A stretch of DNA of 64,000 bases from Crossiella cryophila (GTDB lineage Bacteria; Actinomycetota; Actinomycetes; Mycobacteriales; Pseudonocardiaceae). The notes beneath the pieces are model-generated. The model ran no database searches and was not told the DNA's origin. It worked only from the letters and a program-made list of their open reading frames with translations. The stretch lies in assembly GCF_014204915.1 (NCBI RefSeq), contig NZ_JACHMH010000001.1, positions 4,737,501 to 4,801,500 of the forward strand, given 5' to 3'. Below, in pieces: positions 1 to 64,000 of this stretch (position 1 is the stretch's first letter; each line of letters opens with the position of its first letter). A program made the translations under genes and the position numbers.

Positions 1-1
1 G

Positions 2-1843
2 ACCTTCCGGCACGATCTGATCCGGGAGGCGCTCTACAATCGCTTGCCCGGCCCGGTCCGGATGGCACTGCATCGCGAGGCCGCCTTCATCGTGCTCGGC
101 GAGGGCCGCTCGCCGGCCGACGCGGTCGAGCACCTGGTGCGCAGCGGGCACAAGGGCGACGCGCAGGCGGTGCTGATCCTGCGGCAGGCCGTCCGCGAGG
201 TCGCGCCGACCTCGCCGAACACCGCGGCCGACCTGATCCTGCGGATGCTGGACCTCATCGACGAACAACACGCCAGCAGGCCTCAGCTGGTCGGCGACGC
301 GGTGCGGCTGCTCGCACTGGCCGGGCGGGCCGCCGAGGCGATCCGGCTGGGCGAGTCCTCACTGCGCACGGTGGAGCGCACCGAGGACAAGGTCTCGCTG
401 CTGCTCGGGCTCTCCGAGGCGCTCTACGCCACGGGGCGCAACTCCAGCGTGGTCGAGTACACCAGCCGCGCGCTGGCCAGGGCGCGCACGCCCAGCCGGG
501 CTCGGGCCGAACTGCTGGCCATGCAGGCATACCTGCTCATCGACAGCGGGGATCCGCGCAGCGCGGACGCGGTGGCCGCGGAGGCGGTGGCCATCGGTGT
601 GCAGGCCGGGGAGTACGCGGCGGTGGTGTGCGGCAACAACGCGCGCAGCGTGGTGGCCAGGGTGCACGGGCAGCTGGACGTGGCGCTGACCTATGCCAGG
701 GAGGCGGTGCGGGTCGCGGACAAGGTCGGCGGCAGCTCCCGCAGCAGGCATCCGCGGCTGTGGCTGGCGGTGGCACTGACCGCCAGCGACCGGTTCGAGG
801 AGGCCGAGGCCGGGTTCGCCCGCGACCACCAGGACACCGAGGCGGCGGGCACCGCGCTGTCCCAGCCGCACTGGCACTACTACCGGGCCGAACTGCGGCT
901 GGCCCAGGGTCGCCTGGACGACGCCGCGGTGGAGGCCGAGGCCGGGGTGTTCGTGGCCGAGCAGCTGCGCGCCCAGCCCCTGGCCGTGCCGCTGCTGGCC
1001 ATGCTCGGGCTGATCTCGGTGTACCGGGACGACATGACCATGGCGCGCAGCTACCTCAAACAGGCCGACGGCCTGGTGGACGAGGGCGTCAGCGTGGTGC
1101 CGGAGGACCTGGCCTGGGCGGCGGCCTGCTTCCAGGACGCGGCCGGGCACCAGGAGGCCGCGCTGGAGATCCTGGACGAGCTGAGCGAGGCGCTGCCGGA
1201 ACGACTGCTGCTGTTCACCCGGCACCCGGCCGCCGGCGCGCGACTCATCCGGATGGCCCAGCAGACCGGTGATCACGCCCGCGCCGAACTGGTGGTGCGG
1301 GCCACCAGGAAACTGGCCGAGCGCAACCCGGAGGTGGCCTCGGCCGCCGGTGCCGCCGCACACGCCGAAGGGGTGCTGCGCAACGACATCGGCCTGCTGC
1401 GGGCGGCCGTCGGCGCCTACCGGGCGACCGGGCGGCAGCTCTCCCTGGCCGAGGGCCTGGAGGACCTGGCGCACGCCGAGGACGCGGCCGGGCACCGGGC
1501 CACCGCGGTCGGGCTCATGCAGGAGGCCGCGCAGTACTTCACCGCCTGCGGCGCCAAACGCGATCTGGCCAGGGTGCAGAAAGCCCTGCGGCGACTGGGT
1601 GTCCGGCGCCGGATCGCGGCGAAACCGGTCAAGGGCGGATCCGGCTGGAACAGTCTCACCCAGTCGGAGCTACGGGTGGTCCGGTTGGTGGCCGAGGGTT
1701 TCACCAACCGTGAGGTCGCGGGCAAGCTGTTCCTCTCACCGCACACAGTGGACAGTCACCTGCGGCACAGCTTCGCCAAGCTGGGCGTGACCAGCCGGGT
1801 CGAGCTGACCCGCAAGGCGATGTCGCACGACGAGTCCCGCTAG
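2..1843 (+). CDS. LuxR-family (LAL-type) transcriptional regulator, 5' end outside the window
   Basis: The reading frame is already open at base 2 and reads TFRHDLIREALY before the first in-window TTG at 44, so that TTG is internal. 'F-RHDLIREALY' is typical of the segment after the AAA/STAND ATPase module of large LuxR (MalT/LAL) regulators. A long helical TPR-like region follows, then a C-terminal LuxR HTH in the last ~60 residues (LTQSELRVVRLVAEGFTNRE ... LSPHTVDSHLRHSFAKLGV). The missing N-terminus should hold the Walker motifs. It sits at the edge of a nitrous-acid/aminohydroxybenzoate gene cluster and is the natural candidate for its activator, and for binding the inverted repeats at 1875, 9092, 9152 and 14984. 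That link is inferred. Family assignment is firm. Confidence 0.9.
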   Translation, partial: TFRHDLIREALYNRLPGPVRMALHREAAFIVLGEGRSPADAVEHLVRSGHKGDAQAVLILRQAVREVAPTSPNTAADLILRMLDLIDEQHASRPQLVGDAVRLLALAGRAAEAIRLGESSLRTVERTEDKVSLLLGLSEALYATGRNSSVVEYTSRALARARTPSRARAELLAMQAYLLIDSGDPRSADAVAAEAVAIGVQAGEYAAVVCGNNARSVVARVHGQLDVALTYAREAVRVADKVGGSSRSRHPRLWLAVALTASDRFEEAEAGFARDHQDTEAAGTALSQPHWHYYRAELRLAQGRLDDAAVEAEAGVFVAEQLRAQPLAVPLLAMLGLISVYRDDMTMARSYLKQADGLVDEGVSVVPEDLAWAAACFQDAAGHQEAALEILDELSEALPERLLLFTRHPAAGARLIRMAQQTGDHARAELVVRATRKLAERNPEVASAAGAAAHAEGVLRNDIGLLRAAVGAYRATGRQLSLAEGLEDLAHAEDAAGHRATAVGLMQEAAQYFTACGAKRDLARVQKALRRLGVRRRIAAKPVKGGSGWNSLTQSELRVVRLVAEGFTNREVAGKLFLSPHTVDSHLRHSFAKLGVTSRVELTRKAMSHDESR

Positions 1844-1864
1844 TCCATTGTGGACTGTGGGTCG

Positions 1865-1902
1865 CCACGGCAGGATCACGCGAACACGTGATGCTGCCGT
1901 GG
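1865..1902. promoter_or_regulatory. Extended inverted repeat, putative pathway operator site 1
   Basis: Two 16-bp arms (one mismatch) flank a 6-bp centre. The core is ATCACG (1875-1880), CGAACA, CGTGAT (1887-1892). No T-tract follows, so a simple terminator for the upstream regulator is less likely. The same core recurs in the other two promoter regions of the cluster. It lies about 70 bp ahead of the VOC-ligase-methyltransferase operon. Binding by the LuxR regulator is inferred. Confidence 0.6.
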
Positions 1903-1960
1903 CGGCCGCCGAGCACTCTGGGGTCGGTAAGTAGTGGTGTGACTCAGGGAGATTCGCCTT

Positions 1961-2323
1961 ATGAGCAACGCTGTCGGACCGAACTTCCTCACGCTCCAGG
2001 TTCGCGACCTTGAGCGCTCCAAGCGTTTCTACACCGAGCTGGTCGGCTTCACCCCCACCGAGTCCAAGGTGCCCACCGCGGTCGTGCTGGACACCGCGCC
2101 GATCAAGCTGGCGTTGCGGCAGAGCGCCATCGACCTGGACGCGGTCAGCGAACTCGGCTGGGGCGTGGTGCTCTGGATCAAGGCAGAGGACCCGGACAAA
2201 CTGGCCAAGGAGCTGGCGGCGGAGGGCGTGACCATCACCAAGCCCCCGTGTGACGGCTTCTGCGGCCGCGAGTTCCAGTTCAAGGACCCCGACGGCTACG
2301 AGCTGACGATCTACGAAGGCTGA
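1961..2323 (+). CDS. VOC (glyoxalase/bleomycin-resistance fold) protein
   Basis: A 120-residue single VOC module. The N-terminal half contains the typical VRDLERSKRFYTELVGF stretch, and the C-terminal half ends FKDPDGYELTIYEG, where the conserved Glu metal ligand sits. It is the first gene after the putative operator and is followed by a ligase and a methyltransferase on the same strand. VOC proteins in biosynthetic loci act as metal-dependent dioxygenases, isomerases, or self-resistance binding proteins. Sequestering a reactive diazo product is one possibility, but nothing in the sequence decides between these. An SD-like AGGGAGA lies just upstream of the ATG. Confidence 0.85.
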   Translation: MSNAVGPNFLTLQVRDLERSKRFYTELVGFTPTESKVPTAVVLDTAPIKLALRQSAIDLDAVSELGWGVVLWIKAEDPDKLAKELAAEGVTITKPPCDGFCGREFQFKDPDGYELTIYEG

Positions 2324-2442
2324 TCCCCCCAGAAGGCCGAACGATCGCAGCCTGTCCGCCGACCCGCCGCCGCGCGCTCACCCGCAACGCGGCGGGTCGG
2401 CCCCCCTTTCGTCGAGTTGGGTCCTGCCGGGAGACAACACAC

Positions 2443-4131
2443 ATGAGCGAGAGAAACGGCACCACGAGCTTCGACTTCAGACCTCTGGCCCGCATGCCGC
2501 TGCACGCCCGGCTCCAGCTCCTGCTGGATCGCGGCCTGGGCGTGGGCAACTTCCTCGACCGCGCCCGCCGGGTCAGCCCGGCGCCCGACCAGCCCTTCCT
2601 GCTCGCCCAGCGACGCACCGGGCACGGGATGTCGTTGCAGCGGTTGAGCCTCAACGACCTGACCACCATCCGCAACGCCTACGCCGCCTGGTACCACCAC
2701 GCCGGCGTGCGCAAGGGCGACCCGGTCGGCGTGCAGCTGGGCGAGGGCGTGGACTCCTTCCTGCACTTCCTCGCGGTCTCCTCGCTGGGCGCGATCCCGG
2801 CGCTGGTCAACGGCCGGATGGACCCGGCGATCGCCTCGGCCTACCTGGGCCGGATCGGCGCGGTCGGCGTGGTGGCCGACGAGGAACGCCTGGACGCGCT
2901 GAAGAACTGCGGCGAACTGCCAGCCGCCCTGCGCTTCGCGGTGGACTCCGCGGACCTGCCGACCAGTGGCGCCACCTCGCTGCCGGGGGTTTTCCCCTAC
3001 CCACACGGCGATGACGACCCGGTGATGCTGTGCCACACCTCCGGCACCACCGGCCCGCCCAAGTCCGCGATCTTCGCGCACCGCCAGTTCTTCCTCGGCA
3101 AGCGGCACCGGCTGTGGAGCTTCCCGCAGGCGGAGAAGAACCGGATGCTCTCCGCGCTGCCGCAGTCGCACTCGGCGGGTATCAGCTACCTGATGACCGC
3201 CACCCTGCTCGGCCTGCCCACACTGGTGATGGCCGATTCCAGCGGGGAGGCCGTGCACGAGGCGATGAAGCTGTTCCGACCGTCCATTGTGGTCGCGTTC
3301 CCGCAGACCTACGCCGAACTGGCCCAGCTGGACATCGATCGCCAGGCGGGCAGCCAGGTGCACACCTGGATCAACACCGGTGACTCCGCGCACGAGGCGC
3401 ACATCAAGGCGCTGATCCGGCACGGCAGGCGACCGGCCCGCGGCGGCGACAAACCCGGCTCCCGGTTCATCGACGGCCTGGGCTCCTCCGAGATGGGGAT
3501 GGCCTTGTTCCGCAAGGTGAGCGAGCCGGAGAGCACCGACTACGACCGCTGCGTGGGCACCCCGGTCAGCGTGGTGGAGAAGGCCACCGTGCTCGACGAG
3601 GACGGCCGCCAGCTCGGTCCGGGCCGGGTCGGACGGCTCGGCGTGCGCACCCCCACCAGGACCCCCGGGTACTGGAACAACTCCGAGCTGACCACCAAGT
3701 CCTCGCTGTCGGGCTACTGGCTCACCGGCGACGTGGTCTACAAGGACCGCAAGGGTCGCTTCTTCCACCTCGACCGCGTCCCGGACGTCATCCACACCAC
3801 CACCGGCCCGGTCTACAGCCTCCCCCTGGAGGAGGCGATCCTGTTGGGGTGCGAGCAGATCGCGGACTGCGCGGTGGTCGCGGTCGACGCGCCGGCCCCC
3901 GGCCGCGGCCACGTCCCCTTCGCCGCGATCAAGCTCAAGCCCGGCGCCGCCGAACCCGCGGACCTGTTGGCCGCCGTCAACACCGCGCTGACCGCCCGCG
4001 GACTGTCCACAGTGCACGGTGCCGTGCTGGCAACGGAACCGGCGGACTTCCCGACCGGCGCCACCGGCAAGGTGCTCAAGCGCCAGCTCCGCGAACGCTT
4101 CGCCACCGTGCTCTCCAGCCAGCCCAGCTGA
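2443..4131 (+). CDS. creM: AMP-forming acyl-CoA ligase-fold enzyme, candidate diazotase (CreM/AvaA6-like)
   Basis: ANL superfamily adenylating enzyme of 562 aa. The phosphate-binding loop CHTSGTTGPPK is at residues 197-207, the hinge-region YWLTGD follows near residue 430, and the C-terminal catalytic lysine is in PTGATGKVLK (Lys543). In isolation it would be called a fatty-acid-CoA ligase. Its setting beside CreD/CreE-like and 3-amino-4-hydroxybenzoate genes matches the ATP-dependent diazotases of cremeomycin (CreM) and avenalumic acid (AvaA6), which couple nitrite to an aromatic amine through an AMP-nitrite intermediate. That role is inferred from context; activating the aromatic carboxylate is the main alternative. 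It precedes the O-methyltransferase by 33 bp, so the two are probably co-transcribed. Confidence 0.7.
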   Translation: MSERNGTTSFDFRPLARMPLHARLQLLLDRGLGVGNFLDRARRVSPAPDQPFLLAQRRTGHGMSLQRLSLNDLTTIRNAYAAWYHHAGVRKGDPVGVQLGEGVDSFLHFLAVSSLGAIPALVNGRMDPAIASAYLGRIGAVGVVADEERLDALKNCGELPAALRFAVDSADLPTSGATSLPGVFPYPHGDDDPVMLCHTSGTTGPPKSAIFAHRQFFLGKRHRLWSFPQAEKNRMLSALPQSHSAGISYLMTATLLGLPTLVMADSSGEAVHEAMKLFRPSIVVAFPQTYAELAQLDIDRQAGSQVHTWINTGDSAHEAHIKALIRHGRRPARGGDKPGSRFIDGLGSSEMGMALFRKVSEPESTDYDRCVGTPVSVVEKATVLDEDGRQLGPGRVGRLGVRTPTRTPGYWNNSELTTKSSLSGYWLTGDVVYKDRKGRFFHLDRVPDVIHTTTGPVYSLPLEEAILLGCEQIADCAVVAVDAPAPGRGHVPFAAIKLKPGAAEPADLLAAVNTALTARGLSTVHGAVLATEPADFPTGATGKVLKRQLRERFATVLSSQPS

Positions 4132-4164
4132 CCCCACGCGACACCGAACCAAGGAAAGGGAACC

Positions 4165-5241
4165 ATGACCGACACAGTCTCCGCCGCTTCGGCTCACCGT
4201 CCCGGCGTGACGGCCGGGGTCTCCCCGCAGGACGGCGACGTGCCGGCCCCGGTGCGCATGTACGAGATGCTGTACAGCTCGCTGGTGAGCCAGCTGCTCA
4301 TCGCGGTCGCCGAACTCGGCGTGGCCGACGCCCTCGGCGACGAGGTGCGGCACATCGACGACCTGGCCGAGCGCACCGGCGCCCACCCCGGCGCGCTGTA
4401 CCGGGCGCTGCGCGCGCTGGCCAGCGTCGGGGTGTTCACCGAGGTCGAACCGCGCACCTTCGGCCTGACCCCCCTTGCCGCCACGCTGCGCGGCGATGTG
4501 CCGGGGTCCATGCGCGACCTGGCCAAGTACGTGGGCCTGAGCGAACGGCAGCGCTCCTTCGGCGCCCTGGTGCACAGTCTCCGCACCGGCCAGCCCAGCT
4601 TCGACCACGTGCACGGCACCGACTGGTGGACCTACTTCGCCGCGCACCCTGAGCTGTCCACGCTGTTCAACAACGCCATGGGCAACATGGCCCGGATGGT
4701 CAACGGCGCCACCCTGGACGCCTACGACCTCACCGACGTCAAGCACCTCATCGACGTCGGCGGCGGCCAGGGTCACCTGGTGGCCACCCTGCTGGCCCGC
4801 TACCCGGAGATGACCGCGGTGGTCTACGACCTCGCGCGGGTGGTGCCCGAGGCCGCGGCCACGGTGGCCAAGGCCGGGTTCGCCGACCGGGTGCAGTGCG
4901 TTGGCGGGGACTTCCTCAAGTCCGTGCCCGCCGGCGGTGACGCGTACGTGCTGTCCTGGACCATCCACGACTGGGCGGACAAGGACGCGATCACCATCCT
5001 GAGCAACGTCCGGGAGCAGATGAAGCCCGGCAGCAAGCTGATCATCATCGACGAGGTGCTGCCGGAGGGCGACGCGCCGCACTTCGGCAAGTTCGAGGAC
5101 ATCGTGATGCTGTCCCTGCTCACCGGGCACGTGCGCACCGAGGCGGAGTTCATCACGCTGTTCGAGAAGGCCGGGCTCAAGCACCTGGAGACCCGGCCCA
5201 CCTCCTCGCCGACGAGTGTGATCGTGGCGGTGCCCGCCTGA
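4165..5241 (+). CDS. SAM-dependent O-methyltransferase (plant-type OMT fold)
   Basis: 358 aa. It has an N-terminal dimerisation/winged-helix domain (MYEMLYSSLVSQLLIAVAEL) and a C-terminal Rossmann domain with SAM motif LIDVGGGQG at about residues 193-201. The catalytic-base His lies in WTIHDWADKDA, as in caffeate/hydroxyindole-type O-methyltransferases. It follows the ligase in one operon and is probably the tailoring methyltransferase of the aminohydroxybenzoate-derived product. Cremeomycin carries one O-methyl group installed by an OMT of its own cluster (CreN, as I recall). Substrate and order of steps are not shown by sequence. Confidence 0.87.
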   Translation: MTDTVSAASAHRPGVTAGVSPQDGDVPAPVRMYEMLYSSLVSQLLIAVAELGVADALGDEVRHIDDLAERTGAHPGALYRALRALASVGVFTEVEPRTFGLTPLAATLRGDVPGSMRDLAKYVGLSERQRSFGALVHSLRTGQPSFDHVHGTDWWTYFAAHPELSTLFNNAMGNMARMVNGATLDAYDLTDVKHLIDVGGGQGHLVATLLARYPEMTAVVYDLARVVPEAAATVAKAGFADRVQCVGGDFLKSVPAGGDAYVLSWTIHDWADKDAITILSNVREQMKPGSKLIIIDEVLPEGDAPHFGKFEDIVMLSLLTGHVRTEAEFITLFEKAGLKHLETRPTSSPTSVIVAVPA

Positions 5242-5265
5242 TCTGAGGTAATCGCGAGGTCCGAC

Positions 5266-5298
5266 GTGCGCCGGTTCCCTGGTGGGGGACCGGCGCAC
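5266..5298 (+). terminator. Stem-loop after the O-methyltransferase gene
   Basis: A GTGCGCCGGT...ACCGGCGCAC hairpin with CCC/GGG at the loop side, starting about 25 bp after the stop codon. It is a GC-rich actinomycete-type terminator with only a short T-containing tail (TTCGTTG). It separates the operon from the small secreted-protein gene. Confidence 0.65.
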
Positions 5299-5402
5299 TT
5301 CGTTGTGGCCTCGGGGTTTCAGATCCGCTTGAAACCGGTGGTCCCGCTGATCCGGCATCCCTAATCTCCGTGATCGACCCGACCGCGGAAGAAGAGGGAA
5401 AC

Positions 5403-5735
5403 ATGCAGCTGGGCAGGAAAATTCTGGTGAGCGCGGCAGCGGTGGCGGCGGCCATGTCGTCCACGCTGGTGGTCACCGCCACCCCCGCGAGCGCCGAGGT
5501 GTGGCGCTGTGAGTCCAAGGTGGAGAAGGCGGCCAACTTCGGCCAGGTGTTCTGCCGGGACGGCTTCGGCAGCTACCGCGTCGTGGTCGAGTGCAACATG
5601 GGGCACTGGCCGTACACCAGGAACATCGACGGTCCGCTGGTGACCAAGCAGAACGGTTACCAGGGCCCGATCTCCCGGGTCGACGGTCCGCCGAACGGCT
5701 GCCACGTGGTGAAGGCCTGGCTCAAGGTCGTCTGA
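5403..5735 (+). CDS. Small secreted cysteine-containing protein
   Basis: 110 aa from the ATG at 5403, which has GAAGAGGG six bases upstream. A clear Sec signal peptide (LGRKILVSAAAVAAAMSSTL) ends near ATPASA. The mature part is about 80 residues with four Cys residues (CESK, FCRD, VECN, GCHV), consistent with two disulfides. I do not recognise a family. It lies between the biosynthetic operons and is closed by a strong terminator, so it may be an independently transcribed gene caught within the cluster. No biosynthetic role can be assigned. Confidence 0.75.
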   Translation: MQLGRKILVSAAAVAAAMSSTLVVTATPASAEVWRCESKVEKAANFGQVFCRDGFGSYRVVVECNMGHWPYTRNIDGPLVTKQNGYQGPISRVDGPPNGCHVVKAWLKVV

Positions 5736-5747
5736 CCCGCACACGGG

Positions 5748-5784
5748 ACCGGCCCCGCGATCGAGGGATCGCGGGGCCGGTTTT
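5748..5784. terminator. Perfect 15-bp hairpin with T-tract, bidirectional terminator
   Basis: Arms at 5748-5762 and 5767-5781 pair perfectly around a GAGG loop and are followed by TTTT. It lies between the convergent small secreted-protein gene and the GriH-like gene and can serve both. Confidence 0.9.
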
Positions 5785-5797
5785 CCGTTGTGCGGCT

Positions 5798-6901
5798 TTA
5801 CTTCTCCAGGCAGAACTCGTTGATCGGGTAACCCACGTGCCGGTCCTGGGTGGGCAGGTAGCCCAGCACCGTGTCACCCGGCCGCAGCTCGGTGCTGTTG
5901 AGCACCACGCCGCCGGGGCCGAGCACCCGCACGTGCCAGTCGTCCTGCAGGATCAGGTTCACCGTCTGGCCGTTGGGCGCCACCGCGTCGATGGAGATCA
6001 GCGGCCTGGTCTCGATCTTCACCCGGCCCACGGTGACCAACCTGGTCTGCCCCTTGATGTCCACCGCCATCACCTTGCTGCCTGCCTTCAGCTCGCTGAG
6101 GTAGTTGGTGCGGCTGTTGGCGGAGAGGGTGTAGGAGTGGATCGCGCCCGCGTTGACCCGGAACGGGCGGGTGGGCATGTACGGCAGCGGGTGGGTCTCG
6201 CTGACGCACAGGATCATGCCCTTGGAGTGCGAGCCGACCAGGATGCCCTCGTCCTCGCGGAAATAGGTGCAGGTGTCCACACAGGCCCGCTCGCCCATGC
6301 CGATGTGCGCGGTGGCGGTCACGGTCAGCTCGACCAGGTCCAGTTCCGCGGTCTCGGTCACCGCGGCCTGCTTGAGCGCCGTGGCGTCGCCGACACGCCG
6401 CGGCGCCATCAGCACACCGTCCGAACCCAGTTCCAGCACGCCGAAGATGATCTCGGCTTCCTCGACGTCCTGCGCGATGGTGATGATGCTGCCGGTCGAC
6501 TTGGCCGCCGCCGCGATCACGATTTCAAGGGGGATCTTGGTGGGGTCGCGGAAGAGCAGCACCGCCCAGCGGTCGTTGCGGGCCGCCTGGCAGGCGTCCT
6601 CCAGCGTGGGCGCGTCGATGATCTCCACGAACCGGCCGAACTCCACGTCGGGGTGACGCAGTGCCAGTTCGGCGGGCTCACCGTGGGCCACCGGGTCCAC
6701 GATGACCACATCGGCGCCGCCGAAGTCCTCCGGCAGCGGGCGGCCCTGCGGGAACAGGACCTTCTTCACCGTGGGGGGCAGGGTTTCCAGGTCCTCCGGG
6801 GTGGCGGCCACGATCCCGTCCACGCGCTGGTGGATGGCCTCCTCCAGGATCGCCGACCTCGCGTCGTCCGTCGCACGGACATCCAGCCAGCAGAGCTTCA
6901 T
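5798..6901 (-). CDS. griH: 3-amino-4-hydroxybenzoate synthase (GriH/CreH-like, DHQ synthase II family)
   Basis: 367 aa, the usual length of the archaeal-type 3-dehydroquinate synthase family to which GriH belongs. It starts MKLCWLDVRATDDA. The strongly conserved C-terminal half includes GSDGVLMAPRR, AHIGMGERACVDTC, EGILVGSHSKGM, RPFRVNAGAIHSY and NYLSELKAGSKV. GriH converts the seven-carbon amino-ketose phosphate made by GriI into 3,4-AHBA, the core of grixazone and of cremeomycin. It is the last gene of a three-gene leftward operon, 36 bp after the GriI-like gene. The presence of both enzymes together with an aspartokinase makes the 3,4-AHBA assignment much more likely than dehydroquinate synthesis. 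Confidence 0.93.
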   Translation of the reverse strand: MKLCWLDVRATDDARSAILEEAIHQRVDGIVAATPEDLETLPPTVKKVLFPQGRPLPEDFGGADVVIVDPVAHGEPAELALRHPDVEFGRFVEIIDAPTLEDACQAARNDRWAVLLFRDPTKIPLEIVIAAAAKSTGSIITIAQDVEEAEIIFGVLELGSDGVLMAPRRVGDATALKQAAVTETAELDLVELTVTATAHIGMGERACVDTCTYFREDEGILVGSHSKGMILCVSETHPLPYMPTRPFRVNAGAIHSYTLSANSRTNYLSELKAGSKVMAVDIKGQTRLVTVGRVKIETRPLISIDAVAPNGQTVNLILQDDWHVRVLGPGGVVLNSTELRPGDTVLGYLPTQDRHVGYPINEFCLEK

Positions 6902-6937
6902 GGTCTTGCTCCTCCAAGGGGTGGGGCGGGTGGATGG

Positions 6938-7741
6938 TCAGACCCGGCTGGGGACGAGCGCCCGCTCGTCCGCACCGGCGTGCACGAGTTCGGCGATCCG
7001 CCGGGCTCGTTTGCCCGGATCGGGCGCCTGGAAGATGTTGCGGCCCATGGCCAGGCCGGTCACGCCCGCACTCAGCAGAGTGTCCACATAGGACACAACA
7101 GCGTCGGTGCTGTCCAGTTGCGGGCCGCCGGCCACGATCAGCGGGATCGGGCAGCCGCGCACCACATCGGCCATCTCCGCCCGGGAACCGACGTAGGGCA
7201 CCTTGGCGATGTCCGCGCCCAGGTCCGCCGCGAGCGAGGCGGCGTGCGCGACCAGCGCCGGGTCCCTCGGGTTGGTCACCCTGGGGCCGCGCGGGTACAT
7301 CATCGCCAGCAGCGGCACGTTCCACCGGTCACAGGCGTCGGCGACCAGACCGAGGTCGGCGACCTGGCGGCGTTCGTCGGCCGAGCCGATGTTGACGTGC
7401 ACGCTCACCGCGTCCGCGCCCAGCCGCAGCACATCCTCCACAGTGGACACCAGGTACTTCGCGTCCGGGTCCGGCGCGTGCATGGTGCTGGCGGAGAGGT
7501 GCACGATCAGCGAGGTGCCGGTGAACACCCTGGCGTCCACGTGCCGCAGGCTGCCCTTGTGCAGCACCACGCCGTCGACCCCGTTGGCGGCCAGCTCGCC
7601 GATCAGCCAGGTGAGGTCGTTGCCGACGATCGGGCCGTCGGAGACCGAGTGATCCAGCGGCACCACGAACAGCCGCTCGTCACTGTGGTGGAACAACCTG
7701 CGGAAGCGCATCTGGGCGCCGAACGATCGGTTCGTAGACAC
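6938..7741 (-). CDS. griI: Class I aldolase forming the C7 precursor of 3,4-AHBA (GriI/CreI-like)
   Basis: 267 aa member of the DeoC/LacD-type family that includes archaeal ADH synthase. Visible hallmarks are VVPLDHSVSDGPI (residues 27-39), the Schiff-base lysine in ADIAKVPYVG (Lys180), YPRGPRV, VAGGP and GLAMGRNIFQ. GriI condenses aspartate semialdehyde with dihydroxyacetone phosphate to give the linear precursor that GriH cyclises. It starts at GTG with AAGAAGGGA upstream. It lies 31 bp downstream of the aspartokinase gene that would supply aspartyl phosphate. Confidence 0.93.
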   Translation of the reverse strand: MSTNRSFGAQMRFRRLFHHSDERLFVVPLDHSVSDGPIVGNDLTWLIGELAANGVDGVVLHKGSLRHVDARVFTGTSLIVHLSASTMHAPDPDAKYLVSTVEDVLRLGADAVSVHVNIGSADERRQVADLGLVADACDRWNVPLLAMMYPRGPRVTNPRDPALVAHAASLAADLGADIAKVPYVGSRAEMADVVRGCPIPLIVAGGPQLDSTDAVVSYVDTLLSAGVTGLAMGRNIFQAPDPGKRARRIAELVHAGADERALVPSRV

Positions 7742-7772
7742 CGGTGTCCCTTCTTGTGGAAGTGCGGCAGAC

Positions 7773-9017
7773 CTAGGCGGGCATGGACTCGGCGTCGTCC
7801 CGGTCCAGCTCGAACTCGCGGTGCAGGGTGGTGACCGCCTCGGTGAGCCGGTCGGCCGGGATGATCACCGAGCTGCGCAGCTGGGTGGTCGCGCCCCAGC
7901 TCGGGGTGATGCCCGCGGCGGAGAGCGCCAGCAGCATCCGCACCGTGTACTCGGGGCGGTTGAGCAGGCCGGTGCCCACCACGGACAGCTTGCCGACCTG
8001 GTCATCCAGTTCGGTGACGCAGCCCAGTTCGGCGGCCAGTTGGGCCAGCAGGTCCTGGGCCACCGGCAGGTCCCTGCGGTGCAGGGCGAAACCCAGTCGC
8101 GGCTCGCTCTCGCCGGGGCCGGACCAGGAGACCAGGTCCACCGGGACCGACTTCTGTGCCAGCGCGTCGAAGACCACGGTGGCCAGGCCGGGGGCCGGGC
8201 GGGTGGCGCGGACCTGGGCCCACACCACCTCCCGGTCGTGGGTGACCGCGGTGACAAAACCCTGTGACTCCATGACCTGTTGACAGCTCCGTCCGAGAAT
8301 CGTGGTGCCTGCGGACTGGGTGTACGAACTGCGCACCTGGAGATCCATGCCGTGCACCGCGGCCAGTTCCACCGCCCGGGAATGCAGCACCTGCGCGCCG
8401 GCGAAGGCCATCTCGGTCATCACCCCGGCGTCGACGTGGCTGAGCACCCTCGCACCCGGCACGATGCGCGGATCGGCGGTGTAAACGCCGTCCACATCGG
8501 TGTAGATCTCGCAGCTGGCCGCGTCCAGTGCGGCCGCCAGCGCCACCGCCGTGGTGTCCGAACCGCCCCGGCCGAGGGTGATGATGTCGCCGTGCGTGTC
8601 CATGCCCTGGAAACCGGACACCACAACGACATTGCCATCGTCCAGATGCCGCAGCACCCGGCTGGTGTCGATGGCCGCGATGACCCCGGCGCCGTGCCTG
8701 CCATCAGCCAGGATGCCTGCCTGCGGACCGGTCAGGGACATCGCGGGCACGCCGATCTCGTGCAGGGCCATGGCCAGCAGCGCCGCGGACTGGTTCTCCC
8801 CGGTGGCCAGCAGCTGGTCGCTCTCCCGCGCCGATGGCGACGGGTTCAGCTCCAGTGCCTGCCGGATCAGCTCGTCGGTGGTGTCCCCGCGAGCGGAGAC
8901 CACCACCACCGTCGGCCGACCCGCGCGGTGCGTGTGCCGCACGATGCGCGCCACCCGGCGGATCATCTCGGGCGTCGCGACCGACGTCCCACCGTATTTC
9001 TGAACCGCTATGGTCAT
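7773..9017 (-). CDS. Aspartate kinase dedicated to the cluster
   Basis: 414 aa from the ATG at 9017. The frame stays open to 9116, but the kinase family begins at MTIAVQKYGGTSV, and GAGGGG sits six bases before this ATG. The amino-acid kinase domain has KYGGTSV, FQGMDTHGDIITLGRGGSD and EIYTDVDGVYTADPR, followed by two ACT domains. It makes aspartyl-4-phosphate, the first step to aspartate semialdehyde for the GriI reaction. No semialdehyde dehydrogenase is visible here, so that step would use the primary-metabolism enzyme. A pathway-specific aspartokinase is usually taken to relax lysine/threonine feedback control, though no residue here proves that. Confidence 0.92.
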   Translation of the reverse strand: MTIAVQKYGGTSVATPEMIRRVARIVRHTHRAGRPTVVVVSARGDTTDELIRQALELNPSPSARESDQLLATGENQSAALLAMALHEIGVPAMSLTGPQAGILADGRHGAGVIAAIDTSRVLRHLDDGNVVVVSGFQGMDTHGDIITLGRGGSDTTAVALAAALDAASCEIYTDVDGVYTADPRIVPGARVLSHVDAGVMTEMAFAGAQVLHSRAVELAAVHGMDLQVRSSYTQSAGTTILGRSCQQVMESQGFVTAVTHDREVVWAQVRATRPAPGLATVVFDALAQKSVPVDLVSWSGPGESEPRLGFALHRRDLPVAQDLLAQLAAELGCVTELDDQVGKLSVVGTGLLNRPEYTVRMLLALSAAGITPSWGATTQLRSSVIIPADRLTEAVTTLHREFELDRDDAESMPA

Positions 9018-9091
9018 TGCACCCCTCGCACCGGAGAAATTCGGCCAGGCGGTCTGTGAATCCTTTTCTACACAGCGGAAGACGGCCGTGG

Positions 9092-9109
9092 ATCCCGAGA
9101 ACACGTGAT
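9092..9109. promoter_or_regulatory. Putative pathway operator site 2
   Basis: ATCCCG-AGAACA-CGTGAT, an imperfect inverted repeat matching the core at 1875. It lies in the 228-bp divergent promoter region between the aspartokinase and the CreE-like gene, exactly 60 bp from site 3. Confidence 0.55.
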
Positions 9110-9151
9110 GTTCCAAGGGCGGCTGCGGCGAGTGGGTGAAGCAGCCGCAGT

Positions 9152-9169
9152 ATCCCGCGAAGGCGTGAT
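9152..9169. promoter_or_regulatory. Putative pathway operator site 3
   Basis: ATCCCG-CGAAGG-CGTGAT, same half-sites and 6-bp spacing as site 2, on the CreE side of the divergent promoter. The 60-bp centre-to-centre spacing would place two bound dimers on nearly the same DNA face. Confidence 0.5.
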
Positions 9170-9245
9170 GACATCACCGCCCGGCGCCGAGCACTCTTCT
9201 CCCCAGTCTGTCAGCGTCACGCGCGATCCACACCCAGGGAGAGTG

Positions 9246-11258
9246 ATGTCGTCGGTGGCTCCATTGTGGACAACGATCTGCGTCATCGGCGCGGGCCCGC
9301 GCGGCATCTCGGTACTCGAGCGGATCTGCGCGAACGCGGCCCGGCGACTGGACCGGCGGGTGCTGGTGCACCTGGTCGATCCGCACCTCGGCGACGGCGG
9401 CGAGGTGTGGCGCACCGGTCAGCCCAGCGAACTCCTGATGAACACGATCGCCTCCCAGGTGACCATGTTCACCGACGACACCGTGGACTGCGCGGGCCCG
9501 ATCGCGCCCGGTCCCAGCCTGTACGAGTGGGCGAAGTTCCTGCCCCTGATGGACTCCATCGACGTCTACCCGGCGCACGTGCGCAAGGAGGCGGGCGCGC
9601 TGGGGCCGGACTCCTATCCCTCCCGCGCCTTCTACGGCCACTACCTGAGCTGGGTGCTGCGCCGGGTGGTGCGCACCGCGCCGCGGCACGTCAGCGTGCG
9701 GCTGCACCGGGGCACCGCGATCGCACTGGACGGCACACCTGACGGCGGTCAGTGCGTGACCCTGGCCGACGGCTCGGTACTGTCCGAAATGGACACCGTG
9801 GTGCTCGCCCAGGGCCACGTCGGCATGCCGCACGGGGATGCCGAGTCGCGGCTGGCCGGCTTCGCCGCCGCGCACGGCCTCGGCTACCAGCCGCCGATCA
9901 ACCCGGCCGACGCCCCGCTGGAGCGGATCAAGGCCGGGGAGGCGGTGGCGCTGCGCGGGATGGGGCTGAACTTCTTCGACTACACCGCGCTGCTCACCGT
10001 GGTCCGCGGCGGCCGGTTCGTGCGCGAGGACGGCCGCCTGGTCTACCACCCATCGGGCCGGGAACCCTTGCTGTACGCGGGATCCCGGCGCGGCGTGCCC
10101 TATCACGCGCGCGGGGAGAACCAGAAGGGCGCCTCCGGGCGGCACGAGCCGTTCTTCCTGACCCAGCCGGTGATCGACGGGCTGCGGCTGCGGATGGATC
10201 GCGGCATGGACGTGGAGTTCCGGCGCGATGTGTGGCCGATGGTCTCCCGCGAGGTGGAGGCGGTCTACTACCACGCGCTGATCGCCGACCGAGGTGACCC
10301 GTTCGCCGCCGATGACTTCCTGCGCGAGTACCTGGCCCGCGATGTGCACGACCCGGCCCTGGAAGTGTTGCGGCGGCACGGGATCGGCCTGACCGAACGC
10401 TGGGACTGGGATCTGATCGCGCGTCCGTTCGGGGACCGCCGTTTCGCCGACCGCGCCGAGTTCCGCGCCTGGCTGCTGGAATACCTGCGCCGCGATTTCG
10501 CGGAAGCCTTGCGCGGCAACGTGCGTGGTCCGCTCAAGGCGGCCATGGACGTGCTGCGCGACCTGCGCAACGAGATCCGGCTGGTGGTCGACCACAGCGG
10601 GATCAGCGGCCGCTCCTACCGCGAGGAACTCCAGGCCTGGTACACCCCGCTCAACGCCTACCTGTCCATCGGCCCGCCCGCCAGCCGGATCGAGGAGCTG
10701 ATCGCGCTGATCGAGGCCGGGGTGCTGCACGTGCTCGGCCCCGGCATGCGGGTCGTGCCGGACCCGGCAGGCAAGGGATTCCTGGTGCGCGCCAGCGAGA
10801 TCCCCGGCTCGGACGTGCTGGTCACCACCCTGGTGGAGGCCCGGCTGCCCGAGGTCGACGTGCGCCGCAGCACCGATCCGCTGCTCCGGCACCTGTGGCG
10901 GACCGGCCAGTGCGGCCCGTACCGCATCCCGGACGGCACCGGCGGCCACTACGAGACCGGCGGCCTGGCCATCACCCGCCGTCCCTACCACCTCCTTGAC
11001 GCGACCGGACGGCCGAACCCGCGCCGGTTCGCCTTCGGTGTGCCCACCGAGGCAGTGCACTGGGTGACCGCGGCCGGCATCCGTCCGGGGGTCAACTCGG
11101 TGATTCTGAGTGACGCGGACGCGATCGCGCGGGCGTGCCTGGCGGTCAGCCGCCCGGGTCTGGGAAGCTCGCGGACGTACCTGAACCAGCACATTCCGCT
11201 GGCCTGGCTGCCCACCAGCGCCCTGCAGCGGAGCCGGACCGCACGGGGGACCGTTTGA
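9246..11258 (+). CDS. creE: Flavin-dependent L-aspartate N-monooxygenase, nitrosuccinate-forming (CreE-like)
   Basis: 670 aa. The N-terminal FAD-binding Rossmann motif CVIGAGPRGISVLERI has GAGPRG at residues 15-20, followed by a large FAD/NAD(P)-binding region (GYQPPINPADA, LRGMGLNFFDY, RPYHLLDATG, FGVPTEAVHW). CreE-type enzymes oxidise the amino group of aspartate in steps to nitrosuccinate using NADPH and O2. The overlap with the CreD-like lyase gene makes the pair diagnostic. The ATG at 9246 is chosen because family members start just before the Rossmann strand and AGGGAGAG lies immediately upstream; the open frame back to 9105 would run through operator site 3. It is transcribed divergently from the aspartokinase operon. 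Confidence 0.92.
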   Translation: MSSVAPLWTTICVIGAGPRGISVLERICANAARRLDRRVLVHLVDPHLGDGGEVWRTGQPSELLMNTIASQVTMFTDDTVDCAGPIAPGPSLYEWAKFLPLMDSIDVYPAHVRKEAGALGPDSYPSRAFYGHYLSWVLRRVVRTAPRHVSVRLHRGTAIALDGTPDGGQCVTLADGSVLSEMDTVVLAQGHVGMPHGDAESRLAGFAAAHGLGYQPPINPADAPLERIKAGEAVALRGMGLNFFDYTALLTVVRGGRFVREDGRLVYHPSGREPLLYAGSRRGVPYHARGENQKGASGRHEPFFLTQPVIDGLRLRMDRGMDVEFRRDVWPMVSREVEAVYYHALIADRGDPFAADDFLREYLARDVHDPALEVLRRHGIGLTERWDWDLIARPFGDRRFADRAEFRAWLLEYLRRDFAEALRGNVRGPLKAAMDVLRDLRNEIRLVVDHSGISGRSYREELQAWYTPLNAYLSIGPPASRIEELIALIEAGVLHVLGPGMRVVPDPAGKGFLVRASEIPGSDVLVTTLVEARLPEVDVRRSTDPLLRHLWRTGQCGPYRIPDGTGGHYETGGLAITRRPYHLLDATGRPNPRRFAFGVPTEAVHWVTAAGIRPGVNSVILSDADAIARACLAVSRPGLGSSRTYLNQHIPLAWLPTSALQRSRTARGTV

Positions 11259-12622
11259 CCAGCCACGCCACCGATTCCGGCCTGCTCGCCCCGGTGTGGG
11301 CGGGCACCGGCGCCGCCGAGGCCACCTCGGATCACGCCTGGGTGCGGGCCATGCTCGACGTCGAGGTCGCGCTGGCCCGCGCCCAGGCCAAGCTCGGCAT
11401 CATCCCGGCGGCGGCGGCCGAGCGCATCGCCGCGGCCGCCGACCCGGACCGGATCGACCTGGTCCAGCTGGCCGAGGCATCCCGCGGCGCGGCCAACCCG
11501 GTGGTGGTCTTCGTCCAGCTGTTCACCGCGCTGATCGAGCCGGCCGCGGCCGAGTACGTGCACCGGGGCAGCACCAGCCAGGACATCCTGGACTCGGCCA
11601 CCATGCTCCTGGCCGCCAGGGCGTTCCGGCGAGTCGAGGCCGACCTGACCAGGGCGGCCACCGCAGTGGCCGGGCTGGCCCGGGAGTACCGGGACACCCC
11701 GATGGCCGGGCGCACCCTGACCCAGCACGCGGTGCCGATCACCTTCGGGCTCAAGGCCGCGGGCTGGCTCACCCTGGTCCTGGACGCCAGGGACCGGGTC
11801 CGCCACCTGCTGGAGCGGGGTCTGCCCGCCCAGCTCGGCGGCGCGGCGGGCACCCTGTCCGCCTACGCCGAGTACGCCACCGCCGCCACCGGTCACCCGC
11901 ACACCCTGGACCTGCTGGCCGGCTTCAGCGCCCAACTCGGCCTGCCCGAACCGGTCCTGCCCTGGCACGCGGTGCGCACCCCGATCGCCGATCTGGGCGC
12001 CACCGCCGCCTTCGTCACCGGCGCCCTCGGCAAGATCGCCGTCGACGTGCAGGGCATGTCCCGCACCGAGGTCGGCGAGGTGGCCGAACCCAGCGCCGAG
12101 GGCCGCGGCCAGTCCTCCGCCATGCCGCAGAAGCGAAACCCGGTGCTGGCCACCCTGATCCTGGCCGCCGCCAGGCAGACCCCGGCCCTGTCCAGCATCC
12201 TCACCCAGTGCCTGATCTCCGAGGACGAACGCGCCGCCGGGGCCTGGCACGCCGAATGGCAACCCCTGCGGGAAGTCCTGCGCCTGACCATCGGCGCGGC
12301 GCACACCGCGGCGGAACTCGTTACGGGACTTGAGGTCTTCCCGGATCGCCTGCGCGCCAACCTGGCCCTGTCCGGCGGCACGATCGTCTCCGAACGGCTC
12401 AACGTGGCACTGGCCCCGGTGCTGGGCAAAGCCCCGGCCAAGAAGCTGCTCGCCCGGATCTCCTTGGCATCGGCGGCCACCGGCATCCCGTTCGGCGAAC
12501 TGCTGGCGGCCGCACCGGAACTGGCGGGCAAGCTGACCGACGTGGCCGAGCTGCTGGATCCGGCGCGATACCTTGGCGCGGCGGGGGACCTGGTCGACCG
12601 GGCCCTGGCCAGGGCCGACTGA
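11255..12622 (+). CDS. creD: Nitrosuccinate lyase, nitrite-releasing (CreD-like, fumarase/aspartase superfamily)
   Basis: 455 aa from the TTG at 11255, which overlaps the upstream stop by three bases and has GGGGGA upstream; no ATG or GTG lies nearby in frame. The superfamily signature loop QSSAMPQKRNP is at residues 286-296, with YVHRGSTSQDILDSAT and GRTLTQHAVP earlier, the layout of carboxymuconate cycloisomerase/adenylosuccinate-lyase-like members. CreD eliminates nitrous acid from nitrosuccinate, leaving fumarate. Translational coupling to CreE fits an unstable intermediate passed between the two enzymes. Confidence 0.92.
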   Translation: MTSHATDSGLLAPVWAGTGAAEATSDHAWVRAMLDVEVALARAQAKLGIIPAAAAERIAAAADPDRIDLVQLAEASRGAANPVVVFVQLFTALIEPAAAEYVHRGSTSQDILDSATMLLAARAFRRVEADLTRAATAVAGLAREYRDTPMAGRTLTQHAVPITFGLKAAGWLTLVLDARDRVRHLLERGLPAQLGGAAGTLSAYAEYATAATGHPHTLDLLAGFSAQLGLPEPVLPWHAVRTPIADLGATAAFVTGALGKIAVDVQGMSRTEVGEVAEPSAEGRGQSSAMPQKRNPVLATLILAAARQTPALSSILTQCLISEDERAAGAWHAEWQPLREVLRLTIGAAHTAAELVTGLEVFPDRLRANLALSGGTIVSERLNVALAPVLGKAPAKKLLARISLASAATGIPFGELLAAAPELAGKLTDVAELLDPARYLGAAGDLVDRALARAD

Positions 12623-12637
12623 GGCTACCGTGGTGGC

Positions 12638-13210
12638 ATGTACTGGGATCCGCTGCCGACCGTGGCCGCCTCGACGAACCAGCCGGTGGCCGGTGCGGAA
12701 GAGCTGCTGCTGTGGCCGCCGGAGTCCTACCTGCTGGGCAAGTGGGAACTGCGGGACTGGCGCAACGTGCCGGGCCCGTTCTACGGCGCGGAGACCGACT
12801 CCTGCTGGGCAGGCCGCCTGGTCGCACCCGACCACGTCGTCTACGAGGACGAGCGGTTCGGCGAGGTGGTGTTCCGGCAGCCGAGGGATGTCCAGGAGAC
12901 GCACCGCCTGCTGAGCGCGGCCTGGCAGGACCCGTTCTGCGGCTACGCCGCCGACGGCGACCAGCACTGGACCCTGGCGCTGATCCGGGAGTGGTGGGCG
13001 GAGCGGGCCCGGCTCGCGGCGTGGATCGAGGACCTTCAGCGGCGGTGGTCGGTCGAGGGGAACGAGGACGAGCAGGAGGCCGCGACCGGGTTGCGCGCCT
13101 ACGCGGGTTACCTCGCCGACGGGGTCGAGGGCTGTCTACGCGAGTACGGGTTCTGGCTTGAGCATCGGCGATCGGCCCGGCCAGGGGAAACACTGCCCGA
13201 CCTCGGCTAG
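12638..13210 (+). CDS. Hypothetical protein, acidic, Trp-rich
   Basis: 190 aa, 15 bp after the lyase gene on the same strand, so probably in its operon. It is rich in Trp and acidic residues (LLLWPPESYLLGKWELRDW, WTLALIREWWAERARL), with a helical middle. It has no signal peptide, no membrane segment and no cofactor motif that I recognise. I cannot assign a family or a role in the pathway. Confidence 0.75.
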   Translation: MYWDPLPTVAASTNQPVAGAEELLLWPPESYLLGKWELRDWRNVPGPFYGAETDSCWAGRLVAPDHVVYEDERFGEVVFRQPRDVQETHRLLSAAWQDPFCGYAADGDQHWTLALIREWWAERARLAAWIEDLQRRWSVEGNEDEQEAATGLRAYAGYLADGVEGCLREYGFWLEHRRSARPGETLPDLG

Positions 13211-13220
13211 CCGCCGGTTG

Positions 13221-13251
13221 CCCGGCGTGGCAACGGAAACGCCACGCCGGG
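13221..13251. terminator. 11-bp stem terminator between convergent genes
   Basis: CCCGGCGTGGC (13221-13231) pairs perfectly with GCCACGCCGGG (13241-13251) around a 9-base loop. It is located between the convergent hypothetical and oxidase genes and closes the CreE-CreD unit. Confidence 0.75.
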
Positions 13252-13260
13252 ACCGATGGT

Positions 13261-14880
13261 TCAGCGGGTGCCGGGCAGCCGGATCGACTGCGCGTGCCGG
13301 AACACGTTGCGCGGGTCCCACTTGGCCTTGGCCAGCTGCAGCCGCCGGTAGCTGCCCTTGAAGTACAGCTCGGTCCACGGCACCGTCGAGCGGTTCCAGG
13401 CCGGGTCGCTGATGTCGATGTCGGCGTAGTTGATGAAGCAGCCGTCGGTGACCTCGTTGAGCACCGGCACGCCGCCGGTGTCGGCGTAGACCTGCTGGTA
13501 GAACTCCTGGTGCCACTGGAGGTTCCGCTTGTCGTCGGCGGCCTCGGCCCAGGCGGTGCCCCACAGCAGCTTCAGCACCGAGTCGCGGTGCGGTTCGGCG
13601 GTGGCCTCGGCGGGCACGGTGTTGATCTTACCGCCGTAGGAGGCGATGGAGACCGCGAAACCGAGGTGGGTGTAGGTGGTCGCGGTCAGCGCCTTGTACA
13701 GCGCGGCGATCTGCGGGTCGGTGAATCCCTTGCGGTGGTAGCTGGACTTGTACTTGTACCGGTCGGTCGGGGTGTGCACCCACAGGCCCTGCCAGCCGGT
13801 GGACTGCAGCCAGGGCAGCTTGCGCTTGTCGGTGACCTGCGGGGTGACCCCGACGCCCTCGCCGATCGCGGCCACGAACGCGTCCAGCAGCCGCTCGGAA
13901 TCCGGTGCGGTGGCGTCCATCTGCACGATGAGGTGGTTGGGCGCGGTCGCTTTGGTGCTCAGTTCGAGGCGGGAGAACAGCTTGGCGTACGGGCTGTTCA
14001 CCGCGCTGTTGCGTTCGTGCCACTGGCCGAAGTTGCGCAGCAGCCGGGTGAAGCGCGGTTCGGTCAGGTTGTCCCACGGCCATTCCACCCGGTGGATCCA
14101 CACCTCGGCGGGCGGCGCGGGCAGCAGCTTGGTCGGGTCGCTGCCGGTGGCGCCGGGATCGCGGAACCAGAACCGCGTGACCACGCCGAAACTGCCGCCG
14201 CCGCCACCGGTGTGCGCCCACCACAGCTCGCGGTTGGGGTCGTTGGCCTCCCTGGTCGCGATGACCGCCTTGGCCACGCCCGCCTGGTCCACCACCACGA
14301 CCTCGACCGCCTGCACGTAGTCCACGATCAGGCCGTGCTGGCGGCCGAGCTGGCCGTAACCGCCACCGGTGACGTGCCCGCCGACGCCCACGGTGTGGCA
14401 GGACCCGCCGGGCAGGGTGACACCCCAGCGGCGCAACAGGGTGCCGTAGACATCGCCCAGCAGCGCGCCCGCCTCGACCTCGAAGGCGCCGCGCGCGGTG
14501 TCGAAGCGCACCGCGTCCATACAGCTCATGTCGATGATGACCTGGACCTCGGGGTGGTCGACGAAGCCCTCGTAGCAGTGCCCGCCGGAGCGCACCGAGA
14601 GCCGCTTGCCGGTCCGCACCGCCTCGCCGACGGCGTTCACCACCTCGGTGGTGGTCACCGGCAGCCGCACCACATCGGGATTGGACACCCAGCGCATGTT
14701 CTGCCCTCGGGAGAGCGCCGCGTGCCGGTGATCGCCACGCGGCACGGTGAGCGCGTTGGCCGGCCGGGCCGGGCCCTCGTCCGCGCCCGCGATCGTGGCG
14801 GCGAACGGCGGCACGACCAGAGCGGTGCCCCCCAGCACCGCCGCCCTGCTGAGCAGGGTTCGACGGGATAACCCGTTCAT
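13261..14880 (-). CDS. Tat-exported berberine-bridge-type FAD oxidase
   Basis: 539 aa. The N-terminus MNGLSRRTLLSRAAVLGGTA is a twin-arginine signal. The PCMH-type FAD domain follows, with RSGGHCYEG (His101, the usual 8-alpha-histidyl-FAD site) and LPGGSCHTVGVGGH (Cys161, the usual 6-S-cysteinyl site), so a bicovalent flavin is expected. A C-terminal BBE segment ends WDPRNVFRHAQSI. Such enzymes oxidise alcohols, sugars or phenols with O2. Its promoter carries the cluster's operator motif (14984), which argues it belongs to the pathway. An extracytoplasmic oxidase would act late, on exported product. Its substrate is unknown. Confidence 0.9.
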   Translation of the reverse strand: MNGLSRRTLLSRAAVLGGTALVVPPFAATIAGADEGPARPANALTVPRGDHRHAALSRGQNMRWVSNPDVVRLPVTTTEVVNAVGEAVRTGKRLSVRSGGHCYEGFVDHPEVQVIIDMSCMDAVRFDTARGAFEVEAGALLGDVYGTLLRRWGVTLPGGSCHTVGVGGHVTGGGYGQLGRQHGLIVDYVQAVEVVVVDQAGVAKAVIATREANDPNRELWWAHTGGGGGSFGVVTRFWFRDPGATGSDPTKLLPAPPAEVWIHRVEWPWDNLTEPRFTRLLRNFGQWHERNSAVNSPYAKLFSRLELSTKATAPNHLIVQMDATAPDSERLLDAFVAAIGEGVGVTPQVTDKRKLPWLQSTGWQGLWVHTPTDRYKYKSSYHRKGFTDPQIAALYKALTATTYTHLGFAVSIASYGGKINTVPAEATAEPHRDSVLKLLWGTAWAEAADDKRNLQWHQEFYQQVYADTGGVPVLNEVTDGCFINYADIDISDPAWNRSTVPWTELYFKGSYRRLQLAKAKWDPRNVFRHAQSIRLPGTR

Positions 14881-14983
14881 CAGGTGAACCTCCAGGAGTC
14901 AGACGACGGCCCGGAGCACGCAGCACCCCGCCGCGGCCCACCCCGGGAACGGCTCCAGGATGTGGCGGGAATCCACTGCGGAC

Positions 14984-15001
14984 ACCACGTGTTCGCGTGA
15001 T
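14984..15001. promoter_or_regulatory. Putative pathway operator site 4
   Basis: ACCACG-TGTTCG-CGTGAT, the reverse complement of the site 1 core with one changed base. A further half-site (ATCCCG on the minus strand, 15006-15011) adjoins it. It is about 105 bp upstream of the oxidase start. The rest of the 14881-15324 gap holds the promoters of the two divergent genes and one GTCCACAGTGGAC word at 15144; I see no other gene there. Confidence 0.55.
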
Positions 15002-15324
15002 CTTCTCGGGATTCACCGGCAGAAAACCCGGCCGGGCGGCAGATGTGGCTTCGTCACAGGAGATTCTGGCGGCGACGCGTAGTTGACCGTACTCGTACTG
15101 TTACCTGCCCGCAACGGTTTCCGTTGCCCGAAAGGGCAGCACCGTCCACAGTGGACGATGAGTGTGCGCACGCTGGATGAGCGGGCGATGACCCAGGGTG
15201 GCGATCAGTCCGGCCGGTCGATGATCCGATGGGCGGCGGTCCGGCTGGCAGGTTGCGGCCAGCGAACGCCGCGGTGTGCCGGTCCGTGTCAGCGTGTACG
15301 CGGACGGTGAAGGGGGTGCGGCGA

Positions 15325-16959
15325 ATGGCGGTGCCGGAACCGGAGGCGGGTTTTGGGCTGTGGCCGAGGGTGCGGGCGATCACCGGCTGGCCGGAGTCCA
15401 ATGAGGACACTCTGGAACAGCTCTCGGCGGGCTGGCAGCGCGGCGCGAGCGCGTTCGAGCGCGCGGGCGGGCACGACCTGGCCCCGGTGCGCCAGTCCTG
15501 GAGTGACAGCGGTGGGGGTGCGTTCATGGCCAGGGCGGGCAAAACCCTGGCCACGGCCACCGAACAGGGCACCGGGATGGCCGCGCTGAGCCGTCAGGTC
15601 GCGGCTTTCGGCGCCGAGGTGGCCGGGGTGAAGAACAGCATCCGGAGCACCATCGGGGTCAACGATCCGGTGTACGGGCTGATCGGCGCACTGCTGCCAC
15701 CGCCGTTCGGCGGCGCGGCGCAGGCCGTGTTCGCCAACCAGACCGCGGAGATCGTCAACGCCACCATCACCGACGCGGCCGCCAGGGTGTCCGGGCAGGG
15801 CGGTCCCTCGGCGTTCCAGGACCCCGCGAACGAGGCCAAGCCGGGAATCGACCCGAAGCAGAACGCCGAGTGGTGGCGGAAGCTCTCCCCGGAGGAGCAG
15901 CTCCGGCTGATCAGGGAGCAACCGGAGCTGGTCGCCGGACTCGACGGCCTGCCCACCGCGGCCCGCGACGACGCCAACCGCCTGCTGCTGGGGCGAACCT
16001 CGGAGGATCTGCGTGCCCAGGCCCGGCGGCTGCGCGAGGAGGCCACCCGGCTGGACGGCGGGATCGTCCCGCAGTCCGGCGAGGGCGTCGGCGGTGCCGA
16101 CCCGGTCAACCGGGCCGGTCTGCTCGCCGAGGCCGACCGTCTCGACCAGCGCGCCAAGCACCTGGACGAGCTGTCCGCCCGCCTGGGCCCGGATGTCGGC
16201 TACGACCCGAGGAATCCCACCGCTGGCGACCAGAAGTACTTCCTGCTGGGCTTCGACAACGCCGACGACGGCCGGGCGATCGTCTCCCGCGGCAACCCGG
16301 ACACCGCGGCCAACGTCGCCACCCTGATCCCCGGCATCAGCCACAACATCAGCACCCTGGCCACCCCGTCCGCGCCCGGCGAGCAGACGATCATCGACCG
16401 GCTGGACGTGCTGCACCAGGCCACCACCGATGCCGGATCCCCGTCCACCGCGGTGATCGGCTGGCTGGGTTACGACTCACCGGACGGCGCCGACGCGGCC
16501 AACACCGCCGGCAGCCACGCCGCCCACGACGCGAAGGACGACCTGGCCAGGTTCCAGCAGGGACTGCGGGCCGGCCACGACGGCCCCCGCTCGCACAACA
16601 CCGTCATCGGCCACAGCTACGGCGCCCTGGTCGCGGGCCTCGCGACCAGGGACCGGGTGCTGGACGTGGACGAGTTCGTCTCGGTCGGCAGCCTGGGCAA
16701 CGGCACGCACGAGGCGAGCCAGCACCGGGTCGGCAGGGTGTGGGTGGCCGAGGACAGCGCCGACTGGTTCGCCGACACCGGCCTGTTCGTCCGCGACCCC
16801 AGCGATGACGGTTACGGGGCCAGGCGGCTGAACATCGACTCGCCGCCGGAGGTGCGCTTCCGCACCGACTCGCACAGCCGCGTCTTCGAGGCGACACCCG
16901 GCAACGTCGGCCTGCGCAACCTCGGCAACGTCATCGCCGGACAACCGCCGGTGGGCTGA
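15325..16959 (+). CDS. DUF1023 alpha/beta-hydrolase with WXG-like N-terminal region
   Basis: 544 aa from the ATG at 15325, with AAGGGGG eight bases upstream. The first ~200 residues are helical and WXG100/EspC-like (WPRVRAITGWPESNEDTL..., SWSDSGGGAFMARAG). A coiled segment around LRAQARRLREEATRL follows. The C-terminal DUF1023 hydrolase has the nucleophile elbow VIGHSYGALVAGLA and an earlier GWLGYDSPDGA. DUF1023 proteins are common in actinobacteria, often near ESX/type VII-related genes. Substrate is unknown. It appears monocistronic and stands outside the diazo cluster. Confidence 0.87.
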   Translation: MAVPEPEAGFGLWPRVRAITGWPESNEDTLEQLSAGWQRGASAFERAGGHDLAPVRQSWSDSGGGAFMARAGKTLATATEQGTGMAALSRQVAAFGAEVAGVKNSIRSTIGVNDPVYGLIGALLPPPFGGAAQAVFANQTAEIVNATITDAAARVSGQGGPSAFQDPANEAKPGIDPKQNAEWWRKLSPEEQLRLIREQPELVAGLDGLPTAARDDANRLLLGRTSEDLRAQARRLREEATRLDGGIVPQSGEGVGGADPVNRAGLLAEADRLDQRAKHLDELSARLGPDVGYDPRNPTAGDQKYFLLGFDNADDGRAIVSRGNPDTAANVATLIPGISHNISTLATPSAPGEQTIIDRLDVLHQATTDAGSPSTAVIGWLGYDSPDGADAANTAGSHAAHDAKDDLARFQQGLRAGHDGPRSHNTVIGHSYGALVAGLATRDRVLDVDEFVSVGSLGNGTHEASQHRVGRVWVAEDSADWFADTGLFVRDPSDDGYGARRLNIDSPPEVRFRTDSHSRVFEATPGNVGLRNLGNVIAGQPPVG

Positions 16960-16963
16960 GCCG

Positions 16964-17353
16964 TCAGGACCGCACCCAGCACAGCGCGGCCACCCGCGCG
17001 CGCCCGTCCACCACGTACTCCGGCGTGCTCAACGTCAGCCGGTCGCCCTCGAACTTGAATCCGCGCCGCTGCTCGGCCCCGGTCAGATCGGGGTGCGAGC
17101 TGATCTCCAGCTTGTGCACCACCTGATCCCCGTCCAGGGTGTAGGTGCCGGTGTAGCCGAAGTAGTAGTCCACGCCGTGGGTCTGGCCGTCGGTGCGGGC
17201 CAGGTGCACCGACATGTGCCCGCGCGCGGTGTAGAGCAGGCGGCCGTTGGGGTTGGGCCCGAACGGATCGCTGAGCGTGGCCCCGGTCGCCACGTCCAGC
17301 TCGCGGTACCAGTCCAGCCGCCACCGCCCGACCAGGGACGCCTCGGTAGTCAT
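16964..17353 (-). CDS. Lipocalin-like domain protein
   Basis: 129 aa small beta-barrel. The pattern LVGRWRLDWYRELD... NGRLLYTARGHMSVHLAR... YFGYTGTYTLDGDQVVHKLE matches the lipocalin-like family (PF13924 type). It is downstream of the ArsR gene, which ends 10 bp before this start, so the two form an operon. The ligand is unknown. It converges with the DUF1023 gene with only four bases between stops. Confidence 0.8.
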   Translation of the reverse strand: MTTEASLVGRWRLDWYRELDVATGATLSDPFGPNPNGRLLYTARGHMSVHLARTDGQTHGVDYYFGYTGTYTLDGDQVVHKLEISSHPDLTGAEQRRGFKFEGDRLTLSTPEYVVDGRARVAALCWVRS

Positions 17354-17363
17354 GCCGCAGAAC

Positions 17364-17741
17364 CTAGTCGCGAGCGGCGAGCGGCGGGTCGGGGGCCAGG
17401 GATCCGTCCGGCGCGATGTGGTCGAAGATCTGCTGGATCAGGGTGATCACATGCGGGTCGTCCACCGTGTAGAGCTGGCGGCGGCCGTCCCGGTGCGCGG
17501 AGATCACCCCGGCCAGGCGCAGCTTGGTCAGGTGCTGGGAGGCGGTGGCGATGCCGATGCCGACCCGGCGGGCCAGCGTGCCCACGTCGTAGGGGCCGTG
17601 CGTGATCAGCCAGACCAGGTGCAGGCGGACCGGGCTGGCCAGCAGGGCGAAGGTGTCGGCGCTGGCACGCAGCTGCGCGGGGGTCGGCTCGGTGGCCTGG
17701 CCGGGGGGCGGCGGCTCGGTGGGTGCGGGCTGTGTCGGCAT
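17364..17741 (-). CDS. ArsR-family regulator
   Basis: 125 aa winged-helix protein. A proline-rich N-terminus is followed by FALLASPVRLHLVWLITHGP, the recognition region IGIATASQHLTKLRLAGVI, and a wing DGRRQLYTVDD. No Cys metal site is visible in the alpha3/alpha5 regions, so it is probably not a classical metal sensor. It is co-transcribed with the lipocalin-like gene and divergent from the cation exchanger. Confidence 0.88.
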   Translation of the reverse strand: MPTQPAPTEPPPPGQATEPTPAQLRASADTFALLASPVRLHLVWLITHGPYDVGTLARRVGIGIATASQHLTKLRLAGVISAHRDGRRQLYTVDDPHVITLIQQIFDHIAPDGSLAPDPPLAARD

Positions 17742-17836
17742 GGCCAGCCCATTGTTCCGCTAGTGATCGCCGGCCGGCAGCCCGACTCGACAGTTCGATA
17801 GTTGCGAAGATGTCGAAATGATGAGAGGCTGGGCGC

Positions 17837-17957
17837 ACTCCGAAGGGGAGTAGCCCGCAACTCCGTGCGTCGACATGCTGGGGACCTCGTGTCCTCCGGC
17901 GCCGGGACCGGCCCAGCCGGTGGGCGAGACCTTCGGCCAAGCAGTCATGCCTGGCCG
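17837..17957 (+). ncRNA. Probable Mn2+ riboswitch (yybP-ykoY type) ahead of the cation exchanger
   Basis: CCGAAG (17840-17845) pairs with CTTCGG (17931-17936) to form P1. Inside are the typical GGGGAGUAG segment and, on the 3' side, GGGCGAGACC; the distal helix runs GACATGCTGGGG...CCAGCCGG. CGGCCA (17934-17939) can alternatively pair with TGGCCG (17952-17957), which would break P1 and give an expression platform before the GTG at 18006. The yybP-ykoY class senses Mn2+ and controls efflux-type transporters, which suits the gene behind it. The match is by eye to the consensus. Confidence 0.72.
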
Positions 17958-18005
17958 AGCCTCCCTGGAGCCCCGGTCTGGCCGTCGCCGTCCGGAAGGA
18001 ACACC

Positions 18006-19238
18006 GTGTCCAGCAAGCTGGTCCGGCCGCTCGCCGTCTGCGTGGCCCTCACCCTGCCCGCGCTGATCGTCCGCTTCGGCGGCCTGCACCCCTCGCCACT
18101 GGCCGCGCTGCTGCTCTTCGGCGCCGCGGTGGTGGCGGCCTCCTTCCTGCTGGCCTGGGCAGCCGAGGCCGCGCAGGCCGACATCTCCGGCGGGCTGGCC
18201 ATCGCCATCCTGGCCGTGATCGCGGTGCTGCCCGAGTACGCGGTGGACCTGTACTTCGCCTACAGCGCGGGCACCGACCCGAGTCAGGTCGCCTACGCCG
18301 CGGCGAACATGACCGGCTCCAACCGCCTGCTGCTCGGCCTTGGCTGGTCGCTGGTGGTGCTGCTGGCCCTGTTCGTGGCCCGCCGCCGCACCGGCCGGTC
18401 CGTGCGCGAACTGGTGCTCGGCTCGAACTACCGGGTCGAACTGGGTTTCCTGGCCATCGCCGCGGTGGTGGCCTTCGTCATCCCGGCCACCGGCCAGATC
18501 TCGCTGCTGCTCGGCTGCGCCCTGCTCGGCCTGTTCGGTTTCTACCTGTGGAAGGTCTCCCGCTCGGAGGCGAGCGAACCGCACCTGGTCGGCCCGGCCG
18601 CGGTCATCGGCGCGTTGCCCCGGCGGGCCCGGCGGAGCCTGGTGATCGGCCTGTTCGTCTTCGCCGCGGTGGTGGTGCTGGCCAGCGCGGAACCCTTCGC
18701 GCACGGGCTGATCGCCACCGGCAGGCAGCTCGGCGTGGACGAGTTCCTGCTGGTGCAGTGGCTGGCCCCGCTGGCATCGGAGTCCCCGGAGTTCATCGTG
18801 GCCATCCTGTTCGCCCTGCGCGGGCACGGCGAGGCCGCCATCGGCACCCTCATCTCCAGCAAGGTCAACCAGTGGACCCTGCTGGTGGGCAGCCTGCCGG
18901 TGGCCTACCTGCTGGGTGGCGGCGGCGCGGGCGGCCTGCAACTGGACGCCCGCCAGATCGAGGAGTTCCTGCTCACCGCCACCCAGACCCTGCTCGGCGT
19001 CACCGCGCTGCTGGCCCTGCGCTTCCCGCGGTGGTCGGCGTGGACGCTGCTGGGGTTGTTCGCGGTGCAGTTCGCGTTGCCGGGGCAGACGGCTCGGTAT
19101 GTGCTGTGCGGGGTGTACCTGGTGCTGGCGGTGGCGGCGTTGATCCGCAACCGGGCGCATGTGCTGCCGACGCTGGCCGCGCCGTTCCGGCGGCAGGCGG
19201 CGGTGGCCGAGCAGCCGCGGGAGCTGGTGCGGGGGTAG
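18006..19238 (+). CDS. CaCA-superfamily cation exchanger (Na+/Ca2+ or Mn2+/H+ antiporter)
   Basis: 410 aa from the GTG at 18006, five bases after GGAAGGA. It has about 10-11 hydrophobic segments. The two inverted alpha-repeat motifs are visible: AIAVLPEYAVDLYFAY...NMTGSNRLLLGL and WLAPLASESPEFIVAILFAL...SSKVNQWTLLVG. The acidic residues in PEY and SPEF are the usual cation ligands. With the upstream riboswitch, I infer Mn2+ (or Ca2+/Mn2+) export from the cytoplasm when Mn2+ is high. Confidence 0.9.
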   Translation: MSSKLVRPLAVCVALTLPALIVRFGGLHPSPLAALLLFGAAVVAASFLLAWAAEAAQADISGGLAIAILAVIAVLPEYAVDLYFAYSAGTDPSQVAYAAANMTGSNRLLLGLGWSLVVLLALFVARRRTGRSVRELVLGSNYRVELGFLAIAAVVAFVIPATGQISLLLGCALLGLFGFYLWKVSRSEASEPHLVGPAAVIGALPRRARRSLVIGLFVFAAVVVLASAEPFAHGLIATGRQLGVDEFLLVQWLAPLASESPEFIVAILFALRGHGEAAIGTLISSKVNQWTLLVGSLPVAYLLGGGGAGGLQLDARQIEEFLLTATQTLLGVTALLALRFPRWSAWTLLGLFAVQFALPGQTARYVLCGVYLVLAVAALIRNRAHVLPTLAAPFRRQAAVAEQPRELVRG

Positions 19239-19244
19239 GGCGGG

Positions 19245-19817
19245 TCAGGTGACGTCCAGCCGGGGCGCGGCCGAGGCGGACTCCGCCGCGTGCGCCACGG
19301 CCTGGGCGTCGGCCAGGTTGGCGACCCGCACCGCGATCGCGGGCACCGCCCGCTTGGTCGGGCGGGTCGTGTACACGGCGAAGGTCCGGCTCGCCCGGTC
19401 GTAGACCACGGCCTTGGCCTGGTTCCAGTTCACCTCGGCGAACTGCCTGCGGACCAGGCCGACGAACAGGAAGAGCAACCGCTGGTTGGTGCAGGCGAGC
19501 ACCCCGTGCCCCTCGCCGTGCGCGCCGGTGAGCGCCAGCACCCGTTCCTCCCGGCGCAGGTGCTCACCGAGCAGGTTGACCTCCTTCATCGACCCCACCA
19601 GCGCGCCGCGCACCCGCTCCAGGGCCGCGGCCACATCGGGTCGCAACGCGGGCGCCTGCCGTGGCGCGGGCTCGGGTGGCCGGGGTGCGGCAGGGGCGGC
19701 GACCGGGCGGACGGCGGTGTGGAAGGTCCACCGGCCGCCGTCCCAGTAGCGGATCAGCCCCTCGTCAAGGGGATCGGGCAGCCAGGCGGCCGGGCGGGTG
19801 GTCAGGGGCTGGTTCAC
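19245..19817 (-). CDS. DUF2510 / PH-like domain protein
   Basis: 190 aa. The N-terminus AAWLPDPLDEGLIRYWDGGRWT is a DUF2510 module, a short Trp-rich motif frequent in actinobacterial membrane and secretion-linked proteins. After a Pro/Ala linker comes a bacterial PH-like domain (VLACTNQRLLFLFVGLVRRQFAEVNW). It begins three bases after the stop of the T5orf172 gene, so the two form an operon. The function is unknown. Confidence 0.78.
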   Translation of the reverse strand: MNQPLTTRPAAWLPDPLDEGLIRYWDGGRWTFHTAVRPVAAPAAPRPPEPAPRQAPALRPDVAAALERVRGALVGSMKEVNLLGEHLRREERVLALTGAHGEGHGVLACTNQRLLFLFVGLVRRQFAEVNWNQAKAVVYDRASRTFAVYTTRPTKRAVPAIAVRVANLADAQAVAHAAESASAAPRLDVT

Positions 19818-19820
19818 CGC

Positions 19821-21155
19821 TCACTCACCGCCGTCGCTGGAGAGGTCGCCGTCCGCGCCGACGTCGGTGCGCGCCGGGCCGCTCGCCTGCCGCCGGGCCG
19901 GGTCGGAGGCCCGCCACTCGACGGCCTCGGCGGTGTCGGTGTACTCCAGGATGTGCTTGTCGCCCATGGCGGTCAGCAGGTCCCGCACCTCGGCCGGGGT
20001 GGCGTAGAAGAACTCCCGCCGCGGGTTGACCAGGTTGACCCGCCGGTGGCTCAGCCGCTGGTGCAGCTCGGTCTCCAGGGCCACGGCGTCCTCGGCGAAG
20101 AACAGCGCGTGCACGTCGAAGCGGAACGGCACCGAGGCGTCGCCCAGCTCGCGCACCCGGTCCATCGGGTCCAGCCGCCGGGTCAGGCCGATCTTGACCA
20201 CGTCCGGGCCGAACGCGCCGACGTTGGAGATCACGTAGACGTACCCGGTGCGCACGTTGGCCGCGCGCTGCTCGACCCCGGCGATCGCGTCGTCCACCGA
20301 GGCGAGCTGCTCGCGCGCCCTGGCCAGCCCGTCCAGATCGCCCTTGGCCTCCAGCCGGGCCACCACGCTCGCGTAGTGCGACCGCTCCTTGGCCAGCCGG
20401 GCCCGCTCCCGCTCGATGTCCTTCATCACCTTGGCCTCTTCGCGCAGCCGCTCCCGCTCCGCCCTGGCCTGCTCCCGCTCCACCTCGACCCGCGCCAGGT
20501 AGTCGCTGGTCAGCTCGATCTCCTTGAGCCGCAGCCGGTGGTAGTCGGCGGAGATGGCGATGCGCATCAGCACGCCGAGCTTGCCGATGGTCTCCCTGGT
20601 CGTGCTCAGCCGCTTCAGGACCGACTCGCGGGTGTGCGGTTTCACCACGCGCACCGCGTTGTCCGCCTCGGCGTTGTAGGCGCGCAACATCAGCTTGGCC
20701 ATGTCCCGCCCGAGCCGCTGGCCCTCCTTGACCGAGCCGTTCACCGCCCAGTCGACCTGGCAGGTCACCGCGTCACCCCTGGCCGCGGCCTTGATCCGCT
20801 GCTTCAGCTCGCCGATGGCGTCCTTGTAGGCGACCGCGTCGTCCAGCGGGTGCGCGTACTCATAGACCCCGACCTCCTGCAGCAGCGCCAGCTCCCGGGT
20901 CTCCACCAGCCGCGCCCGCCATCGCAGGGCCTCGTCGTGGGCCTGCTGGCGGGCCGTGGCCAGATCCGCGTACTCGCGTTTGGCCTCGGTCACCGCGGTC
21001 CGCAGGCCGCGCAGTTCGGCCTCCAGCGCCGCGGTCTCCGCGCCGCGCAACTGGCCGACCCAGCCGCGCAGTTCCCCGATCATGCCGTGCGCGGCGGCCA
21101 GCTGCTGTTGCAGACCGGCGATCTCCGCGTTGTCCTTGTTGCCGAACAGAGCCAC
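19821..21155 (-). CDS. Coiled-coil protein with DUF4041 and T5orf172 (GIY-YIG-like) domain
   Basis: 444 aa from the GTG at 21155, which has a strong GGGGAGGA upstream; the frame further upstream is non-conserved. An N-terminal coiled coil (QQQLAAAHGMIGELRGWVGQ...) leads into a DUF4041-like helical region. A second coil rich in E/R follows (VEREQARAERERLREEAKV). The C-terminal T5orf172 domain has GYVYVISNVGAFGPDVVKIG, RVRELGDASVPF and RREFFYATPAEV. This fold is related to GIY-YIG nucleases and is often found in phage or mobile contexts. A nucleic-acid role is likely, but the target is unknown. Confidence 0.82.
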   Translation of the reverse strand: MALFGNKDNAEIAGLQQQLAAAHGMIGELRGWVGQLRGAETAALEAELRGLRTAVTEAKREYADLATARQQAHDEALRWRARLVETRELALLQEVGVYEYAHPLDDAVAYKDAIGELKQRIKAAARGDAVTCQVDWAVNGSVKEGQRLGRDMAKLMLRAYNAEADNAVRVVKPHTRESVLKRLSTTRETIGKLGVLMRIAISADYHRLRLKEIELTSDYLARVEVEREQARAERERLREEAKVMKDIERERARLAKERSHYASVVARLEAKGDLDGLARAREQLASVDDAIAGVEQRAANVRTGYVYVISNVGAFGPDVVKIGLTRRLDPMDRVRELGDASVPFRFDVHALFFAEDAVALETELHQRLSHRRVNLVNPRREFFYATPAEVRDLLTAMGDKHILEYTDTAEAVEWRASDPARRQASGPARTDVGADGDLSSDGGE

Positions 21156-21243
21156 GCTGATTCCTCCCCTGAGATCAACGTCCTCCTCGTCGCGGGTCGG
21201 CGGCCGCGTGTTACATCGATCCGCACAATGCCCTCGGCCGGGT

Positions 21244-21564
21244 TCAGGCCCGGACGTCGCCCACCGGCATGCTCGCCGCCGACACCGTGTCCGCCCCCAG
21301 ATAGTCCTCCGCACACCGCATCCCCACCCGCGCGTCCGCCAGCATCGCCGGCCCCACCTTGTCCGCCGCCACCCTGGCCGCCTCGCCCGGTGCGGTGTAC
21401 ACCGAGCGGAACGCCTGTCCCAGCAGGTCGCCGCCGATGCCGGATTCGGCGCCGGCGATGGCGGACTTGACGGACTGCCAGCCCTCGTCCAGTGCGGAAC
21501 CCCGCCGGGACAACGACTCCATCTCGGTGCTCACCCCGCCGGGGCGCATGTGCGCGAAACTCAT
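21244..21564 (-). CDS. Small ESX/WXG100-like protein
   Basis: 106 aa, helical. It starts MSFAHMRPGGVSTEMESLSRRGSAL with a WQSVKSAIAGAESGIGGDLLGQAF turn, resembling EspC/WXG-type substrates of type VII secretion. It is upstream of, and on the same strand as, the T5orf172/DUF2510 genes (88 bp gap). No ESX core component is in the window. Low sequence complexity keeps the call tentative. Confidence 0.6.
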   Translation of the reverse strand: MSFAHMRPGGVSTEMESLSRRGSALDEGWQSVKSAIAGAESGIGGDLLGQAFRSVYTAPGEAARVAADKVGPAMLADARVGMRCAEDYLGADTVSAASMPVGDVRA

Positions 21565-21601
21565 ACCGCCAGGATGCGCGGAATTCGGTTGTGGCAGGGG
21601 G

Positions 21602-24424
21602 TCATGGCCGGTTGTTGTCGCGGGCGAGCAGGGCGGCCAGTGCGGTGCGGGAGCTGAGGCCGAGTTTCTGGAAGACGCGGCTGAGGTGGGTTTCCACGGT
21701 GCGTTCGCTGACCACCAGCAGGGTGGCCACGGCGCGGTTGCTGTGGCCCTGGGCGACCAGGGCGGCGATCTCGGACTCGCGGGGGGTGAGGCCGTGCGGG
21801 GAGTCGCTGGTGGTGCGGGGGACTCGGCGGCCCAGGCGGCGCTGGTGGCGGAGCGTGATCTCGGTGTGCCGGGTGGCGCCGCAGTCGGCGAAGACGGCGG
21901 CTGCTTTGTCCATTGTGGACAGTGCTTGGTCGCGGTCGCCGAGGGTGGCGTGCAGTTGGCCGCACAGCAGGGTGGCTCTGGCGGATTGCACGGGGAAGCC
22001 CGCGGTGGCGAAGGCGGTGGCGGCTTGTTCGGCGAGGCGGAGGGCGTGGGCAGGCTTGGGGGTGCGGGAGTCGGCGTAGGCCCTGGCCAGGGTGGCGGCG
22101 GCGGTGCTCCACGGGAGTTGGGGCTGTGTCAGGGATTCCGCGCGACTGGCCCAGTCGGCGGCTTCGGCGGGGCGGTCGGCCTCGGCGGCGATGTGGGCGA
22201 GTTCCAGGTAGGTCAGGACGCGGGCGCGGTGCAGGGTGCCGGGGAGGTCGGGGCCGCCGAGGCGGGCGATGGTCTCCGCCAGTGGGGCGTCCAGGCCGAG
22301 GCGGGCGCGGACCAGGTCGCGGATCAGGGACAGGTGTGGCGCGAGGGGGTGCCAGCTCGCGCAGGACAGGGCGGCGACCTCGCGGCCCGCCTGTTCGACC
22401 GCGTCCAGGTCCAGGCAGTACAGGGCGACGGACGCGCTGGCGCACAACACGTTGACCAGCAACGGTTCGATGCCGGTCAGCCGGGCGGCGTCCAGGGCCT
22501 CCTCGGCCTGGGCGGTGGCCTCGGACATCCGGCCGGCGTGGGCCAGCACGGTGGCGGTGGTGCCGAGCACCTCGCCGCCGAAAGTCAGGTGGCCCAGGCG
22601 TTCGGACATCCGGCGGACCTGGCCGAGTCTGCGCAAGGTGTCGCCGAGGCGCAGGTGGCAGATGGCCTCGACCAGCGGGGTGATGTGGGTGAAACCCAGG
22701 TGTGCCAGGTGTTCCGGCTCGGCCAGGCGATCGTAGAGGGCCACCGCCTCGTCCATGGCCGCGACCGCCTCGGGAACCCGGCCGAGTTCCGGGTAGGACC
22801 AGGCGATCATGGCCAAGGCTATGCAGCGCAACGGTTCCGGCAGGGTCAACGCCAGCGCGGCGGTGGCCGCCTCGGCCGCCTCGGTGAAGCGGGCGTCCAG
22901 GACGTGGGACAGGGCCAGGTGCAGCCACAGGGTCGCGGTGTCGGCGTCCGCGCGCGGGTAGTCCCTGGCCAGCTCCTCGCGCAGCAGGCGGCGGCCCTCC
23001 TCGGGGCGGCACAGCAGGCGGCTGGTGGTCGCGCACAGCACCACGGCCTGGTGCCGCAGGTGCGGGCGGCCGGCCGGGGCGGTGTCGAGCTGCCCGCGCA
23101 GGATGTCCCAGCAGGCCGGGTAGTCCCCGCGCAGCATCAGCGCGTGCGCGAGTTCCAGGCTCAGGTCCCGGCCCAGTTCGTCGGCCGGGGTGGGGTGGCC
23201 GTGCAGGGCCACCCGCAGCCAGCTCACCGCGGTGGCGGGGGCCTGGGCCAGGGCCAGCCGGGCGGCCTGGCGCAGCAGGTCGACGGCGGCGGGGTCGCCG
23301 ACCGCGGCGGAGCGGGCGATGTGCGGGGCGATGGTGGTCAGCGCGGCCCCGCGCCCGGTCAGCAGACCGGCGGCGCGGCCGTGCGCGGCGGCCCGCCAGA
23401 GCGGGGTGGCGGAGTGGTAGACGGCGTTGCGCAGCAACGGATGCCGGAAGGTGACCCGCTGGCCGGCGCCGGTGCCGCGGAGCAGGTCGGCCTCGAACAG
23501 CTCCTCGGCGGCGGCGTGCGTCTCCGGCAGGCCCAGACCCGCCGCCGCGGCCACCAGCTCCGGGTCGACCTGGTCGCCGATCACCGCGGCGGCCTGGGCG
23601 ACCAGCCGGGCGGCGGGGGACAGGCGGGCGAACTCGCCACGCAGCAACGCGGCCACCCCCGGCGGGACCTCCGCGCCCTGCTCGGCCGGCGCGGCCAGCT
23701 CACCGCCGTGCGCGAGGACCTGGAGGTAGAGCGGGTTGCCGCCGGCGATGTCGTAGAGCCGCCTGCGCTCGGGGTGGGCGGGCAGGAGCTGCTGGGCCGC
23801 GGCGAACTCCAGCGGCGGCAGCTCGATCCGGTGCCGGGTGGCGTAGGCCGGACCGGCGAGCACCGCGGCCAGCTTGTCCGGCAGCTGGCGGGGCCGGTGC
23901 GCGAGTAGGAGCAGCAGCCGGGTCGCGGGCGGGCGGCGCAGCAGGTGGGCGAGCAGTTCCGCGGTGGACTCATCCGCCCAGTGCAGGTCGTCCAGGGCCA
24001 GCACCAGCCCGGCCGGTCCGGCCAGCGCGTCCAGTGCGGCGGCCACCGCGCGGTGCAGCAGGTAGCGCTCGGCGGCCTGCGGCGGCGGACCCGGCGGGAC
24101 CCGGTCGGCCAGGCCGGGGAAGGCGGTGGCCAGCCAGCGCAGGTGGCCGGGGCCCAGTGCCTCGGCGCGCTGCCCGGACAGCGCCGCGAGGTGGTGGTCC
24201 AGGGCGTCCAGGAAGACCCCGAAGGGCAGGTCGCGCTCGAACTCCCCGGCCCGGCCGGTCAGCACGGTCAGGCCGCGCCCGGCCGCGTGCACGCCGATCT
24301 CGTGCAGCAGCCGGGACTTGCCGATGCCCGGCTCGCCGACGATCTCCACCGGGGTCGGTCCGGCGGGCAGCGCGTCCAGCAGCTGATCGAGCTGGGCCAG
24401 TTCACGCTGACGGCCGACGAACAT
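21602..24424 (-). CDS. LuxR-family (LAL) transcriptional regulator
   Basis: 940 aa, full length for the LAL class. The AAA/STAND module carries Walker A VGEPGIGKSRLL (residues 29-40) and Walker B-like GLVLALDDLHWADES. A long TPR/helical middle follows. The C-terminal LuxR HTH reads LTPRESEIAALVAQGHSNRAV...VSERTVETHLSRVFQKLGL. Such proteins are ATP-dependent, ligand-gated activators of metabolic or biosynthetic operons. No adjacent target is obvious; the downstream genes on the same strand are the ESX-like/T5orf172 set. Confidence 0.93.
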   Translation of the reverse strand: MFVGRQRELAQLDQLLDALPAGPTPVEIVGEPGIGKSRLLHEIGVHAAGRGLTVLTGRAGEFERDLPFGVFLDALDHHLAALSGQRAEALGPGHLRWLATAFPGLADRVPPGPPPQAAERYLLHRAVAAALDALAGPAGLVLALDDLHWADESTAELLAHLLRRPPATRLLLLLAHRPRQLPDKLAAVLAGPAYATRHRIELPPLEFAAAQQLLPAHPERRRLYDIAGGNPLYLQVLAHGGELAAPAEQGAEVPPGVAALLRGEFARLSPAARLVAQAAAVIGDQVDPELVAAAAGLGLPETHAAAEELFEADLLRGTGAGQRVTFRHPLLRNAVYHSATPLWRAAAHGRAAGLLTGRGAALTTIAPHIARSAAVGDPAAVDLLRQAARLALAQAPATAVSWLRVALHGHPTPADELGRDLSLELAHALMLRGDYPACWDILRGQLDTAPAGRPHLRHQAVVLCATTSRLLCRPEEGRRLLREELARDYPRADADTATLWLHLALSHVLDARFTEAAEAATAALALTLPEPLRCIALAMIAWSYPELGRVPEAVAAMDEAVALYDRLAEPEHLAHLGFTHITPLVEAICHLRLGDTLRRLGQVRRMSERLGHLTFGGEVLGTTATVLAHAGRMSEATAQAEEALDAARLTGIEPLLVNVLCASASVALYCLDLDAVEQAGREVAALSCASWHPLAPHLSLIRDLVRARLGLDAPLAETIARLGGPDLPGTLHRARVLTYLELAHIAAEADRPAEAADWASRAESLTQPQLPWSTAAATLARAYADSRTPKPAHALRLAEQAATAFATAGFPVQSARATLLCGQLHATLGDRDQALSTMDKAAAVFADCGATRHTEITLRHQRRLGRRVPRTTSDSPHGLTPRESEIAALVAQGHSNRAVATLLVVSERTVETHLSRVFQKLGLSSRTALAALLARDNNRP

Positions 24425-24442
24425 CCGGTCAGTGCAGCACAG

Positions 24443-24480
24443 GGTGAGCCCGGCCGGGTGGGTAACCCGCCGGGCTCACC
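24443..24480 (-). terminator. Terminator after the carbonic anhydrase gene
   Basis: A long GC-rich hairpin with 16-bp arms (GGTGAGCCCGGC... / ...GCCGGGCTCACC) and one unpaired base, around a GGGT-containing loop, between the carbonic anhydrase stop and the LuxR start. No U-tract, as is common in actinomycetes. Confidence 0.7.
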
Positions 24481-24501
24481 TGGTTGATGGAACGGGCTAG
24501 C

Positions 24502-25236
24502 TCAGATCAGGCCGACCTCGGTGAAGTGGCGGCCGTTGAGCGGCTGGACGGCACGCGAGTTGCCGTGGCTGAACAGGCCCTGGAACCGGGACAGGGTGGC
24601 CTGGCTGACGGTCTTCTCCGCGGCCAGGTACCACTGCACGCCCTCGTCGAAGGGGTGGGTGGTCAGCGAGCCCTGGTAGTGCAGGGTGTGCTTGTTGTGC
24701 GGGAGCAGGGTGTTCAGGTTGATGCTGTGAATGTGCACCGGGGCTCCACATTCCGGCGCGAGCTTGGCCAGCACGGTGTCCACCGTGGAATGCTCGCCCG
24801 CCCGCAGCGGAACGCCGACCACCAGCAGTTTGCCGGCCGCGCTGCGGTGCACCAGGTGCATTTCCAGCGGGTACTGCCGGCCGGCGAAGCGATGCTCAGC
24901 CGGGGTGTGGAAATGGAACTGGATAAGGTCAAAACGGACACCGCCCGCGGTGACGAAACCGGAGCCGGGCTTGACCTCGGCCTCCTCGGTCTCCTCGTGG
25001 TCGCGGACCTGGCAGCCGTTCGGATTGGCCGCGTCCTTGCGGATGTACTTTAACTCCAGCTCGGAGTGCCCGTAGCTGACATCCAGCTTGGGGTGCGTGG
25101 GGTCGATCTGGATCGCTTCCGGCACCACGTTGACCGGGCTCTGCGCCGGCAACTTGGACTGGGCGACCGGGCTGACCACGATGGCGGCGACGGCTACCAG
25201 TGGCAGCACGACAGAAAGTGATCGCTTGAAGCTCAC
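24502..25236 (-). CDS. Secreted alpha-class carbonic anhydrase
   Basis: 244 aa. The N-terminal signal peptide (SVVLPLVAVAAIVVSPVAQS) is followed by LPAQSPVNV, the usual 'QSP' start of the alpha fold. The zinc ligands are in FDLIQFHFHTPAEH (two His) and LEMHLVH (third His), with the Thr/Glu gatekeeper in the normal place. It hydrates CO2 outside the membrane. It has a solitary GTG start; the 258-bp region upstream (25237-25494) is unusually AT-rich for this genome and must hold its promoter and that of the divergent methyltransferase. I see no gene there. Confidence 0.92.
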   Translation of the reverse strand: MSFKRSLSVVLPLVAVAAIVVSPVAQSKLPAQSPVNVVPEAIQIDPTHPKLDVSYGHSELELKYIRKDAANPNGCQVRDHEETEEAEVKPGSGFVTAGGVRFDLIQFHFHTPAEHRFAGRQYPLEMHLVHRSAAGKLLVVGVPLRAGEHSTVDTVLAKLAPECGAPVHIHSINLNTLLPHNKHTLHYQGSLTTHPFDEGVQWYLAAEKTVSQATLSRFQGLFSHGNSRAVQPLNGRHFTEVGLI

Positions 25237-25494
25237 GAAGGGGCCTTTCGGGATGAAAAGCTAATGGCGGGGACGAAACGTATGAACGTCTCCAGTCAAG
25301 ACCTCATGCCCGGTATCCGGCATCGTTCGTTTGAATACTTCGAAATGACCCGCGTCACCGCAAACGGCCTTTTGGTCTATCGCGTTATAACCCGAACGGC
25401 CTAATCGATCCGGATTTGTTCAGAATGGTGAAGTCCGGGCCGGGCTTGACCGGGCGGAAGCCGGTCCGGTACTCAGGTTCATCTGGAGGTGGCC

Positions 25495-26337
25495 ATGGTG
25501 ATCCGGGGTGCCAGCGGGGTTACGGCCGAGACGGTGGGCGCGTACTACGACCAGATCACCGAGTTCGTCGCCGGTGACCTGGGCGGCAGTCTGCACATCG
25601 GGTACTGGAAGGACCTGCCGCCGGGCAGTTCGGTGCGCGACGCCTCCAGACGGATGACCGCGCTGATGATCGAGAAGGTCGAGGTGCGGCCTGGTCAGCG
25701 GGTGCTGGACATCGGCTGCGGCACCGGCCGTCCCGCGGTGGACCTGGCCAAGGCCGCCGGGGTCGAGGTGGTCGGGGTCAACGTCAGCAGGTTGCAGCTG
25801 GAACGGGCCGGGCAGCTCGCCGCCGAGGAGGGCCTGGCCGACCGGGTGCGCTTCCAGTTCGCCGACGCGATGGCCCTGCCGTTCGGACCGGGTTCCTTCG
25901 ACGGGGTGTGGCTGTTCGAGTCGCTGTTCCACATGCCGGACCAGCGTCAGGTGCTGTGCCAGATCGCCGAGGTGCTGCGGCCGGGCGGCCGGCTGGTGAT
26001 CGCGGACCTGGTCCAGCTGGTGCCGCTGACCGACGAGCAGAACGCGGTGCTGCAGTCCTGCTGGACCTCGGGCAACGTGGCCGCGATCCACCCGGTGGAG
26101 AACTATCCGGCGCTGCTGGCCGAGTGCGGGCTGGAGTTCGCCGAGCTGACCGACATCTCCGACGACTCGCTGCGGCAGACCTTCCGCGCGCTGCAGGAGG
26201 AGAACGAGGACTGGATCGAGGGCATGCAGCTGGAGGACCTGCCGGTGGACTACGGCGCGGACGTGGACAACGGCATGGCCCGGCTCGCGGTGACCCCGGA
26301 GATCGGCTACGCGATCGTGGTCGCCACGAAGCGCTGA
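25495..26337 (+). CDS. Class I SAM-dependent methyltransferase (RebM/sterol-MT-like)
   Basis: 280 aa from the ATG at 25495, five bases after GGAGG; the GTG six bases earlier overlaps that SD. Motif I is VLDIGCGTGRPAVDLA, the post-I acidic turn is VVGVNVSRLQLE, and motif II-like DGVWLFESLFHMPD follows. The N-terminus (VGAYYDQITEFVAGDLGGSLHIGYW) resembles methyltransferases acting on natural-product glycosides, rifamycins or terpenoid/sterol substrates. It is followed 20 bp later by the hydrolase-OsmC gene. The substrate is not predictable. Confidence 0.87.
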   Translation: MVIRGASGVTAETVGAYYDQITEFVAGDLGGSLHIGYWKDLPPGSSVRDASRRMTALMIEKVEVRPGQRVLDIGCGTGRPAVDLAKAAGVEVVGVNVSRLQLERAGQLAAEEGLADRVRFQFADAMALPFGPGSFDGVWLFESLFHMPDQRQVLCQIAEVLRPGGRLVIADLVQLVPLTDEQNAVLQSCWTSGNVAAIHPVENYPALLAECGLEFAELTDISDDSLRQTFRALQEENEDWIEGMQLEDLPVDYGADVDNGMARLAVTPEIGYAIVVATKR

Positions 26338-26357
26338 TCACCCCCTAAAGTCGGCGT

Positions 26358-27296
26358 GTGACCACGCAGACCGGCCTGCCACACGCCCACGCCCTGTTCG
26401 CGCACAACCTGCCCGCCGCCGCGGCGGCCGCGATCAGCCAGGCCCTGGCCGCCAACGGTCTGGCCGTGCATCAGCTGGAGGCCAGCGCGGCGGCCGCGGA
26501 CGAGCTGCTCCGGCTGGCCGAACACCTGCCGGGGCCGCTGCTGTTGCTCGGCCACGGCATCGGCGGCACGGCCGTGCTGCTGGCCGCCCCGCACCTGCCC
26601 GCCACCGCCGCGATCGCCACCCTGGCCGCGATCGCGCCGGGGGAGCTGCCCGCGAAACTGGGCGCCCCACTGCTGATCCTGCACTCGCCGAGCGACAACG
26701 CGGTCGGCGTCGACCACGCCCGCCGGATCTTCCAGGCCGCCAGGCATCCCAAGTCCTTCCTCGCCCTCGACGGCGCCGACCACGAGCTGAGCACCCCGGG
26801 CGACGCCGCCTACGCGGGCACGCTGATCGCCACCTGGGCGGCCCGGCACCTGCCCGAACCCGCCGCCGAACCCGAGGGCCACGTGCTGGTCACCGAGAAC
26901 GGCACCGGGTCCTACGGCCAGACCATCTCGGTCGGCCGCCACCTGATCGCCGCCGACGAACCCCGCCCGCTGGGTGAGGACAGCGGGCTGTCCCCGTACG
27001 ACCTGCTGCTGGCCGGGCTGGGCGCGTGCACCTCGATGACGTTGCGGATGTACGCCGAGCGCAAGGGCTGGCCGCTGGAGCGGGTCAGCGTGGCGCTGCG
27101 GCATTCCCGGGTGCACGCCAGGGACTGCGCGGACTGCGAGACCAAGGACGGCAGGCTGGACCGGATCGAGCGGTCGATCCGGATCACCGGTCAGCTGGAC
27201 GCGGCGCAGCGGCAGCGGCTGATGGAGATCGCGGACCGGTGTCCGGTGCACCGCACGCTGCACTCGGAGATCATCATCGACACCGCAGCCTACTGA
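26358..27296 (+). CDS. Alpha/beta-hydrolase-OsmC fusion with altered nucleophile
   Basis: 312 aa. Residues 1-165 are an alpha/beta-hydrolase domain; residues ~175-312 are an OsmC peroxidase domain. The OsmC part keeps both redox cysteines (LGACTSMT, Cys224; DRCPVHRT, Cys295), so thiol-dependent hydroperoxide reduction is expected. In the hydrolase part the elbow is GHGIGG (residues 65-70), where GHSxGG is normal: the catalytic Ser is Gly67, although Asp113 and His142 are in place. That half is probably non-hydrolytic and may be structural or binding. The fusion architecture itself is known in bacteria. Confidence 0.9.
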
Positions 27297-28153
27297 GCCG
27301 CACGGTCCACTGTGGACCGCAGCGCCCGGATCGCCCAGTCCAGGGTCGGGGCCAGGGGTTCCGGGGCCTGCCAGCCGTTGACGATCGCGAGCAGCCGGAC
27401 GTACCGCTCGCGCCGCGGGTCGGCGGCGGCGGTGAGCCGGGCGAGCAGCTCCGCGCGGGGCCACCCGGCCTGGAGTTCCAGCACCACCGGCCGGGCCGCG
27501 GGCTGGTCCGGCTCGATGCCAGCGGCCAGTGCCGGGGCGACCAGCTCACGGACCACGGCGATCGGATCGCGTCGCAGGACCGGCTCCTGCCGGCCGGCCA
27601 GTTGCCGCAGGGTGGCGCGGAACCCGGGGTCCGCGGTCAGCTCGGCCAGCTCCAGCCAGGCCTCGATCTGGGCTGTGTCGGGGTTTTCCGGCAGTTCGGG
27701 GGTGAGCGTGCGCTTGAGCCCGGTCAGCACCGGGTTGTCCGGGAGTTCGGCGAGGAAGTCCTCGACCAGGTGGTCGCGTTCGGCCCGGGTGAGGGTGGCG
27801 AGGCGGTGCAGGCGGTCGAGTTCACCGGCGTCGGCGCCGCGCGCGGCGGCCACCCGCAGCACGGCGTGGCGTTGGGTGAGGGTGCGGATCTGGGTGGCCA
27901 GGGCGGCGGCGTGGGTGGCGGCGACCTCGGGCAGGGTCAGTTCGCGGTCCAGGATCCGGCGGATGGCGGGCAGGTCCAGGTCGAGGGCGCGCAGGGTGCG
28001 GATCAGTTCCAGGCGGGCCAGCGCGGCCCGGTCGTAGCGGCGGAAGCCGCCGGGGTCGCGTTCGGCGGGCACCAGGCCCTGGTCGGAGTAGAAGCGGATG
28101 GCCTTGACGGTCAGGCCGGTGCGCCGGGCCAGTTCGCCGATGGAGAAGTCCAT
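27290..28153 (-). CDS. MerR-family regulator
   Basis: 287 aa from the ATG at 28153 (GGAGGG eight bases upstream; the GTG at 28162 overlaps the SD). The N-terminal MerR wHTH is FSIGELARRTGLTVKAIRFYSDQGL...FRRYDRAAL, followed by a dimerisation helix and a ~180-residue C-terminal helical domain without a metal-binding Cys pattern. It probably senses a small molecule. Its 3' end overlaps the converging OsmC-fusion gene by seven bases. Confidence 0.9.
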   Translation of the reverse strand: MDFSIGELARRTGLTVKAIRFYSDQGLVPAERDPGGFRRYDRAALARLELIRTLRALDLDLPAIRRILDRELTLPEVAATHAAALATQIRTLTQRHAVLRVAAARGADAGELDRLHRLATLTRAERDHLVEDFLAELPDNPVLTGLKRTLTPELPENPDTAQIEAWLELAELTADPGFRATLRQLAGRQEPVLRRDPIAVVRELVAPALAAGIEPDQPAARPVVLELQAGWPRAELLARLTAAADPRRERYVRLLAIVNGWQAPEPLAPTLDWAIRALRSTVDRAAQ

Positions 28154-28192
28154 GCCGTCCACCCTCCGATCTCCCCCTGGGGGAGGGGCAAA

Positions 28193-28801
28193 TCAGCAGA
28201 TGGACGCGACGCCGGTGTCCAGGGCCTGCCGGTGCAACCGGTCCAGCCGGTGCTGGGCCGCGCCGACCTGCTGGGCAACCAGGAGTCGCACCTGGCAAGC
28301 GATTCCGGGCTTGCGGATGTCCTTTGTGGACACCAGTTCGGTCAGCAGCCTGGTGGCGAGTTCGTCCAGGCGCTGGCGGATCAGGTTGAGGTCGGGGCGG
28401 GTGGTGGGGGCCTGGCCGGGGTGCCGGGTCCAGCGGTCGAACAGGCCGCGCTGCACGATCTTGTTGGCGGTGATCTGGTCCTGGAAGAAGCGGACCGTGG
28501 CCTCGGGGTCCAGGCCCAGCGGACCCGCCTGCGCCCGCACCGCGTCCAGGACCTGCTGTTCGCGCACCGGATCGTCGATCGGCTTGCCGGTGCCGAACTT
28601 GGAGGCGGCCACCAGGTCGCCGACCAGCAGGCGCTGGATGACCAGGTCGGCGAGCGGGCCGAGGCGGCGGAGTTCCTGCGTCTCGACCGTGCTGGTCACC
28701 GGCGGGGCGGTGCTCACGGCCATGGCGGCCGGGCCGCCGACGGTGAGCGCGCCCAGCAGGACCGAGGCCAGCAGGGCGAAGCGGCGCACGAACATCCACA
28801 A
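28193..28801 (-). CDS. Secreted chorismate mutase (AroQ-gamma, *MtCM type)
   Basis: 202 aa. Signal peptide FALLASVLLGALTVGGPAAMA. The mature protein has the AroQ-gamma pattern: LADLVIQRLLVGDLVAASKFGTGKPI (active-site Arg and Lys), DPVREQQVL (Arg), and FFQDQITANKIVQRGLFDRW. Two Cys lie near the C-terminus (IACQV, ASIC), as in the secreted mycobacterial enzyme, where they form a disulfide. It converts chorismate to prephenate outside the cytoplasm. The reason for secretion is unresolved in the family. Confidence 0.9.
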   Translation of the reverse strand: MWMFVRRFALLASVLLGALTVGGPAAMAVSTAPPVTSTVETQELRRLGPLADLVIQRLLVGDLVAASKFGTGKPIDDPVREQQVLDAVRAQAGPLGLDPEATVRFFQDQITANKIVQRGLFDRWTRHPGQAPTTRPDLNLIRQRLDELATRLLTELVSTKDIRKPGIACQVRLLVAQQVGAAQHRLDRLHRQALDTGVASIC

Positions 28802-28835
28802 CCTCCAGATCAGGACCCGGCGTCCACCCTAGACC

Positions 28836-29588
28836 TCAGGTGAGTTCGAGCCCGCCGTCGACGGTGAGCACCTGCCCGGTGACCCAGGTGACCGCCGGAT
28901 CGCCCAGGTGCAGCAGCCAGAGCGCGACCTCCGCCGGGTCGCCGCGGCGGCCCAGCGGGACCCTGGCGGCCTCGGCCTGCTTGATCTGCTCGACCACCTC
29001 GGCCGGCAGCCCGGACACGGCAAGGGCCTCGGACTCGGTCGGGCCCGGCGCGACCGCGTTGACCCGCACCCGGTCGGCGGCCAGTTCCAGCGCCCAGCTG
29101 CGGGTGAGTTGTTCCAGGGCGGCCTTGGTGGCGGCGTAGAGCGAGCCGCCCGCGCCCATCGGGCGGTGGCCGTAGAGGCTGGAGACGTTGAGGATCGAGC
29201 CCTGGGTCTCACGCAGGTGCGGCAGTGCGGCGGCGGCGAGCAGCACGGGCGCGGTCACGTTGAGCGCGAACTGGTCGTCGACGGTCCTGGCGGTGATCCC
29301 GGCCAGCGGCGCCGGGGTGAACCCGCCCGCGTTGTTGACCAGCACGTCCAGGCGTCCCCAGCGCTCGACCGCGGCCCGCACCACCGCCGCGGGGGCGTCC
29401 TCGGCGCGGATGTCGGCGGCCAGCACCGCGATGCCGGGGTGCGCCCGCGCGGTCTCGTCCAGGGCCTCCTGCCTGCGTCCGACGCCCAGCACGTGCGCCC
29501 CGGCCTCGGCGAAGGCGACCGCCGCGGCCCGGCCGATGCCCGAGCCCGCGCCGGTGACCAGCACGACCCGATCGGTGAAGTCAGCCAT
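28836..29588 (-). CDS. SDR-family oxidoreductase
   Basis: 250 aa from the ATG at 29588. Classical SDR motifs are present: VLVTGAGSGIGRAAA (NAD(P) binding), LDVLVNNAGG, catalytic Ser in ILNVSSLYG and YxxxK in SLYAATKAALEQL, then VAPGPTESEA and the C-terminal TGQVLTVDGGLEL. It is divergent from an ArsR regulator; a 29-bp palindrome lies at the start of the gene. The alternative upstream ATG at 29612 falls in the palindrome centre and is less likely. Substrate unknown. Confidence 0.92.
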   Translation of the reverse strand: MADFTDRVVLVTGAGSGIGRAAAVAFAEAGAHVLGVGRRQEALDETARAHPGIAVLAADIRAEDAPAAVVRAAVERWGRLDVLVNNAGGFTPAPLAGITARTVDDQFALNVTAPVLLAAAALPHLRETQGSILNVSSLYGHRPMGAGGSLYAATKAALEQLTRSWALELAADRVRVNAVAPGPTESEALAVSGLPAEVVEQIKQAEAARVPLGRRGDPAEVALWLLHLGDPAVTWVTGQVLTVDGGLELT

Positions 29589-29597
29589 GCGCATCCT

Positions 29598-29626
29598 TTG
29601 TTCGACGTTCATGGAACATCGAACAA
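29598..29626. promoter_or_regulatory. 29-bp palindromic operator of the SDR/ArsR pair
   Basis: The outer arms are TTGTTCGA and TCGAACAA; inner GTTC/GAAC continue the symmetry (12 of 14 positions paired). It sits 9-38 bp upstream of the SDR ATG and 15-43 bp upstream of the ArsR GTG. It is the likely binding site through which the ArsR protein represses both genes. Confidence 0.8.
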
Positions 29627-29640
29627 GTTATCATGGTCCG

Positions 29641-29988
29641 GTGAAGGACGTCCGGCACCCAGACACCGCCGAGCTGACCCTGATCGGGGTCATGTCCGCG
29701 CTCAGCGACCCGATCCGGGTCGGCCTGGTGCGGGTGCTCGGCGACGGCGCGGAACGCGGCTGGGGCGAACTGCTCGCCCCGGTGGCCAAATCCACCCTCA
29801 GCCACCACCTGCGGGTGCTGCGCGACGCGGGCCTGACCTGGACCCGGCAGGAGGGCACCCGCTGCTTCGTCAACCTGCGCCGCGCCGACCTGGAGTCCCG
29901 GTTCCCCGGGCTGCTGGACGCGGTGCTGGACGCGGCCGAGGGCGACGACGTGGGCAGGCAGGTCGAACTGAGACCGGAATCGCAGTAA
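29641..29988 (+). CDS. ArsR-family regulator, probable repressor of the SDR gene
   Basis: 115 aa from the GTG at 29641. Compact winged helix: MSALSDPIRVGLVRVLGDGAE, recognition helix VAKSTLSHHLRVLRDAGL, wing QEGTRCFVNLR. No ArsR metal-site Cys pair. This matches the ArsR type often paired divergently with SDR or NADH-flavin enzymes and responding to an organic inducer. It shares the 29598-29626 palindrome with the SDR. Confidence 0.9.
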   Translation: MKDVRHPDTAELTLIGVMSALSDPIRVGLVRVLGDGAERGWGELLAPVAKSTLSHHLRVLRDAGLTWTRQEGTRCFVNLRRADLESRFPGLLDAVLDAAEGDDVGRQVELRPESQ

Positions 29989-30048
29989 CCCAGGTCACAT
30001 CGTGGGACGGACTGCCGTCGCGGCGAGCCGGTCCCTAGCGTCGGAGCC

Positions 30049-31440
30049 GTGACGCGGGAAGCGGGAAACCTCAGCAGGCGACAGCTCGGCGGACTGCTCG
30101 GCGCGGGTGCGCTGACCACGCTCGCCCCCGGCGCGGCCGCGGCCGCCGAGGAGCCGTTCCGGCCGCTGGGCAACGGAAGACCACCGCGCCCCAACCTGTT
30201 GGTCATCCTCGCCGACGACCTGGGCTGGGCCGACCTGTCCAGCTACGGCGCCCCGGAGATCCGCACCCCGAACCTGGACCGCCTGGCCGCCTCCGGGATC
30301 CGGTTCACCCAGTCCTACTCGGCCTCCTCGGTCTGCTCGCCCACCCGGATCGGCCTGTACACCGGCCGCTACCCGGGCCGGTTGCGCGGCGGGCTCAAGG
30401 AACCGATCGACGCGCCCAACGAGGTCGACGGCATCCCGATCGGCCACCCGACGCTGGCCAGTCTGGTCAAGGCGGCCGGGTACGACACCGCGCTGATCGG
30501 CAAGTGGCACTGCGGTTACCTGCCCTGGTTCAGCCCGACCCGGCTGGGCTGGGACGAGTTCTTCGGCAACTTCAGCGGCGGCCTGGACTACTTCTCCAAG
30601 CTGTCCTACCTGGGCGCGCACGACCTGTTCGAGAACGAGGTCGAGTACCACGATCTCCGCTACTACACCCACATCGTCACCGAGCGGGCCACCGAGTTCC
30701 TGGGCCGCGAACACCGGAAACCCTGGCTGCTCAACCTGAACTACACCACCCCGCACTGGCCGTGGGAGAGCCCGGGGGACCAGGCCGTCAGCGACGAACT
30801 CACCGCCAGGATCAAGGCGGGGGAGAAGGGCGTGCTGCAGCACCGCGACGGCGGATCCCTTGCCACGTACCGGGAAATGGTGGAGGACCTGGACCGTGCG
30901 ATCGGCCAGGTGCTCAACGCCTTGCGCCGCAACGGCCAGCTGCACAACACCCTGGTCTTCTTCGCCAGTGACAACGGCGGCGAGCGCTTCTCCAACACCT
31001 GGCCCTTCGCCGGCGCCAAGGGGCAGGTCGCCGAGGGCGGACTGCGGGTGCCGACCCTGCTGAGTTGGCCGGGACAACTCCGCCCGCGCCAGGTCGAGCA
31101 CGCCCCGGTGCACACCCTGGACTGGACCGCGACCTTCCTCGAACTCGCCGGCGCCACCCCGTCCCCCGCACACCCACTCGACGGGGTCAGCCTGGCCGGA
31201 CACCTGTTCCGCGGCACGCCGATTCCGCGCCGGGACCTGTTCTGGCGGATGAAGGGCCAGCGCGCGTTGCGCCGCGGCGACCTGAAATACGTCCGCAACG
31301 GGACCACCGAGAGCCTGTTCGACCTGGGCGCCGATGTCCGCGAACAGGCGAACCTGGCGAAGAAGCGACCGGCCGACCTGGCCGCGTTGCGGGCGGCCTG
31401 GGAGGGGATCGACGCGACCCTGGTGCCGTACGCGACCTAA
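30049..31440 (+). CDS. Tat-exported type I sulfatase
   Basis: 463 aa with GTG start. The N-terminus NLSRRQLGGLLGAGALTTLAPGAAAA is a twin-arginine signal. The sulfatase core has LVILADDLGWADLSSYG (metal Asp pair) and the formylglycine motif C-S-P-T-R (Cys96) in SASSVCSPTRIGLYTGRYPG, so it needs formylglycine-generating enzyme. Later: GKWHCGYL, NYTTPHWPWE, FFASDNGGE. It hydrolyses sulfate esters outside the membrane. It appears monocistronic. Confidence 0.92.
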   Translation: MTREAGNLSRRQLGGLLGAGALTTLAPGAAAAAEEPFRPLGNGRPPRPNLLVILADDLGWADLSSYGAPEIRTPNLDRLAASGIRFTQSYSASSVCSPTRIGLYTGRYPGRLRGGLKEPIDAPNEVDGIPIGHPTLASLVKAAGYDTALIGKWHCGYLPWFSPTRLGWDEFFGNFSGGLDYFSKLSYLGAHDLFENEVEYHDLRYYTHIVTERATEFLGREHRKPWLLNLNYTTPHWPWESPGDQAVSDELTARIKAGEKGVLQHRDGGSLATYREMVEDLDRAIGQVLNALRRNGQLHNTLVFFASDNGGERFSNTWPFAGAKGQVAEGGLRVPTLLSWPGQLRPRQVEHAPVHTLDWTATFLELAGATPSPAHPLDGVSLAGHLFRGTPIPRRDLFWRMKGQRALRRGDLKYVRNGTTESLFDLGADVREQANLAKKRPADLAALRAAWEGIDATLVPYAT

Positions 31441-31449
31441 CGCCGCAGG

Positions 31450-31660
31450 GGGGGCGATGGGGGTGGAGCGGAAGGTCCGGCGGTGCCGTGCCGGGCTGGT
31501 CCCGGTCTCCTGGTGGAACCGCCTGGTCAGGGTGCGCACGCTGACCTTGGCCTGGCAGGCGATCGAGGTCAGCGTGTGCTCCTGCGCCAGGTGCGGCGGG
31601 CGCCAGCGCGTCCAGGATCGCCACCCGGTGCCCGGCATTCCCGTTGCGGCCCATGGCAAA
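31450..31660 (-). pseudogene. Remnant of an AraC-family (GlxA-like) DNA-binding domain
   Basis: On the minus strand, LAQEHTLTSIACQAKVSVRT and the following LTRRFHQETGTSPARH are a recognisable AraC HTH of the GlxA subgroup, but there is no start codon in context and frame shifts occur on both sides. On the plus strand at about 31675-31791, DGTLVSVRTGVVLLAAAGIT-AGIDLGLW resembles the DJ-1/PfpI core of the same protein family, now in the opposite orientation. The 480-bp gap 31441-31918 holds only these remnants. Confidence 0.55.
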
Positions 31661-31918
31661 ACCCTAGCCACGTCGACGGCACCCTGGTCTCGGTCCGCAC
31701 CGGGGTGGTGCTGCTGGCCGCCGCGGGCATCACCGCCGGGATCGACCTCGGGCTGTGGCCGGTGGAGCGGATCGCCGGCCGGGTCCGATGATCCGGCCAT
31801 CCCGGTGAACTCCCCGCGCGAATCGACCGGCGCGCTCTCCGGTGCGGCATGCTGGAACTGGTTGCAGATTGGACAATCTCCGCCGCCGCGAACCAGCGTT
31901 GCTGGAAAGGACACCAAG

Positions 31919-32404
31919 ATGGACCTGATCGACAAGATCACCCGCGGTGAACTGGACGGCCTGAAGTTCCAGGGCGCCCTGGAGTCCGGCAAATTGGCCC
32001 CCGAGGGTCTGCTGGCTGACCAGCAGGCAATCGACGACATCCCGGTCGGCATCTACGTGCTGGAGACCGACGGCACCCTGATCACCTGTAACCAGGCCGC
32101 CATCGCGGCCTGGGGACGCACGCCCGAACTGGGCACCTCGGAGAAGTACTGCGGCGCGTTCCGGCTGCGCTACCCCTCCGGCGAGGTGATGCCGCACAAC
32201 CAGGCCCCGCCCGCGGTGGTGACCAACAACGGCGGCACCGTGCGCGATGCCGACGTGATCTGCGAACAGCCCGACGGCACCCGGTTGCTGGCGCTGGTCA
32301 ACGTCTTCCCGATCCGCGACGAGTCGGACACGGTGGTGGGCGCGGTCAACATCTTCCGGCACAACACGAGCAAGAAGGTCCCCGGCCTGGTGGCCGAGGC
32401 CTGA
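31919..32404 (+). CDS. Stand-alone PAS-domain protein
   Basis: 161 aa from the ATG at 31919 with AAAGGA upstream. A single PAS fold: IDDIPVGIYVLETDGTLITCNQAAIAAWGRTPEL, ending LALVNVFPIRDESDTVVGAVNIFRHNT. No kinase, GGDEF or HTH output is attached. A short N-terminal helix (MDLIDKITRGELDGLKF) could mediate docking. It is probably a sensor or partner subunit. It precedes the RES gene by 22 bp on the same strand. Confidence 0.85.
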   Translation: MDLIDKITRGELDGLKFQGALESGKLAPEGLLADQQAIDDIPVGIYVLETDGTLITCNQAAIAAWGRTPELGTSEKYCGAFRLRYPSGEVMPHNQAPPAVVTNNGGTVRDADVICEQPDGTRLLALVNVFPIRDESDTVVGAVNIFRHNTSKKVPGLVAEA

Positions 32405-32426
32405 TCTTGCGAGACTGGGCAGCACG

Positions 32427-33086
32427 ATGACGCGCCTCCCCGCACCACCGGCGCCCACCGTGCTGGCCCAGTCGATCGAGCCCGCGGACCTGATCGCGGT
32501 CAACTCCTCGACCCGGCTGGTGCGGATCTTCGCCGCGGGCGGGCGGCATCCTCAGCGCTGGAACGGTTTCCGCACCGTCGGCCCACTCCCGCACGCCTAC
32601 TTCGATCCGCACCCTCCCGGCGAGGACGGCCAGCCCACCAGGGACAACGACCAGGGCGTGCTGTACTTCTCGCTGTCCACCCGCACCTCGGTGGCCGAGG
32701 TCTTCCAGGACACCGCCACCGTCGACCGGCACGCCAACGCCCGCCACCTGGTCATCCTGCGCCCCCGCCGCCCGCTGCGCCTGCTCGACCTGACCAGCCG
32801 CTGGCCGATCAAGGTGGGCGCCTCGGCCGCGATCTGGTCCGACACCACCGACCGCACCCAGGCCTGGGCCCGCGCCATCCGCGCGGCGGACCCGGACCTG
32901 GACGGCCTCTGGTACCAGTCGGCGGTGGACTCGGGCGCGCCCGCGATCTGCCTGTGGGACCCACCGGCGGCCTCGGCCCTGCCCCGCAAACCGGACGTGC
33001 TGCTGCCGCTGGAGCACTCGGGCCTGGAACTGTCCCTTGGCCGCGCTTGCGCGGACCTCGGCTACACCCTCGCGGCCGCGTCCTAG
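32427..33086 (+). CDS. RES-domain protein (toxin-type fold), no adjacent antitoxin
   Basis: 219 aa. The RES signature is visible: Arg in NSSTRLVRIFAAGGRHP, Glu in GVLYFSLSTRTSVAEVFQD, and the C-terminal 'CLWDPPAASALP' region. RES toxins of Xre-RES systems degrade NAD+. Here no Xre antitoxin precedes it; the upstream gene is a PAS protein. An XRE-like module does occur on the other strand just downstream, at the C-terminus of the TetR gene. It may have toxin-unrelated function. N-terminal region of ~30 residues is extra. Confidence 0.78.
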   Translation: MTRLPAPPAPTVLAQSIEPADLIAVNSSTRLVRIFAAGGRHPQRWNGFRTVGPLPHAYFDPHPPGEDGQPTRDNDQGVLYFSLSTRTSVAEVFQDTATVDRHANARHLVILRPRRPLRLLDLTSRWPIKVGASAAIWSDTTDRTQAWARAIRAADPDLDGLWYQSAVDSGAPAICLWDPPAASALPRKPDVLLPLEHSGLELSLGRACADLGYTLAAAS

Positions 33087-33088
33087 GC

Positions 33089-33931
33089 TCAGGCGTCGTA
33101 TCCGAGTGCCCGCATGTACACCCCGAACGGCTCCTCGGCCGGGACCACCCTGGCCGCCTCGAACTCCAGCACGTCCTCGGTGCGCACGCCGGAGCGGGTG
33201 GCCAGCTCCTCGGCCGACACCCCGTGCATGTCGCGGGTCCCGCGCAGCAGGCGGGCCAGGTCCTCTGCGGTCTCCTGCGGGGTGAAGGCGTTGCTCATCG
33301 GTTGCTCCTCGATTCCTCGTCGCGGTGCCGCCACCGCGTGTTCGCACAGGGTCAGCAGTTCGCGGGTGTAGCCGGTCAGGTCGGCGGTGGGCTGGGTGAG
33401 CAGGTGTTGCAGGGCGCCGGAGAGCAGCTGGCGGATGATCAGCGCGACGGTGTGCGGGTCGAACTCGCGGAACTCGCCCGCGCGCTGCCCTCGGCTCAGC
33501 ACCTCCGCCAGTCCGGCCAGTTCGGCGGTGTTGCGCGGTTTGGCCCACCGGTCCAGGGCCTCGGGGTGGCCCTGCAGGATCTGCACCAGTGCCCGCAGGT
33601 GGGTGCGGTGGGTGGCGTAGAAGGTGAGACTGCCTTCGAGGTAGCCGCGCAGGGCCAGCCAGGCCGAGGTGGTGTCCGCGCTGTTCGGGTGCACCACCTC
33701 GCCGCCGGTGGCGTAGACCTCGGCGACGACCTGGCTGATCAGGTCGTCCTTGTTCGCGAAGTGGTAGGAGATCAGCCCGGGGCTGCTCAGCCCCGCCCGC
33801 CGGGCGATCTGGGCGAAGGATGCCCTGGCGTAGCCGAGTTCGGCGATGGTCTCGATCGCGGCGGCCACGATCTGCCTGCGACGTGCGGCCTCGGTGAAGG
33901 TCAGGTCGACCGACTCCTGATTAGGTTGCAC
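33089..33931 (-). CDS. TetR-family regulator with XRE-like C-terminal extension
   Basis: 280 aa. The TetR N-terminal HTH is RRRQIVAAAIETIAELGYARASFAQIARRAGLSSPGLISYHFANKDDL, with a ligand domain to about residue 205. The last ~70 residues (LARLLRGTRDMHGVSAEELATRSGVRTEDVLEFE) look like a separate small XRE/Cro HTH. The junction carries an in-frame ATG at 33298 preceded by GAGGAG, so a 69-aa protein could also be made alone. The start codon GTG lies inside a TTAGGT-N6-ACCTAA palindrome, suggesting autoregulation. Confidence 0.87.
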   Translation of the reverse strand: MQPNQESVDLTFTEAARRRQIVAAAIETIAELGYARASFAQIARRAGLSSPGLISYHFANKDDLISQVVAEVYATGGEVVHPNSADTTSAWLALRGYLEGSLTFYATHRTHLRALVQILQGHPEALDRWAKPRNTAELAGLAEVLSRGQRAGEFREFDPHTVALIIRQLLSGALQHLLTQPTADLTGYTRELLTLCEHAVAAPRRGIEEQPMSNAFTPQETAEDLARLLRGTRDMHGVSAEELATRSGVRTEDVLEFEAARVVPAEEPFGVYMRALGYDA

Positions 33932-33938
33932 GACCTAA
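33921..33938. promoter_or_regulatory. TetR operator palindrome overlapping the gene start
   Basis: TTAGGT-TGCACG-ACCTAA, 18 bp, perfect 6-bp arms, centred on the GTG start of the TetR gene. The placement suggests autorepression. Confidence 0.6.
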
Positions 33939-33971
33939 TTCTAGTTCGACCATCAAGTGCGGCCGATCCGG

Positions 33972-34613
33972 CTAGTGGCGCAGGTGGGCGAGTGCGGTGA
34001 TCATGCGCTCGGCGAGGTCCTCGGGCCAGGGGAAGACCACGGTGACCGCGCGCTGGTGGGCGAGTCCGTGCAGGCCCAGCCACAGCGCGACCGAGTCGGC
34101 GAACGGGTCGGTGCTGGTGGCCAGATCGGCCGCGACGCAGTCGGCCAGTGCCTCGGCGAGCAGGGTCAGGCTGCCCTGGCCGAGCGCGGTCATATCGCTC
34201 TCGGTCAGCACGCTGTTGTCCAGGTCGGGCATCCACAGCCCGCCGAACATGGTGCGGTACCGCCCTGGATGCAGCTGGGCGAACCCCAGGTAGGTCAGGC
34301 AGACCGCGAACAGACGGCCCCTTGGCTCCTCGGCGGCGTCCCTGGCCACCCGCAGCAGCTGCTCCAGCTCGTCGAATGCCTGCTGCACCACGGCCAGCAT
34401 GATGCTGGGCTGGTCCGGGAAGTGGCGGTAGATCGACGGGGCGGCGATGCCGACCTGGCGGGCCACCGCGCGCAGGGTCACCGCGCTCTCATCGCCCGTC
34501 TCGTCCAGCAGTGCGACCGCCGCGGTCACGATCTCCTCGCGCAGGCGGGCGCCCTCGCCCCGGCGGTTGCGGGCGCGGGCTGGCCTGGGTGCGTCGTCCC
34601 TGTCGTCGTCCAT
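33972..34613 (-). CDS. TetR-family regulator (paralogue A)
   Basis: 213 aa from the ATG at 34613. HTH: REEIVTAAVALLDETGDESAVTLRAVARQVGIAAPSIYRHFPDQPSIMLAVVQQAF. The C-terminal domain has LTYLGFAQLHPGRYRTMFGG and SVALWLGLHGLAHQRAVT-VFPWP, shared almost word for word with the gene at 35765. It is divergent from the quinone oxidoreductase gene across a region rich in CTTAC/GTAAG words, which it probably binds. Confidence 0.9.
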   Translation of the reverse strand: MDDDRDDAPRPARARNRRGEGARLREEIVTAAVALLDETGDESAVTLRAVARQVGIAAPSIYRHFPDQPSIMLAVVQQAFDELEQLLRVARDAAEEPRGRLFAVCLTYLGFAQLHPGRYRTMFGGLWMPDLDNSVLTESDMTALGQGSLTLLAEALADCVAADLATSTDPFADSVALWLGLHGLAHQRAVTVVFPWPEDLAERMITALAHLRH

Positions 34614-34622
34614 GCCCGTGAG

Positions 34623-34708
34623 CTTACAAGAAAAACTTACAGGTGTTAGCCCTTGCGTTCGATGAGTGAACGTGCGTAGCCTTACGGTTGTAAGTTCAAT
34701 CGCGTAAG
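34623..34708. promoter_or_regulatory. CTTAC/GTAAG operator cluster between TetR and oxidoreductase
   Basis: CTTACA at 34623 and 34636 (13-bp phase), a perfect 14-bp palindrome CTTACGGTTGTAAG at 34681-34694, and GTAAG at 34704. These are candidate binding sites for the flanking TetR regulators. Confidence 0.5.
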
Positions 34709-34718
34709 GAGAGCCGAG

Positions 34719-35759
34719 ATGAGCACCTACACCGTCACCACCAGCGCCACCGAGGTCGTGCTGCCCGCCAAGGTCGAGGTCGACGGCCTCCAGGTCCGGG
34801 TCCGCGACCTGCCCGCGCCCGCCGACGGCCAGGTCGTGCTGCGGATGGACGCCACCGGGGTCTCCTTCGCCGAACAGCAGATGCGCCGCGGCAAGTACTA
34901 CGACCAGCCCGCCTTCCCGTTCGTGCCCGGCTACGACGTGGTCGGCACGGTCACCGGCGTCGGCCCGGGGGTGGACGTCATGCTGATCGGCCGCCGCTTC
35001 GCCGCGGTGACCAAGATCGGCGGCTGGGCCAGCTCGCTGGTCCTGGACGCCGCCGACCTGGTGCCGGTGCCGGACGGGGTGGACTCGGCCGAGGCGGAGA
35101 CCCTGGTGGTCAACGGGATCACCGCCTGGCAGATGCTGCACCGCACCGCCGGGGTCGCCAGCGGCGGCACCATCGTGGTGCTGGGCGCCAACGGCGGCGT
35201 CGGCTCCACCCTCGTACAGCTGGCCCGGCACGCGGGCATCAAGGTGATCGGCACCGCCGCCCTCCGGCACCACGACTCGGTGCGCGAACTCGGCGCCATC
35301 CCGGTCGACTACCGCACCCCCGACCTGTACGGCCAGATCCGCAAGCTCGCGCCCAACGGCGTGGACGCGGTGTTCGACCACGTCGGCGGCGCCGGGCTGA
35401 AGGAGTCCTGGGGCCTGCTGCGCCGCGGCGGCACCCTGGTCTCCTACGGCACCGCGGCCACCAAGGACGAGGACGGCAACTCCCGGCTGCCGGTGCTGAA
35501 GTCCTTCGGGCGCCTGCTGATGTGGCACCTGCTGCCCAACGGCCGGAGCGCCAAGTTCTACAACTTCTGGGCTGGCAAGCGCAGCCTGGCCACCTTCCGC
35601 GCCCGGCTGGCCGAGGACCTCACCCAGGTGCTGCGCCTGCTCGACGAAGGCGTGCTCACCGCGCAGATCGCCGCGAAGTTCCCCCTCGCACAGGCCGGTT
35701 CGGCGATGGCGCTGGCGGAATCGCGCACCGTGCTGGGCAAAGTCGTCATCGTCGGATAG
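34719..35759 (+). CDS. Zinc-independent MDR-family quinone oxidoreductase
   Basis: 346 aa. MDR fold with N-terminal catalytic domain (VLRMDATGVSFAEQQMRRGKYYDQPAFPFVPGYDVVGTV) and Rossmann motif VVLGANGGVGSTLVQLARHAG. The structural/catalytic zinc Cys residues are absent, as in quinone oxidoreductases. It uses NADPH to reduce quinone-like or enone substrates. It is flanked by two paralogous TetR genes; the downstream one follows within five bases. Likely a detoxification response to an electrophile or quinone. Confidence 0.9.
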   Translation: MSTYTVTTSATEVVLPAKVEVDGLQVRVRDLPAPADGQVVLRMDATGVSFAEQQMRRGKYYDQPAFPFVPGYDVVGTVTGVGPGVDVMLIGRRFAAVTKIGGWASSLVLDAADLVPVPDGVDSAEAETLVVNGITAWQMLHRTAGVASGGTIVVLGANGGVGSTLVQLARHAGIKVIGTAALRHHDSVRELGAIPVDYRTPDLYGQIRKLAPNGVDAVFDHVGGAGLKESWGLLRRGGTLVSYGTAATKDEDGNSRLPVLKSFGRLLMWHLLPNGRSAKFYNFWAGKRSLATFRARLAEDLTQVLRLLDEGVLTAQIAAKFPLAQAGSAMALAESRTVLGKVVIVG

Positions 35760-35764
35760 CGGCC

Positions 35765-36430
35765 ATGCCCAGCACCGACGGCGCACCCCGGTGCCACGCC
35801 AGGAACCGCCGCGGTGAGGGCGCCCTGCTCCGCACCGAGATCCTGACCGCGGCCACCGAACTGATCGAGGCCGGTGGCGACGAACGGGCGGTCACCCTGC
35901 GGGCCGTGGCCCGGCGCGCCGGGATCGCCGCTCCCTCGATCTACCCGCACTTCCCCGACCAGCCCACCCTGATGCTCGCCGTGGTGCGCCAGGCCTTCGC
36001 CGACCTGGCCTGCCGCCTCTGGGCCGCCACCGAAGCGGCGGGCGAGGACCCCCGGCACCGGCTGCGCGCGGTGTGCACCGCCTACCTGGGCTTCGCCCGC
36101 GACCACCCCGAGCGCTACCGCCTGATGTTCGACGGCGCGTGGAAACCCGTGGTCGGCCGCGGCGGACTCACCACCACCCTGCTCACCGCCCTCGGCGCGG
36201 AAGCCCTGGGCATCCTCACCGGCATCCTGCGCGACTGCGTCACCGCGGGCCACTGCACCAGCCAGGCCCCGGAGACCGACGCGGTCGCGCTGTGGCTGGG
36301 CCTGCACGGCCTGGCCCACCAGCGCGCCGTGCGCACCCCCTTCCCCTGGCCCGCCGACATCACCCAGCGCATCGCCATCCCCCTGTCCCACCTGTGTTCC
36401 CTCCCCACTCCGGAAAGGCCCCAGCCATGA
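35765..36430 (+). CDS. TetR-family regulator (paralogue B)
   Basis: 221 aa from the ATG at 35765, five bases after the oxidoreductase stop. The HTH (LLRTEILTAATELIEAGGDERAVTLRAVARRAGIAAPSIYPHFPDQ) and C-terminal WLGLHGLAHQRAV-TPFPWP closely match paralogue A. It is in an operon with the oxidoreductase, and its stop overlaps the next gene's ATG (ATGA). A tandem duplication that placed one copy on each side of the controlled gene is the simplest reading. Confidence 0.9.
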   Translation: MPSTDGAPRCHARNRRGEGALLRTEILTAATELIEAGGDERAVTLRAVARRAGIAAPSIYPHFPDQPTLMLAVVRQAFADLACRLWAATEAAGEDPRHRLRAVCTAYLGFARDHPERYRLMFDGAWKPVVGRGGLTTTLLTALGAEALGILTGILRDCVTAGHCTSQAPETDAVALWLGLHGLAHQRAVRTPFPWPADITQRIAIPLSHLCSLPTPERPQP

Positions 36431-37029
36431 CCACCGCCACCCACTTCGCCCCGATCACCGCCCGCGGCACCGCCCGCCCCGGCGAGATCGACAGCCGCCC
36501 GGTCTACCTCGGCTTCGGCTTCTCCTACCTCTTCGGCCACGGCGCCGCGGCCCTGAGCCGGGGCGAGACCCCGCTGCTCACCCTGCCCGGCTGGCTGCCG
36601 ATGACCCTGCTGCTCGGCGGATTCGCCGTGGGCACCGTGCTGGCCATCCTCGCCGCCACCCGCGCCCAGAAGAGCCTGAGCGGCCGGGAGTTGTTGTCGC
36701 ACAAGCTGATCGGCGCGGCCTGGGTGGTCGGCATGGGCGGGCTGTTCCTGCTCATCTCCGGCCTGCACACGCTGCCGGACATGCCCAACGTGCAGTCCCT
36801 GCTCTGGCCCGCCGGCGCCGGGTTCGTGGTCGGCCTGCTGTACCTGGGCGAGGGCGCGGTGCGCGGCAACCCACTGCACTACGTGCTGGGCGCCTACCTC
36901 GCCCTGCTCTCCGCCGGCTCGCTCTTCCTCGGTACCCCCGCCCTGTTCTGGGCCCTGGCCATCGCGGGCACCGGCGGCTTCCTGGTCGCCACCGTCCTGG
37001 AACACCGCCGCCTGGCCGCCACCCGCTGA
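36427..37029 (+). CDS. Integral membrane protein, six-helix, unknown function
   Basis: 200 aa from the ATG at 36427 that overlaps the preceding stop. About six hydrophobic segments (LLTLPGWLPMTLLLGGFAVGTVLAIL, AWVVGMGGLFLLISGL, PAGAGFVVGLLYLG, YVLGAYLALLSAGSLF, ALFWALAIAGTGGFLVATVL). Similar small proteins are annotated as ABC permease-like or DUF membrane proteins. It is translationally coupled to TetR paralogue B, so it may be an efflux partner of the oxidoreductase response. Confidence 0.8.
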   Translation: MTTATHFAPITARGTARPGEIDSRPVYLGFGFSYLFGHGAAALSRGETPLLTLPGWLPMTLLLGGFAVGTVLAILAATRAQKSLSGRELLSHKLIGAAWVVGMGGLFLLISGLHTLPDMPNVQSLLWPAGAGFVVGLLYLGEGAVRGNPLHYVLGAYLALLSAGSLFLGTPALFWALAIAGTGGFLVATVLEHRRLAATR

Positions 37030-37064
37030 CTCCCGCAAACCCACTGCGACACAAGGAGAATCCG

Positions 37065-37493
37065 ATGATCTACCACGGCAACCGGTTCAAGCTGAAGGCC
37101 GGCGTCACCCAGGAACAGATCGAGGAAGCCCTGGAACTCATGCACACCCAGGGCCGGGAGATCCCGGTGGTCAAGTCCTACCTCGTCGGCCGCGAGTTCG
37201 GCAGCGGCGGCTTCGACTGGGGCGCGGTGTTCGCCCTGGAGGACCTGGACGCCTACTGGGACTACCTCACCCACCCCGCGCACACCAGGACCGAACGCGA
37301 GGGCATGCGCCTGCTGGAGCGGTTCGAGGCCTACGACATCACCGATGACGACGACCCGGACTTCGCCGCCAAGGTCGCCGCGTTGCAGCAGCGCCACCGC
37401 GACACCGACCCGGTGCTCAAGGATCTGCTGGCCGAATTGCCCGTCAACACCGGCGTCAGCGCGGTCCCGGCGGCCGGGTCCGGCGCGGCGTGA
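37065..37493 (+). CDS. Dabb (stress-responsive A/B barrel) domain protein
   Basis: 142 aa. The N-terminal ferredoxin-like module has the pattern NRFKLKAGVTQEQIEEALELM ... YLVGREFGSGGFDWGAVFALEDLDAYWDYLTHPAHTRTE typical of Dabb proteins. Relatives include olivetolic acid-type cyclases and stress proteins. A charged C-terminal tail follows. It is the last gene of the oxidoreductase-TetR-membrane protein run (36 bp gap). Confidence 0.85.
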   Translation: MIYHGNRFKLKAGVTQEQIEEALELMHTQGREIPVVKSYLVGREFGSGGFDWGAVFALEDLDAYWDYLTHPAHTRTEREGMRLLERFEAYDITDDDDPDFAAKVAALQQRHRDTDPVLKDLLAELPVNTGVSAVPAAGSGAA

Positions 37494-37603
37494 CCCTCGC
37501 TGATCATGATGTCCGGAACCAGTCAGAACCGCCGCCGACTCGTTGACACGACCTGATCCCTGGCGGAAAGCTCCGATCTGTCGACTGGTGCTGGGAGGTC
37601 CAC

Positions 37604-40600
37604 GTGCGTGCCAACAGGCTGGTGGTCGTAGCGGCGGCGCTGGTGTTCGGTGCTCCGGTGGTGGCGGCGGCCGAACCCGCGCCGCCGCCACTGATCGCCG
37701 ATCCGACCGCTTACGTGGACCCGTTTATCGGCACCGGATTGGCCAACGCGGCGGCTGGGGAGATCAACAACTTCCCGGGGCCCTCGGTGCCGTTCGGGAT
37801 GACGCAGTTCTCGCCGGACACGCTCGGCTCCTACGCTGGCTACCAGTATCACAACGACAAGATCCGAGGTTTCAGCCTCACCCATGCGAGTGTGGGATGC
37901 AGTGCCTTCGGCGATGTGCCGATCCTGCCGGTGACCGGGGAGATCGGCGCGAAGCCCTGGGAGCGGGTGGAGCGGTACCAGCACAGCAGCGAGCAGGCCG
38001 AACCCGGCTACTACGCGGTGACCCTGGAGGACTCCAAGGTCCGGGCCGAGCTGACCGCCACCACCCGCACCGGACTGGCCACCTTCACCTTCCCGGCCGG
38101 TGGGCACGTGCTGATCAAGGGCGGGGCCAGCCTGTCCGGGAACTCCGCGGCGCAGGTCAACATCGAGAACGACACCACGGTCACCGGGTCGGCCAGCACC
38201 GGTGGGTTCTGCGGGAAGTCCAACAAGTACACCGTGCACTACGCGATCACCTTCGACCAGCCGTTCACCGCCAAGGGGACCTGGGACGGGAACACCGTCA
38301 CCCCGGGCGGCGCGAGTGTCAGCTCACCGCGGGCCGGGGCGTACCTGAGCTTCCCCGGCACCCAGGTCAAGGCCAAGGTGGCGTTGTCCTTCGTCGGGGT
38401 GGACGGGGCGAAACTCAACCTGGCACAGGAGATCCCGCACTGGGACGCCGGTCAGGTGCGCCGGGAGACGCGGGAGAAGTGGCGGCAGGAACTCGGCAAG
38501 ATCCGGGTGGCGGGGACGAACACCGGTGAGCTGAAGACCTTCTACACCGCGCTCTACCACTCGCTGATGCACCCCAACACCTTCAACGACGTGGACGGCC
38601 GCTACATCGGCTTCGACGATCGCATTCACACCCTGCCGCCTGGGCGCACCCAGTACGCCAACTTCTCCGACTGGGACACCTATCGCAGCCTGGCCCCGCT
38701 GCACGCCCTGCTCTGGCCGCGCCAGGCCAGTGACATGGCCCAGTCGCTGGTCAACGACGCGGTGCAGGGCGGCTGGTGGCCGCGCTGGCCACTGGCCAAC
38801 GACTACACCGCGCAGATGACCGGGGACAGCTCGGTGCCGCTGATCGCGAACCTGTATGCCTACGGGGCAAGGGATTTCGACCTGCCGACCGCGTTGCGCT
38901 ACCTGATCAAGGGCGCCACCACGGTGGACACCACGCCGGGGGCCTACCAGGAGCGGCCGGGGATCGGGGAGTACGTCAAGCGCGGCTACCTGCCGAACAC
39001 CGACGTGGCCCGCGGTGATCACAACCGGGTGGGCGCCTCGATCACCCTGGAGTGGTCGGTGGACGATTTCGCCATCGCCCAGCTGGCCAAGGCGGCCGGT
39101 GATCGCAAGACCGCGGCGGAGTACGCGCGGCGCGGGCAGAACTGGCAGAACCTGTTCAACCCGGCCACCCGGCACATCCAGCCGCGCGGCGGCGACGGGC
39201 GGTTCCCGGACGGTCCGGCCTTCACCCCGCCCACCGGCGGCTTCGGCCAGGACGGGTTCGACGAGGGCAACGCGGTGCAGTACACCTGGATGGTGCCGCA
39301 CAACCCAGCCGGGCTGATCACCGCGATGGGTGGCCGGGACGCGGCGGCGGCACGGCTGGACACCTTCACCACCAAGCTCAACGCCGGTCCGCTGCAGCCC
39401 TACATGTGGGCGGGCAACGAGCCCGCGTTCGGGATTCCCTGGCTGTACAACCACACCGGGCGGCCCTGGCGCACCCAGCAGGTGGTGCGGCAGATCATGA
39501 CCACCCTGTTCAGCCCCACCCCGGACGGCGAACCCGGCAACGACGACCTCGGCGCCCAGTCCTCCTGGTACGTCTGGGCCGCGCTTGGCCTCTACCCGGC
39601 CACGCCCGGCACCTCCGACCTGGCCGTGCACAGCCCGCTGTTCCCGCGTGCCGTGCTCGACCTGCCCGGCCGGGATCTGGACATCCGCGCCCCCAAGGCA
39701 GCCAGCACCGCGATGTACGTGCGGGACCTGGAACTCAACGGCCGCGACCACGAGCGCACCGGCCTGCCCAGGGACATCATCAGCACCGGCGGGCGCCTGG
39801 ACTTCGACCTGTCCGGCACCCCGGACAAGGAGTGGGCCAGCGAACGCGACCAGGCGCCACCGTCCTATCGCGACGGTGAGCACGACTTCCTGGCCAGTGC
39901 GAGCAACCTGATCACCGTGCGGCCCGGCGGCACCGGCGAGTTCACCGTGGACGCGCGCAGGCTGGCCGGGGACGATCGCACGCTCAGCGTCAGCACGACG
40001 CCACCCGCCGGGCTGACTGTTGCTGGGCCGCAACGGTTCCGGCTCGACGACGGCCAGGCCCGCTACCAGGTCAGCGCGAACGCGCCCGAGGGATATCACG
40101 ACATCCCGGTGACCATCAGCGGCGCGCACCGCACGGTCAGCACCACGGTCACCGTGCTGGTCGCGCCCGAGGGCAGCCTGGTCACCCGCTACGGCAACAC
40201 CGGGATCGCCGACGACAACGACAAATCCCAGGCCAACCTGGACGGCGGCGGCAACAGCTACTCCCGCCAGGCCCTGGCCGAGGCCGGACTCACCGGCGGC
40301 AAACAGGTCGAGGTCGCGGGCACGAAGTTCACCTGGCCCGCCGCGCCCGCCGGACGTCCGGACAACGTCGCCGCGGACGGCCAGACCGTCACGCTCGCCG
40401 GTGCGCCGAAGCGGCTGGTTTTCGTTGGCGCGGCAGCCAATGGCGACCACCGGGGGACCGCGACGGTCACCTTCACCGACGGCAGCACAGCGCCCGCGGA
40501 CCTGTCCTTCGGCGACTGGGTGTTGCCCGGCGGCAGCGCCACCACCCCGGTGTTCGGCAACACCGTCCTCGCGCATCCCAAGTACCGCAACGTGTCCTGG

Positions 40601-40726
40601 GGTGGCACCGGTCCGGCGTTCGTCTTCGCCACCGCGCCCTACGACGCACCGGCGGGCAAGACCATCGCCAGTGTCACCCTGCCCGCCGACCGGCAGATCC
40701 ACCTGTTCGCCATCGGCACCGGCTGA
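37604..40726 (+). CDS. Secreted GH92-family alpha-mannosidase
   Basis: 1040 aa from the GTG at 37604 with GGGAGG upstream. Signal peptide RLVVVAAALVFGAPVVAAA. GH92 hallmarks: YVDPFIGTG, NNFPGPSVPFGMTQFSPDT, WDTYRSLAPLHALL, GNEPAFGIPWLYNHTGRPW (from residue 604), GNDDLGAQSSWYVWAALGLYP (from residue 645). GH92 enzymes are Ca2+-dependent exo-alpha-mannosidases. The ~270-residue C-terminal part after the catalytic barrel contains NPCBM-like beta-sandwich sequence, so carbohydrate binding is likely. It sits about 1.3 kb from a protein O-mannosyltransferase. Confidence 0.93.
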   Translation: MRANRLVVVAAALVFGAPVVAAAEPAPPPLIADPTAYVDPFIGTGLANAAAGEINNFPGPSVPFGMTQFSPDTLGSYAGYQYHNDKIRGFSLTHASVGCSAFGDVPILPVTGEIGAKPWERVERYQHSSEQAEPGYYAVTLEDSKVRAELTATTRTGLATFTFPAGGHVLIKGGASLSGNSAAQVNIENDTTVTGSASTGGFCGKSNKYTVHYAITFDQPFTAKGTWDGNTVTPGGASVSSPRAGAYLSFPGTQVKAKVALSFVGVDGAKLNLAQEIPHWDAGQVRRETREKWRQELGKIRVAGTNTGELKTFYTALYHSLMHPNTFNDVDGRYIGFDDRIHTLPPGRTQYANFSDWDTYRSLAPLHALLWPRQASDMAQSLVNDAVQGGWWPRWPLANDYTAQMTGDSSVPLIANLYAYGARDFDLPTALRYLIKGATTVDTTPGAYQERPGIGEYVKRGYLPNTDVARGDHNRVGASITLEWSVDDFAIAQLAKAAGDRKTAAEYARRGQNWQNLFNPATRHIQPRGGDGRFPDGPAFTPPTGGFGQDGFDEGNAVQYTWMVPHNPAGLITAMGGRDAAAARLDTFTTKLNAGPLQPYMWAGNEPAFGIPWLYNHTGRPWRTQQVVRQIMTTLFSPTPDGEPGNDDLGAQSSWYVWAALGLYPATPGTSDLAVHSPLFPRAVLDLPGRDLDIRAPKAASTAMYVRDLELNGRDHERTGLPRDIISTGGRLDFDLSGTPDKEWASERDQAPPSYRDGEHDFLASASNLITVRPGGTGEFTVDARRLAGDDRTLSVSTTPPAGLTVAGPQRFRLDDGQARYQVSANAPEGYHDIPVTISGAHRTVSTTVTVLVAPEGSLVTRYGNTGIADDNDKSQANLDGGGNSYSRQALAEAGLTGGKQVEVAGTKFTWPAAPAGRPDNVAADGQTVTLAGAPKRLVFVGAAANGDHRGTATVTFTDGSTAPADLSFGDWVLPGGSATTPVFGNTVLAHPKYRNVSWGGTGPAFVFATAPYDAPAGKTIASVTLPADRQIHLFAIGTG

Positions 40727-41028
40727 GCCCGGCGCGCCGGTGTCCTCCCCACAGAGTGAGGTCACCGGCGCACCGCCCCCCAACCCCGGGCGGAGATCAG
40801 GACAGTGGGAACACGGCGATGCGGCCGAATTCCGGGCGGCCCCTGCCGATCCTCACCACCGTCCTGCCCACGGATGCCGACCCTTCCTCGGCGCCGCGGG
40901 AGGCAATGCCCTCCACCGGGGGTTCGTTTGTGCTGCTCACGGACATCACATCTGCTGAACAGTCATTGCGCAATCTCTTCGAGGATCGTCAAAATGTCCG
41001 CGGTCGGCGAATTCCTGGGGAGGGGACT
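40727..41028. other. Intergenic region without a convincing gene
   Basis: 302 bp between the mannosidase and the regulator at 41029. The frame of the regulator is open through most of it, but codon usage and AT content are atypical and no SD-supported start is seen before the TTG at 41029. It must contain the regulator's promoter. Nothing else is recognised. Confidence 0.5.
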
Positions 41029-42015
41029 TTGACCGCGAGCTTCGGCACCGCGATCTCGCTCGCACCGCTGGAGACGCTGCCCGTCTCAGTGCTGCACCAG
41101 CCGGGTTCGTCCCTGTTCTCGCTGCTCCTGGACGCACTGGGGGCCGCGCCCGAGCACGTCTCGGCCCAGCTGCGGGCGCAGGTGCGCAGCACACTGCCCG
41201 CCGCGGACCTGGAAACGCTGCTGCCGTTGCGGGCACATCGGCTGGGCATCCCGGACTGCCTCATCCCCAAGGCCGAGGCCGACATCCGGCAGTCCCTGGC
41301 GCAGGTGGGCGAGCAGGACCCGGAGGCGGTGGCCGAACAGGCCCAGTTCTTCCTGGAGGAGTTCCACGGGCACATCCCGGTGGCCTGGCAGCGGCTCATC
41401 GACCAGCCGCGCCCCTACGTCGCCGCCTTCGCCCGCGCCTTCGAGGCGATCTGGCAGGCATACACGCCGGTGTGGCAGCGGATCCGGCCGGTGCTGTGGC
41501 GGGAGACCGAACGCATTGGCGCCGCCGCGGTCACCGGCGCGCTGCCGGTGGCGCTGTCCGTGCTGGGCAACCACTGCTGGCGGGTCAGCGGCACCCGGCT
41601 GGAGTGCACCACCGGCACCACCGCCGACACCGAACGGGACGGCCGCCGCCTGGTGCTCATCCCGCTGGCCACCGGCCCCAAGGCGGCCTCGTTCAGCCTG
41701 GAGCACCCGGACCGGATCGAACTCGCCTACGCGGTCCCCGGCCTGACCGCGATCCTGCACGGACAGGACCCGCCGCCTGCCGACGACCCGCTCAGCGCGC
41801 TGCTCGGCCCGGCCCGCGCCCGGATCCTGCGGCACTGCGCGCACCGGCCCGCGATGGCCGAGGTGGCCACCCTGCTCGGGGTCGCCCCGGCCACCGCCAC
41901 CCACCACTGCCAGGCACTGGAGGCCGCCGGCCTGATCGACCGGCAGCGCCAGGGCCGTCAGGTCCGGCTGCGCCAGACCGCCCGCGGCGAGGCCCTGGTC
42001 GATCTGTTTTCCTGA
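41029..42015 (+). CDS. ArsR-type winged-helix regulator with large N-terminal domain
   Basis: 328 aa from the TTG at 41029, four bases after GGGGAGGGG. An N-terminal ~240-residue domain of the kind seen in actinobacterial ~330-aa ArsR proteins ends with VLIPLATGPKAASFSLEHPDRIELAYAVPG. The C-terminal winged helix is LLGPARARILRHCAHRPAMAEVATLLGVAPATATHHCQALEAAGLIDRQRQGRQV. It precedes the mannosyltransferase by 51 bp. Confidence 0.82.
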   Translation: MTASFGTAISLAPLETLPVSVLHQPGSSLFSLLLDALGAAPEHVSAQLRAQVRSTLPAADLETLLPLRAHRLGIPDCLIPKAEADIRQSLAQVGEQDPEAVAEQAQFFLEEFHGHIPVAWQRLIDQPRPYVAAFARAFEAIWQAYTPVWQRIRPVLWRETERIGAAAVTGALPVALSVLGNHCWRVSGTRLECTTGTTADTERDGRRLVLIPLATGPKAASFSLEHPDRIELAYAVPGLTAILHGQDPPPADDPLSALLGPARARILRHCAHRPAMAEVATLLGVAPATATHHCQALEAAGLIDRQRQGRQVRLRQTARGEALVDLFS

Positions 42016-42066
42016 GCAAGGAACCCGATCAAGGCCGCACCCGGCGCCCCCGTACGATCGGGTGGC

Positions 42067-43575
42067 GTGACTGTCGCCGCCACTACCACCCCGGGTATGT
42101 TCCGCGAAGTCAGCCTGCTGGGCAGACCGATGCCGACCGACCGGTTGCGTGGCTGGGTCGTCACGATCGTGCTCACCGTCATCGGCGGGGTCATCCGCCT
42201 GCAGAACCTGGGTTACCCCACGGACAAGGGCACCCCGGTCTTCGACGAGAAGTACTACGCGTGGCAGGGCTGGCAGATGCTGCGCAACGGCTGGTACGAG
42301 GACAATCCGGCCTTCAAGTGGACGGTGCACCCGCCGCTGGGCAAGCAGCTGATCGCGCTCGGCGAGTGGGTGTTCGGCTACACCGGCTGGGGCTGGCGGA
42401 TCGCCGGGGCGGTGTGCGGCGCGCTGATGGTGCTGCTGATCATCCGGATCGCCCGCAGGCTGACCAGGTCCACCCTGCTCGGCGCGATCGCCGGGGTGCT
42501 GCTGATCTGCGACGGCGTGCTGCACCTGATGAGCCGCACCGCGATGCTGGACATCTTCCTGGCCTTCTTCGTGCTGGCCGCCTTCGGTTTCCTGCTGCTG
42601 GACCGCGACCAGGTCCGCGCCCGCCTGGCCACCGCGTTGCGCGAGGGCTGGGTGACCACCTCTGACCACGGCCCGCGGCTGGGTTTCCGCTGGTACCGCT
42701 TGCTGTGCGGGGTCAGCCTCGGCCTGGCAGCCGGGACGAAGTGGAGCGGCCTGTACTGGGCGGCCGCCTTCGGCGTGCTGATGATCGTCTGGGACGCCTC
42801 GGCCCGGCGCACGGCTGGCGTGGCGCATCCGTGGCTGGGTGCGCTGCGGCGGGACCTGCTGCCCGGCCTGTGGGCGCTGCTGGCGGTGCCGGTCCTGGTG
42901 TACCTGGCCACCTGGTGGGCCTGGTTCGCCAGCGAGACCGGGTTCGACCGGCACCTGTACGACAACTGGCAGCTGATCTTCCCGCCCGCGCTGCGCTCGC
43001 TGTTCGGCTACTCGGCGGCCGTGCTGGAGTTCCACAACGGCCTGGTCACCCAGCCGGGCCAGGCGCACCCGTGGGAGTCCAAACCGTGGGGCTGGCCGAT
43101 GGGCCTGCGCCCGATGCTCTACCACTTCGACAACTCCACCACCGCCTGCGGCGAGTCCAGCTGCGTCAGCGCGACCATGCTGATCGGCACACCCGCGATG
43201 TGGTGGCTGGCGTTCCCGATGCTGGGCTGGGCACTGTGGCAGATGCTCGGCAGGCTGGACTGGCGCTACGCGGCCGTGCTGGTGGCCTACCTGGCGGGCC
43301 TGCTGCCCTGGTTCGTCAACCTGGACCGCCAGATGTACTTCTTCTACATGACCCCGGTGTCGGCGTTCCTGGTGCTCGGGCTGGTGTTGCCGCTGGGGCA
43401 GATCCTGGGCAGGGCCGTGGACGGCGAGGAACGGCGCCGCACCGGGTTGCTGGTGGTGGCGCTGTACGTGGGGCTGGTGGTGGCCAATTTCGGCTGGCTG
43501 TGGCCGATCCTCAACGGCGACTCGATCACCAACGGCCACTGGCAGGCCGAGCTGTGGCTGCCGTCCTGGCGGTGA
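42067..43575 (+). CDS. pmt: Dolichyl-phosphate-mannose-protein mannosyltransferase (Pmt)
   Basis: 502 aa GT39 membrane enzyme with about 11 hydrophobic segments. The catalytic loop-1 acidic pair is in PVFDEKYYAWQGWQMLRNGWYEDNP, followed by HPPLGKQLIALGEWVFG, LDIFLAFFVLAAFGFLLLDRD, and the PMT C-terminal domain. It transfers mannose from polyprenyl-phosphate-mannose to Ser/Thr of exported proteins, coupled to Sec translocation in actinobacteria. GTG start. Confidence 0.93.
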   Translation: MTVAATTTPGMFREVSLLGRPMPTDRLRGWVVTIVLTVIGGVIRLQNLGYPTDKGTPVFDEKYYAWQGWQMLRNGWYEDNPAFKWTVHPPLGKQLIALGEWVFGYTGWGWRIAGAVCGALMVLLIIRIARRLTRSTLLGAIAGVLLICDGVLHLMSRTAMLDIFLAFFVLAAFGFLLLDRDQVRARLATALREGWVTTSDHGPRLGFRWYRLLCGVSLGLAAGTKWSGLYWAAAFGVLMIVWDASARRTAGVAHPWLGALRRDLLPGLWALLAVPVLVYLATWWAWFASETGFDRHLYDNWQLIFPPALRSLFGYSAAVLEFHNGLVTQPGQAHPWESKPWGWPMGLRPMLYHFDNSTTACGESSCVSATMLIGTPAMWWLAFPMLGWALWQMLGRLDWRYAAVLVAYLAGLLPWFVNLDRQMYFFYMTPVSAFLVLGLVLPLGQILGRAVDGEERRRTGLLVVALYVGLVVANFGWLWPILNGDSITNGHWQAELWLPSWR

Positions 43576-43579
43576 GCGG

Positions 43580-43882
43580 TCAGGGCCGGATCGGCAGCCA
43601 CAGCTCGATTTCGCCGTGCCTGCGGTAGAACTCCACCAGCGGCCGCGACTCGTCCGCGGGCATGGCCGCCCGGAGTTCGGCCATGCCGTCGCCGTGTTGG
43701 CCGTTGTCGTACGGTGTGTTGGCCGATATGGGCGGTGTGTTGGCCGAAAGGGCGTCCAGGCGCTCGAAGGCGGGCCAGAGTTGTTGGATGGCTGGCAGTT
43801 CGTCCGCGGCGGTCTGTTCCATGACCGCGATGTCCTCGCGGTGGACGCGGGTGGGTGGCGCGTGCAGAACCGAGGCAGTCAT
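43580..43882 (-). CDS. Small protein interrupted by a 22-bp repeat array, possibly a GyrI-like remnant
   Basis: 100 aa on the minus strand. The N-terminus (TASVLHAPPTRVHREDIAVM...DELPAIQQLWPAFERL) and C-terminus (SRPLVEFYRRHGEIELWLPI) resemble the two ends of an effector-binding (GyrI-like) domain of about 150 residues. The middle is replaced by SANTPPISANTPYDNGQHG, encoded by three repeat units at 43694-43754. The frame stays open, but the domain core is missing, so the product is probably non-functional. Family assignment is tentative. Confidence 0.5.
   Translation of the reverse strand: MTASVLHAPPTRVHREDIAVMEQTAADELPAIQQLWPAFERLDALSANTPPISANTPYDNGQHGDGMAELRAAMPADESRPLVEFYRRHGEIELWLPIRP
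43694..43754 (+). repeat. TTGGCCG 22-bp repeat array R1 (3 units)
   Basis: Three tandem units starting TGTTGGCCG, 21-22 bp apart; the first has the full form TGTTGGCCGTTGTCGTACG. It lies inside a coding frame of the minus strand. Confidence 0.85.
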
Positions 43883-43930
43883 CGTTCGAGTGAACCACCG
43901 GGCACCGACAATCCGTTCTAGGCTGCGGGC

Positions 43931-44440
43931 ATGACCACGATCAACTCCAGCACCGCGCTCGTGCTGGTCGACCTCCAGCGCCGGATCATCGCGCTGCCCA
44001 CCACCCCGCACACCGGCGAAACCGTGCTGGCCAACGCGATCCGGCTGCGCGACGCCTTCCGGGCCGCGGGCGCGCCGATCGTCCTCGTCCAGGCGCACCG
44101 GCCGAATGTCGAACAGCCCGAGGGCAGCGAACTCGACCCGGGCCTGGATCCGGCGGTGGGGGAGAAGCTGATCACCAAGCACACCATCGGCGCCTTCTAC
44201 GGCACCGAGCTGGACGCGCACCTGCGTGGGCTGGGCGTGACAACGCTGGTGTTCGGCGGGATCGCCACCGAGTTCGGGGTGGAGTCGACGTTGCGGGCGG
44301 CCGCCGATCACGGCTACGAGACGGTCGCGGTCTCCGATGCGATGACCGGATTGTCCGCGCTGGCGCACGAATCCGCGCTCACCGTGGTGTTCCCCCGACT
44401 CGGCGAGGTCCGGACCACCGCGGAGATCGTCGGCGACTGA
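43931..44440 (+). CDS. Isochorismatase-fold hydrolase, Gly at the usual Cys position
   Basis: 169 aa. The fold markers are TALVLVDLQRRI (catalytic Asp), GEKLITKHTIGAFYGTEL (Lys) and GGIATEFGVESTLRAAADHGY. In cysteine-hydrolase members (nicotinamidase and others) the last motif has Cys before V; here it is Gly, as in true isochorismatases such as EntB and PhzD. It probably acts on an enol ether or similar substrate, or is inactive as an amidase. The 3' end overlaps the convergent permease gene by 62 bp. Confidence 0.87.
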   Translation: MTTINSSTALVLVDLQRRIIALPTTPHTGETVLANAIRLRDAFRAAGAPIVLVQAHRPNVEQPEGSELDPGLDPAVGEKLITKHTIGAFYGTELDAHLRGLGVTTLVFGGIATEFGVESTLRAAADHGYETVAVSDAMTGLSALAHESALTVVFPRLGEVRTTAEIVGD

Positions 44441-45665
44441 ACCAGCCGGCCAGCACGGTCAGCCCGAAGGCGGACAGCAGCGCGTTGAGCGCCGGAATCC
44501 CCCACGGCACCAGCAATCCGATCGCCGCGGTGGCCAGCCAGATCAGCAGGGCGCCGGGCAGCCAGGCCGGGGCGTGCCGGGGCAGGGCGTCGCTGGGGCG
44601 GCTGTGTTCCAGCAGCGGGCGCCAGCGGCGCACCAGGTAGTACTCGGCGGTGGCGATGCCCACCACCGGCGGCAGCACCCCGGCCAGCACGGCCAGCAGA
44701 CCCTCCACTGTGGACAGCAGGCCGGTGGCGGAGGCGATCGCGCCGAGCAGGCCCATGCCCAGGGTGAGCAGGCGCGGGCTGGGGCGGCGGCCGAACAGGG
44801 TGTCCAGGGCGTTGGCCAGGCTCAGGGTGCCGACGTAGAGGTTGAGGTTCTGGATGTTGGCGGTGGCGGTGATCAGCACCGCGATGCCGAGGAAACCGGA
44901 GCCCGCGGTGACGATGGTGACCACGTCGGTGGTGTGGAAGGCCAGGGCGAGGGCGATGCCGCACAGGCCGATCAGCAGCTGGCCGAGCACGGTGCCGAAC
45001 AGGGTCAGCCGCACCACGTCGGCGCGGTCGCGGGTGAAGCGGGTGATGTCGGGGGCGACCACGATGCCGATGATCCACACCCCGACCACCGCGGTCACCC
45101 CGGCCGGTACCGACAGCGCGCCGGTGGGTTCGGCCAGCGGGCGGTCCCAGAGCTGGGTGAGGGCCAGATATCCGGCCAGGGCCAGGAAAGCGGGTGCGGT
45201 GACCGCGGCGGTGCGGGCCATCACGGTGAAGCCGAACATCACGATCGCGGTGATCGCCGCGCCGGTGGCCAGCGCCCAGATCCACCTCGGTCCGCCGATG
45301 ATGGTGTGGAAGCCTTGGGCCACAACGGTGTTGAGCACGCCGAACCAGCCGGTGACGCAGAGCGCGAGCACCAGTCCGAGGATGGCCGAGCCGTAACGGC
45401 CGAGTCCGGTCCACCGGGTGAGCACGGTGGTGGCCAGGCCCTCGCGCATGCCCATGATCCCCATCGCGAGCAGCGCGGCGGTCTGGATCGCCAGGCCCAG
45501 CACCAGCACCCCGGCCGCGGGCCAGAATCCCAGTGACAGCCCCAGTAACGCGCCGAGCATGAGCAGTCCGATGTTGCCTGCCTGGCCGAAGGACTGCACG
45601 GCCACCGTCCGCCAACCGTGTCGCGCCGCGGGCGGGACCCGGCGCAGGGTGTAGTCATCGGCCAC
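44379..45665 (-). CDS. NCS1-family purine/cytosine permease
   Basis: 428 aa with about 12 hydrophobic helices and GTG start. The N-terminal RTVAVQSFGQAGNIGLLMLGALLGL, then GMREGLATTVLTRWTGLGRYGSA, VAPDITRFTRDRADVVRL and TATANIQNLNLYVGTLSLANAL fit the CodB-like branch of NCS1 transporters. It imports a nucleobase or related heterocycle with H+ or Na+. It converges with the isochorismatase-fold gene, with a 62-bp overlap of 3' ends. Confidence 0.9.
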   Translation of the reverse strand: MADDYTLRRVPPAARHGWRTVAVQSFGQAGNIGLLMLGALLGLSLGFWPAAGVLVLGLAIQTAALLAMGIMGMREGLATTVLTRWTGLGRYGSAILGLVLALCVTGWFGVLNTVVAQGFHTIIGGPRWIWALATGAAITAIVMFGFTVMARTAAVTAPAFLALAGYLALTQLWDRPLAEPTGALSVPAGVTAVVGVWIIGIVVAPDITRFTRDRADVVRLTLFGTVLGQLLIGLCGIALALAFHTTDVVTIVTAGSGFLGIAVLITATANIQNLNLYVGTLSLANALDTLFGRRPSPRLLTLGMGLLGAIASATGLLSTVEGLLAVLAGVLPPVVGIATAEYYLVRRWRPLLEHSRPSDALPRHAPAWLPGALLIWLATAAIGLLVPWGIPALNALLSAFGLTVLAGWFSRRRSPRWSGPRRVGGTPR

Positions 45666-45740
45666 GCGCCGAAGTATGGGTGCGCCCGGCGTTCACCGGC
45701 GGGCCAACTGAAATTTCCCGTCCTGGCAGTGAAATCCCGG

Positions 45741-48700
45741 CTACTCGGCGCGTTCGACGTCCAGTTTGGCCAGTTCGCCGCGGATGTCATCGGCCTCGCG
45801 CATGCCCAGTTCGGTGAACAGGTCCAGTGCACGCTGCCAGTGCGCGCGGGCTTCGCGTTGCCTGCCAAGGCCGAGGTGGGTGCGGGCCAGGCTGCGGTTG
45901 GCCACGGCCTGCTGGAACTGGTCGCCGACCTCGCCCGCCAGTGCTTCGGCGCGGCGGGTGTAGTCCAGGGCCAGCTCGAACAACCCGGTGCCGCGGGCGG
46001 TCTCGCCGAGGCCGAGCAGGGCCTCGGATTCGTGACCTGGGCTGCCGATGGCCCTGGCCAGGGTGAGGGCCTGCTGGTAGTGCTCGCCCGCGGCGCTGAG
46101 GTCGCCGGTGTCCAGGCAGACGTCGCCGAGCTGGCGCAGCGCGTAGCCGTGCAGGCCGCGGTCGCCGGTGTCCTTGGCCACGGCCAGGGCCCGGTCGAGT
46201 TCGGCCAGTGCCGCCTCGTAGCGGCCGAGGCCGCGGTAGGCCGCGCCCAGGCCGATCCGGGCGCCGATGTCGACCTGCCGGTCGCCGGTGCTCTCGGCCA
46301 GCGCGACCGCCCGGCGCAGGTGTTCCACGGCCTGTTCGGCGCGGCCGACGCACGGGTAGGTGTGGCCCATGCCGGTGAGCACGTGGCCCTGCAGGCTGAG
46401 GTCGGCGGCCTGTTCGGCCAGGGCGAGGGCGCGCTGGAAGTGCACCAGGGCCTGTTCGTGGCGGCCGAGTCGGCGGTGGGTGAAGCCGAGTCCGGCCTGC
46501 GCGTAGCCCTGCACTCCGGCGAGTCCGGCGGTTTCGGCGAGTTCGAGGCCGCGCTGGAGGTGGGTGAGGGCCAGCGGGTAGCGGCCCTGCCACCAGTAGA
46601 CGTAGCCGAGCCGGTATTGCGCCTGGCCTTCCAGGCCGCCGTCGCCGGCGGCGTGCGCGAGTTCGATGACCTTGCCGTGCAGGACCTGGCCGTCGTCGTA
46701 GTAGCCGCGGAAGTTGAGGTAGTGCTGCAGCGCGGCGGAGAGGAAGGCGGCGTGTTCGGGCAGGCCGTGGGTGGCGGTGGTGATCAGGTTGGCGCGTTCG
46801 TGCTCCAGCCAGCCGGCGGCCTGCAGCCGGTTGGTCAGTTCCGGCGCGGCCAGGGTGGCGGCCGGCAGGTCGGGGCGGAGGTGTTTGTCCACCGGGACCA
46901 GGGCGTTCATCGCGGTGGCGGTGGTGTGCCGGTAGTACTCGCAGAGCCTGCCGAGCGCGGCCTGCCGGTCGTCCTCGGTCTCGCCGCAGCCGAGGAGCTG
47001 GCGGGCGTGCGCGCGGCAGAGGTCGTGGAAGCGGTAGCGGCCGGCGACCTGCTGCTGGAGCAGGTGCACGTCCAGGAGGTCCTCCAGGCCGGCTTCGGCG
47101 GTGAACTCCTCGTCCTCGGTGAGCGCGGCGGCGGCGTAGGGGTCGAAGTCCGCGCCGGGGTGCAGGCCGAGCAGCCGGAACAGTCGCTGCTGGGCGGGGG
47201 TGAGCTGCTGGTAGGACAGGGCGAAGGCGGCCGCGACGCCGCTGTCGCCGGTGGCCAGTTCGCCGAGCCTGCGGCGTTCGTCGCGCAGCCGGGTGGCCAG
47301 GTGCTCCACCGTCCACTTCGGACGGCTGCGCAGCCGGGCGGCGGCGATCCGGATGGCCAGGGGGAGCTGACCGCAGAGTGCGACGACCTCGGCCACCGCG
47401 GCGGGTTCGGCGGCGGCGCGGTCGGGTCCGGCGATCCGGGCGAACAGCGCGGTGGCGTCGTTGTCGGGCAGCACGTCCAGGGACAGGATGTGCGCGGCCT
47501 CCAGGTCGGTGAGCCGGTTCCGGCTGGTGATCAGCACCAGGCATTCCGGGTTGCCCGGCAGCAGCGGGCGGACCTGGGCGGCGCTGGCCGCGTTGTCCAG
47601 TACCAGCAGCGCCTTGCGGCCGGCGAGTTGTTTGCGCCAGAGTCCGGCGCGGGCCTGCAGGTCGTGCGGGATCTTCTCGCCGGGCACGCCGACCGAGCGG
47701 AGCAGGCTGTCCAGGGCGGCGGCCGGGTCGGTTGGCTGGTGGTCCTCGGCGTGCGCGTGCAGGTCGAGGAAGAGCTGGGCGTCGGGGTAGCGGTCGGCGA
47801 TCTGGTGCGCGGCCCGGATCGCGAGGGCGGTCTTGCCGACCCCCGCCATCCCGTCGATGGCGGTGATCACCACCGCGCTGCTCGCACCGGGCACCGCGGG
47901 CAGCCGGTCCAGCACCAGGTCGAGTTCGGTGTCCCGCCCGGTGAAGTCGTCGATGTCCCTTGGCAGCGACTGCCAGTTCGCCGTCGGCGCGTCCGGAGTG
48001 GGGGCGGACAGCGCGCTGTCCCCGGCCAGGATGCGCTGGTGCAGCGCGCGCAGCTCGGCGCCCGGCTCGATACCGAGGCCCTCGATCAGCGCGGTCCGGA
48101 TGTGGTGGAAGGCCTGCAACGCCTCGGCCTGCCGCCCACCGCGGTAGAGCGCGACCATGACCTGCCCCGCCAGCCGCTCGTCCAGCGGCCGACGCTCGGC
48201 CTGGGCGGAGAGGCGGGGGAGCAGTTCGGAGTGCCTGCCCCGGCGGAGCGCGACGTCGGCGTGGTCGAGTTCGGCGGCGACCAGCTCGCGTTCCAGGGTG
48301 GCGCGCACGCCGGTGAACCAGGGCGTGTCCAGGTCGGCGAAGGCCTCGCCGCGCCAGAGTTCGAACGCCTGCTCGAACAGGGCGAGCTGCTCGGCGTCCT
48401 CGGCGCTGGCGCGGGCCTTGGCCAGGAGGTGGCGGAAGCGGTGCAGGTCGACGGTGTGTTCGTCGACGGCGAGCACGTAGCCGCCGGAGCGGCGTTGAAT
48501 GCCCACGTCACCGGCCTCGGTGAGGATGGTGCGCAACCGGGTCAGGTAGCTGCGCAACGTCCCGGCGGCGCGTTGCGGCAACCGCTCTCCCCAGACCCGG
48601 TCGATGAGCTGGTCGGTGGTCACCGCCTGATTGGCCTCGACCAGCAGCGCGGCCAGCACCCGCCGTTGGCGGGCCGGACCCAGGTCGAGCAGGCGTCCCC

Positions 48701-48746
48701 CCGCCCGCGCCTCGACGCTGCCCAGCACCAGGAACTCCACCGTCAC
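45741..48746 (-). CDS. AfsR/SARP-type regulator: BTAD, NB-ARC, TPR
   Basis: 1001 aa, GTG start. N-terminal OmpR-like wHTH (LDLGPARQRRVLAALLVEANQAVTTDQLIDRVWG) and BTAD to about residue 245. The NB-ARC ATPase has Walker A DGMAGVGKTALAI (Gly299-Thr306), GRKALLVLDNAASAAQV and LVLITSRNRL. About eight C-terminal TPRs follow (repeated ALxxLGxxYxxLGRxxxA pattern). AfsR-like proteins activate secondary-metabolite or global targets. Its neighbours are not biosynthetic. Its promoter borders the repeat island at 48926-49970. Confidence 0.93.
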   Translation of the reverse strand: MTVEFLVLGSVEARAGGRLLDLGPARQRRVLAALLVEANQAVTTDQLIDRVWGERLPQRAAGTLRSYLTRLRTILTEAGDVGIQRRSGGYVLAVDEHTVDLHRFRHLLAKARASAEDAEQLALFEQAFELWRGEAFADLDTPWFTGVRATLERELVAAELDHADVALRRGRHSELLPRLSAQAERRPLDERLAGQVMVALYRGGRQAEALQAFHHIRTALIEGLGIEPGAELRALHQRILAGDSALSAPTPDAPTANWQSLPRDIDDFTGRDTELDLVLDRLPAVPGASSAVVITAIDGMAGVGKTALAIRAAHQIADRYPDAQLFLDLHAHAEDHQPTDPAAALDSLLRSVGVPGEKIPHDLQARAGLWRKQLAGRKALLVLDNAASAAQVRPLLPGNPECLVLITSRNRLTDLEAAHILSLDVLPDNDATALFARIAGPDRAAAEPAAVAEVVALCGQLPLAIRIAAARLRSRPKWTVEHLATRLRDERRRLGELATGDSGVAAAFALSYQQLTPAQQRLFRLLGLHPGADFDPYAAAALTEDEEFTAEAGLEDLLDVHLLQQQVAGRYRFHDLCRAHARQLLGCGETEDDRQAALGRLCEYYRHTTATAMNALVPVDKHLRPDLPAATLAAPELTNRLQAAGWLEHERANLITTATHGLPEHAAFLSAALQHYLNFRGYYDDGQVLHGKVIELAHAAGDGGLEGQAQYRLGYVYWWQGRYPLALTHLQRGLELAETAGLAGVQGYAQAGLGFTHRRLGRHEQALVHFQRALALAEQAADLSLQGHVLTGMGHTYPCVGRAEQAVEHLRRAVALAESTGDRQVDIGARIGLGAAYRGLGRYEAALAELDRALAVAKDTGDRGLHGYALRQLGDVCLDTGDLSAAGEHYQQALTLARAIGSPGHESEALLGLGETARGTGLFELALDYTRRAEALAGEVGDQFQQAVANRSLARTHLGLGRQREARAHWQRALDLFTELGMREADDIRGELAKLDVERAE

Positions 48747-48925
48747 GCAGTACCCCCAGCCGTCACACCCCCCGGCTTACCAGGCCCGAACTGGGAGTTC
48801 AACGTTCCTTCAACGTCTTCGCGCCTAGGGTGCGGGAAAGTTGATCTGGTAGCGGGCTGTCCATTCCTGGGGGTGTGGGCAGCCCGCTCCCTTACGTCCG
48901 GGCTCGAGCGGCGCAATCTCCCGGC

Positions 48926-48990
48926 GTGTTGGCCGTTCTTGTACGCCGTGTTGGCCGTTGTCGTACGGAGTGTTGGCCGTTGTTGTACGG
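48926..48990 (+). repeat. TTGGCCG 22-bp repeat array R2 (3 units)
   Basis: Three tandem units with exact 22-bp period, each TGTTGGCCGTT followed by a TGTACG or CGTACG end. Confidence 0.9.
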
Positions 48991-49027
48991 GGCGGGGGTT
49001 GGGGGTTAGGGGGGTAAACCCCCACGA

Positions 49028-49194
49028 CGAGGGTTCTCGTGTGTTCTCCGTACGGCCTGGAGCTTGCTGACCGCGCCCCGAGGAGCGGCCCCTGCAACAC
49101 AATCCGCCGCCGACCCCACCCAAGGTGACGGGGGCCGCTCCTCGGGGTGTGGTTGGCTTGCGGAAGGCCGTGCGGAGAACACACGAGCCCTCGG
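49028..49194. repeat. Large inverted repeat A
   Basis: Outer arms of about 31 bp (TTCTCGTGTGTTCTCCG / CGGAGAACACACGAG) and inner arms of about 20 bp (GCCCCGAGGAGCGGCCCC / GGGGCCGCTCCTCGGGG-like) around a ~40-base loop. It could form one long cruciform or RNA hairpin. Confidence 0.85.
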
Positions 49195-49255
49195 AGCCAC
49201 GCTGGTTCAGGCCCCGGCAGCACAAACCCCGCCCCGCAACCTGCTCATCCCGGGG

Positions 49256-49397
49256 TTTGATCTGCCCTCCCCCCTCCGGTGGTCTGCCCGCCGGCGAGGC
49301 CATCTTTTCCGCTCTTGATCTTTGCGTTGTTGGCCTCTGTTGCTGAGGTACACGAGCGAAGATCAAGAGCGTCCTCGCCGGACGGGCAGAAATCAAA
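49256..49397. repeat. Large inverted repeat B
   Basis: Nested arms: TTTGAT/ATCAAA, CTGCCCGCCGGCGAGG/CCTCGCCGGACGGGCAG, and GCTCTTGATCTT/AAGATCAAGAGC around a ~36-base loop. Confidence 0.85.
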
Positions 49398-49450
49398 GGA
49401 TGGGGGGGAAAGTCAAAGACAAGGGCAAAGATGAAGAGCAGTGCTCGTAC

Positions 49451-49600
49451 GGTTCCCCCATCCCCGTCAGCCTTCCGATACCAAACCACATCCCGGCAAG
49501 CGACCGCCGTTGCTGTTGGGTGGCTAGGGCGGCGGCAGGTTGAGCGGCCGCTTGCCGGGATGTGGTGTGTCCTCTCCAGGCTGACGGGGATGGGGGAACC
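49451..49600. repeat. Large inverted repeat C
   Basis: Two perfect arm segments: 22 bp (49451-49472 with 49579-49600; GGTTCCCCCATCCCC type) and 17 bp (49485-49501 with 49550-49566; ACCACATCCCGGCAAGC). Confidence 0.9.
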
Positions 49601-49638
49601 GCTCGGGGAGTGTTGAAAAGCCACCCCGGCCGCCTGTT

Positions 49639-49784
49639 CGGGCTTCGCCCGGTCGCGGCGCGTGCGAACCGCCTGGCCGCATCGTTCCCGGGCTTCGCCC
49701 GACCTCCGGGTCATAACCGCCCGGCCGCCACGCTCCGGGCTTCGCCCGCCTGCCCCCAACACCCACCACTCCGGGCTTCGCCCG
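49639..49784. repeat. Four spaced CGGGCTTCGCCCG hairpins
   Basis: Identical 13-mers at 49639, 49689, 49736 and 49772. Each folds as CGGGC-TTC-GCCCG, a compact hairpin with a TTC loop. Confidence 0.9.
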
Positions 49785-49800
49785 CTTGCCCGGCGTCCCA

Positions 49801-49970
49801 CAACGGCCAACGACCCGTACAAGAACGGCCAACACCCCGTACCAAAGCGGCCAACACGCGGGCTGGGGTTTCAACCCCCCGGCGTGTTGGCCGTTGTCGT
49901 ACGGCGTGTTGGCCGTTCTGGGACGGTGTGTTGGCCGTTCTTGTACGCCAGGTTGGCCGTTCTTGTACGG
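49801..49970. repeat. TTGGCCG arrays R3 and R4, head-to-head
   Basis: R3 (49801-49858, three units, minus orientation) faces R4 (49884-49970, four units, plus orientation) across a GGGGTTTCAACCCC hairpin. Together they form a large palindromic arrangement. Confidence 0.88.
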
Positions 49971-49972
49971 GG

Positions 49973-50575
49973 TCAGGCGGGGGCTGGGGGCCAGATCTGG
50001 GTGGCTGCGGAGAGGGCGGCGGTTTGGTAGGGCGGGTTGGGGATGCCTTCGACGAGTACCTCCAGGGGCCAGGTTTCGCGGAGTACTGCCCATAGTTGGG
50101 AGGACAGGGCCGCGTAGGCGTGGAGGGGGTCTGTGGTGGGGGGTAGGCGTAGGACGTAGATCCAGGTTCCGGAGTCGCGGACGCCGGGCAGGGGGTCTCG
50201 CCAGGTGCGGGACAGGGCCAGGGCGTTGTGGTGGGCTGCTTCGGTGGCGAGCAGGGTGTCCGAGGGGGCGGGGTCGGGGGCCGCTGCGGGGGCGGTGGGG
50301 GTGAAGTGGTGGCGTGGGGGTGGGATGGTGGCCACGGCGGGGACGGCTGCCAGGTCCTGGCTGTCGGGGTCGGGGAGGGCGGAGCGGATCAGGTCGCGCT
50401 CCTCCTCGGTGATGCCGACCTCGTGGTAGGCCAGGGTGAGCAGCAGGGTCGCGTCGGCGAGGTCGGGTTCGCCCGCGTGATAGTGCGTGCGGATGGCGTC
50501 CAGGGTGTCGTCGGACAAGCGGCCCGCCAGGCGCGCGCACACCTCCAGCACTCTCGCGTAAGTCAGCACGTCCAC
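49973..50575 (-). CDS. Hypothetical protein
   Basis: 200 aa with GTG start. The N-terminal ~65 residues are helical (LTYARVLEVCARLAGRLSDDTLDAIRTHYHAG), followed by a Pro/Ala linker and a C-terminal segment with TWRDPLPGVRDSGTWIYVLRLPPTTDP. No motif I recognise. Its stop lies three bases after repeat array R4 ends, and its start is 76 bp from array R5, so the gene is bracketed by repeat arrays. Confidence 0.65.
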   Translation of the reverse strand: MDVLTYARVLEVCARLAGRLSDDTLDAIRTHYHAGEPDLADATLLLTLAYHEVGITEEERDLIRSALPDPDSQDLAAVPAVATIPPPRHHFTPTAPAAAPDPAPSDTLLATEAAHHNALALSRTWRDPLPGVRDSGTWIYVLRLPPTTDPLHAYAALSSQLWAVLRETWPLEVLVEGIPNPPYQTAALSAATQIWPPAPA

Positions 50576-50651
50576 GCTGCCCAGGATCGCAGGCGGGGCG
50601 GCGCAGGCTGGGACGAGCTGCGGCGTTTCCCCGGGTGTCCCCCGGTGGGGG

Positions 50652-50696
50652 ACGTACCGGAACGGCCAACATGGCGTACGAGAACGGCCAACACTC
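50652..50696 (-). repeat. TTGGCCG repeat array R5 (2 units)
   Basis: Two units in minus orientation (GTACGAGAACGGCCAACA form) between the hypothetical gene start and the RibA-like stop codon. Confidence 0.85.
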
Positions 50697-50698
50697 GG

Positions 50699-51328
50699 TT
50701 AGTGGGAGTCACTGAAGACCTCTACCTGGGGGAGATCGTGGCCTAGGCGGTCGCGTTTGGCGGTGAGGTAGCCGATGTTGTGCGGGTTGGCGGGCATGAC
50801 GAGGGGGACTCGGGCGACTACGGGGATGCCGTGGGCTTCGAGGGCCTCGAACTTGTCCGGGTTGTTGGACAGGAGGCGGACCGAGCGGACTCGGAGGTGG
50901 CGGAGGACCTTGGCTGCGGGGGCGTAGTCCCTGGTGTCGACGGGGAGGCCGAGTTCGGTGGCCGAGTCCACTGTGTCCAGTCCGAGTTCGTCCTGGAGCA
51001 CGTGGGTGCGGACCTTGGCGACCAGACCGATGCCCCGGCCCTCGTGGCCGCGCAGGTAGACCAGCACGCCGCTGCCCTCGCGCACGATGGCGTCCAGGGC
51101 ACTGTTGAGCTGTTCGCCGCACTCGCAGCGCATGGCGCCCAGGATGTCGCCGGTCAGGCACTCCGAGTGCATGCGCACCAGCACCTCCTCCCGGCCCCGC
51201 GCGCTGCCGTAGACCAGCGCCATGTGCTCGTGCCCGTCCGCCCAGAACGCGATGGCGCGGAACGTGCCCCTGCGCGTGACCAGGTCGGACTCCGCGACGT
51301 CGGTATCGCTGAAGGCTTCCGTGTACAT
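50699..51328 (-). CDS. ribA: GTP cyclohydrolase II paralogue, likely formamidopyrimidine-forming
   Basis: 209 aa from the ATG at 51328 (GAGGAGAGG upstream). Zn2+ ligands Cys57, Cys68 and Cys70 lie in [20 protein letters not shown], followed by [26 protein letters not shown] and [12 protein letters not shown]. It is a stand-alone GCH II without the RibB half. The residue aligned with E. coli Tyr105 (KIRAYALQD) is His109 here (KVRTHVLQD). As I recall, an S. coelicolor paralogue (SCO6655) with Met there stops at the formylated pyrimidine (FAPy). With no other riboflavin genes nearby, I infer a specialised role. It is divergent from the PTPS-like gene. Confidence 0.88.
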
Positions 51329-51416
51329 CCGGCCTCTCCTCACCCCAGTCCGGCCTGACGTTGTTCTACGCTCGGCCGGAAGTTGCACCGTTGCCCGCTC
51401 TCCGCTGGAGGTCACC

Positions 51417-51815
51417 CTGTTCAGCATTACCGTCCGTGATCACGTCATGGTCGCGCACAGTTTCCGAGGCGAGGTCTTCGGTCCGGCGCAACGCCTGCAC
51501 GGAGCTACGTTCGTGGTCGACGCCCGGTTCAGCCGGAGCGAGCTTGATTCGGACAACATCGTCGTCGACATCGGACTGGCCACCCAGAAGCTCGGCGAGG
51601 TGCTGGCCGGTTTCAACTACCGGAACCTGGACGAGGTACCCGAATTCGCCGGGATCAACACCTCGACGGAGTTCCTGGCCAAGCACATCGCGGACCTGCT
51701 CGCCGAGGCCGTGCACGCCGGCGCGCTGGGCGAGGGCGCCCGTGGACTGGCCAAGATCGAGGTCACCCTGCACGAGTCGCACGTGGCCTGGGCCGGCTAC
51801 GAACGTTCGCTGTGA
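51417..51815 (+). CDS. PTPS/QueD-fold protein lacking the catalytic triad; CTG start
   Basis: 132 aa. The family match ([15 protein letters not shown]...[13 protein letters not shown]...[15 protein letters not shown]...[14 protein letters not shown]) begins at the codon CTG at 51417, which has GGAGG at 51407-51411, five bases away. No ATG, GTG or TTG fits in frame nearby. Zinc ligands His14 and His28 remain, but the usual third His is Ala30. The catalytic Cys is Ala24, and the Asp-His pair is Asn67-Tyr68. It keeps the fold and Glu120 but cannot use normal PTPS or QueD chemistry. It is the first gene of a four-gene operon whose genes overlap. Confidence 0.82.
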
Positions 51816-52861
51816 CCGTCTGGTTCGTGCTGCCCGGCGACATCGACGACCGCGCCGCGCCCAGCGGCGGCAACGTCTACGACCGCCGGATCAGCCAGGC
51901 GCTGGCCGCCGGGGGAGCGGGGCTGCGCGAGATCCCGGTGCCAGGGGCCTGGCCGCAGCCCGACCTGGCCGCCCGGCACGGGCTGGCCGCCGCGCTGGCG
52001 GCCTGCCCGGACGGCTCGGTGGTGCTCTTCGACGGGCTGGTCGCCTGCGGGGTGCCTGAACTGCTGCGACCCGAGGCGGAGCGGCTCAACCTGGTGGTGC
52101 TGGTGCACCTGCCGCTGGCCGATGAGACCGGCCTGGACCCGGCGCTGGCGGCCGCCCTGGACGCGGCCGAGCGGGACAGCCTGCACCTGGCCCGCGCCGT
52201 GGTGGCCACCAGTGCCTGGGCGGCCTGGCGGCTGGTGCAGCGGCACGGCCTGGACCCGGACCGGGTGCACACCGTGCCGCCGGGGGTGGACCCGGCGCCG
52301 ATCGCCCCCGGCACCGACGGCGGCTCCCAACTGCTGTGCGTGGCCTCGCTGACCCCGCGCAAGGGCCACGACCTGCTGGTCAAGGCCCTCGCCGAGGTCG
52401 GCGACCTGCCCTGGCACTGCGCCTGCGCCGGACCACTGCGCGACCCCGCCCAGCTGCGCCTGGTCCGGGACCTGATCGAACGGCACGGGCTGGGCGAGCG
52501 GATCCGGCTGCTCGGCCCGCGCACCGGCATGCCCCTGGAACGCCAGTACGCCGCCGCCGACCTGCTCGTGCTGCCCTCCCGCGCGGAGACCTACGGCATG
52601 GTCGTCACCGAGGCGCTGGCCCGCGGCATCCCGGTGCTGGCCACCTCCGGCAGCGGCGTGCCGGAAGCCCTCGGCGACGGCGGACTGCTGGTGCCACCAG
52701 GGGACGTGACCGCGCTGGCCGCCGCGCTGCGCCGCTGGCTCACCAACGAGGACCTGCGGCGTGACCTGCGGGTTTCCGCGCGTCGGCGGCGGGGCGTGCT
52801 GTCCACCTGGGACGAATCGGCCAGGGAACTCGCGCAGGTGCTGGCTACCCTGCGCGCATGA
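51812..52861 (+). CDS. GT4-family glycosyltransferase
   Basis: 349 aa, GTG start overlapping the upstream stop (GTGA). GT-B fold: the N-terminal half has [24 protein letters not shown]; the C-terminal half has [20 protein letters not shown] and the donor-binding E-x7-E in [22 protein letters not shown]. It transfers a nucleotide-activated sugar; donor and acceptor are unknown. Tight coupling to the PTPS-like and methyltransferase genes argues for a glycosylated small molecule or lipid. Confidence 0.9.
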
Positions 52862-53646
52862 CCTACGCCCCGGAATGGCTGGCCCTGCGGGAACCGGCCG
52901 ACGCGCACGCCCGCGCCACCGACCTCCTGGACCCGCTGCGTGCGGCGCTGCCCGCCCGGAGCCCGCTGGTCATCCGGGACCTGGGCTGCGGCACCGGGTC
53001 GCAGTGCCGCTGGCTGTCCCCTCGCCTGGACGGCCCGCAGCACTGGATCCTGCACGACTACGACCCGAGGCTGCTCGCCCTCGCCGCGGCCGACCTGACC
53101 AGCGCGGACCGCACCGTCGAGACCAGGCTGGGCGACCTCACCGAGCTGCGCGGCGCCGACCTGGCCGGGGCCGATCTGGTGACCGCCTCCGCGCTGCTGG
53201 ACCTGTTCACCGTCGAGGAGGTGAACGGATTCGCCGCGGCCATCGTAGAAGCCGGTGTGCCAGCCTTGCTCACCCTCTCCATCGCCGGGCGGATCGTGCT
53301 CGATCCGGCCGATGGACTCGACGCCGCGTTCGAGTCGGCCTTCAACGACCACCAGCGCCGCACCACCAACGGCCGGGCGTTGCTCGGCCCGGACGCGCCC
53401 GCGGCGACCACCGAAGCCTTCGAGGCGCTCGGCTACCGGGTGCACACCCGGCCCAGCACCTGGCTGCTCGGCCCGGAACTGCCCGAGCTGAGCGACGAGT
53501 GGCTGCACGGCTGGGTGGGCGCGGCCGTCGAACAGGAACCTGAGCTGGCCGCGGCGGCCCCCGGGTACCTGCGGCGCCGGATCGCCGAGGGCTTCCGGGC
53601 CGAGGTGCACCACGTCGACCAGCTCGCACTACCGGGGGCGGACTGA
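52858..53646 (+). CDS. Class I SAM-dependent methyltransferase
   Basis: 262 aa; its ATG overlaps the glycosyltransferase stop (ATGA). Motif I VIRDLGCGTGSQCRWLSPRL and acidic turn HDYDPRLLALAA are clear, then LVTASALLDLFTVEEV. The C-terminal half (ATTEAFEALGYRVHTRPSTWLLG) is divergent. It methylates an unknown acceptor. Its stop overlaps the next gene's start. Confidence 0.87.
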   Translation: MTYAPEWLALREPADAHARATDLLDPLRAALPARSPLVIRDLGCGTGSQCRWLSPRLDGPQHWILHDYDPRLLALAAADLTSADRTVETRLGDLTELRGADLAGADLVTASALLDLFTVEEVNGFAAAIVEAGVPALLTLSIAGRIVLDPADGLDAAFESAFNDHQRRTTNGRALLGPDAPAATTEAFEALGYRVHTRPSTWLLGPELPELSDEWLHGWVGAAVEQEPELAAAAPGYLRRRIAEGFRAEVHHVDQLALPGAD

Positions 53647-54599
53647 TGCGCGCGCTCTGGCCGTGGCTGCGGCTGCTCGCCGGGCTGGGCATCCTGGTCG
53701 CGCTGGGCTGGCGGCTGGGCACCGGCGCCTTCCTGGACGGGCTGCGCTCGATCACGCTGACCTCGGTGCTGGCCGCGCTGGCCATCGGGCTGCTGACCAC
53801 CCTGGCCAGCGCGGGCCGCTGGCAACTGGTCGCGCGTGGCCTCGGGCTGCGGCTGGGCCTGGGCAAGGCCGTCGCCGACTACTACCGGGGGCTGTTGCTC
53901 AACGCGGTGCTGCCGGCCGGGGTGCTCGGCGATGTGCACCGGGCGGTCAGCCACGGCCGCGAGTCCGGTGATCTCGGCCGGGGCGTGCGCGCGGTGGTGT
54001 TCGAGCGGTTCGCCGGGCAGGTGGTGCTGATCGGCGTCGGGCTCGCCGTGCTGCTCACCGGGACCATGCCCGCGGTCGATCTGGTGCCCAGCCCCGGCGT
54101 GCTCGGCCTGGTGCTGGCCGCGGCCGCGGTGGCACTCGTGCTGGTGCTGCGGCGGGTGCCCGCGGTGCGCCGGGAACTCGCCGCCACGCTGACCGACGCC
54201 CGGCAGTTGCTGGCCAGTGGCAGCCTGCTGAAGGTGGCGCTGCTGTCCGCGGTCGCGCTCGGCGGGCACCTGCTGCTGTTCGTGGTGGCGGCCAGGGCGG
54301 CCGGGGCCACCGCCTCGCTGGGTGTGCTGCTGCCGGTGTTCGTGCTGGCGTTGCTGGTGATGGCGTTGCCGGTCAACGTGGGCGGCTTCGGGCCGAGGGA
54401 GGCGTTCCTGGCGGTGGCCTTCGGCGCGGCCGGGCTGGGCGCGGCACAGGGCCTGACCACCGGTGTGGTGTACGGCGTGCTGGCCCTGGTCGCCGCGCTG
54501 CCCGGTGCCCTCGTGCTGTGGTCACCGGCCAAGAATCGCGAGGGTGTGCGCGAACGTCTCGACCAGCCCCGCCAGCAGCTCGGCGCCCTTGTGAGCTGA
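53646..54599 (+). CDS. LPG-synthase-type (UPF0104) membrane protein
   Basis: 317 aa with about eight hydrophobic helices. It matches the transmembrane half of lysylphosphatidylglycerol synthases (GLLLNAVLPAGVLGDVHRAVSHGRESGDLGRGVRAVVFERFAGQVVLI; PVNVGGFGPREAFLAVAFGAAGLG). There is no aminoacyl-transfer domain, so flipping or transport of a lipid-linked product is plausible. Start and upstream stop overlap (TGATG). The 3' end overlaps the convergent creatininase gene by 78 bp. Confidence 0.88.
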   Translation: MRALWPWLRLLAGLGILVALGWRLGTGAFLDGLRSITLTSVLAALAIGLLTTLASAGRWQLVARGLGLRLGLGKAVADYYRGLLLNAVLPAGVLGDVHRAVSHGRESGDLGRGVRAVVFERFAGQVVLIGVGLAVLLTGTMPAVDLVPSPGVLGLVLAAAAVALVLVLRRVPAVRRELAATLTDARQLLASGSLLKVALLSAVALGGHLLLFVVAARAAGATASLGVLLPVFVLALLVMALPVNVGGFGPREAFLAVAFGAAGLGAAQGLTTGVVYGVLALVAALPGALVLWSPAKNREGVRERLDQPRQQLGALVS

Positions 54600-55211
54600 G
54601 GCCAGCGACGGCCGGCCGACCACCCCGGACTCGGTGTAGGCGGACAGGCCGAGCGTCAGCAGGTGCGGGCGTTCCTCGGCCAGGTGGTCACTGGTCTCCC
54701 AGCCCGGCTTGAGCACTTCCGGGTTGGTGTGCAACAGGATCGAGGTCTCCAACTCGCCCGCGTGCATGTCGCTGCGGGCGGAAGTCTCGATACCGGCCCG
54801 ATTCCGGGCGATGCTCCAGTCCGCGGAACCGGGGAACAACGCCAATCCCGTTGCCTCCTGGACGATGTTGGACAGCACGTAGTTGCCGCCGTGCGCGTTG
54901 ACCAGCACCAGGTTCGGCACGCCGGAGCGGCGCAGCGAGTCGGCGATGTCGGTGATCACCGCGTACAGCGTGCGGGCGCTGATGCTCACCGTGCCCGGCC
55001 AGGCCGCGTGCTCGTGCGAGCAGGAAATGGTGATCGGCGGCAGGAGACGCACCGGGTAGGCGGCGGCGATCTCCCGTGCGATGGCGCAGGCGATCAGCGT
55101 GTCGGTGGACAGCGGCAGGTGCGGGCCGTGTTGTTCGTGGCTGCCAATGGGAAGCAGCGCGACGGTCGCACCGCGGTCACGAGTGTCCACTGTGGTCTCA
55201 GTCGGCAGCAT
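54522..55211 (-). CDS. Creatininase-family amidohydrolase (possible FAPy deformylase)
   Basis: 229 aa from the ATG at 55211. Metal-site motifs: LPIGSHEQHGPHLPLSTDT, LVNAHGGNYVLSN and SDMHAGELETSILLH. The family includes creatininase, the mycofactocin peptidase MftE and the archaeal deformylase ArfB, which removes formate from the FAPy product of GTP cyclohydrolases. The nearby GCH II variant that would make FAPy supports a deformylase role; this is inference. It overlaps the upstream dehydrogenase gene by 14 bp, so it is translationally coupled. Confidence 0.85.
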   Translation of the reverse strand: MLPTETTVDTRDRGATVALLPIGSHEQHGPHLPLSTDTLIACAIAREIAAAYPVRLLPPITISCSHEHAAWPGTVSISARTLYAVITDIADSLRRSGVPNLVLVNAHGGNYVLSNIVQEATGLALFPGSADWSIARNRAGIETSARSDMHAGELETSILLHTNPEVLKPGWETSDHLAEERPHLLTLGLSAYTESGVVGRPSLASAHKGAELLAGLVETFAHTLAILGR

Positions 55212-56172
55212 GGTAGGCAATCCGGTGGCAGAGCGCGGGCAGGGAACCGTCGGCCAGGCCGGCCAGGACCTCGGGCAGTTGGTCGAACGGGCTCTCACCG
55301 GTGATCAGCGCGTCGAACACCGGGTCGGCCAGCAGGTCCAGGGACAGGGCCAGCCGCTGGGCGTAGCTGCGGTCCGGACGGGCCACCGTGCCGACCTGGC
55401 TGGCCCGGATCCGCAGCCGCCGGGAGTGGAAGTTCTCGCCCAGTGCCAGGCTGATCCGCCGATCCCCGTACCAGCTCAGCTCGATCACCTCGCCCTCCGG
55501 CGCGAGCAGGTCGAGGGCGAGCGCGAGCCCGGCCTCGGACGCGCTGGCGTGGAAAACCCGGTCACAGTCCCGCAGCGCGCTCTCCGGGCTGGCGAAGCCG
55601 ACGCCGAGGGCCGCGGCGAGCGCCGCCCTGCCCGGGTCGGTGTCCACCAGTTCAACGCGCACACCGGGAAACCGGGCCAGCAACGCGGCCACCGAGCAGC
55701 CGATCATCCCGCCACCCACCACCGCGATCCGGTCACCGAGCAACGGCGGGGCGTCCCAGAGCGCGTTCACCGCCGTCTCGACGGTCCCGGCCAGCACCGC
55801 CCGCGCGGCCGGCACCGACTCCGGCACCGGGGTGACCGCGGTGGCCGGGACCACGTAGTGGGTCTGATGTGGATAGAGGCAGAACACCGTGCGCCCCAGC
55901 AGTTCCGGCGCACCGGCCTCGACCACGCCCACGTTGAGGTAGCCGTACTTCACCGGCCAGGGGAACTCGCCCTCCTGGAACGGCGCGCGCATCACCGCGT
56001 GCTGGTTGGGCGGCACTCCGCCACGCAGTACCAAAGTCTCGGTGCCGCGGCTGACGCCGGAGTACAGGGTGCGGACGAGGACCTCGCCAGGCCCCCGATC
56101 GGGTAGAGAGATCGGACGCAGGTCACATTTTCCGTTCGCGATGACCCAAAGTGCCCTTGCTGAACGTTTCAC
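55198..56172 (-). CDS. MDR-family dehydrogenase without zinc ligands
   Basis: 324 aa. MDR fold: LPDRGPGEVLVRTLYSGVSRGTETLVLRGGVPP at the N-terminus (Ser where Zn-ADH has Cys) and Rossmann motif IAVVGGGMIGCSVAALLARFPGVRVELVDTD. This subgroup resembles bacteriochlorophyllide/threonine-dehydrogenase-like proteins that oxidise a sugar or polyol carbon. First gene of the leftward pair with the creatininase; divergent from the CDP-alcohol gene, 40 bp between starts. Confidence 0.87.
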   Translation of the reverse strand: MKRSARALWVIANGKCDLRPISLPDRGPGEVLVRTLYSGVSRGTETLVLRGGVPPNQHAVMRAPFQEGEFPWPVKYGYLNVGVVEAGAPELLGRTVFCLYPHQTHYVVPATAVTPVPESVPAARAVLAGTVETAVNALWDAPPLLGDRIAVVGGGMIGCSVAALLARFPGVRVELVDTDPGRAALAAALGVGFASPESALRDCDRVFHASASEAGLALALDLLAPEGEVIELSWYGDRRISLALGENFHSRRLRIRASQVGTVARPDRSYAQRLALSLDLLADPVFDALITGESPFDQLPEVLAGLADGSLPALCHRIAYHAAD

Positions 56173-56212
56173 CTATGGAACCTCCGGGAACGCGGACGAC
56201 GGTGAGGGACCG

Positions 56213-56932
56213 ATGACGACACTTCAGCACACCACGGCGCCCGCCGTGCCCGAGCAGGCGCTCTGGGCCGCGGCCCAGGTCCTGTTGCTCGCCCTGATCG
56301 GCGGTCTGGTCGGCATCGGCCCGGTGGGCTGGTTCACCGGATTTGCCTACGCCATCGGCACCTTCGTCCTGGTGAGCCACGCGCTGCGGCGGGCCGGAAC
56401 CGCGCTGGGACCAGCCGATCGGGTCACCCTGGCCAGGGGCACGCTCATCGGCGTGGTCACCGCGCTGGTGGCCGAGCGGACCGAGCAGACCGCGTTGCTG
56501 GTCGCGCTGGCCGCGATCGCGCTGGCACTGGACTGTGTGGACGGACAGGTCGCCCGCCGCACCGGCACCAGCTCACCGTTCGGGGCCAGGTTCGACATGG
56601 AGGTCGACGCCTTCCTGATCCTGGTGCTCAGCGCGCACGTGGCCTTCGAGCTGGGCCCGTGGGTGCTGGTGATCGGCGCGGCCCGCTACCTGTTCGTGGC
56701 CGCCTCCTGGGGCCTTTCCTGGTTGCGCGGCGCACTGCCGCACAGCCTCGCCCGCAAGGCCGTCGCGGCGGCCCAGGGCGTCATCCTCGTCGCCGCCACC
56801 GCCGAGGTCATCCCGTTCACCGCGGTGCTGGTCGGCCTCGCGCTGGTCACGCTGCTGTGGTCCTTTGGTCGCGATATCGCCTGGCTGTGGCGACACGCGC
56901 CTGTTTCGGTGGAAGGATCTCGCCATGTCTGA
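56213..56932 (+). CDS. CDP-alcohol phosphatidyltransferase
   Basis: 239 aa from the ATG at 56213 with GAGGGA upstream. The full family motif D-G-x2-A-R-x8-G-x3-D-x3-D is present in DCVDGQVARRTGTSSPFG followed by ARFDMEVDA. Five to six hydrophobic helices. It joins a CDP-linked alcohol to a phosphatidyl or similar acceptor in the membrane, releasing CMP. It belongs to the rightward part of the 50.7-59.7 kb locus, with the DoxX-like gene overlapping by eight bases. Confidence 0.9.
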   Translation: MTTLQHTTAPAVPEQALWAAAQVLLLALIGGLVGIGPVGWFTGFAYAIGTFVLVSHALRRAGTALGPADRVTLARGTLIGVVTALVAERTEQTALLVALAAIALALDCVDGQVARRTGTSSPFGARFDMEVDAFLILVLSAHVAFELGPWVLVIGAARYLFVAASWGLSWLRGALPHSLARKAVAAAQGVILVAATAEVIPFTAVLVGLALVTLLWSFGRDIAWLWRHAPVSVEGSRHV

Positions 56933-57362
56933 ACCGGCATCCGTCGTCCGCGTCATCGGCACCGTCGCACTCTGGGTGCTGCGGGTGCTGCTGGCCGCCT
57001 ACTTCCTCTACAGCGCCTACCTGTTGTTCGGACCCGGTCTGGCCGGCAAGTTCGACAAGATCGGCTTCGGCCAGTGGCTGCGCTACCTCACCGCGGTGCT
57101 GGAGGCGGCCGGTGCGATCGGCCTGCTGATCCCACGCCTCGGCGGACTGGCCGCACTCGGCCTGGTCGGCGTGATGGCCGGTGCGGTGGCCACCGAGGTG
57201 TTCCTGCTCAACGACCTCGGCGGCGCGCAGTTGCCGCTGATCCTGCTCGCGCTGGCCGCGGTGATCGCGGTGTTCCGGCGGCAGGACATCACCGGCGCGC
57301 TCAGCCTGGCCCGGACCGCTTTGGCAGGTAACGCAGCACAGCCACGTCACCCAGCCGCGTGA
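56925..57362 (+). CDS. DoxX/MauE-like membrane protein
   Basis: 145 aa with four hydrophobic helices (VALWVLRVLLAAYFLYSAYLLF, YLTAVLEAAGAIGLLIPRLG, LAALGLVGVMAGAVATEVFLL, LPLILLALAAVIAVF). The GKFDKIGFGQWLRYLTAVLE segment is typical for DoxX-type proteins, whose role is often linked to redox partners. It overlaps the CDP-alcohol gene by eight bases and converges with the RibD-type gene with a 62-bp overlap. Confidence 0.82.
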   Translation: MSEPASVVRVIGTVALWVLRVLLAAYFLYSAYLLFGPGLAGKFDKIGFGQWLRYLTAVLEAAGAIGLLIPRLGGLAALGLVGVMAGAVATEVFLLNDLGGAQLPLILLALAAVIAVFRRQDITGALSLARTALAGNAAQPRHPAA

Positions 57363-57984
57363 CCTCGGCCAGGTGGAACCGCCGCGTGGGGCCACCGGGG
57401 AACTCGGCCGGGTTCACGAATCGCGGCGCGGCGGCCTGACCGATGAGCATGGGGGCGATCGCCATCCGGACCTCATCGGCCAGGCCCTGGGCCAGGAACG
57501 CGGTGTGGATGCTGCCGCCGCCCTCGACCATCAGCCGCCCGATCCCGCGCGCGCCCAGGTCATCCAGCAAGGCCCCGAGGTCGACACTGCCCCCGAGGGC
57601 GATGATCTCGGCCAATCCGCCCACCCGTGCGGTGGCGGTCGGCAGGCCGGAATCCGTTGTATAGACTAGCTTCTGGCCGCCGCAGTGCCAGAACTTCAGC
57701 TCCGGGTCGAGATCACCGCGGCCGGTCACGGTGATCTTCACCGGATACTCCGGCAGTCCGGCGGCGACCCTGGCGGCCCGCCGGTCGGCGCAGTTGACCA
57801 GCAGCCGGGGGTTGTCGGCGCGCACCGTGGCGGCGCCGATCAGGATGGCGTCGGACTCGGCGCGCAACTGGTCGACGCGGTCGAAGTCCTCGGCGTTGGA
57901 CAGCGGAAACCGTTGCGCGCTCAGGTCATCGATATAGCCGTCAACGCTGACGGCGACGCTGAGCAACACCTGCGGACGGGTCAC
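57301..57984 (-). CDS. RibD C-terminal-type pyrimidine/DHFR-fold reductase
   Basis: 227 aa, GTG start. RibD_C fold: VLLSVAVSVDGYIDD, SDAILIGAATVRADNPRLLV, VDLGALLDDLGARGIGRLMVEGGGSIHTAFLAQGLADEV. No deaminase domain is attached. Such stand-alone reductases reduce the ribosyl side chain of aminopyrimidines with NADPH. Together with a FAPy-type GCH II and a creatininase-family deformylase in the same locus, this fits a GTP-derived pyrimidine pathway. Confidence 0.9.
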   Translation of the reverse strand: MTRPQVLLSVAVSVDGYIDDLSAQRFPLSNAEDFDRVDQLRAESDAILIGAATVRADNPRLLVNCADRRAARVAAGLPEYPVKITVTGRGDLDPELKFWHCGGQKLVYTTDSGLPTATARVGGLAEIIALGGSVDLGALLDDLGARGIGRLMVEGGGSIHTAFLAQGLADEVRMAIAPMLIGQAAAPRFVNPAEFPGGPTRRFHLAEVTRLGDVAVLRYLPKRSGPG

Positions 57985-58062
57985 GAGACACCACGCTACC
58001 CGTGAACCCGTTGGGACTCACCCACGTCTACCCAGACAGCGCACCCGGACGGAAGGACCCCG

Positions 58063-59670
58063 ATGAGCCGAGCACGGTCGACTGTGGACGGTCGGGGCAC
58101 CGGACGCCGCGTCCTGGCACACCTGCTGACCGCGCTGGCCGCGCTGCTCCTGCTGTTCGGCCTGCTGCTGCCCAACGATGTCGACCGGCTCACCCCGGCC
58201 GCCTTCACCCGGCTCCCGGCCGAGGGCCTGCTCGTGCTCCTGCTGCTGCTCTTCCTGCCCGGCAAGGCCCGCCGGATCACCGCGCTGGTCGGCGGGGTGG
58301 CACTCGGCCTGCTCACCGTGGTCAAACTCCTCGACCTCGGCTTCGACGCGGTGCTCTACCGCCCCTTCGACCTGCTGCTGGACTGGCCGCTGTTCGGCCC
58401 GGCCGTGGACTACCTGGAGGTCACCCTCGGCCACCCAGCCACCCTGGCCGCGATCGCGCTGGCCGGACTGCTGGTGCTGGCCGTGCTCTTCCTCACCGCC
58501 CGCGCCGCCCTGCGCCTCACCGAAGCGCTCGCCAGCCGCCGCAGGCCCGCGATCCAGGCCGTCGCGGTGCTGGCCGTGCTCGCGGTCACCGCCACCCTGC
58601 CGGTGGCCAGCGGCACCACCGGCGCGGTGGTCTACGAGCACGCCCGCCGGTTCCAGGCCGGACTGCACGACCAGGAGGCATTCGCCGCGGCCGCCGCGAT
58701 CGACCCGTTCCGGGACACCCCCGGCCCCGAACTGCTCACCGCCCTGCGCGGCAAGGACGTGGTGCTCGCCTTCGTGGAGAGCTACGGCCGGGACGCCCTG
58801 GACCAGGCCGGGGTCGGCGCGGTGCTGGACAACGGGACCAGGGCGCTGGGCGAGGCCGGATTCGCCGCCCGCAGCGGATTCCTCACCTCGCCGACCGCGG
58901 GCGGCGGCAGCTGGCTGGCCCAGGCCACCCTGCTGTCCGGGCTGTGGATCGACAACGAACAGCGCTACCGCACCCTGGTCGCCAGCGAACGCCTCACTCT
59001 CAACGGCGCCTTCCGCCGGGCCGGCTGGACCTCGGTCGGCGTGGTCCCCGGCATCACCCGCGCCTGGCCCGAGGGCGAGTTCTTCGACTACCAGCGCATC
59101 CACGCCGCCGCCGACCTCGGCTACCGCGGCCCGCGCTTCGGCTACGCCACCACCCCCGACCAGTTCACCCTGGCCGCCTTCCACCGCGCCGAACGCGCCC
59201 CCGCCAACCGGCCGCCGGTGATGGCCACCATCCCCCTGGTCACCAGCCACGCCCCGTGGACACCCACGCCGGTGCTGCTGGACTGGAACGGCCTCGGCGA
59301 CGGCTCGGTCTACCTCGCCCCACCAGGCGCCGAGAACCGCGGCCCGGCCCAGGTCCGCGCCGACTACGGGCACGCCATCGAGTACTCGCTGAACTCGCTG
59401 ATCTCCTACCTGCGCACGCACGGCGACCCGAACCTGGTGCTGGTCTTCCTCGGCGACCACCAGCCCGCCCAGCTGCTCACCGGCGCCAACAACACCCGGG
59501 ACGTGCCGATCACCATCGTGGCCAAGGACCCCACCGTGTTCGAGCGCACCGCGGGCTGGGGCTGGACCGAGGGCCTCAAACCCGCGCCCGGCGCGCCGGT
59601 GTGGCCGATGGACGCCTTCCGGGATCGCTTCCTCACCGCCTTCGGCCCCGCCGCCGACGTCCGCCGCTGA
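58063..59670 (+). CDS. Membrane-anchored sulfatase/phosphoglycerol-transferase-fold enzyme
   Basis: 535 aa from the ATG at 58063 with GGAAGGA upstream. About five N-terminal hydrophobic helices (to residue ~195) and an extracytoplasmic alkaline-phosphatase-fold domain: KDVVLAFVESYGRDAL, then SPTAGGGSWLAQATLLSG with Ser/Thr nucleophile candidates, and VLVFLGDHQPAQLL. It resembles LtaS-like transferases rather than formylglycine sulfatases (no C-x-P-x-R). It could modify a glycolipid headgroup made by the neighbouring genes. Confidence 0.82.
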   Translation: MSRARSTVDGRGTGRRVLAHLLTALAALLLLFGLLLPNDVDRLTPAAFTRLPAEGLLVLLLLLFLPGKARRITALVGGVALGLLTVVKLLDLGFDAVLYRPFDLLLDWPLFGPAVDYLEVTLGHPATLAAIALAGLLVLAVLFLTARAALRLTEALASRRRPAIQAVAVLAVLAVTATLPVASGTTGAVVYEHARRFQAGLHDQEAFAAAAAIDPFRDTPGPELLTALRGKDVVLAFVESYGRDALDQAGVGAVLDNGTRALGEAGFAARSGFLTSPTAGGGSWLAQATLLSGLWIDNEQRYRTLVASERLTLNGAFRRAGWTSVGVVPGITRAWPEGEFFDYQRIHAAADLGYRGPRFGYATTPDQFTLAAFHRAERAPANRPPVMATIPLVTSHAPWTPTPVLLDWNGLGDGSVYLAPPGAENRGPAQVRADYGHAIEYSLNSLISYLRTHGDPNLVLVFLGDHQPAQLLTGANNTRDVPITIVAKDPTVFERTAGWGWTEGLKPAPGAPVWPMDAFRDRFLTAFGPAADVRR

Positions 59671-59739
59671 CGGTGGCGGCCCCGCGCCGCTGCGGTTACC
59701 GTCCCTGGCGATCACGTCCGTGCTGGGGAAGGACACGAC

Positions 59740-60120
59740 ATGGCCTCCGTGCTGCGCAACGTCAACTTCGACTGTGCCGACCTGTTCGGCCTGGCCGGAT
59801 TCTGGAGCCAGGTCACCGGGAATCCGGTGCGGTCGGAGGACGGGCCGGACGAGACAGAGGTCTGGGTGTCCATGCCGGAGGGTCCGGACCTGTATTTTCA
59901 GCTGGTCGCCGAGCCCAAGACGATCAAGAACCGGGTGCACGTGTGCCTGGAGCCGCTGATCCCGCGAGACGAGGAAGTCGAGCGGCTGCTGGGCATCGGC
60001 GCGAGGATGGTCACCGATATGCGGGAACCCGACGGCACCGGCTGGGCAGTGCTGGCCGATCCGGAGGGCAACGAGTTCTGCGTACTGCGCAGTGCGGCCG
60101 AACGCGCGATCACCGCGTAG
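59740..60120 (+). CDS. VOC-fold (glyoxalase-like) protein
   Basis: 126 aa. Pattern NVNFDCADLFGLAGFWSQVTGNPV ... WVSMPEGPDLYFQLVAEPKTIKNRVHVCLEP ... GTGWAVLADPEGNEFCVLR, the glyoxalase-like (PF18029) subgroup common in actinobacteria. One Glu/His pair may bind metal. Function unknown. It precedes the aldo/keto reductase by 22 bp. Confidence 0.85.
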   Translation: MASVLRNVNFDCADLFGLAGFWSQVTGNPVRSEDGPDETEVWVSMPEGPDLYFQLVAEPKTIKNRVHVCLEPLIPRDEEVERLLGIGARMVTDMREPDGTGWAVLADPEGNEFCVLRSAAERAITA

Positions 60121-60142
60121 CGGCACGAAGGAGAGGAAAAGC

Positions 60143-61006
60143 ATGTCCCAGGCGATTTCCGGCGGTCACCTCACCCTGGCCGAGGACCTGACGCTGAGCC
60201 GGGTCGGCTACGGCGCGATGCAGCTGGCCGGTCCGGGCGTGTGGGGGCCGCCGACCGACCCGGCCGAGGCCGTCGCGGTGCTGCGCGAGGCCGTCCGGCT
60301 GGGCGTCACGCACCTGGACACCAGCGACTTCTACGGCCCGCACACGGTCAACCAGGTCATCCGCGAGGCACTGCACCCGTACCCGGCGACGCTGCGGATC
60401 GTGACCAAGGTCGGCGCCCGGCGCGGCGCGGACAAGTCCTGGATCATGAACCGGGAACCGGCCGACCTCATCGCCCAGGTGCACGACAACCTGCGCAACC
60501 TGGGCGTGGACGTCCTCGACGTGGTCAACCTGCGGGTGGGCGCCTCGGCAGGCCCGGTGCCCGGCTCGATCGCCGAACCCTTCGCCGCGGTCGCGCGACT
60601 CCAGGAGAAGGGCCTGATCCGGCACCTGGGCGTCAGCAGCGTGACCCCGGAGCAGCTCGAGGAGGCGCGGGAGATCGCGCCGGTGGTGTGCGTGCAGAAC
60701 CAGTACAACATCGCGCACCGGGTGGACGACGCGCTGGTCGACCGGTGCGCCGAACTCGGTATCGCCTACGTGCCGTTCTTCCCGCTCGGCGGCTTCTCCC
60801 CGCTGCAGTCCCAGGTGCTCGACGAGGTGGCCACCCGGGTGGGCGCGACCGCCCGGCAGGTGGCCCTTGCCTGGCTGCTGCGCCGCTCGCCCGCGATCCT
60901 GCTGATCCCCGGCACCTCCTCGGTGGCGCACCTGCGGGAGAACCTGGCCGCGGGGGAGATCGAGCTGTCCGAGGCCGACTACGCCGAGCTGTCCGCGATC
61001 GGCTGA
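60143..61006 (+). CDS. Aldo/keto reductase
   Basis: 287 aa from the ATG at 60143 (GGAGAGGAAAA upstream). AKR barrel: THLDTSDFYGPHTVNQVIREAL (catalytic Asp and Tyr), LRIVTKVGARRG (Lys), and DVVNLRVGA, where the usual tetrad His is Asn, as in a recognised AKR branch (YdbC-like). NADPH-binding end: ILLIPGTSSVAHLRENLAA. The 3' end overlaps the convergent hydrolase by 28 bp. Confidence 0.9.
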   Translation: MSQAISGGHLTLAEDLTLSRVGYGAMQLAGPGVWGPPTDPAEAVAVLREAVRLGVTHLDTSDFYGPHTVNQVIREALHPYPATLRIVTKVGARRGADKSWIMNREPADLIAQVHDNLRNLGVDVLDVVNLRVGASAGPVPGSIAEPFAAVARLQEKGLIRHLGVSSVTPEQLEEAREIAPVVCVQNQYNIAHRVDDALVDRCAELGIAYVPFFPLGGFSPLQSQVLDEVATRVGATARQVALAWLLRRSPAILLIPGTSSVAHLRENLAAGEIELSEADYAELSAIG

Positions 61007-61842
61007 GCGCGGCTGATCCGCTGGATCTCCGCCGCGATCAGCTCGGCGTCGGTCAGCGGCACCAGGTGCCCGGACTTCGGCGCCAGCACGTGGCGGCCGC
61101 CGGTGGAGACCAGGGCCCGCCGCCGATGTGACTCGGTGGCGGCCTCCCGGGTGCCGCGCGGCATGCCGGGGGAGTCCAGCGCGCCGGAGATGGTGGTGAC
61201 CGGGATGCCGGGCAGGGCAGTCGGATTGTCCCGCAGGGCCACCAGGTCGGTGGGCACCGAGGCCAGTTCGGCGGCCCTGGTCCGCACCACCGCGGGGGTG
61301 AAGCCCTCGCGGCGGATGTCGGCGCGTGGCCCCGGCGGGAGGGCGGCGGTGGGCCGGCGGTAGGCGAGGCCGAGCAGGCGGAAGCGGACCAGCCACTTGG
61401 TCAGCGCCTGGCCGATCCGCTCGGCCTTGCGCACCTGCTCGGTGAACAGGATCTCGCACAGCTCGTCGGTGGCGTCCACCAGCACCACCCCGGCGATCCG
61501 CGCCGGGGTGGCGGCCGCGGCCAGGCGCACGATCGGCCCGCCCCAGCTGTGCCCGACCAGCACGAACGGCCCCGCGCCCAGGTGGTCCAGCAGGCCGCCC
61601 AGATCCGCCGCCAGCTGCGCGGCGTGTCGCGGGCCCGAGCTGGCCGGGCTGCGGCCGAGGCCGGAGCGGTCGTAGCAGACCGAGTCGGCGAAGGCGGCCA
61701 CCTCGGGCTGCACCAGGCCCCAGAACGAGCGGGAGGCGGCCAGGCCCGACTCGAAGACCACGGTCGGGGCGTCCGATCCGGCCGGACCGGCCACCCGCTC
61801 GTAGTACAGCTCCCGGCCGTCCGGCAACCGCGCGATGCTCAT
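60979..61842 (-). CDS. Alpha/beta-hydrolase
   Basis: 287 aa. Oxyanion turn VVFESGLAASRSFW, nucleophile elbow VLVGHSWGGPIVRLA (Ser), Asp in ISGALDSPGMP or nearby, His in APKSGHLVPL. Broad esterase/epoxide-hydrolase-like fold; substrate unknown. TTAGGTAACCCTTACTTGG at 61859-61877, just upstream of its start, partially matches an actinobacterial iron box (about 12 of 19 positions); control by DmdR/IdeR would be speculative. Confidence 0.88.
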   Translation of the reverse strand: MSIARLPDGRELYYERVAGPAGSDAPTVVFESGLAASRSFWGLVQPEVAAFADSVCYDRSGLGRSPASSGPRHAAQLAADLGGLLDHLGAGPFVLVGHSWGGPIVRLAAAATPARIAGVVLVDATDELCEILFTEQVRKAERIGQALTKWLVRFRLLGLAYRRPTAALPPGPRADIRREGFTPAVVRTRAAELASVPTDLVALRDNPTALPGIPVTTISGALDSPGMPRGTREAATESHRRRALVSTGGRHVLAPKSGHLVPLTDAELIAAEIQRISRAQPIADSSA

Positions 61843-62017
61843 TCCCGCCCCCAGGAAGTTAGGTAACCCTTACTTGGGTGGACTGTAGCAGTGCCAGGGC
61901 GAAGCGGGTCCGCGCCCGGCAATTTGGCTCAGGTGCGCCATCGCGGAGATCATGACCGGCGTGTCACCAGGGTGCTCCGTGCGGCGATCCCGATCAGCGA
62001 CAGGAGCGTGAGCCCCG

Positions 62018-62719
62018 ATGGCGCACCAGTCCGGCCCCAGGCGACCGAGCAAGGGGGTGAGCGCCGCGCCGGTGCTGGTGGACATCGCGCTGCTGCGCAC
62101 CACCGGCTCGCCCCGCCGCTCCGGCGAACATCCCGGCCATTCCAGGGTGCTGGCCGAATTCCGGTCGCTGCCGCCGATCCTGGTGCACCGGCAGACGATG
62201 ACCGTGATCGACGGCGTGCACCGGCTGCGCGCGGCCGTGCGCAACGGGCACACCCGGATCAGGGTCCAGTTCTTCGACGGCGACGAGGAGACGGCATTCC
62301 TGTTGGGAGTCAAGGCGAACTCCGCCCTCGGGCTGCCATTGGACCTGGCCGAACGTTCGCACGCGGCCGCCCGCATCCTGCGTTCGTGTCCACAGTGGAC
62401 CAACAAGGCCATCGCCAGCGCGGTCGGCCTGGCCCCGGACACGGTGGCCAGACTGCGGGCAGCGCCGTCGGCGCGGTCCGCGCCCGGTGAGCCCGACCTG
62501 GCCGCCGATCTCCTTGCCCTGCGCGCGGATGCCGAGTTGTCGGCCACCGCCCAGGGGCGGGTGCTGGTGCGCTGGCTCGGTTTTGGCGCGGCCTTCGCCC
62601 GGAACTGGCCCGCCCTGCTGGCCGGCGTGCCCGCGCACAGCGCGCGGCTGGTCGCCAGGATGGCCAGGGCGTGCGCGGATTCGTTGCGCTGCTTCGCCGA
62701 CGAGCTGGACCGACGCTGA
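62018..62719 (+). CDS. StrR/ParB-like regulator, short form
   Basis: 233 aa. The ParB N-terminal-like domain reads LVDIALLRTTGSPRRSGEHPGHSRVLAEFRSLPPILVHRQTMTVIDGVHRLRAAVRNGHTRIRVQFFDG, as in StrR-type activators of antibiotic clusters. A following HTH is WTNKAIASAVGLAPDTVARLR. The longer C-terminal domain of StrR (about 350 aa in total) is missing, and the region after the HTH is divergent. DNA binding is likely; target unknown. It lies beside an IS5 remnant, so loss of its C-terminus could be related to that element. Confidence 0.8.
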   Translation: MAHQSGPRRPSKGVSAAPVLVDIALLRTTGSPRRSGEHPGHSRVLAEFRSLPPILVHRQTMTVIDGVHRLRAAVRNGHTRIRVQFFDGDEETAFLLGVKANSALGLPLDLAERSHAAARILRSCPQWTNKAIASAVGLAPDTVARLRAAPSARSAPGEPDLAADLLALRADAELSATAQGRVLVRWLGFGAAFARNWPALLAGVPAHSARLVARMARACADSLRCFADELDRR

Positions 62720-62824
62720 CCCGTCCAACCGCCGACCGGCCCCAGCTGGACGGATTGTCCTTGCCGCCCAAGCCATCCCTGGCCATGCTGTGCCGCGGTC
62801 ACGGCCCAGGGAGCGGATGGTCAG

Positions 62825-63388
62825 ATGCGCGGTCTCGGCGAGCAGCTCAACACGGTGCGGAAGTCGGCGGGCCCCTGCCCGCGGTGCGGCCTGCGGGAAT
62901 CCTTCACCGTGCACGCGCACGCGGTGGTGTGGCAGTGCGGACTGGTGCGCTGGCTGCCGCCGTTGAAGAGCCCGCACGAGGAACTCACCGGCGCCTGCCT
63001 GCTCACCAGGGAACACCGGCTCGGCGTCACGATGTTGAGCCGCGCCAAGGTGATCCACACCCTGGTGCCGGACGAGCTGTGGCGGCAGATCCAGCCGCGC
63101 CTGCCGGTGCGCGCCCCGCGCCGGGACCGCAACCCCGGCCGCATCCCCATCGACGACCGGGCGGTGCTGGCCGGCATCGTCTACGTGCTCAGCCTACGGA
63201 TCCCGTGGAAGGCACTGCCGAACGAGGCCGTCGGCTGCTCAGGGGTCACCTGCTGGCGGCGGCTGCGGGAGTGGAAGCAGGCCGGCGCATGGCCGGAGGT
63301 GCGCGAACTGGTGGACCACCGCCTACGAGTCCTGGCCGCCCGAGACCTACGAATCGCGATCAGCCCCTCCCCGCCGGTCCGCCGCTAA
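62825..63388 (+). mobile_element. IS5-family transposase remnant (N-terminal DUF4096 region only)
   Basis: 187-aa open frame. From about residue 77, VIHTLVPDELWRQIQPRLPV...IDDRAVLAGIVYVLSLRIPWKALPNE...GVTCWRRLREWKQAGAWPEV is the IS5 transposase N-terminal domain. The DDE catalytic core is absent, so it cannot transpose. The first ~70 residues (GPCPRCGLRESFTVHAHAVVWQCG) are unrelated and contain a CxxC pair, probably a fusion with host sequence. It ends three bases before repeat array R6. Confidence 0.75.
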
Positions 63389-63390
63389 CC

Positions 63391-63513
63391 GTGTTGGCCG
63401 TTGTCGTACGGTGTGTTGGCCGAACTGGACGGTGTGTTGGCCGTTGTGGTCGGTGTGTTGGCCGAGTGGGTGTACCAGTTCGGCCAAGACTGTGTACGAC
63501 AACGGCCAACACG
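63391..63513. repeat. TTGGCCG 21-22-bp repeat array R6
   Basis: Four plus-oriented units (TGTTGGCCG, 21-22 bp period) followed by two minus-oriented units (GTTCGGCCAA and GTACGACAACGGCCAACA), so the array is palindromic overall. Confidence 0.9.
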
Positions 63514-63528
63514 CCGGCGGGGTATGGG

Positions 63529-64000
63529 TTAGACCGGGCAGCCGTGCGGGTCGGCCTCGTGTTCGCGCAGGATCTGGGACAGGCGGGCCGCGCTCTCGTC
63601 GCGGTGGTCCGGGGTGTAGATGGTCATGGTCAGGTCAGGGCCGTCGAACCCGCGCAGGGTGGCCACCCGGAAGGAGACCGGACCGGCCTGCGGATGCGCC
63701 ACCCGCCAGTGGTGCGCGTGCGCGGCCCCTGGATCCGGTTCGGCCCACCAGGCCGCGAAATCCGGGCTGACCGCACGCAGTTCGGCCACCAGCGCGGTGG
63801 CCACCGGATCATGCCCGCGGGCCCGCGCCTCGGCCCGGAACACCCCGATCATGTACCGGGCGATCTCCCGCCAGTCCGGCAGGTACCGCTGAGCGCCCCG
63901 GTCCAGCAGCAGCACCCTGAGCAGGTTGCCGGCGGGCTCCGGCAGCGCGTGGAAACCGAACACCACGCTCGCGGATCGGTTGTAGGACTTCAGGTCCCAG
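63529..64000 (-). CDS. MmyB-like regulator, ligand-binding domain; 5' end outside the window
   Basis: The frame runs to the right edge: WDLKSYNRSASVVFGFHALPEPAGNLLRVLLLD is the PAS-like MmyB ligand domain that follows an XRE HTH in actinobacterial regulators. GTG at 63966 is internal. Other family features are DWREIARYMIGVFRAEA, HHWRVAHPQAGPVSFRVATLR and LTMTIYTPDHRDESAARL. About 157 residues are visible; the HTH should lie beyond base 64000. Confidence 0.88.
   Translation of the reverse strand, partial: WDLKSYNRSASVVFGFHALPEPAGNLLRVLLLDRGAQRYLPDWREIARYMIGVFRAEARARGHDPVATALVAELRAVSPDFAAWWAEPDPGAAHAHHWRVAHPQAGPVSFRVATLRGFDGPDLTMTIYTPDHRDESAARLSQILREHEADPHGCPV

What the first reader, a model, noticed from the sequence alone, without database searches (positions are those of the whole stretch)
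1..15020. Nitrous-acid plus 3-amino-4-hydroxybenzoate cluster: likely diazo natural product locus
CreE-like and CreD-like genes (nitrite from aspartate), a GriH/GriI/aspartokinase operon (3,4-AHBA), a ligase-fold enzyme that could be the diazotase, an O-methyltransferase and a candidate regulator lie together in 15 kb. Each half is known separately and together from cremeomycin. Aspartate feeds both halves: nitrogen for nitrite and carbon via aspartate semialdehyde. The arrangement and the extra VOC, secreted and BBE-oxidase genes do not match cremeomycin as I recall it, so the product may be new.
Basis: partly seen in the sequence, partly recalled or inferred. Interest (0 to 1): 0.92.

Follow-up and report, generated by a model that had tools for sequence, protein, structure and literature searches.

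The report
Crossiella relative of crexazone gene cluster
This stretch of an actinobacterium's chromosome holds most of a gene cluster that should make nitrous acid and an aromatic amine and join them in a diazo-forming step; it appears to be a new member of a cluster family published in 2024, and its final product is unknown.

Summary
Window 1-14,880 encodes CreE/CreD-type nitrous acid enzymes (16 of 16 checked CreD positions kept), a 3,4-AHBA operon with its own aspartokinase, a diazotase-type ligase, an O-methyltransferase, a LuxR-type regulator, a VOC protein and a TamL-like oxidase. The window cuts the cluster: six further genes and the start of the regulator gene lie upstream in the same genome. 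Thirteen genomes (11 Pseudonocardiaceae, one presumed Streptomyces, Marinactinospora) carry most of the set, in different orders. One has 17 genes whose order fits the printed order of the crx cluster of Streptomyces sp. CS057, which makes crexazones and gave no detected diazo product. So this is most likely a Crossiella crx-type cluster, not a new class and not cremeomycin; CS057 sequences could not be compared. The 'secreted' gene and a 190-aa gene occur only in the two Crossiella clusters. New here: ten of 13 clusters also carry a relative of AvaA7/CmaA7, enzymes that replace a diazo group by hydride; both Crossiella genomes and the presumed Streptomyces lack it. A testable prediction is that Crossiella keeps the diazo group. 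No reaction or product was shown.

The parts
1..1843 (+). 3' part of a LAL-type LuxR regulator gene (AAA_16 + GerE); the gene begins upstream at about -967. Six further cluster genes lie upstream of the window: DAO oxidase -5750..-4632, NmrA-type SDR -4657..-3767, cupin -3702..-3205, TetR -3139..-2579 (-), SDR -2422..-1682, SMR transporter about -1562..-1245
   Evidence: Pfam; regulator in 13 of 13 clusters at the laxer 37% threshold
1961..2323 (+). VOC-fold protein without the FosA metal ligands (crxF position); binding or self-protection protein by inference
   Evidence: Pfam; alignment to FosA (ligand positions recalled); F9, C97, C101 invariant in 12 sequences; 12 of 13 clusters
2443..4131 (+). 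ANL-superfamily ligase of the CreM/AvaA6/CmaA6/Tri17 type (crxM position)
   Evidence: 13 of 13 clusters
4165..5241 (+). SAM-dependent methyltransferase of the O-methyltransferase family (crxN position)
   Evidence: 13 of 13 clusters
5798..6901 (-). GriH/BagC-type 3,4-AHBA synthase; only copy in the genome at E 1e-10
   Evidence: (BagC_FevH E 1.3e-208, 692 of 750 bits); 13 of 13 clusters
6938..7711 (-). GriI/BagB-type aldolase for 3,4-AHBA
   Evidence: 381 of 500 bits; 13 of 13 clusters
7773..9017 (-). cluster aspartokinase (crxK position)
   Evidence: 13 of 13 clusters
9246..11258 (+). CreE-type L-aspartate N-hydroxylase / nitrosuccinate synthase
   Evidence: 12 of 13 clusters
11255..12622 (+). 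CreD-type nitrosuccinate lyase; probable start TTG 11255 overlaps the stop of the previous gene
   Evidence: 9 of 13 clusters; three more genomes have a 69% copy elsewhere
13261..14880 (-). BBE/TamL-type oxidase; H101 and C161, aligned to the covalent-flavin residues of TamL (recalled), are invariant (crxA3 position)
   Evidence: 9 sequences; 10 of 13 clusters

Best explanation
It is the Crossiella member of the crx family of clusters. Inferred from homology: aspartokinase, aldolase and GriH-type synthase make 3-amino-4-hydroxybenzoate; the CreE/CreD pair makes nitrous acid from a second aspartate; the CreM-type ligase activates nitrite with ATP and diazotises the aminophenol (or a derivative) to an o-quinone diazide or diazonium. 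The methyltransferase and the DAO, NmrA, BBE and SDR redox enzymes then tailor it, under a LAL regulator and a TetR repressor, with an SMR exporter and a metal-less VOC protein for self-protection. Shown here: gene identity, conserved residues, family membership by content and order, real limits. Not shown: any reaction, any product.
For: The 17-gene order of locus G888 fits the crx order pieced together from the construct descriptions and orf numbers in PMC11429834. Eight genes occur in 13 of 13 genomes and two more in 12 of 13, although order and strand differ between genera. The ligases of 12 family rows form one clade, support 100/99. Checked residues of CreD and CreE are kept. ANL motifs of the ligase, including E350, are invariant in the 6 rows aligned. 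In CS057, deletions of crxD, crxE, crxM and crxA1 each removed some or all crexazones.
Against: No CS057 sequence was available, so the crx match rests on printed order, stated domains and gene names, not on alignment; for A2, B, A3, K, F and orf26 I saw no stated function. The paper calls orf25 an MFS transporter; an SMR gene sits in that slot here. The crxB slot is empty in Crossiella. Deletion of crxC, the cupin, did not change production. NCBIfam scores are below curated cut-offs for the ligase (461.6 of 975), lyase (599.6 of 650), GriH-type (692 of 750) and GriI-type (381 of 500) proteins. No diazo compound was found from crx. The AlphaFold model of the ligase was poor (pLDDT 52.6) and gave no support.
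Confidence: 0.78

Rival explanations
1. Cryptic diazo step: as the crx authors propose, the diazo enzymes serve an oxidation of the aminophenol to an o-quinoneimine, and the end products are N-methylated phenoxazinones and aminoquinones (crexazones, texazone) without N-N bonds.
For: Published knockouts in CS057. The DAO gene and the methyltransferase are in 13 of 13 clusters, the BBE gene in 10 of 13.
Against: The authors note that a light-sensitive diazo product could have been missed. Loss of crxD or crxE also removed 3-acetamido-AHBA, which on their own account needs only N-acetylation of 3,4-AHBA, so the mutants are hard to read.
Confidence: 0.35
2. Diazotisation-dependent deamination: the amine is diazotised and then replaced by hydride, as in avenalumic and p-coumaric acid pathways, so the product has lost the nitrogen.
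For: A relative of the denitrification enzymes AvaA7/CmaA7 lies in 10 of 13 clusters. It is 29-36% identical (64-100 bits) to the A7-like protein of L195. A profile of the 10 proteins scores the six A7-like proteins at 77-124 bits and the next protein in the gene set at 37. None of the 10 and none of the 6 shows the SDR Tyr-Lys pair in the aligned segment.
Against: Absent from both Crossiella genomes and from G888. The match to the second A7-like protein, L193, is weaker (37-54 bits). 3 of 6 comparison SDRs also lack the Tyr-Lys pair. No deaminated product is reported in the crx text I read. The A7 proteins are identified by cluster position, not by comparison with AvaA7 itself.
Confidence: 0.15
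3. It is a cremeomycin cluster or makes cremeomycin.
For: Shares CreE, CreD, CreM-type, methyltransferase and 3,4-AHBA enzymes by homology.
Against: Cremeomycin's precursor is 3-amino-2-hydroxy-4-methoxybenzoate (PMC11705231, passage), which needs an extra ring oxygen; no PF01494 aromatic hydroxylase was found among the cluster genes scanned. Hydroxylases elsewhere in the genome were not searched for. A cluster of another type (L184) has two such hydroxylases, and seven clusters of that type have a CreD 66-69% identical to S. cremeus CreD, against 61% here.
Confidence: 0.05
4. A chance neighbourhood of two unrelated gene sets.
For: The pieces lie on both strands with gaps.
Against: The core recurs in 13 genomes with different order; the six flanking genes tested occur only in the two Crossiella genomes.
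Confidence: 0.01

Closest known systems
crx cluster, Streptomyces sp. CS057 (crexazones; PMC11429834: abstract and sections, passages)
   Same: DAO oxidase, cupin, CreD, CreE, 3,4-AHBA genes, methyltransferase, CreM-type ligase, LuxR and TetR regulators in one cluster; order fits that of the relative G888
   Different: Crossiella has no gene in the crxB slot, an SMR rather than an MFS gene, and a different order (DAO-NmrA-cupin-TetR-SDR-SMR-LAL ahead of VOC-ligase-methyltransferase). CS057 sequences not compared
cremeomycin cluster (cre)
   Same: Nitrous acid pair, CreM-type ligase, 3,4-AHBA route, methyltransferase
   Different: No ring hydroxylase found in the cluster here; extra DAO, NmrA, BBE, VOC and SMR genes as far as I recall the cre cluster, whose papers were not held
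ava and cma clusters (avenalumic, p-coumaric acid; PMC10777205, sections)
   Same: 3,4-AHBA enzymes, CreE/CreD, diazotase; an A7-like reductase in 10 of the 13 relatives
   Different: No ketosynthase, chain length factor or carrier proteins; no A7-like gene in Crossiella
Tri17 of triacsin biosynthesis (PDB 9BQ0, 8TF7; PMC11705231, passages)
   Same: Same ligase family, 302 bits
   Different: Acts on a hydrazone in its pathway

Membership tests
crx-type cluster | Gene set and order of orf11-orf27 | tested here: met
   Printed order against G888, and homology of window genes to G888 genes. Indirect: CS057 sequence not held, and six of the 17 genes have no function stated in the text read
crx-type cluster | crxB slot and MFS transporter orf25 | tested here: inconclusive
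   Crossiella has no gene in the crxB slot; an SMR gene stands in the orf25 slot. Neither was tested by deletion in the text read
crx-type cluster | Makes crexazones | not testable with these tools
   No culture data
Aspartate-nitrosuccinate (ANS) pathway | CreE-type hydroxylase with conserved flavin and substrate residues | tested here: met
   4 of 4 residues checked kept (roles from passages); tree
Aspartate-nitrosuccinate (ANS) pathway | CreD-type lyase with SSxMPxKRNP loop and Arg341 | tested here: met
   NCBIfam 599.6 bits with the short start, cut-off 650
ATP-dependent diazotase (CreM/AvaA6/CmaA6/Tri17) | Closer to N-N forming ligases than to acyl-CoA ligases; ANL motifs kept | tested here: met
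   383/340/302 bits against 81 (9xb8 not identified, 8ztz identified by inference); tree; motifs. Below the NCBIfam AvaA6 cut-off
ATP-dependent diazotase (CreM/AvaA6/CmaA6/Tri17) | Diazotisation activity | not testable with these tools
   Needs enzyme assay
3,4-AHBA synthase pair (GriH/GriI) | DHQS II-like synthase and DhnA-type aldolase pair | tested here: met
   BagC_FevH E 1.3e-208 and BagB_FevI E 2.7e-114, both below the exception-model cut-offs
Cremeomycin cluster | Enzyme for the extra ring oxygen in the cluster | tested here: not met
   No PF01494-type hydroxylase among the scanned cluster genes; rest of the genome not searched
ava/cma cluster | Type II PKS (KS, CLF, ACPs) and A7 reductase | tested here: not met
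   No PKS domain among the cluster genes scanned; A7-like gene absent from the genome above general SDR level

The most novel reading that the evidence does not exclude
Crossiella has kept the diazo-forming core but lacks the AvaA7/CmaA7-like reductase that 10 of 13 related clusters carry, so its pathway stops at, and exports, a methylated o-quinone diazide (or arylhydrazine) built on 3,4-AHBA, a product not described for crx or cremeomycin. In the other genera the same core would be a deamination or reduction pathway, which would explain why these diazo genes can give no diazo product.
Probability: 0.2. Interest if true: 0.65.

Novelty: new member of a known kind. Interest (0 to 1): 0.45.

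Why it matters
The crx cluster is a puzzle in print: it needs diazo-forming genes yet gave no detected diazo compound. A family of 13 clusters from several genera, some with and some without a likely diazo-removing enzyme, gives natural variants with which to find out what the diazo step is for. It also shows this gene set outside Streptomyces.

Tried and rejected
Taking the window's own limits as the cluster's: rejected, six more genes upstream recur with it. Counting the secreted gene (5403-5735) and the 190-aa gene (12638-13210) as core genes: rejected, 2 of 13 each; a homologue of the first (68%) also stands at the site in Crossiella G188, which has no match to the ligase at E 1e-100. Reading the extra NmrA gene of Crossiella S99.2 beside the DAO gene as crxB: rejected, a gene of the same kind stands at that site in G188. 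The NmrA gene g12 as an AvaA7 homologue: rejected, the match to the A7-like proteins is a 24-29 residue N-terminal stretch, 17 bits by profile. Structure prediction of the ligase: failed (pLDDT 52.6 with 6 sequences), so no fold search was run. More presumed Streptomyces members: 1 of 392 and 1 of 395 largely overlapping genomes, both G888. Ten downstream genes scanned gave no further cluster candidate; no tRNA in L011. Covalent-flavin residues of TamL, FosA metal ligands and the general layout of the cre cluster are recalled.

Full report
What is there. I called genes in the window and 20 kb upstream in the same complete 10.06-Mb genome and scanned them with Pfam, NCBIfam and the PDB. The CreE-like protein is 57.7% identical over 593 residues to the L-aspartate N-hydroxylase of PDB 8cp2 and keeps W51, N62, N413 and V571 (roles from passages of PMC10404684). 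The CreD-like protein keeps 16 of 16 positions checked against ScCreD (roles of most of them from passages of PMC13411527). Its ATG at 11351 is probably too late as a start; TTG 11255 overlaps the preceding stop. The 3,4-AHBA synthase has no second copy in the genome at E 1e-10.

The ligase. Its three best groups in the PDB score 383, 340 and 302 bits and the next 81. 8tf7/9bq0 is Tri17 (review PMC11705231, passages). 8ztz is 87% identical to the ligase of G247, which sits in a cluster with the cma gene set, so it is most likely CmaA6 or a close relative (inference). 9xb8 I could not identify. In a tree of 75 rows the 12 family rows form one clade with support 100/99. Dropped before the tree: three rows repeating or overlapping others (L147, L164, L173), and all sequences with a stop in the aligned stretch, among them that of Crossiella S99.2, or covering under 480 residues. 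CreM itself was not available.

Limits and relatives. The ligase query found close orthologues (E below 1e-230) in 11 of 390 genomes of the family and 1 of 392 of a genus I presume to be Streptomyces, and Marinactinospora (E 7.6e-221) in a class sample of 394. Named relatives are Crossiella sp. S99.2, Saccharothrix deserti, Actinokineospora globicatena, Saccharopolyspora shandongensis and S. elongata, and Marinactinospora thermotolerans. I read the surroundings in all 13 genomes. Present in 13 of 13: DAO oxidase, NmrA-type SDR, LAL regulator, ligase, methyltransferase, GriH-type, GriI-type, aspartokinase. In 12 of 13: VOC, CreE. In 10 of 13: cupin, TetR, SDR, SMR, BBE. In 9 of 13: CreD. The three Actinokineospora genomes, which lack the 10-of-13 genes in the stretch read, have a CreD (69%) elsewhere; G058 has no close CreE or CreD (best matches 1.3e-91 and 44%). 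In 2 of 13: the secreted gene, the 190-aa gene and the six flanking genes tested. The threshold was 44% identity (37% for the regulator), chosen by me. The DAO gene of Marinactinospora and some others were seen only in part, at the edge of a stretch.

The Crossiella site. Two Crossiella genomes without a ligase match (G187, G188) keep both flanks, with breakpoints near window -6719 and 16961, and about 12 kb of other DNA between them. In G188 that DNA still holds a copy of the SDR (85%) and of the secreted gene (68%) in the same order. This looks more like loss of an older cluster in G188 than recent gain here, but I did not test it further.

Comparison with what is known. The construct descriptions of PMC11429834 (passages) and its orf numbers (sections) give the crx order as A1, A2, B, C, A3, D, E, K, I, H, N, M, F, R1, orf25, orf26, R2. 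Reading G888 from its DAO gene gives DAO, NmrA, a DsbA-like gene, cupin, BBE, CreD, CreE, aspartokinase, I, H, methyltransferase, ligase, VOC, LAL, SMR, SDR, TetR (its BBE gene falls into two pieces in my gene calls). The text states a function or domain for eleven of the 17: A1 (DAO), C (cupin), D, E, I, H, N, M, R1 (LuxR), orf25 (MFS) and R2 (TetR). Ten agree; orf25 does not, as an SMR gene stands there. For A2, B, A3, K, F and orf26 I saw names only. I take this as the same cluster type. The paper reports crexazones 1-3 without a diazo group; all were lost in crxA1, crxD and crxE mutants, CRX2 and CRX3 in the crxM mutant, and nothing changed in the crxC mutant. My searches of the held library for crexazone or texazone, Crossiella with gene cluster, cremeomycin and diazotase showed no title or abstract start describing the Crossiella cluster. 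The Crossiella genome paper PMC9415966, whose strain Cross-2 has the accession of S99.2, has no hit for diazo, cremeomycin or grixazone (passages). Most subscription papers are not held, and the crx supplement could not be read.

The A7-like gene. A gene of 280-300 aa, beside or near the NmrA gene, in 10 of 13 clusters is an extended SDR in the one scanned. The ten are 29-36% identical, 64-100 bits, to the A7-like reductase of the cma-type cluster L195 and weaker (37-54 bits) to that of L193. A profile of the ten scores six A7-like proteins at 77-124 bits and the next protein of the gene set at 37. In whole genomes the other best hits of one member reach 39-41 bits (another score scale). AvaA7 and CmaA7 replace a diazo group by hydride (PMC10777205, sections). 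The gene is missing from both Crossiella genomes and from G888. Against a simple story: G888, and so perhaps CS057, also lacks it, and CS057 yielded no diazo compound; there the crxB slot is more likely the DsbA-like gene (inference).

Mechanism. Steps one to three (3,4-AHBA, nitrous acid, diazotisation) follow from the named enzyme families. Which substrate the ligase takes, where the methyl group goes, and what the DAO, BBE, NmrA and SDR enzymes do are open. The BBE-type protein is nearest to TamL and AknOx, alcohol oxidases as I recall, and keeps their two covalent-flavin positions. The DAO protein is nearest to sarcosine oxidase and, more weakly, NikD. The VOC protein lacks the FosA metal ligands and has two invariant cysteines, so I lean to a binding or protective role.

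Verdict. A real and conserved cluster, ordinary in that its family was most likely published in 2024, useful because the family has natural variants that bear on an open question.

Noticed in passing
L179/L180, L181, L182, L183, L184, L068, L069, L191, L192, L196: Ten clusters of a second type have a diazotase-like ligase and methyltransferase (10 of 10), CreE (9), CreD (8), BBE (7), GriH-type (6) and a 550-620 aa family (9) that in L184 is PF01494 ring hydroxylase, twice. L184 also has cupin, MFS, SARP, sigma factor and an Ada/alkylguanine-DNA methyltransferase gene, which suggests a DNA-alkylating product. Seven of their CreDs are 66-69% identical to S. cremeus CreD, one (L191) 57%.
   Followed up: partly
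G058 (L145, L146): A crx-type cluster without a close CreE or CreD in the genome; it would need nitrite from elsewhere.
   Followed up: partly
L213 (G188): Cluster-free Crossiella site that keeps the SDR and the secreted gene in place, with other genes between them that look like a FAD monooxygenase, TetR and LysR (judged from first residues only, no family scan).
   Followed up: partly
G744, G1056, G1141, G1082, G854, G015, G014, G355, G344, G501: Sister clade of the family's ligase without 3,4-AHBA genes in the stretches read, and with CreE/CreD there only in G744; substrate unknown.
   Followed up: no
window 12638-13210: 190-aa protein without a Pfam or NCBIfam match, found only in the two Crossiella clusters, 80% identical between them, less than its neighbours.
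   Followed up: no
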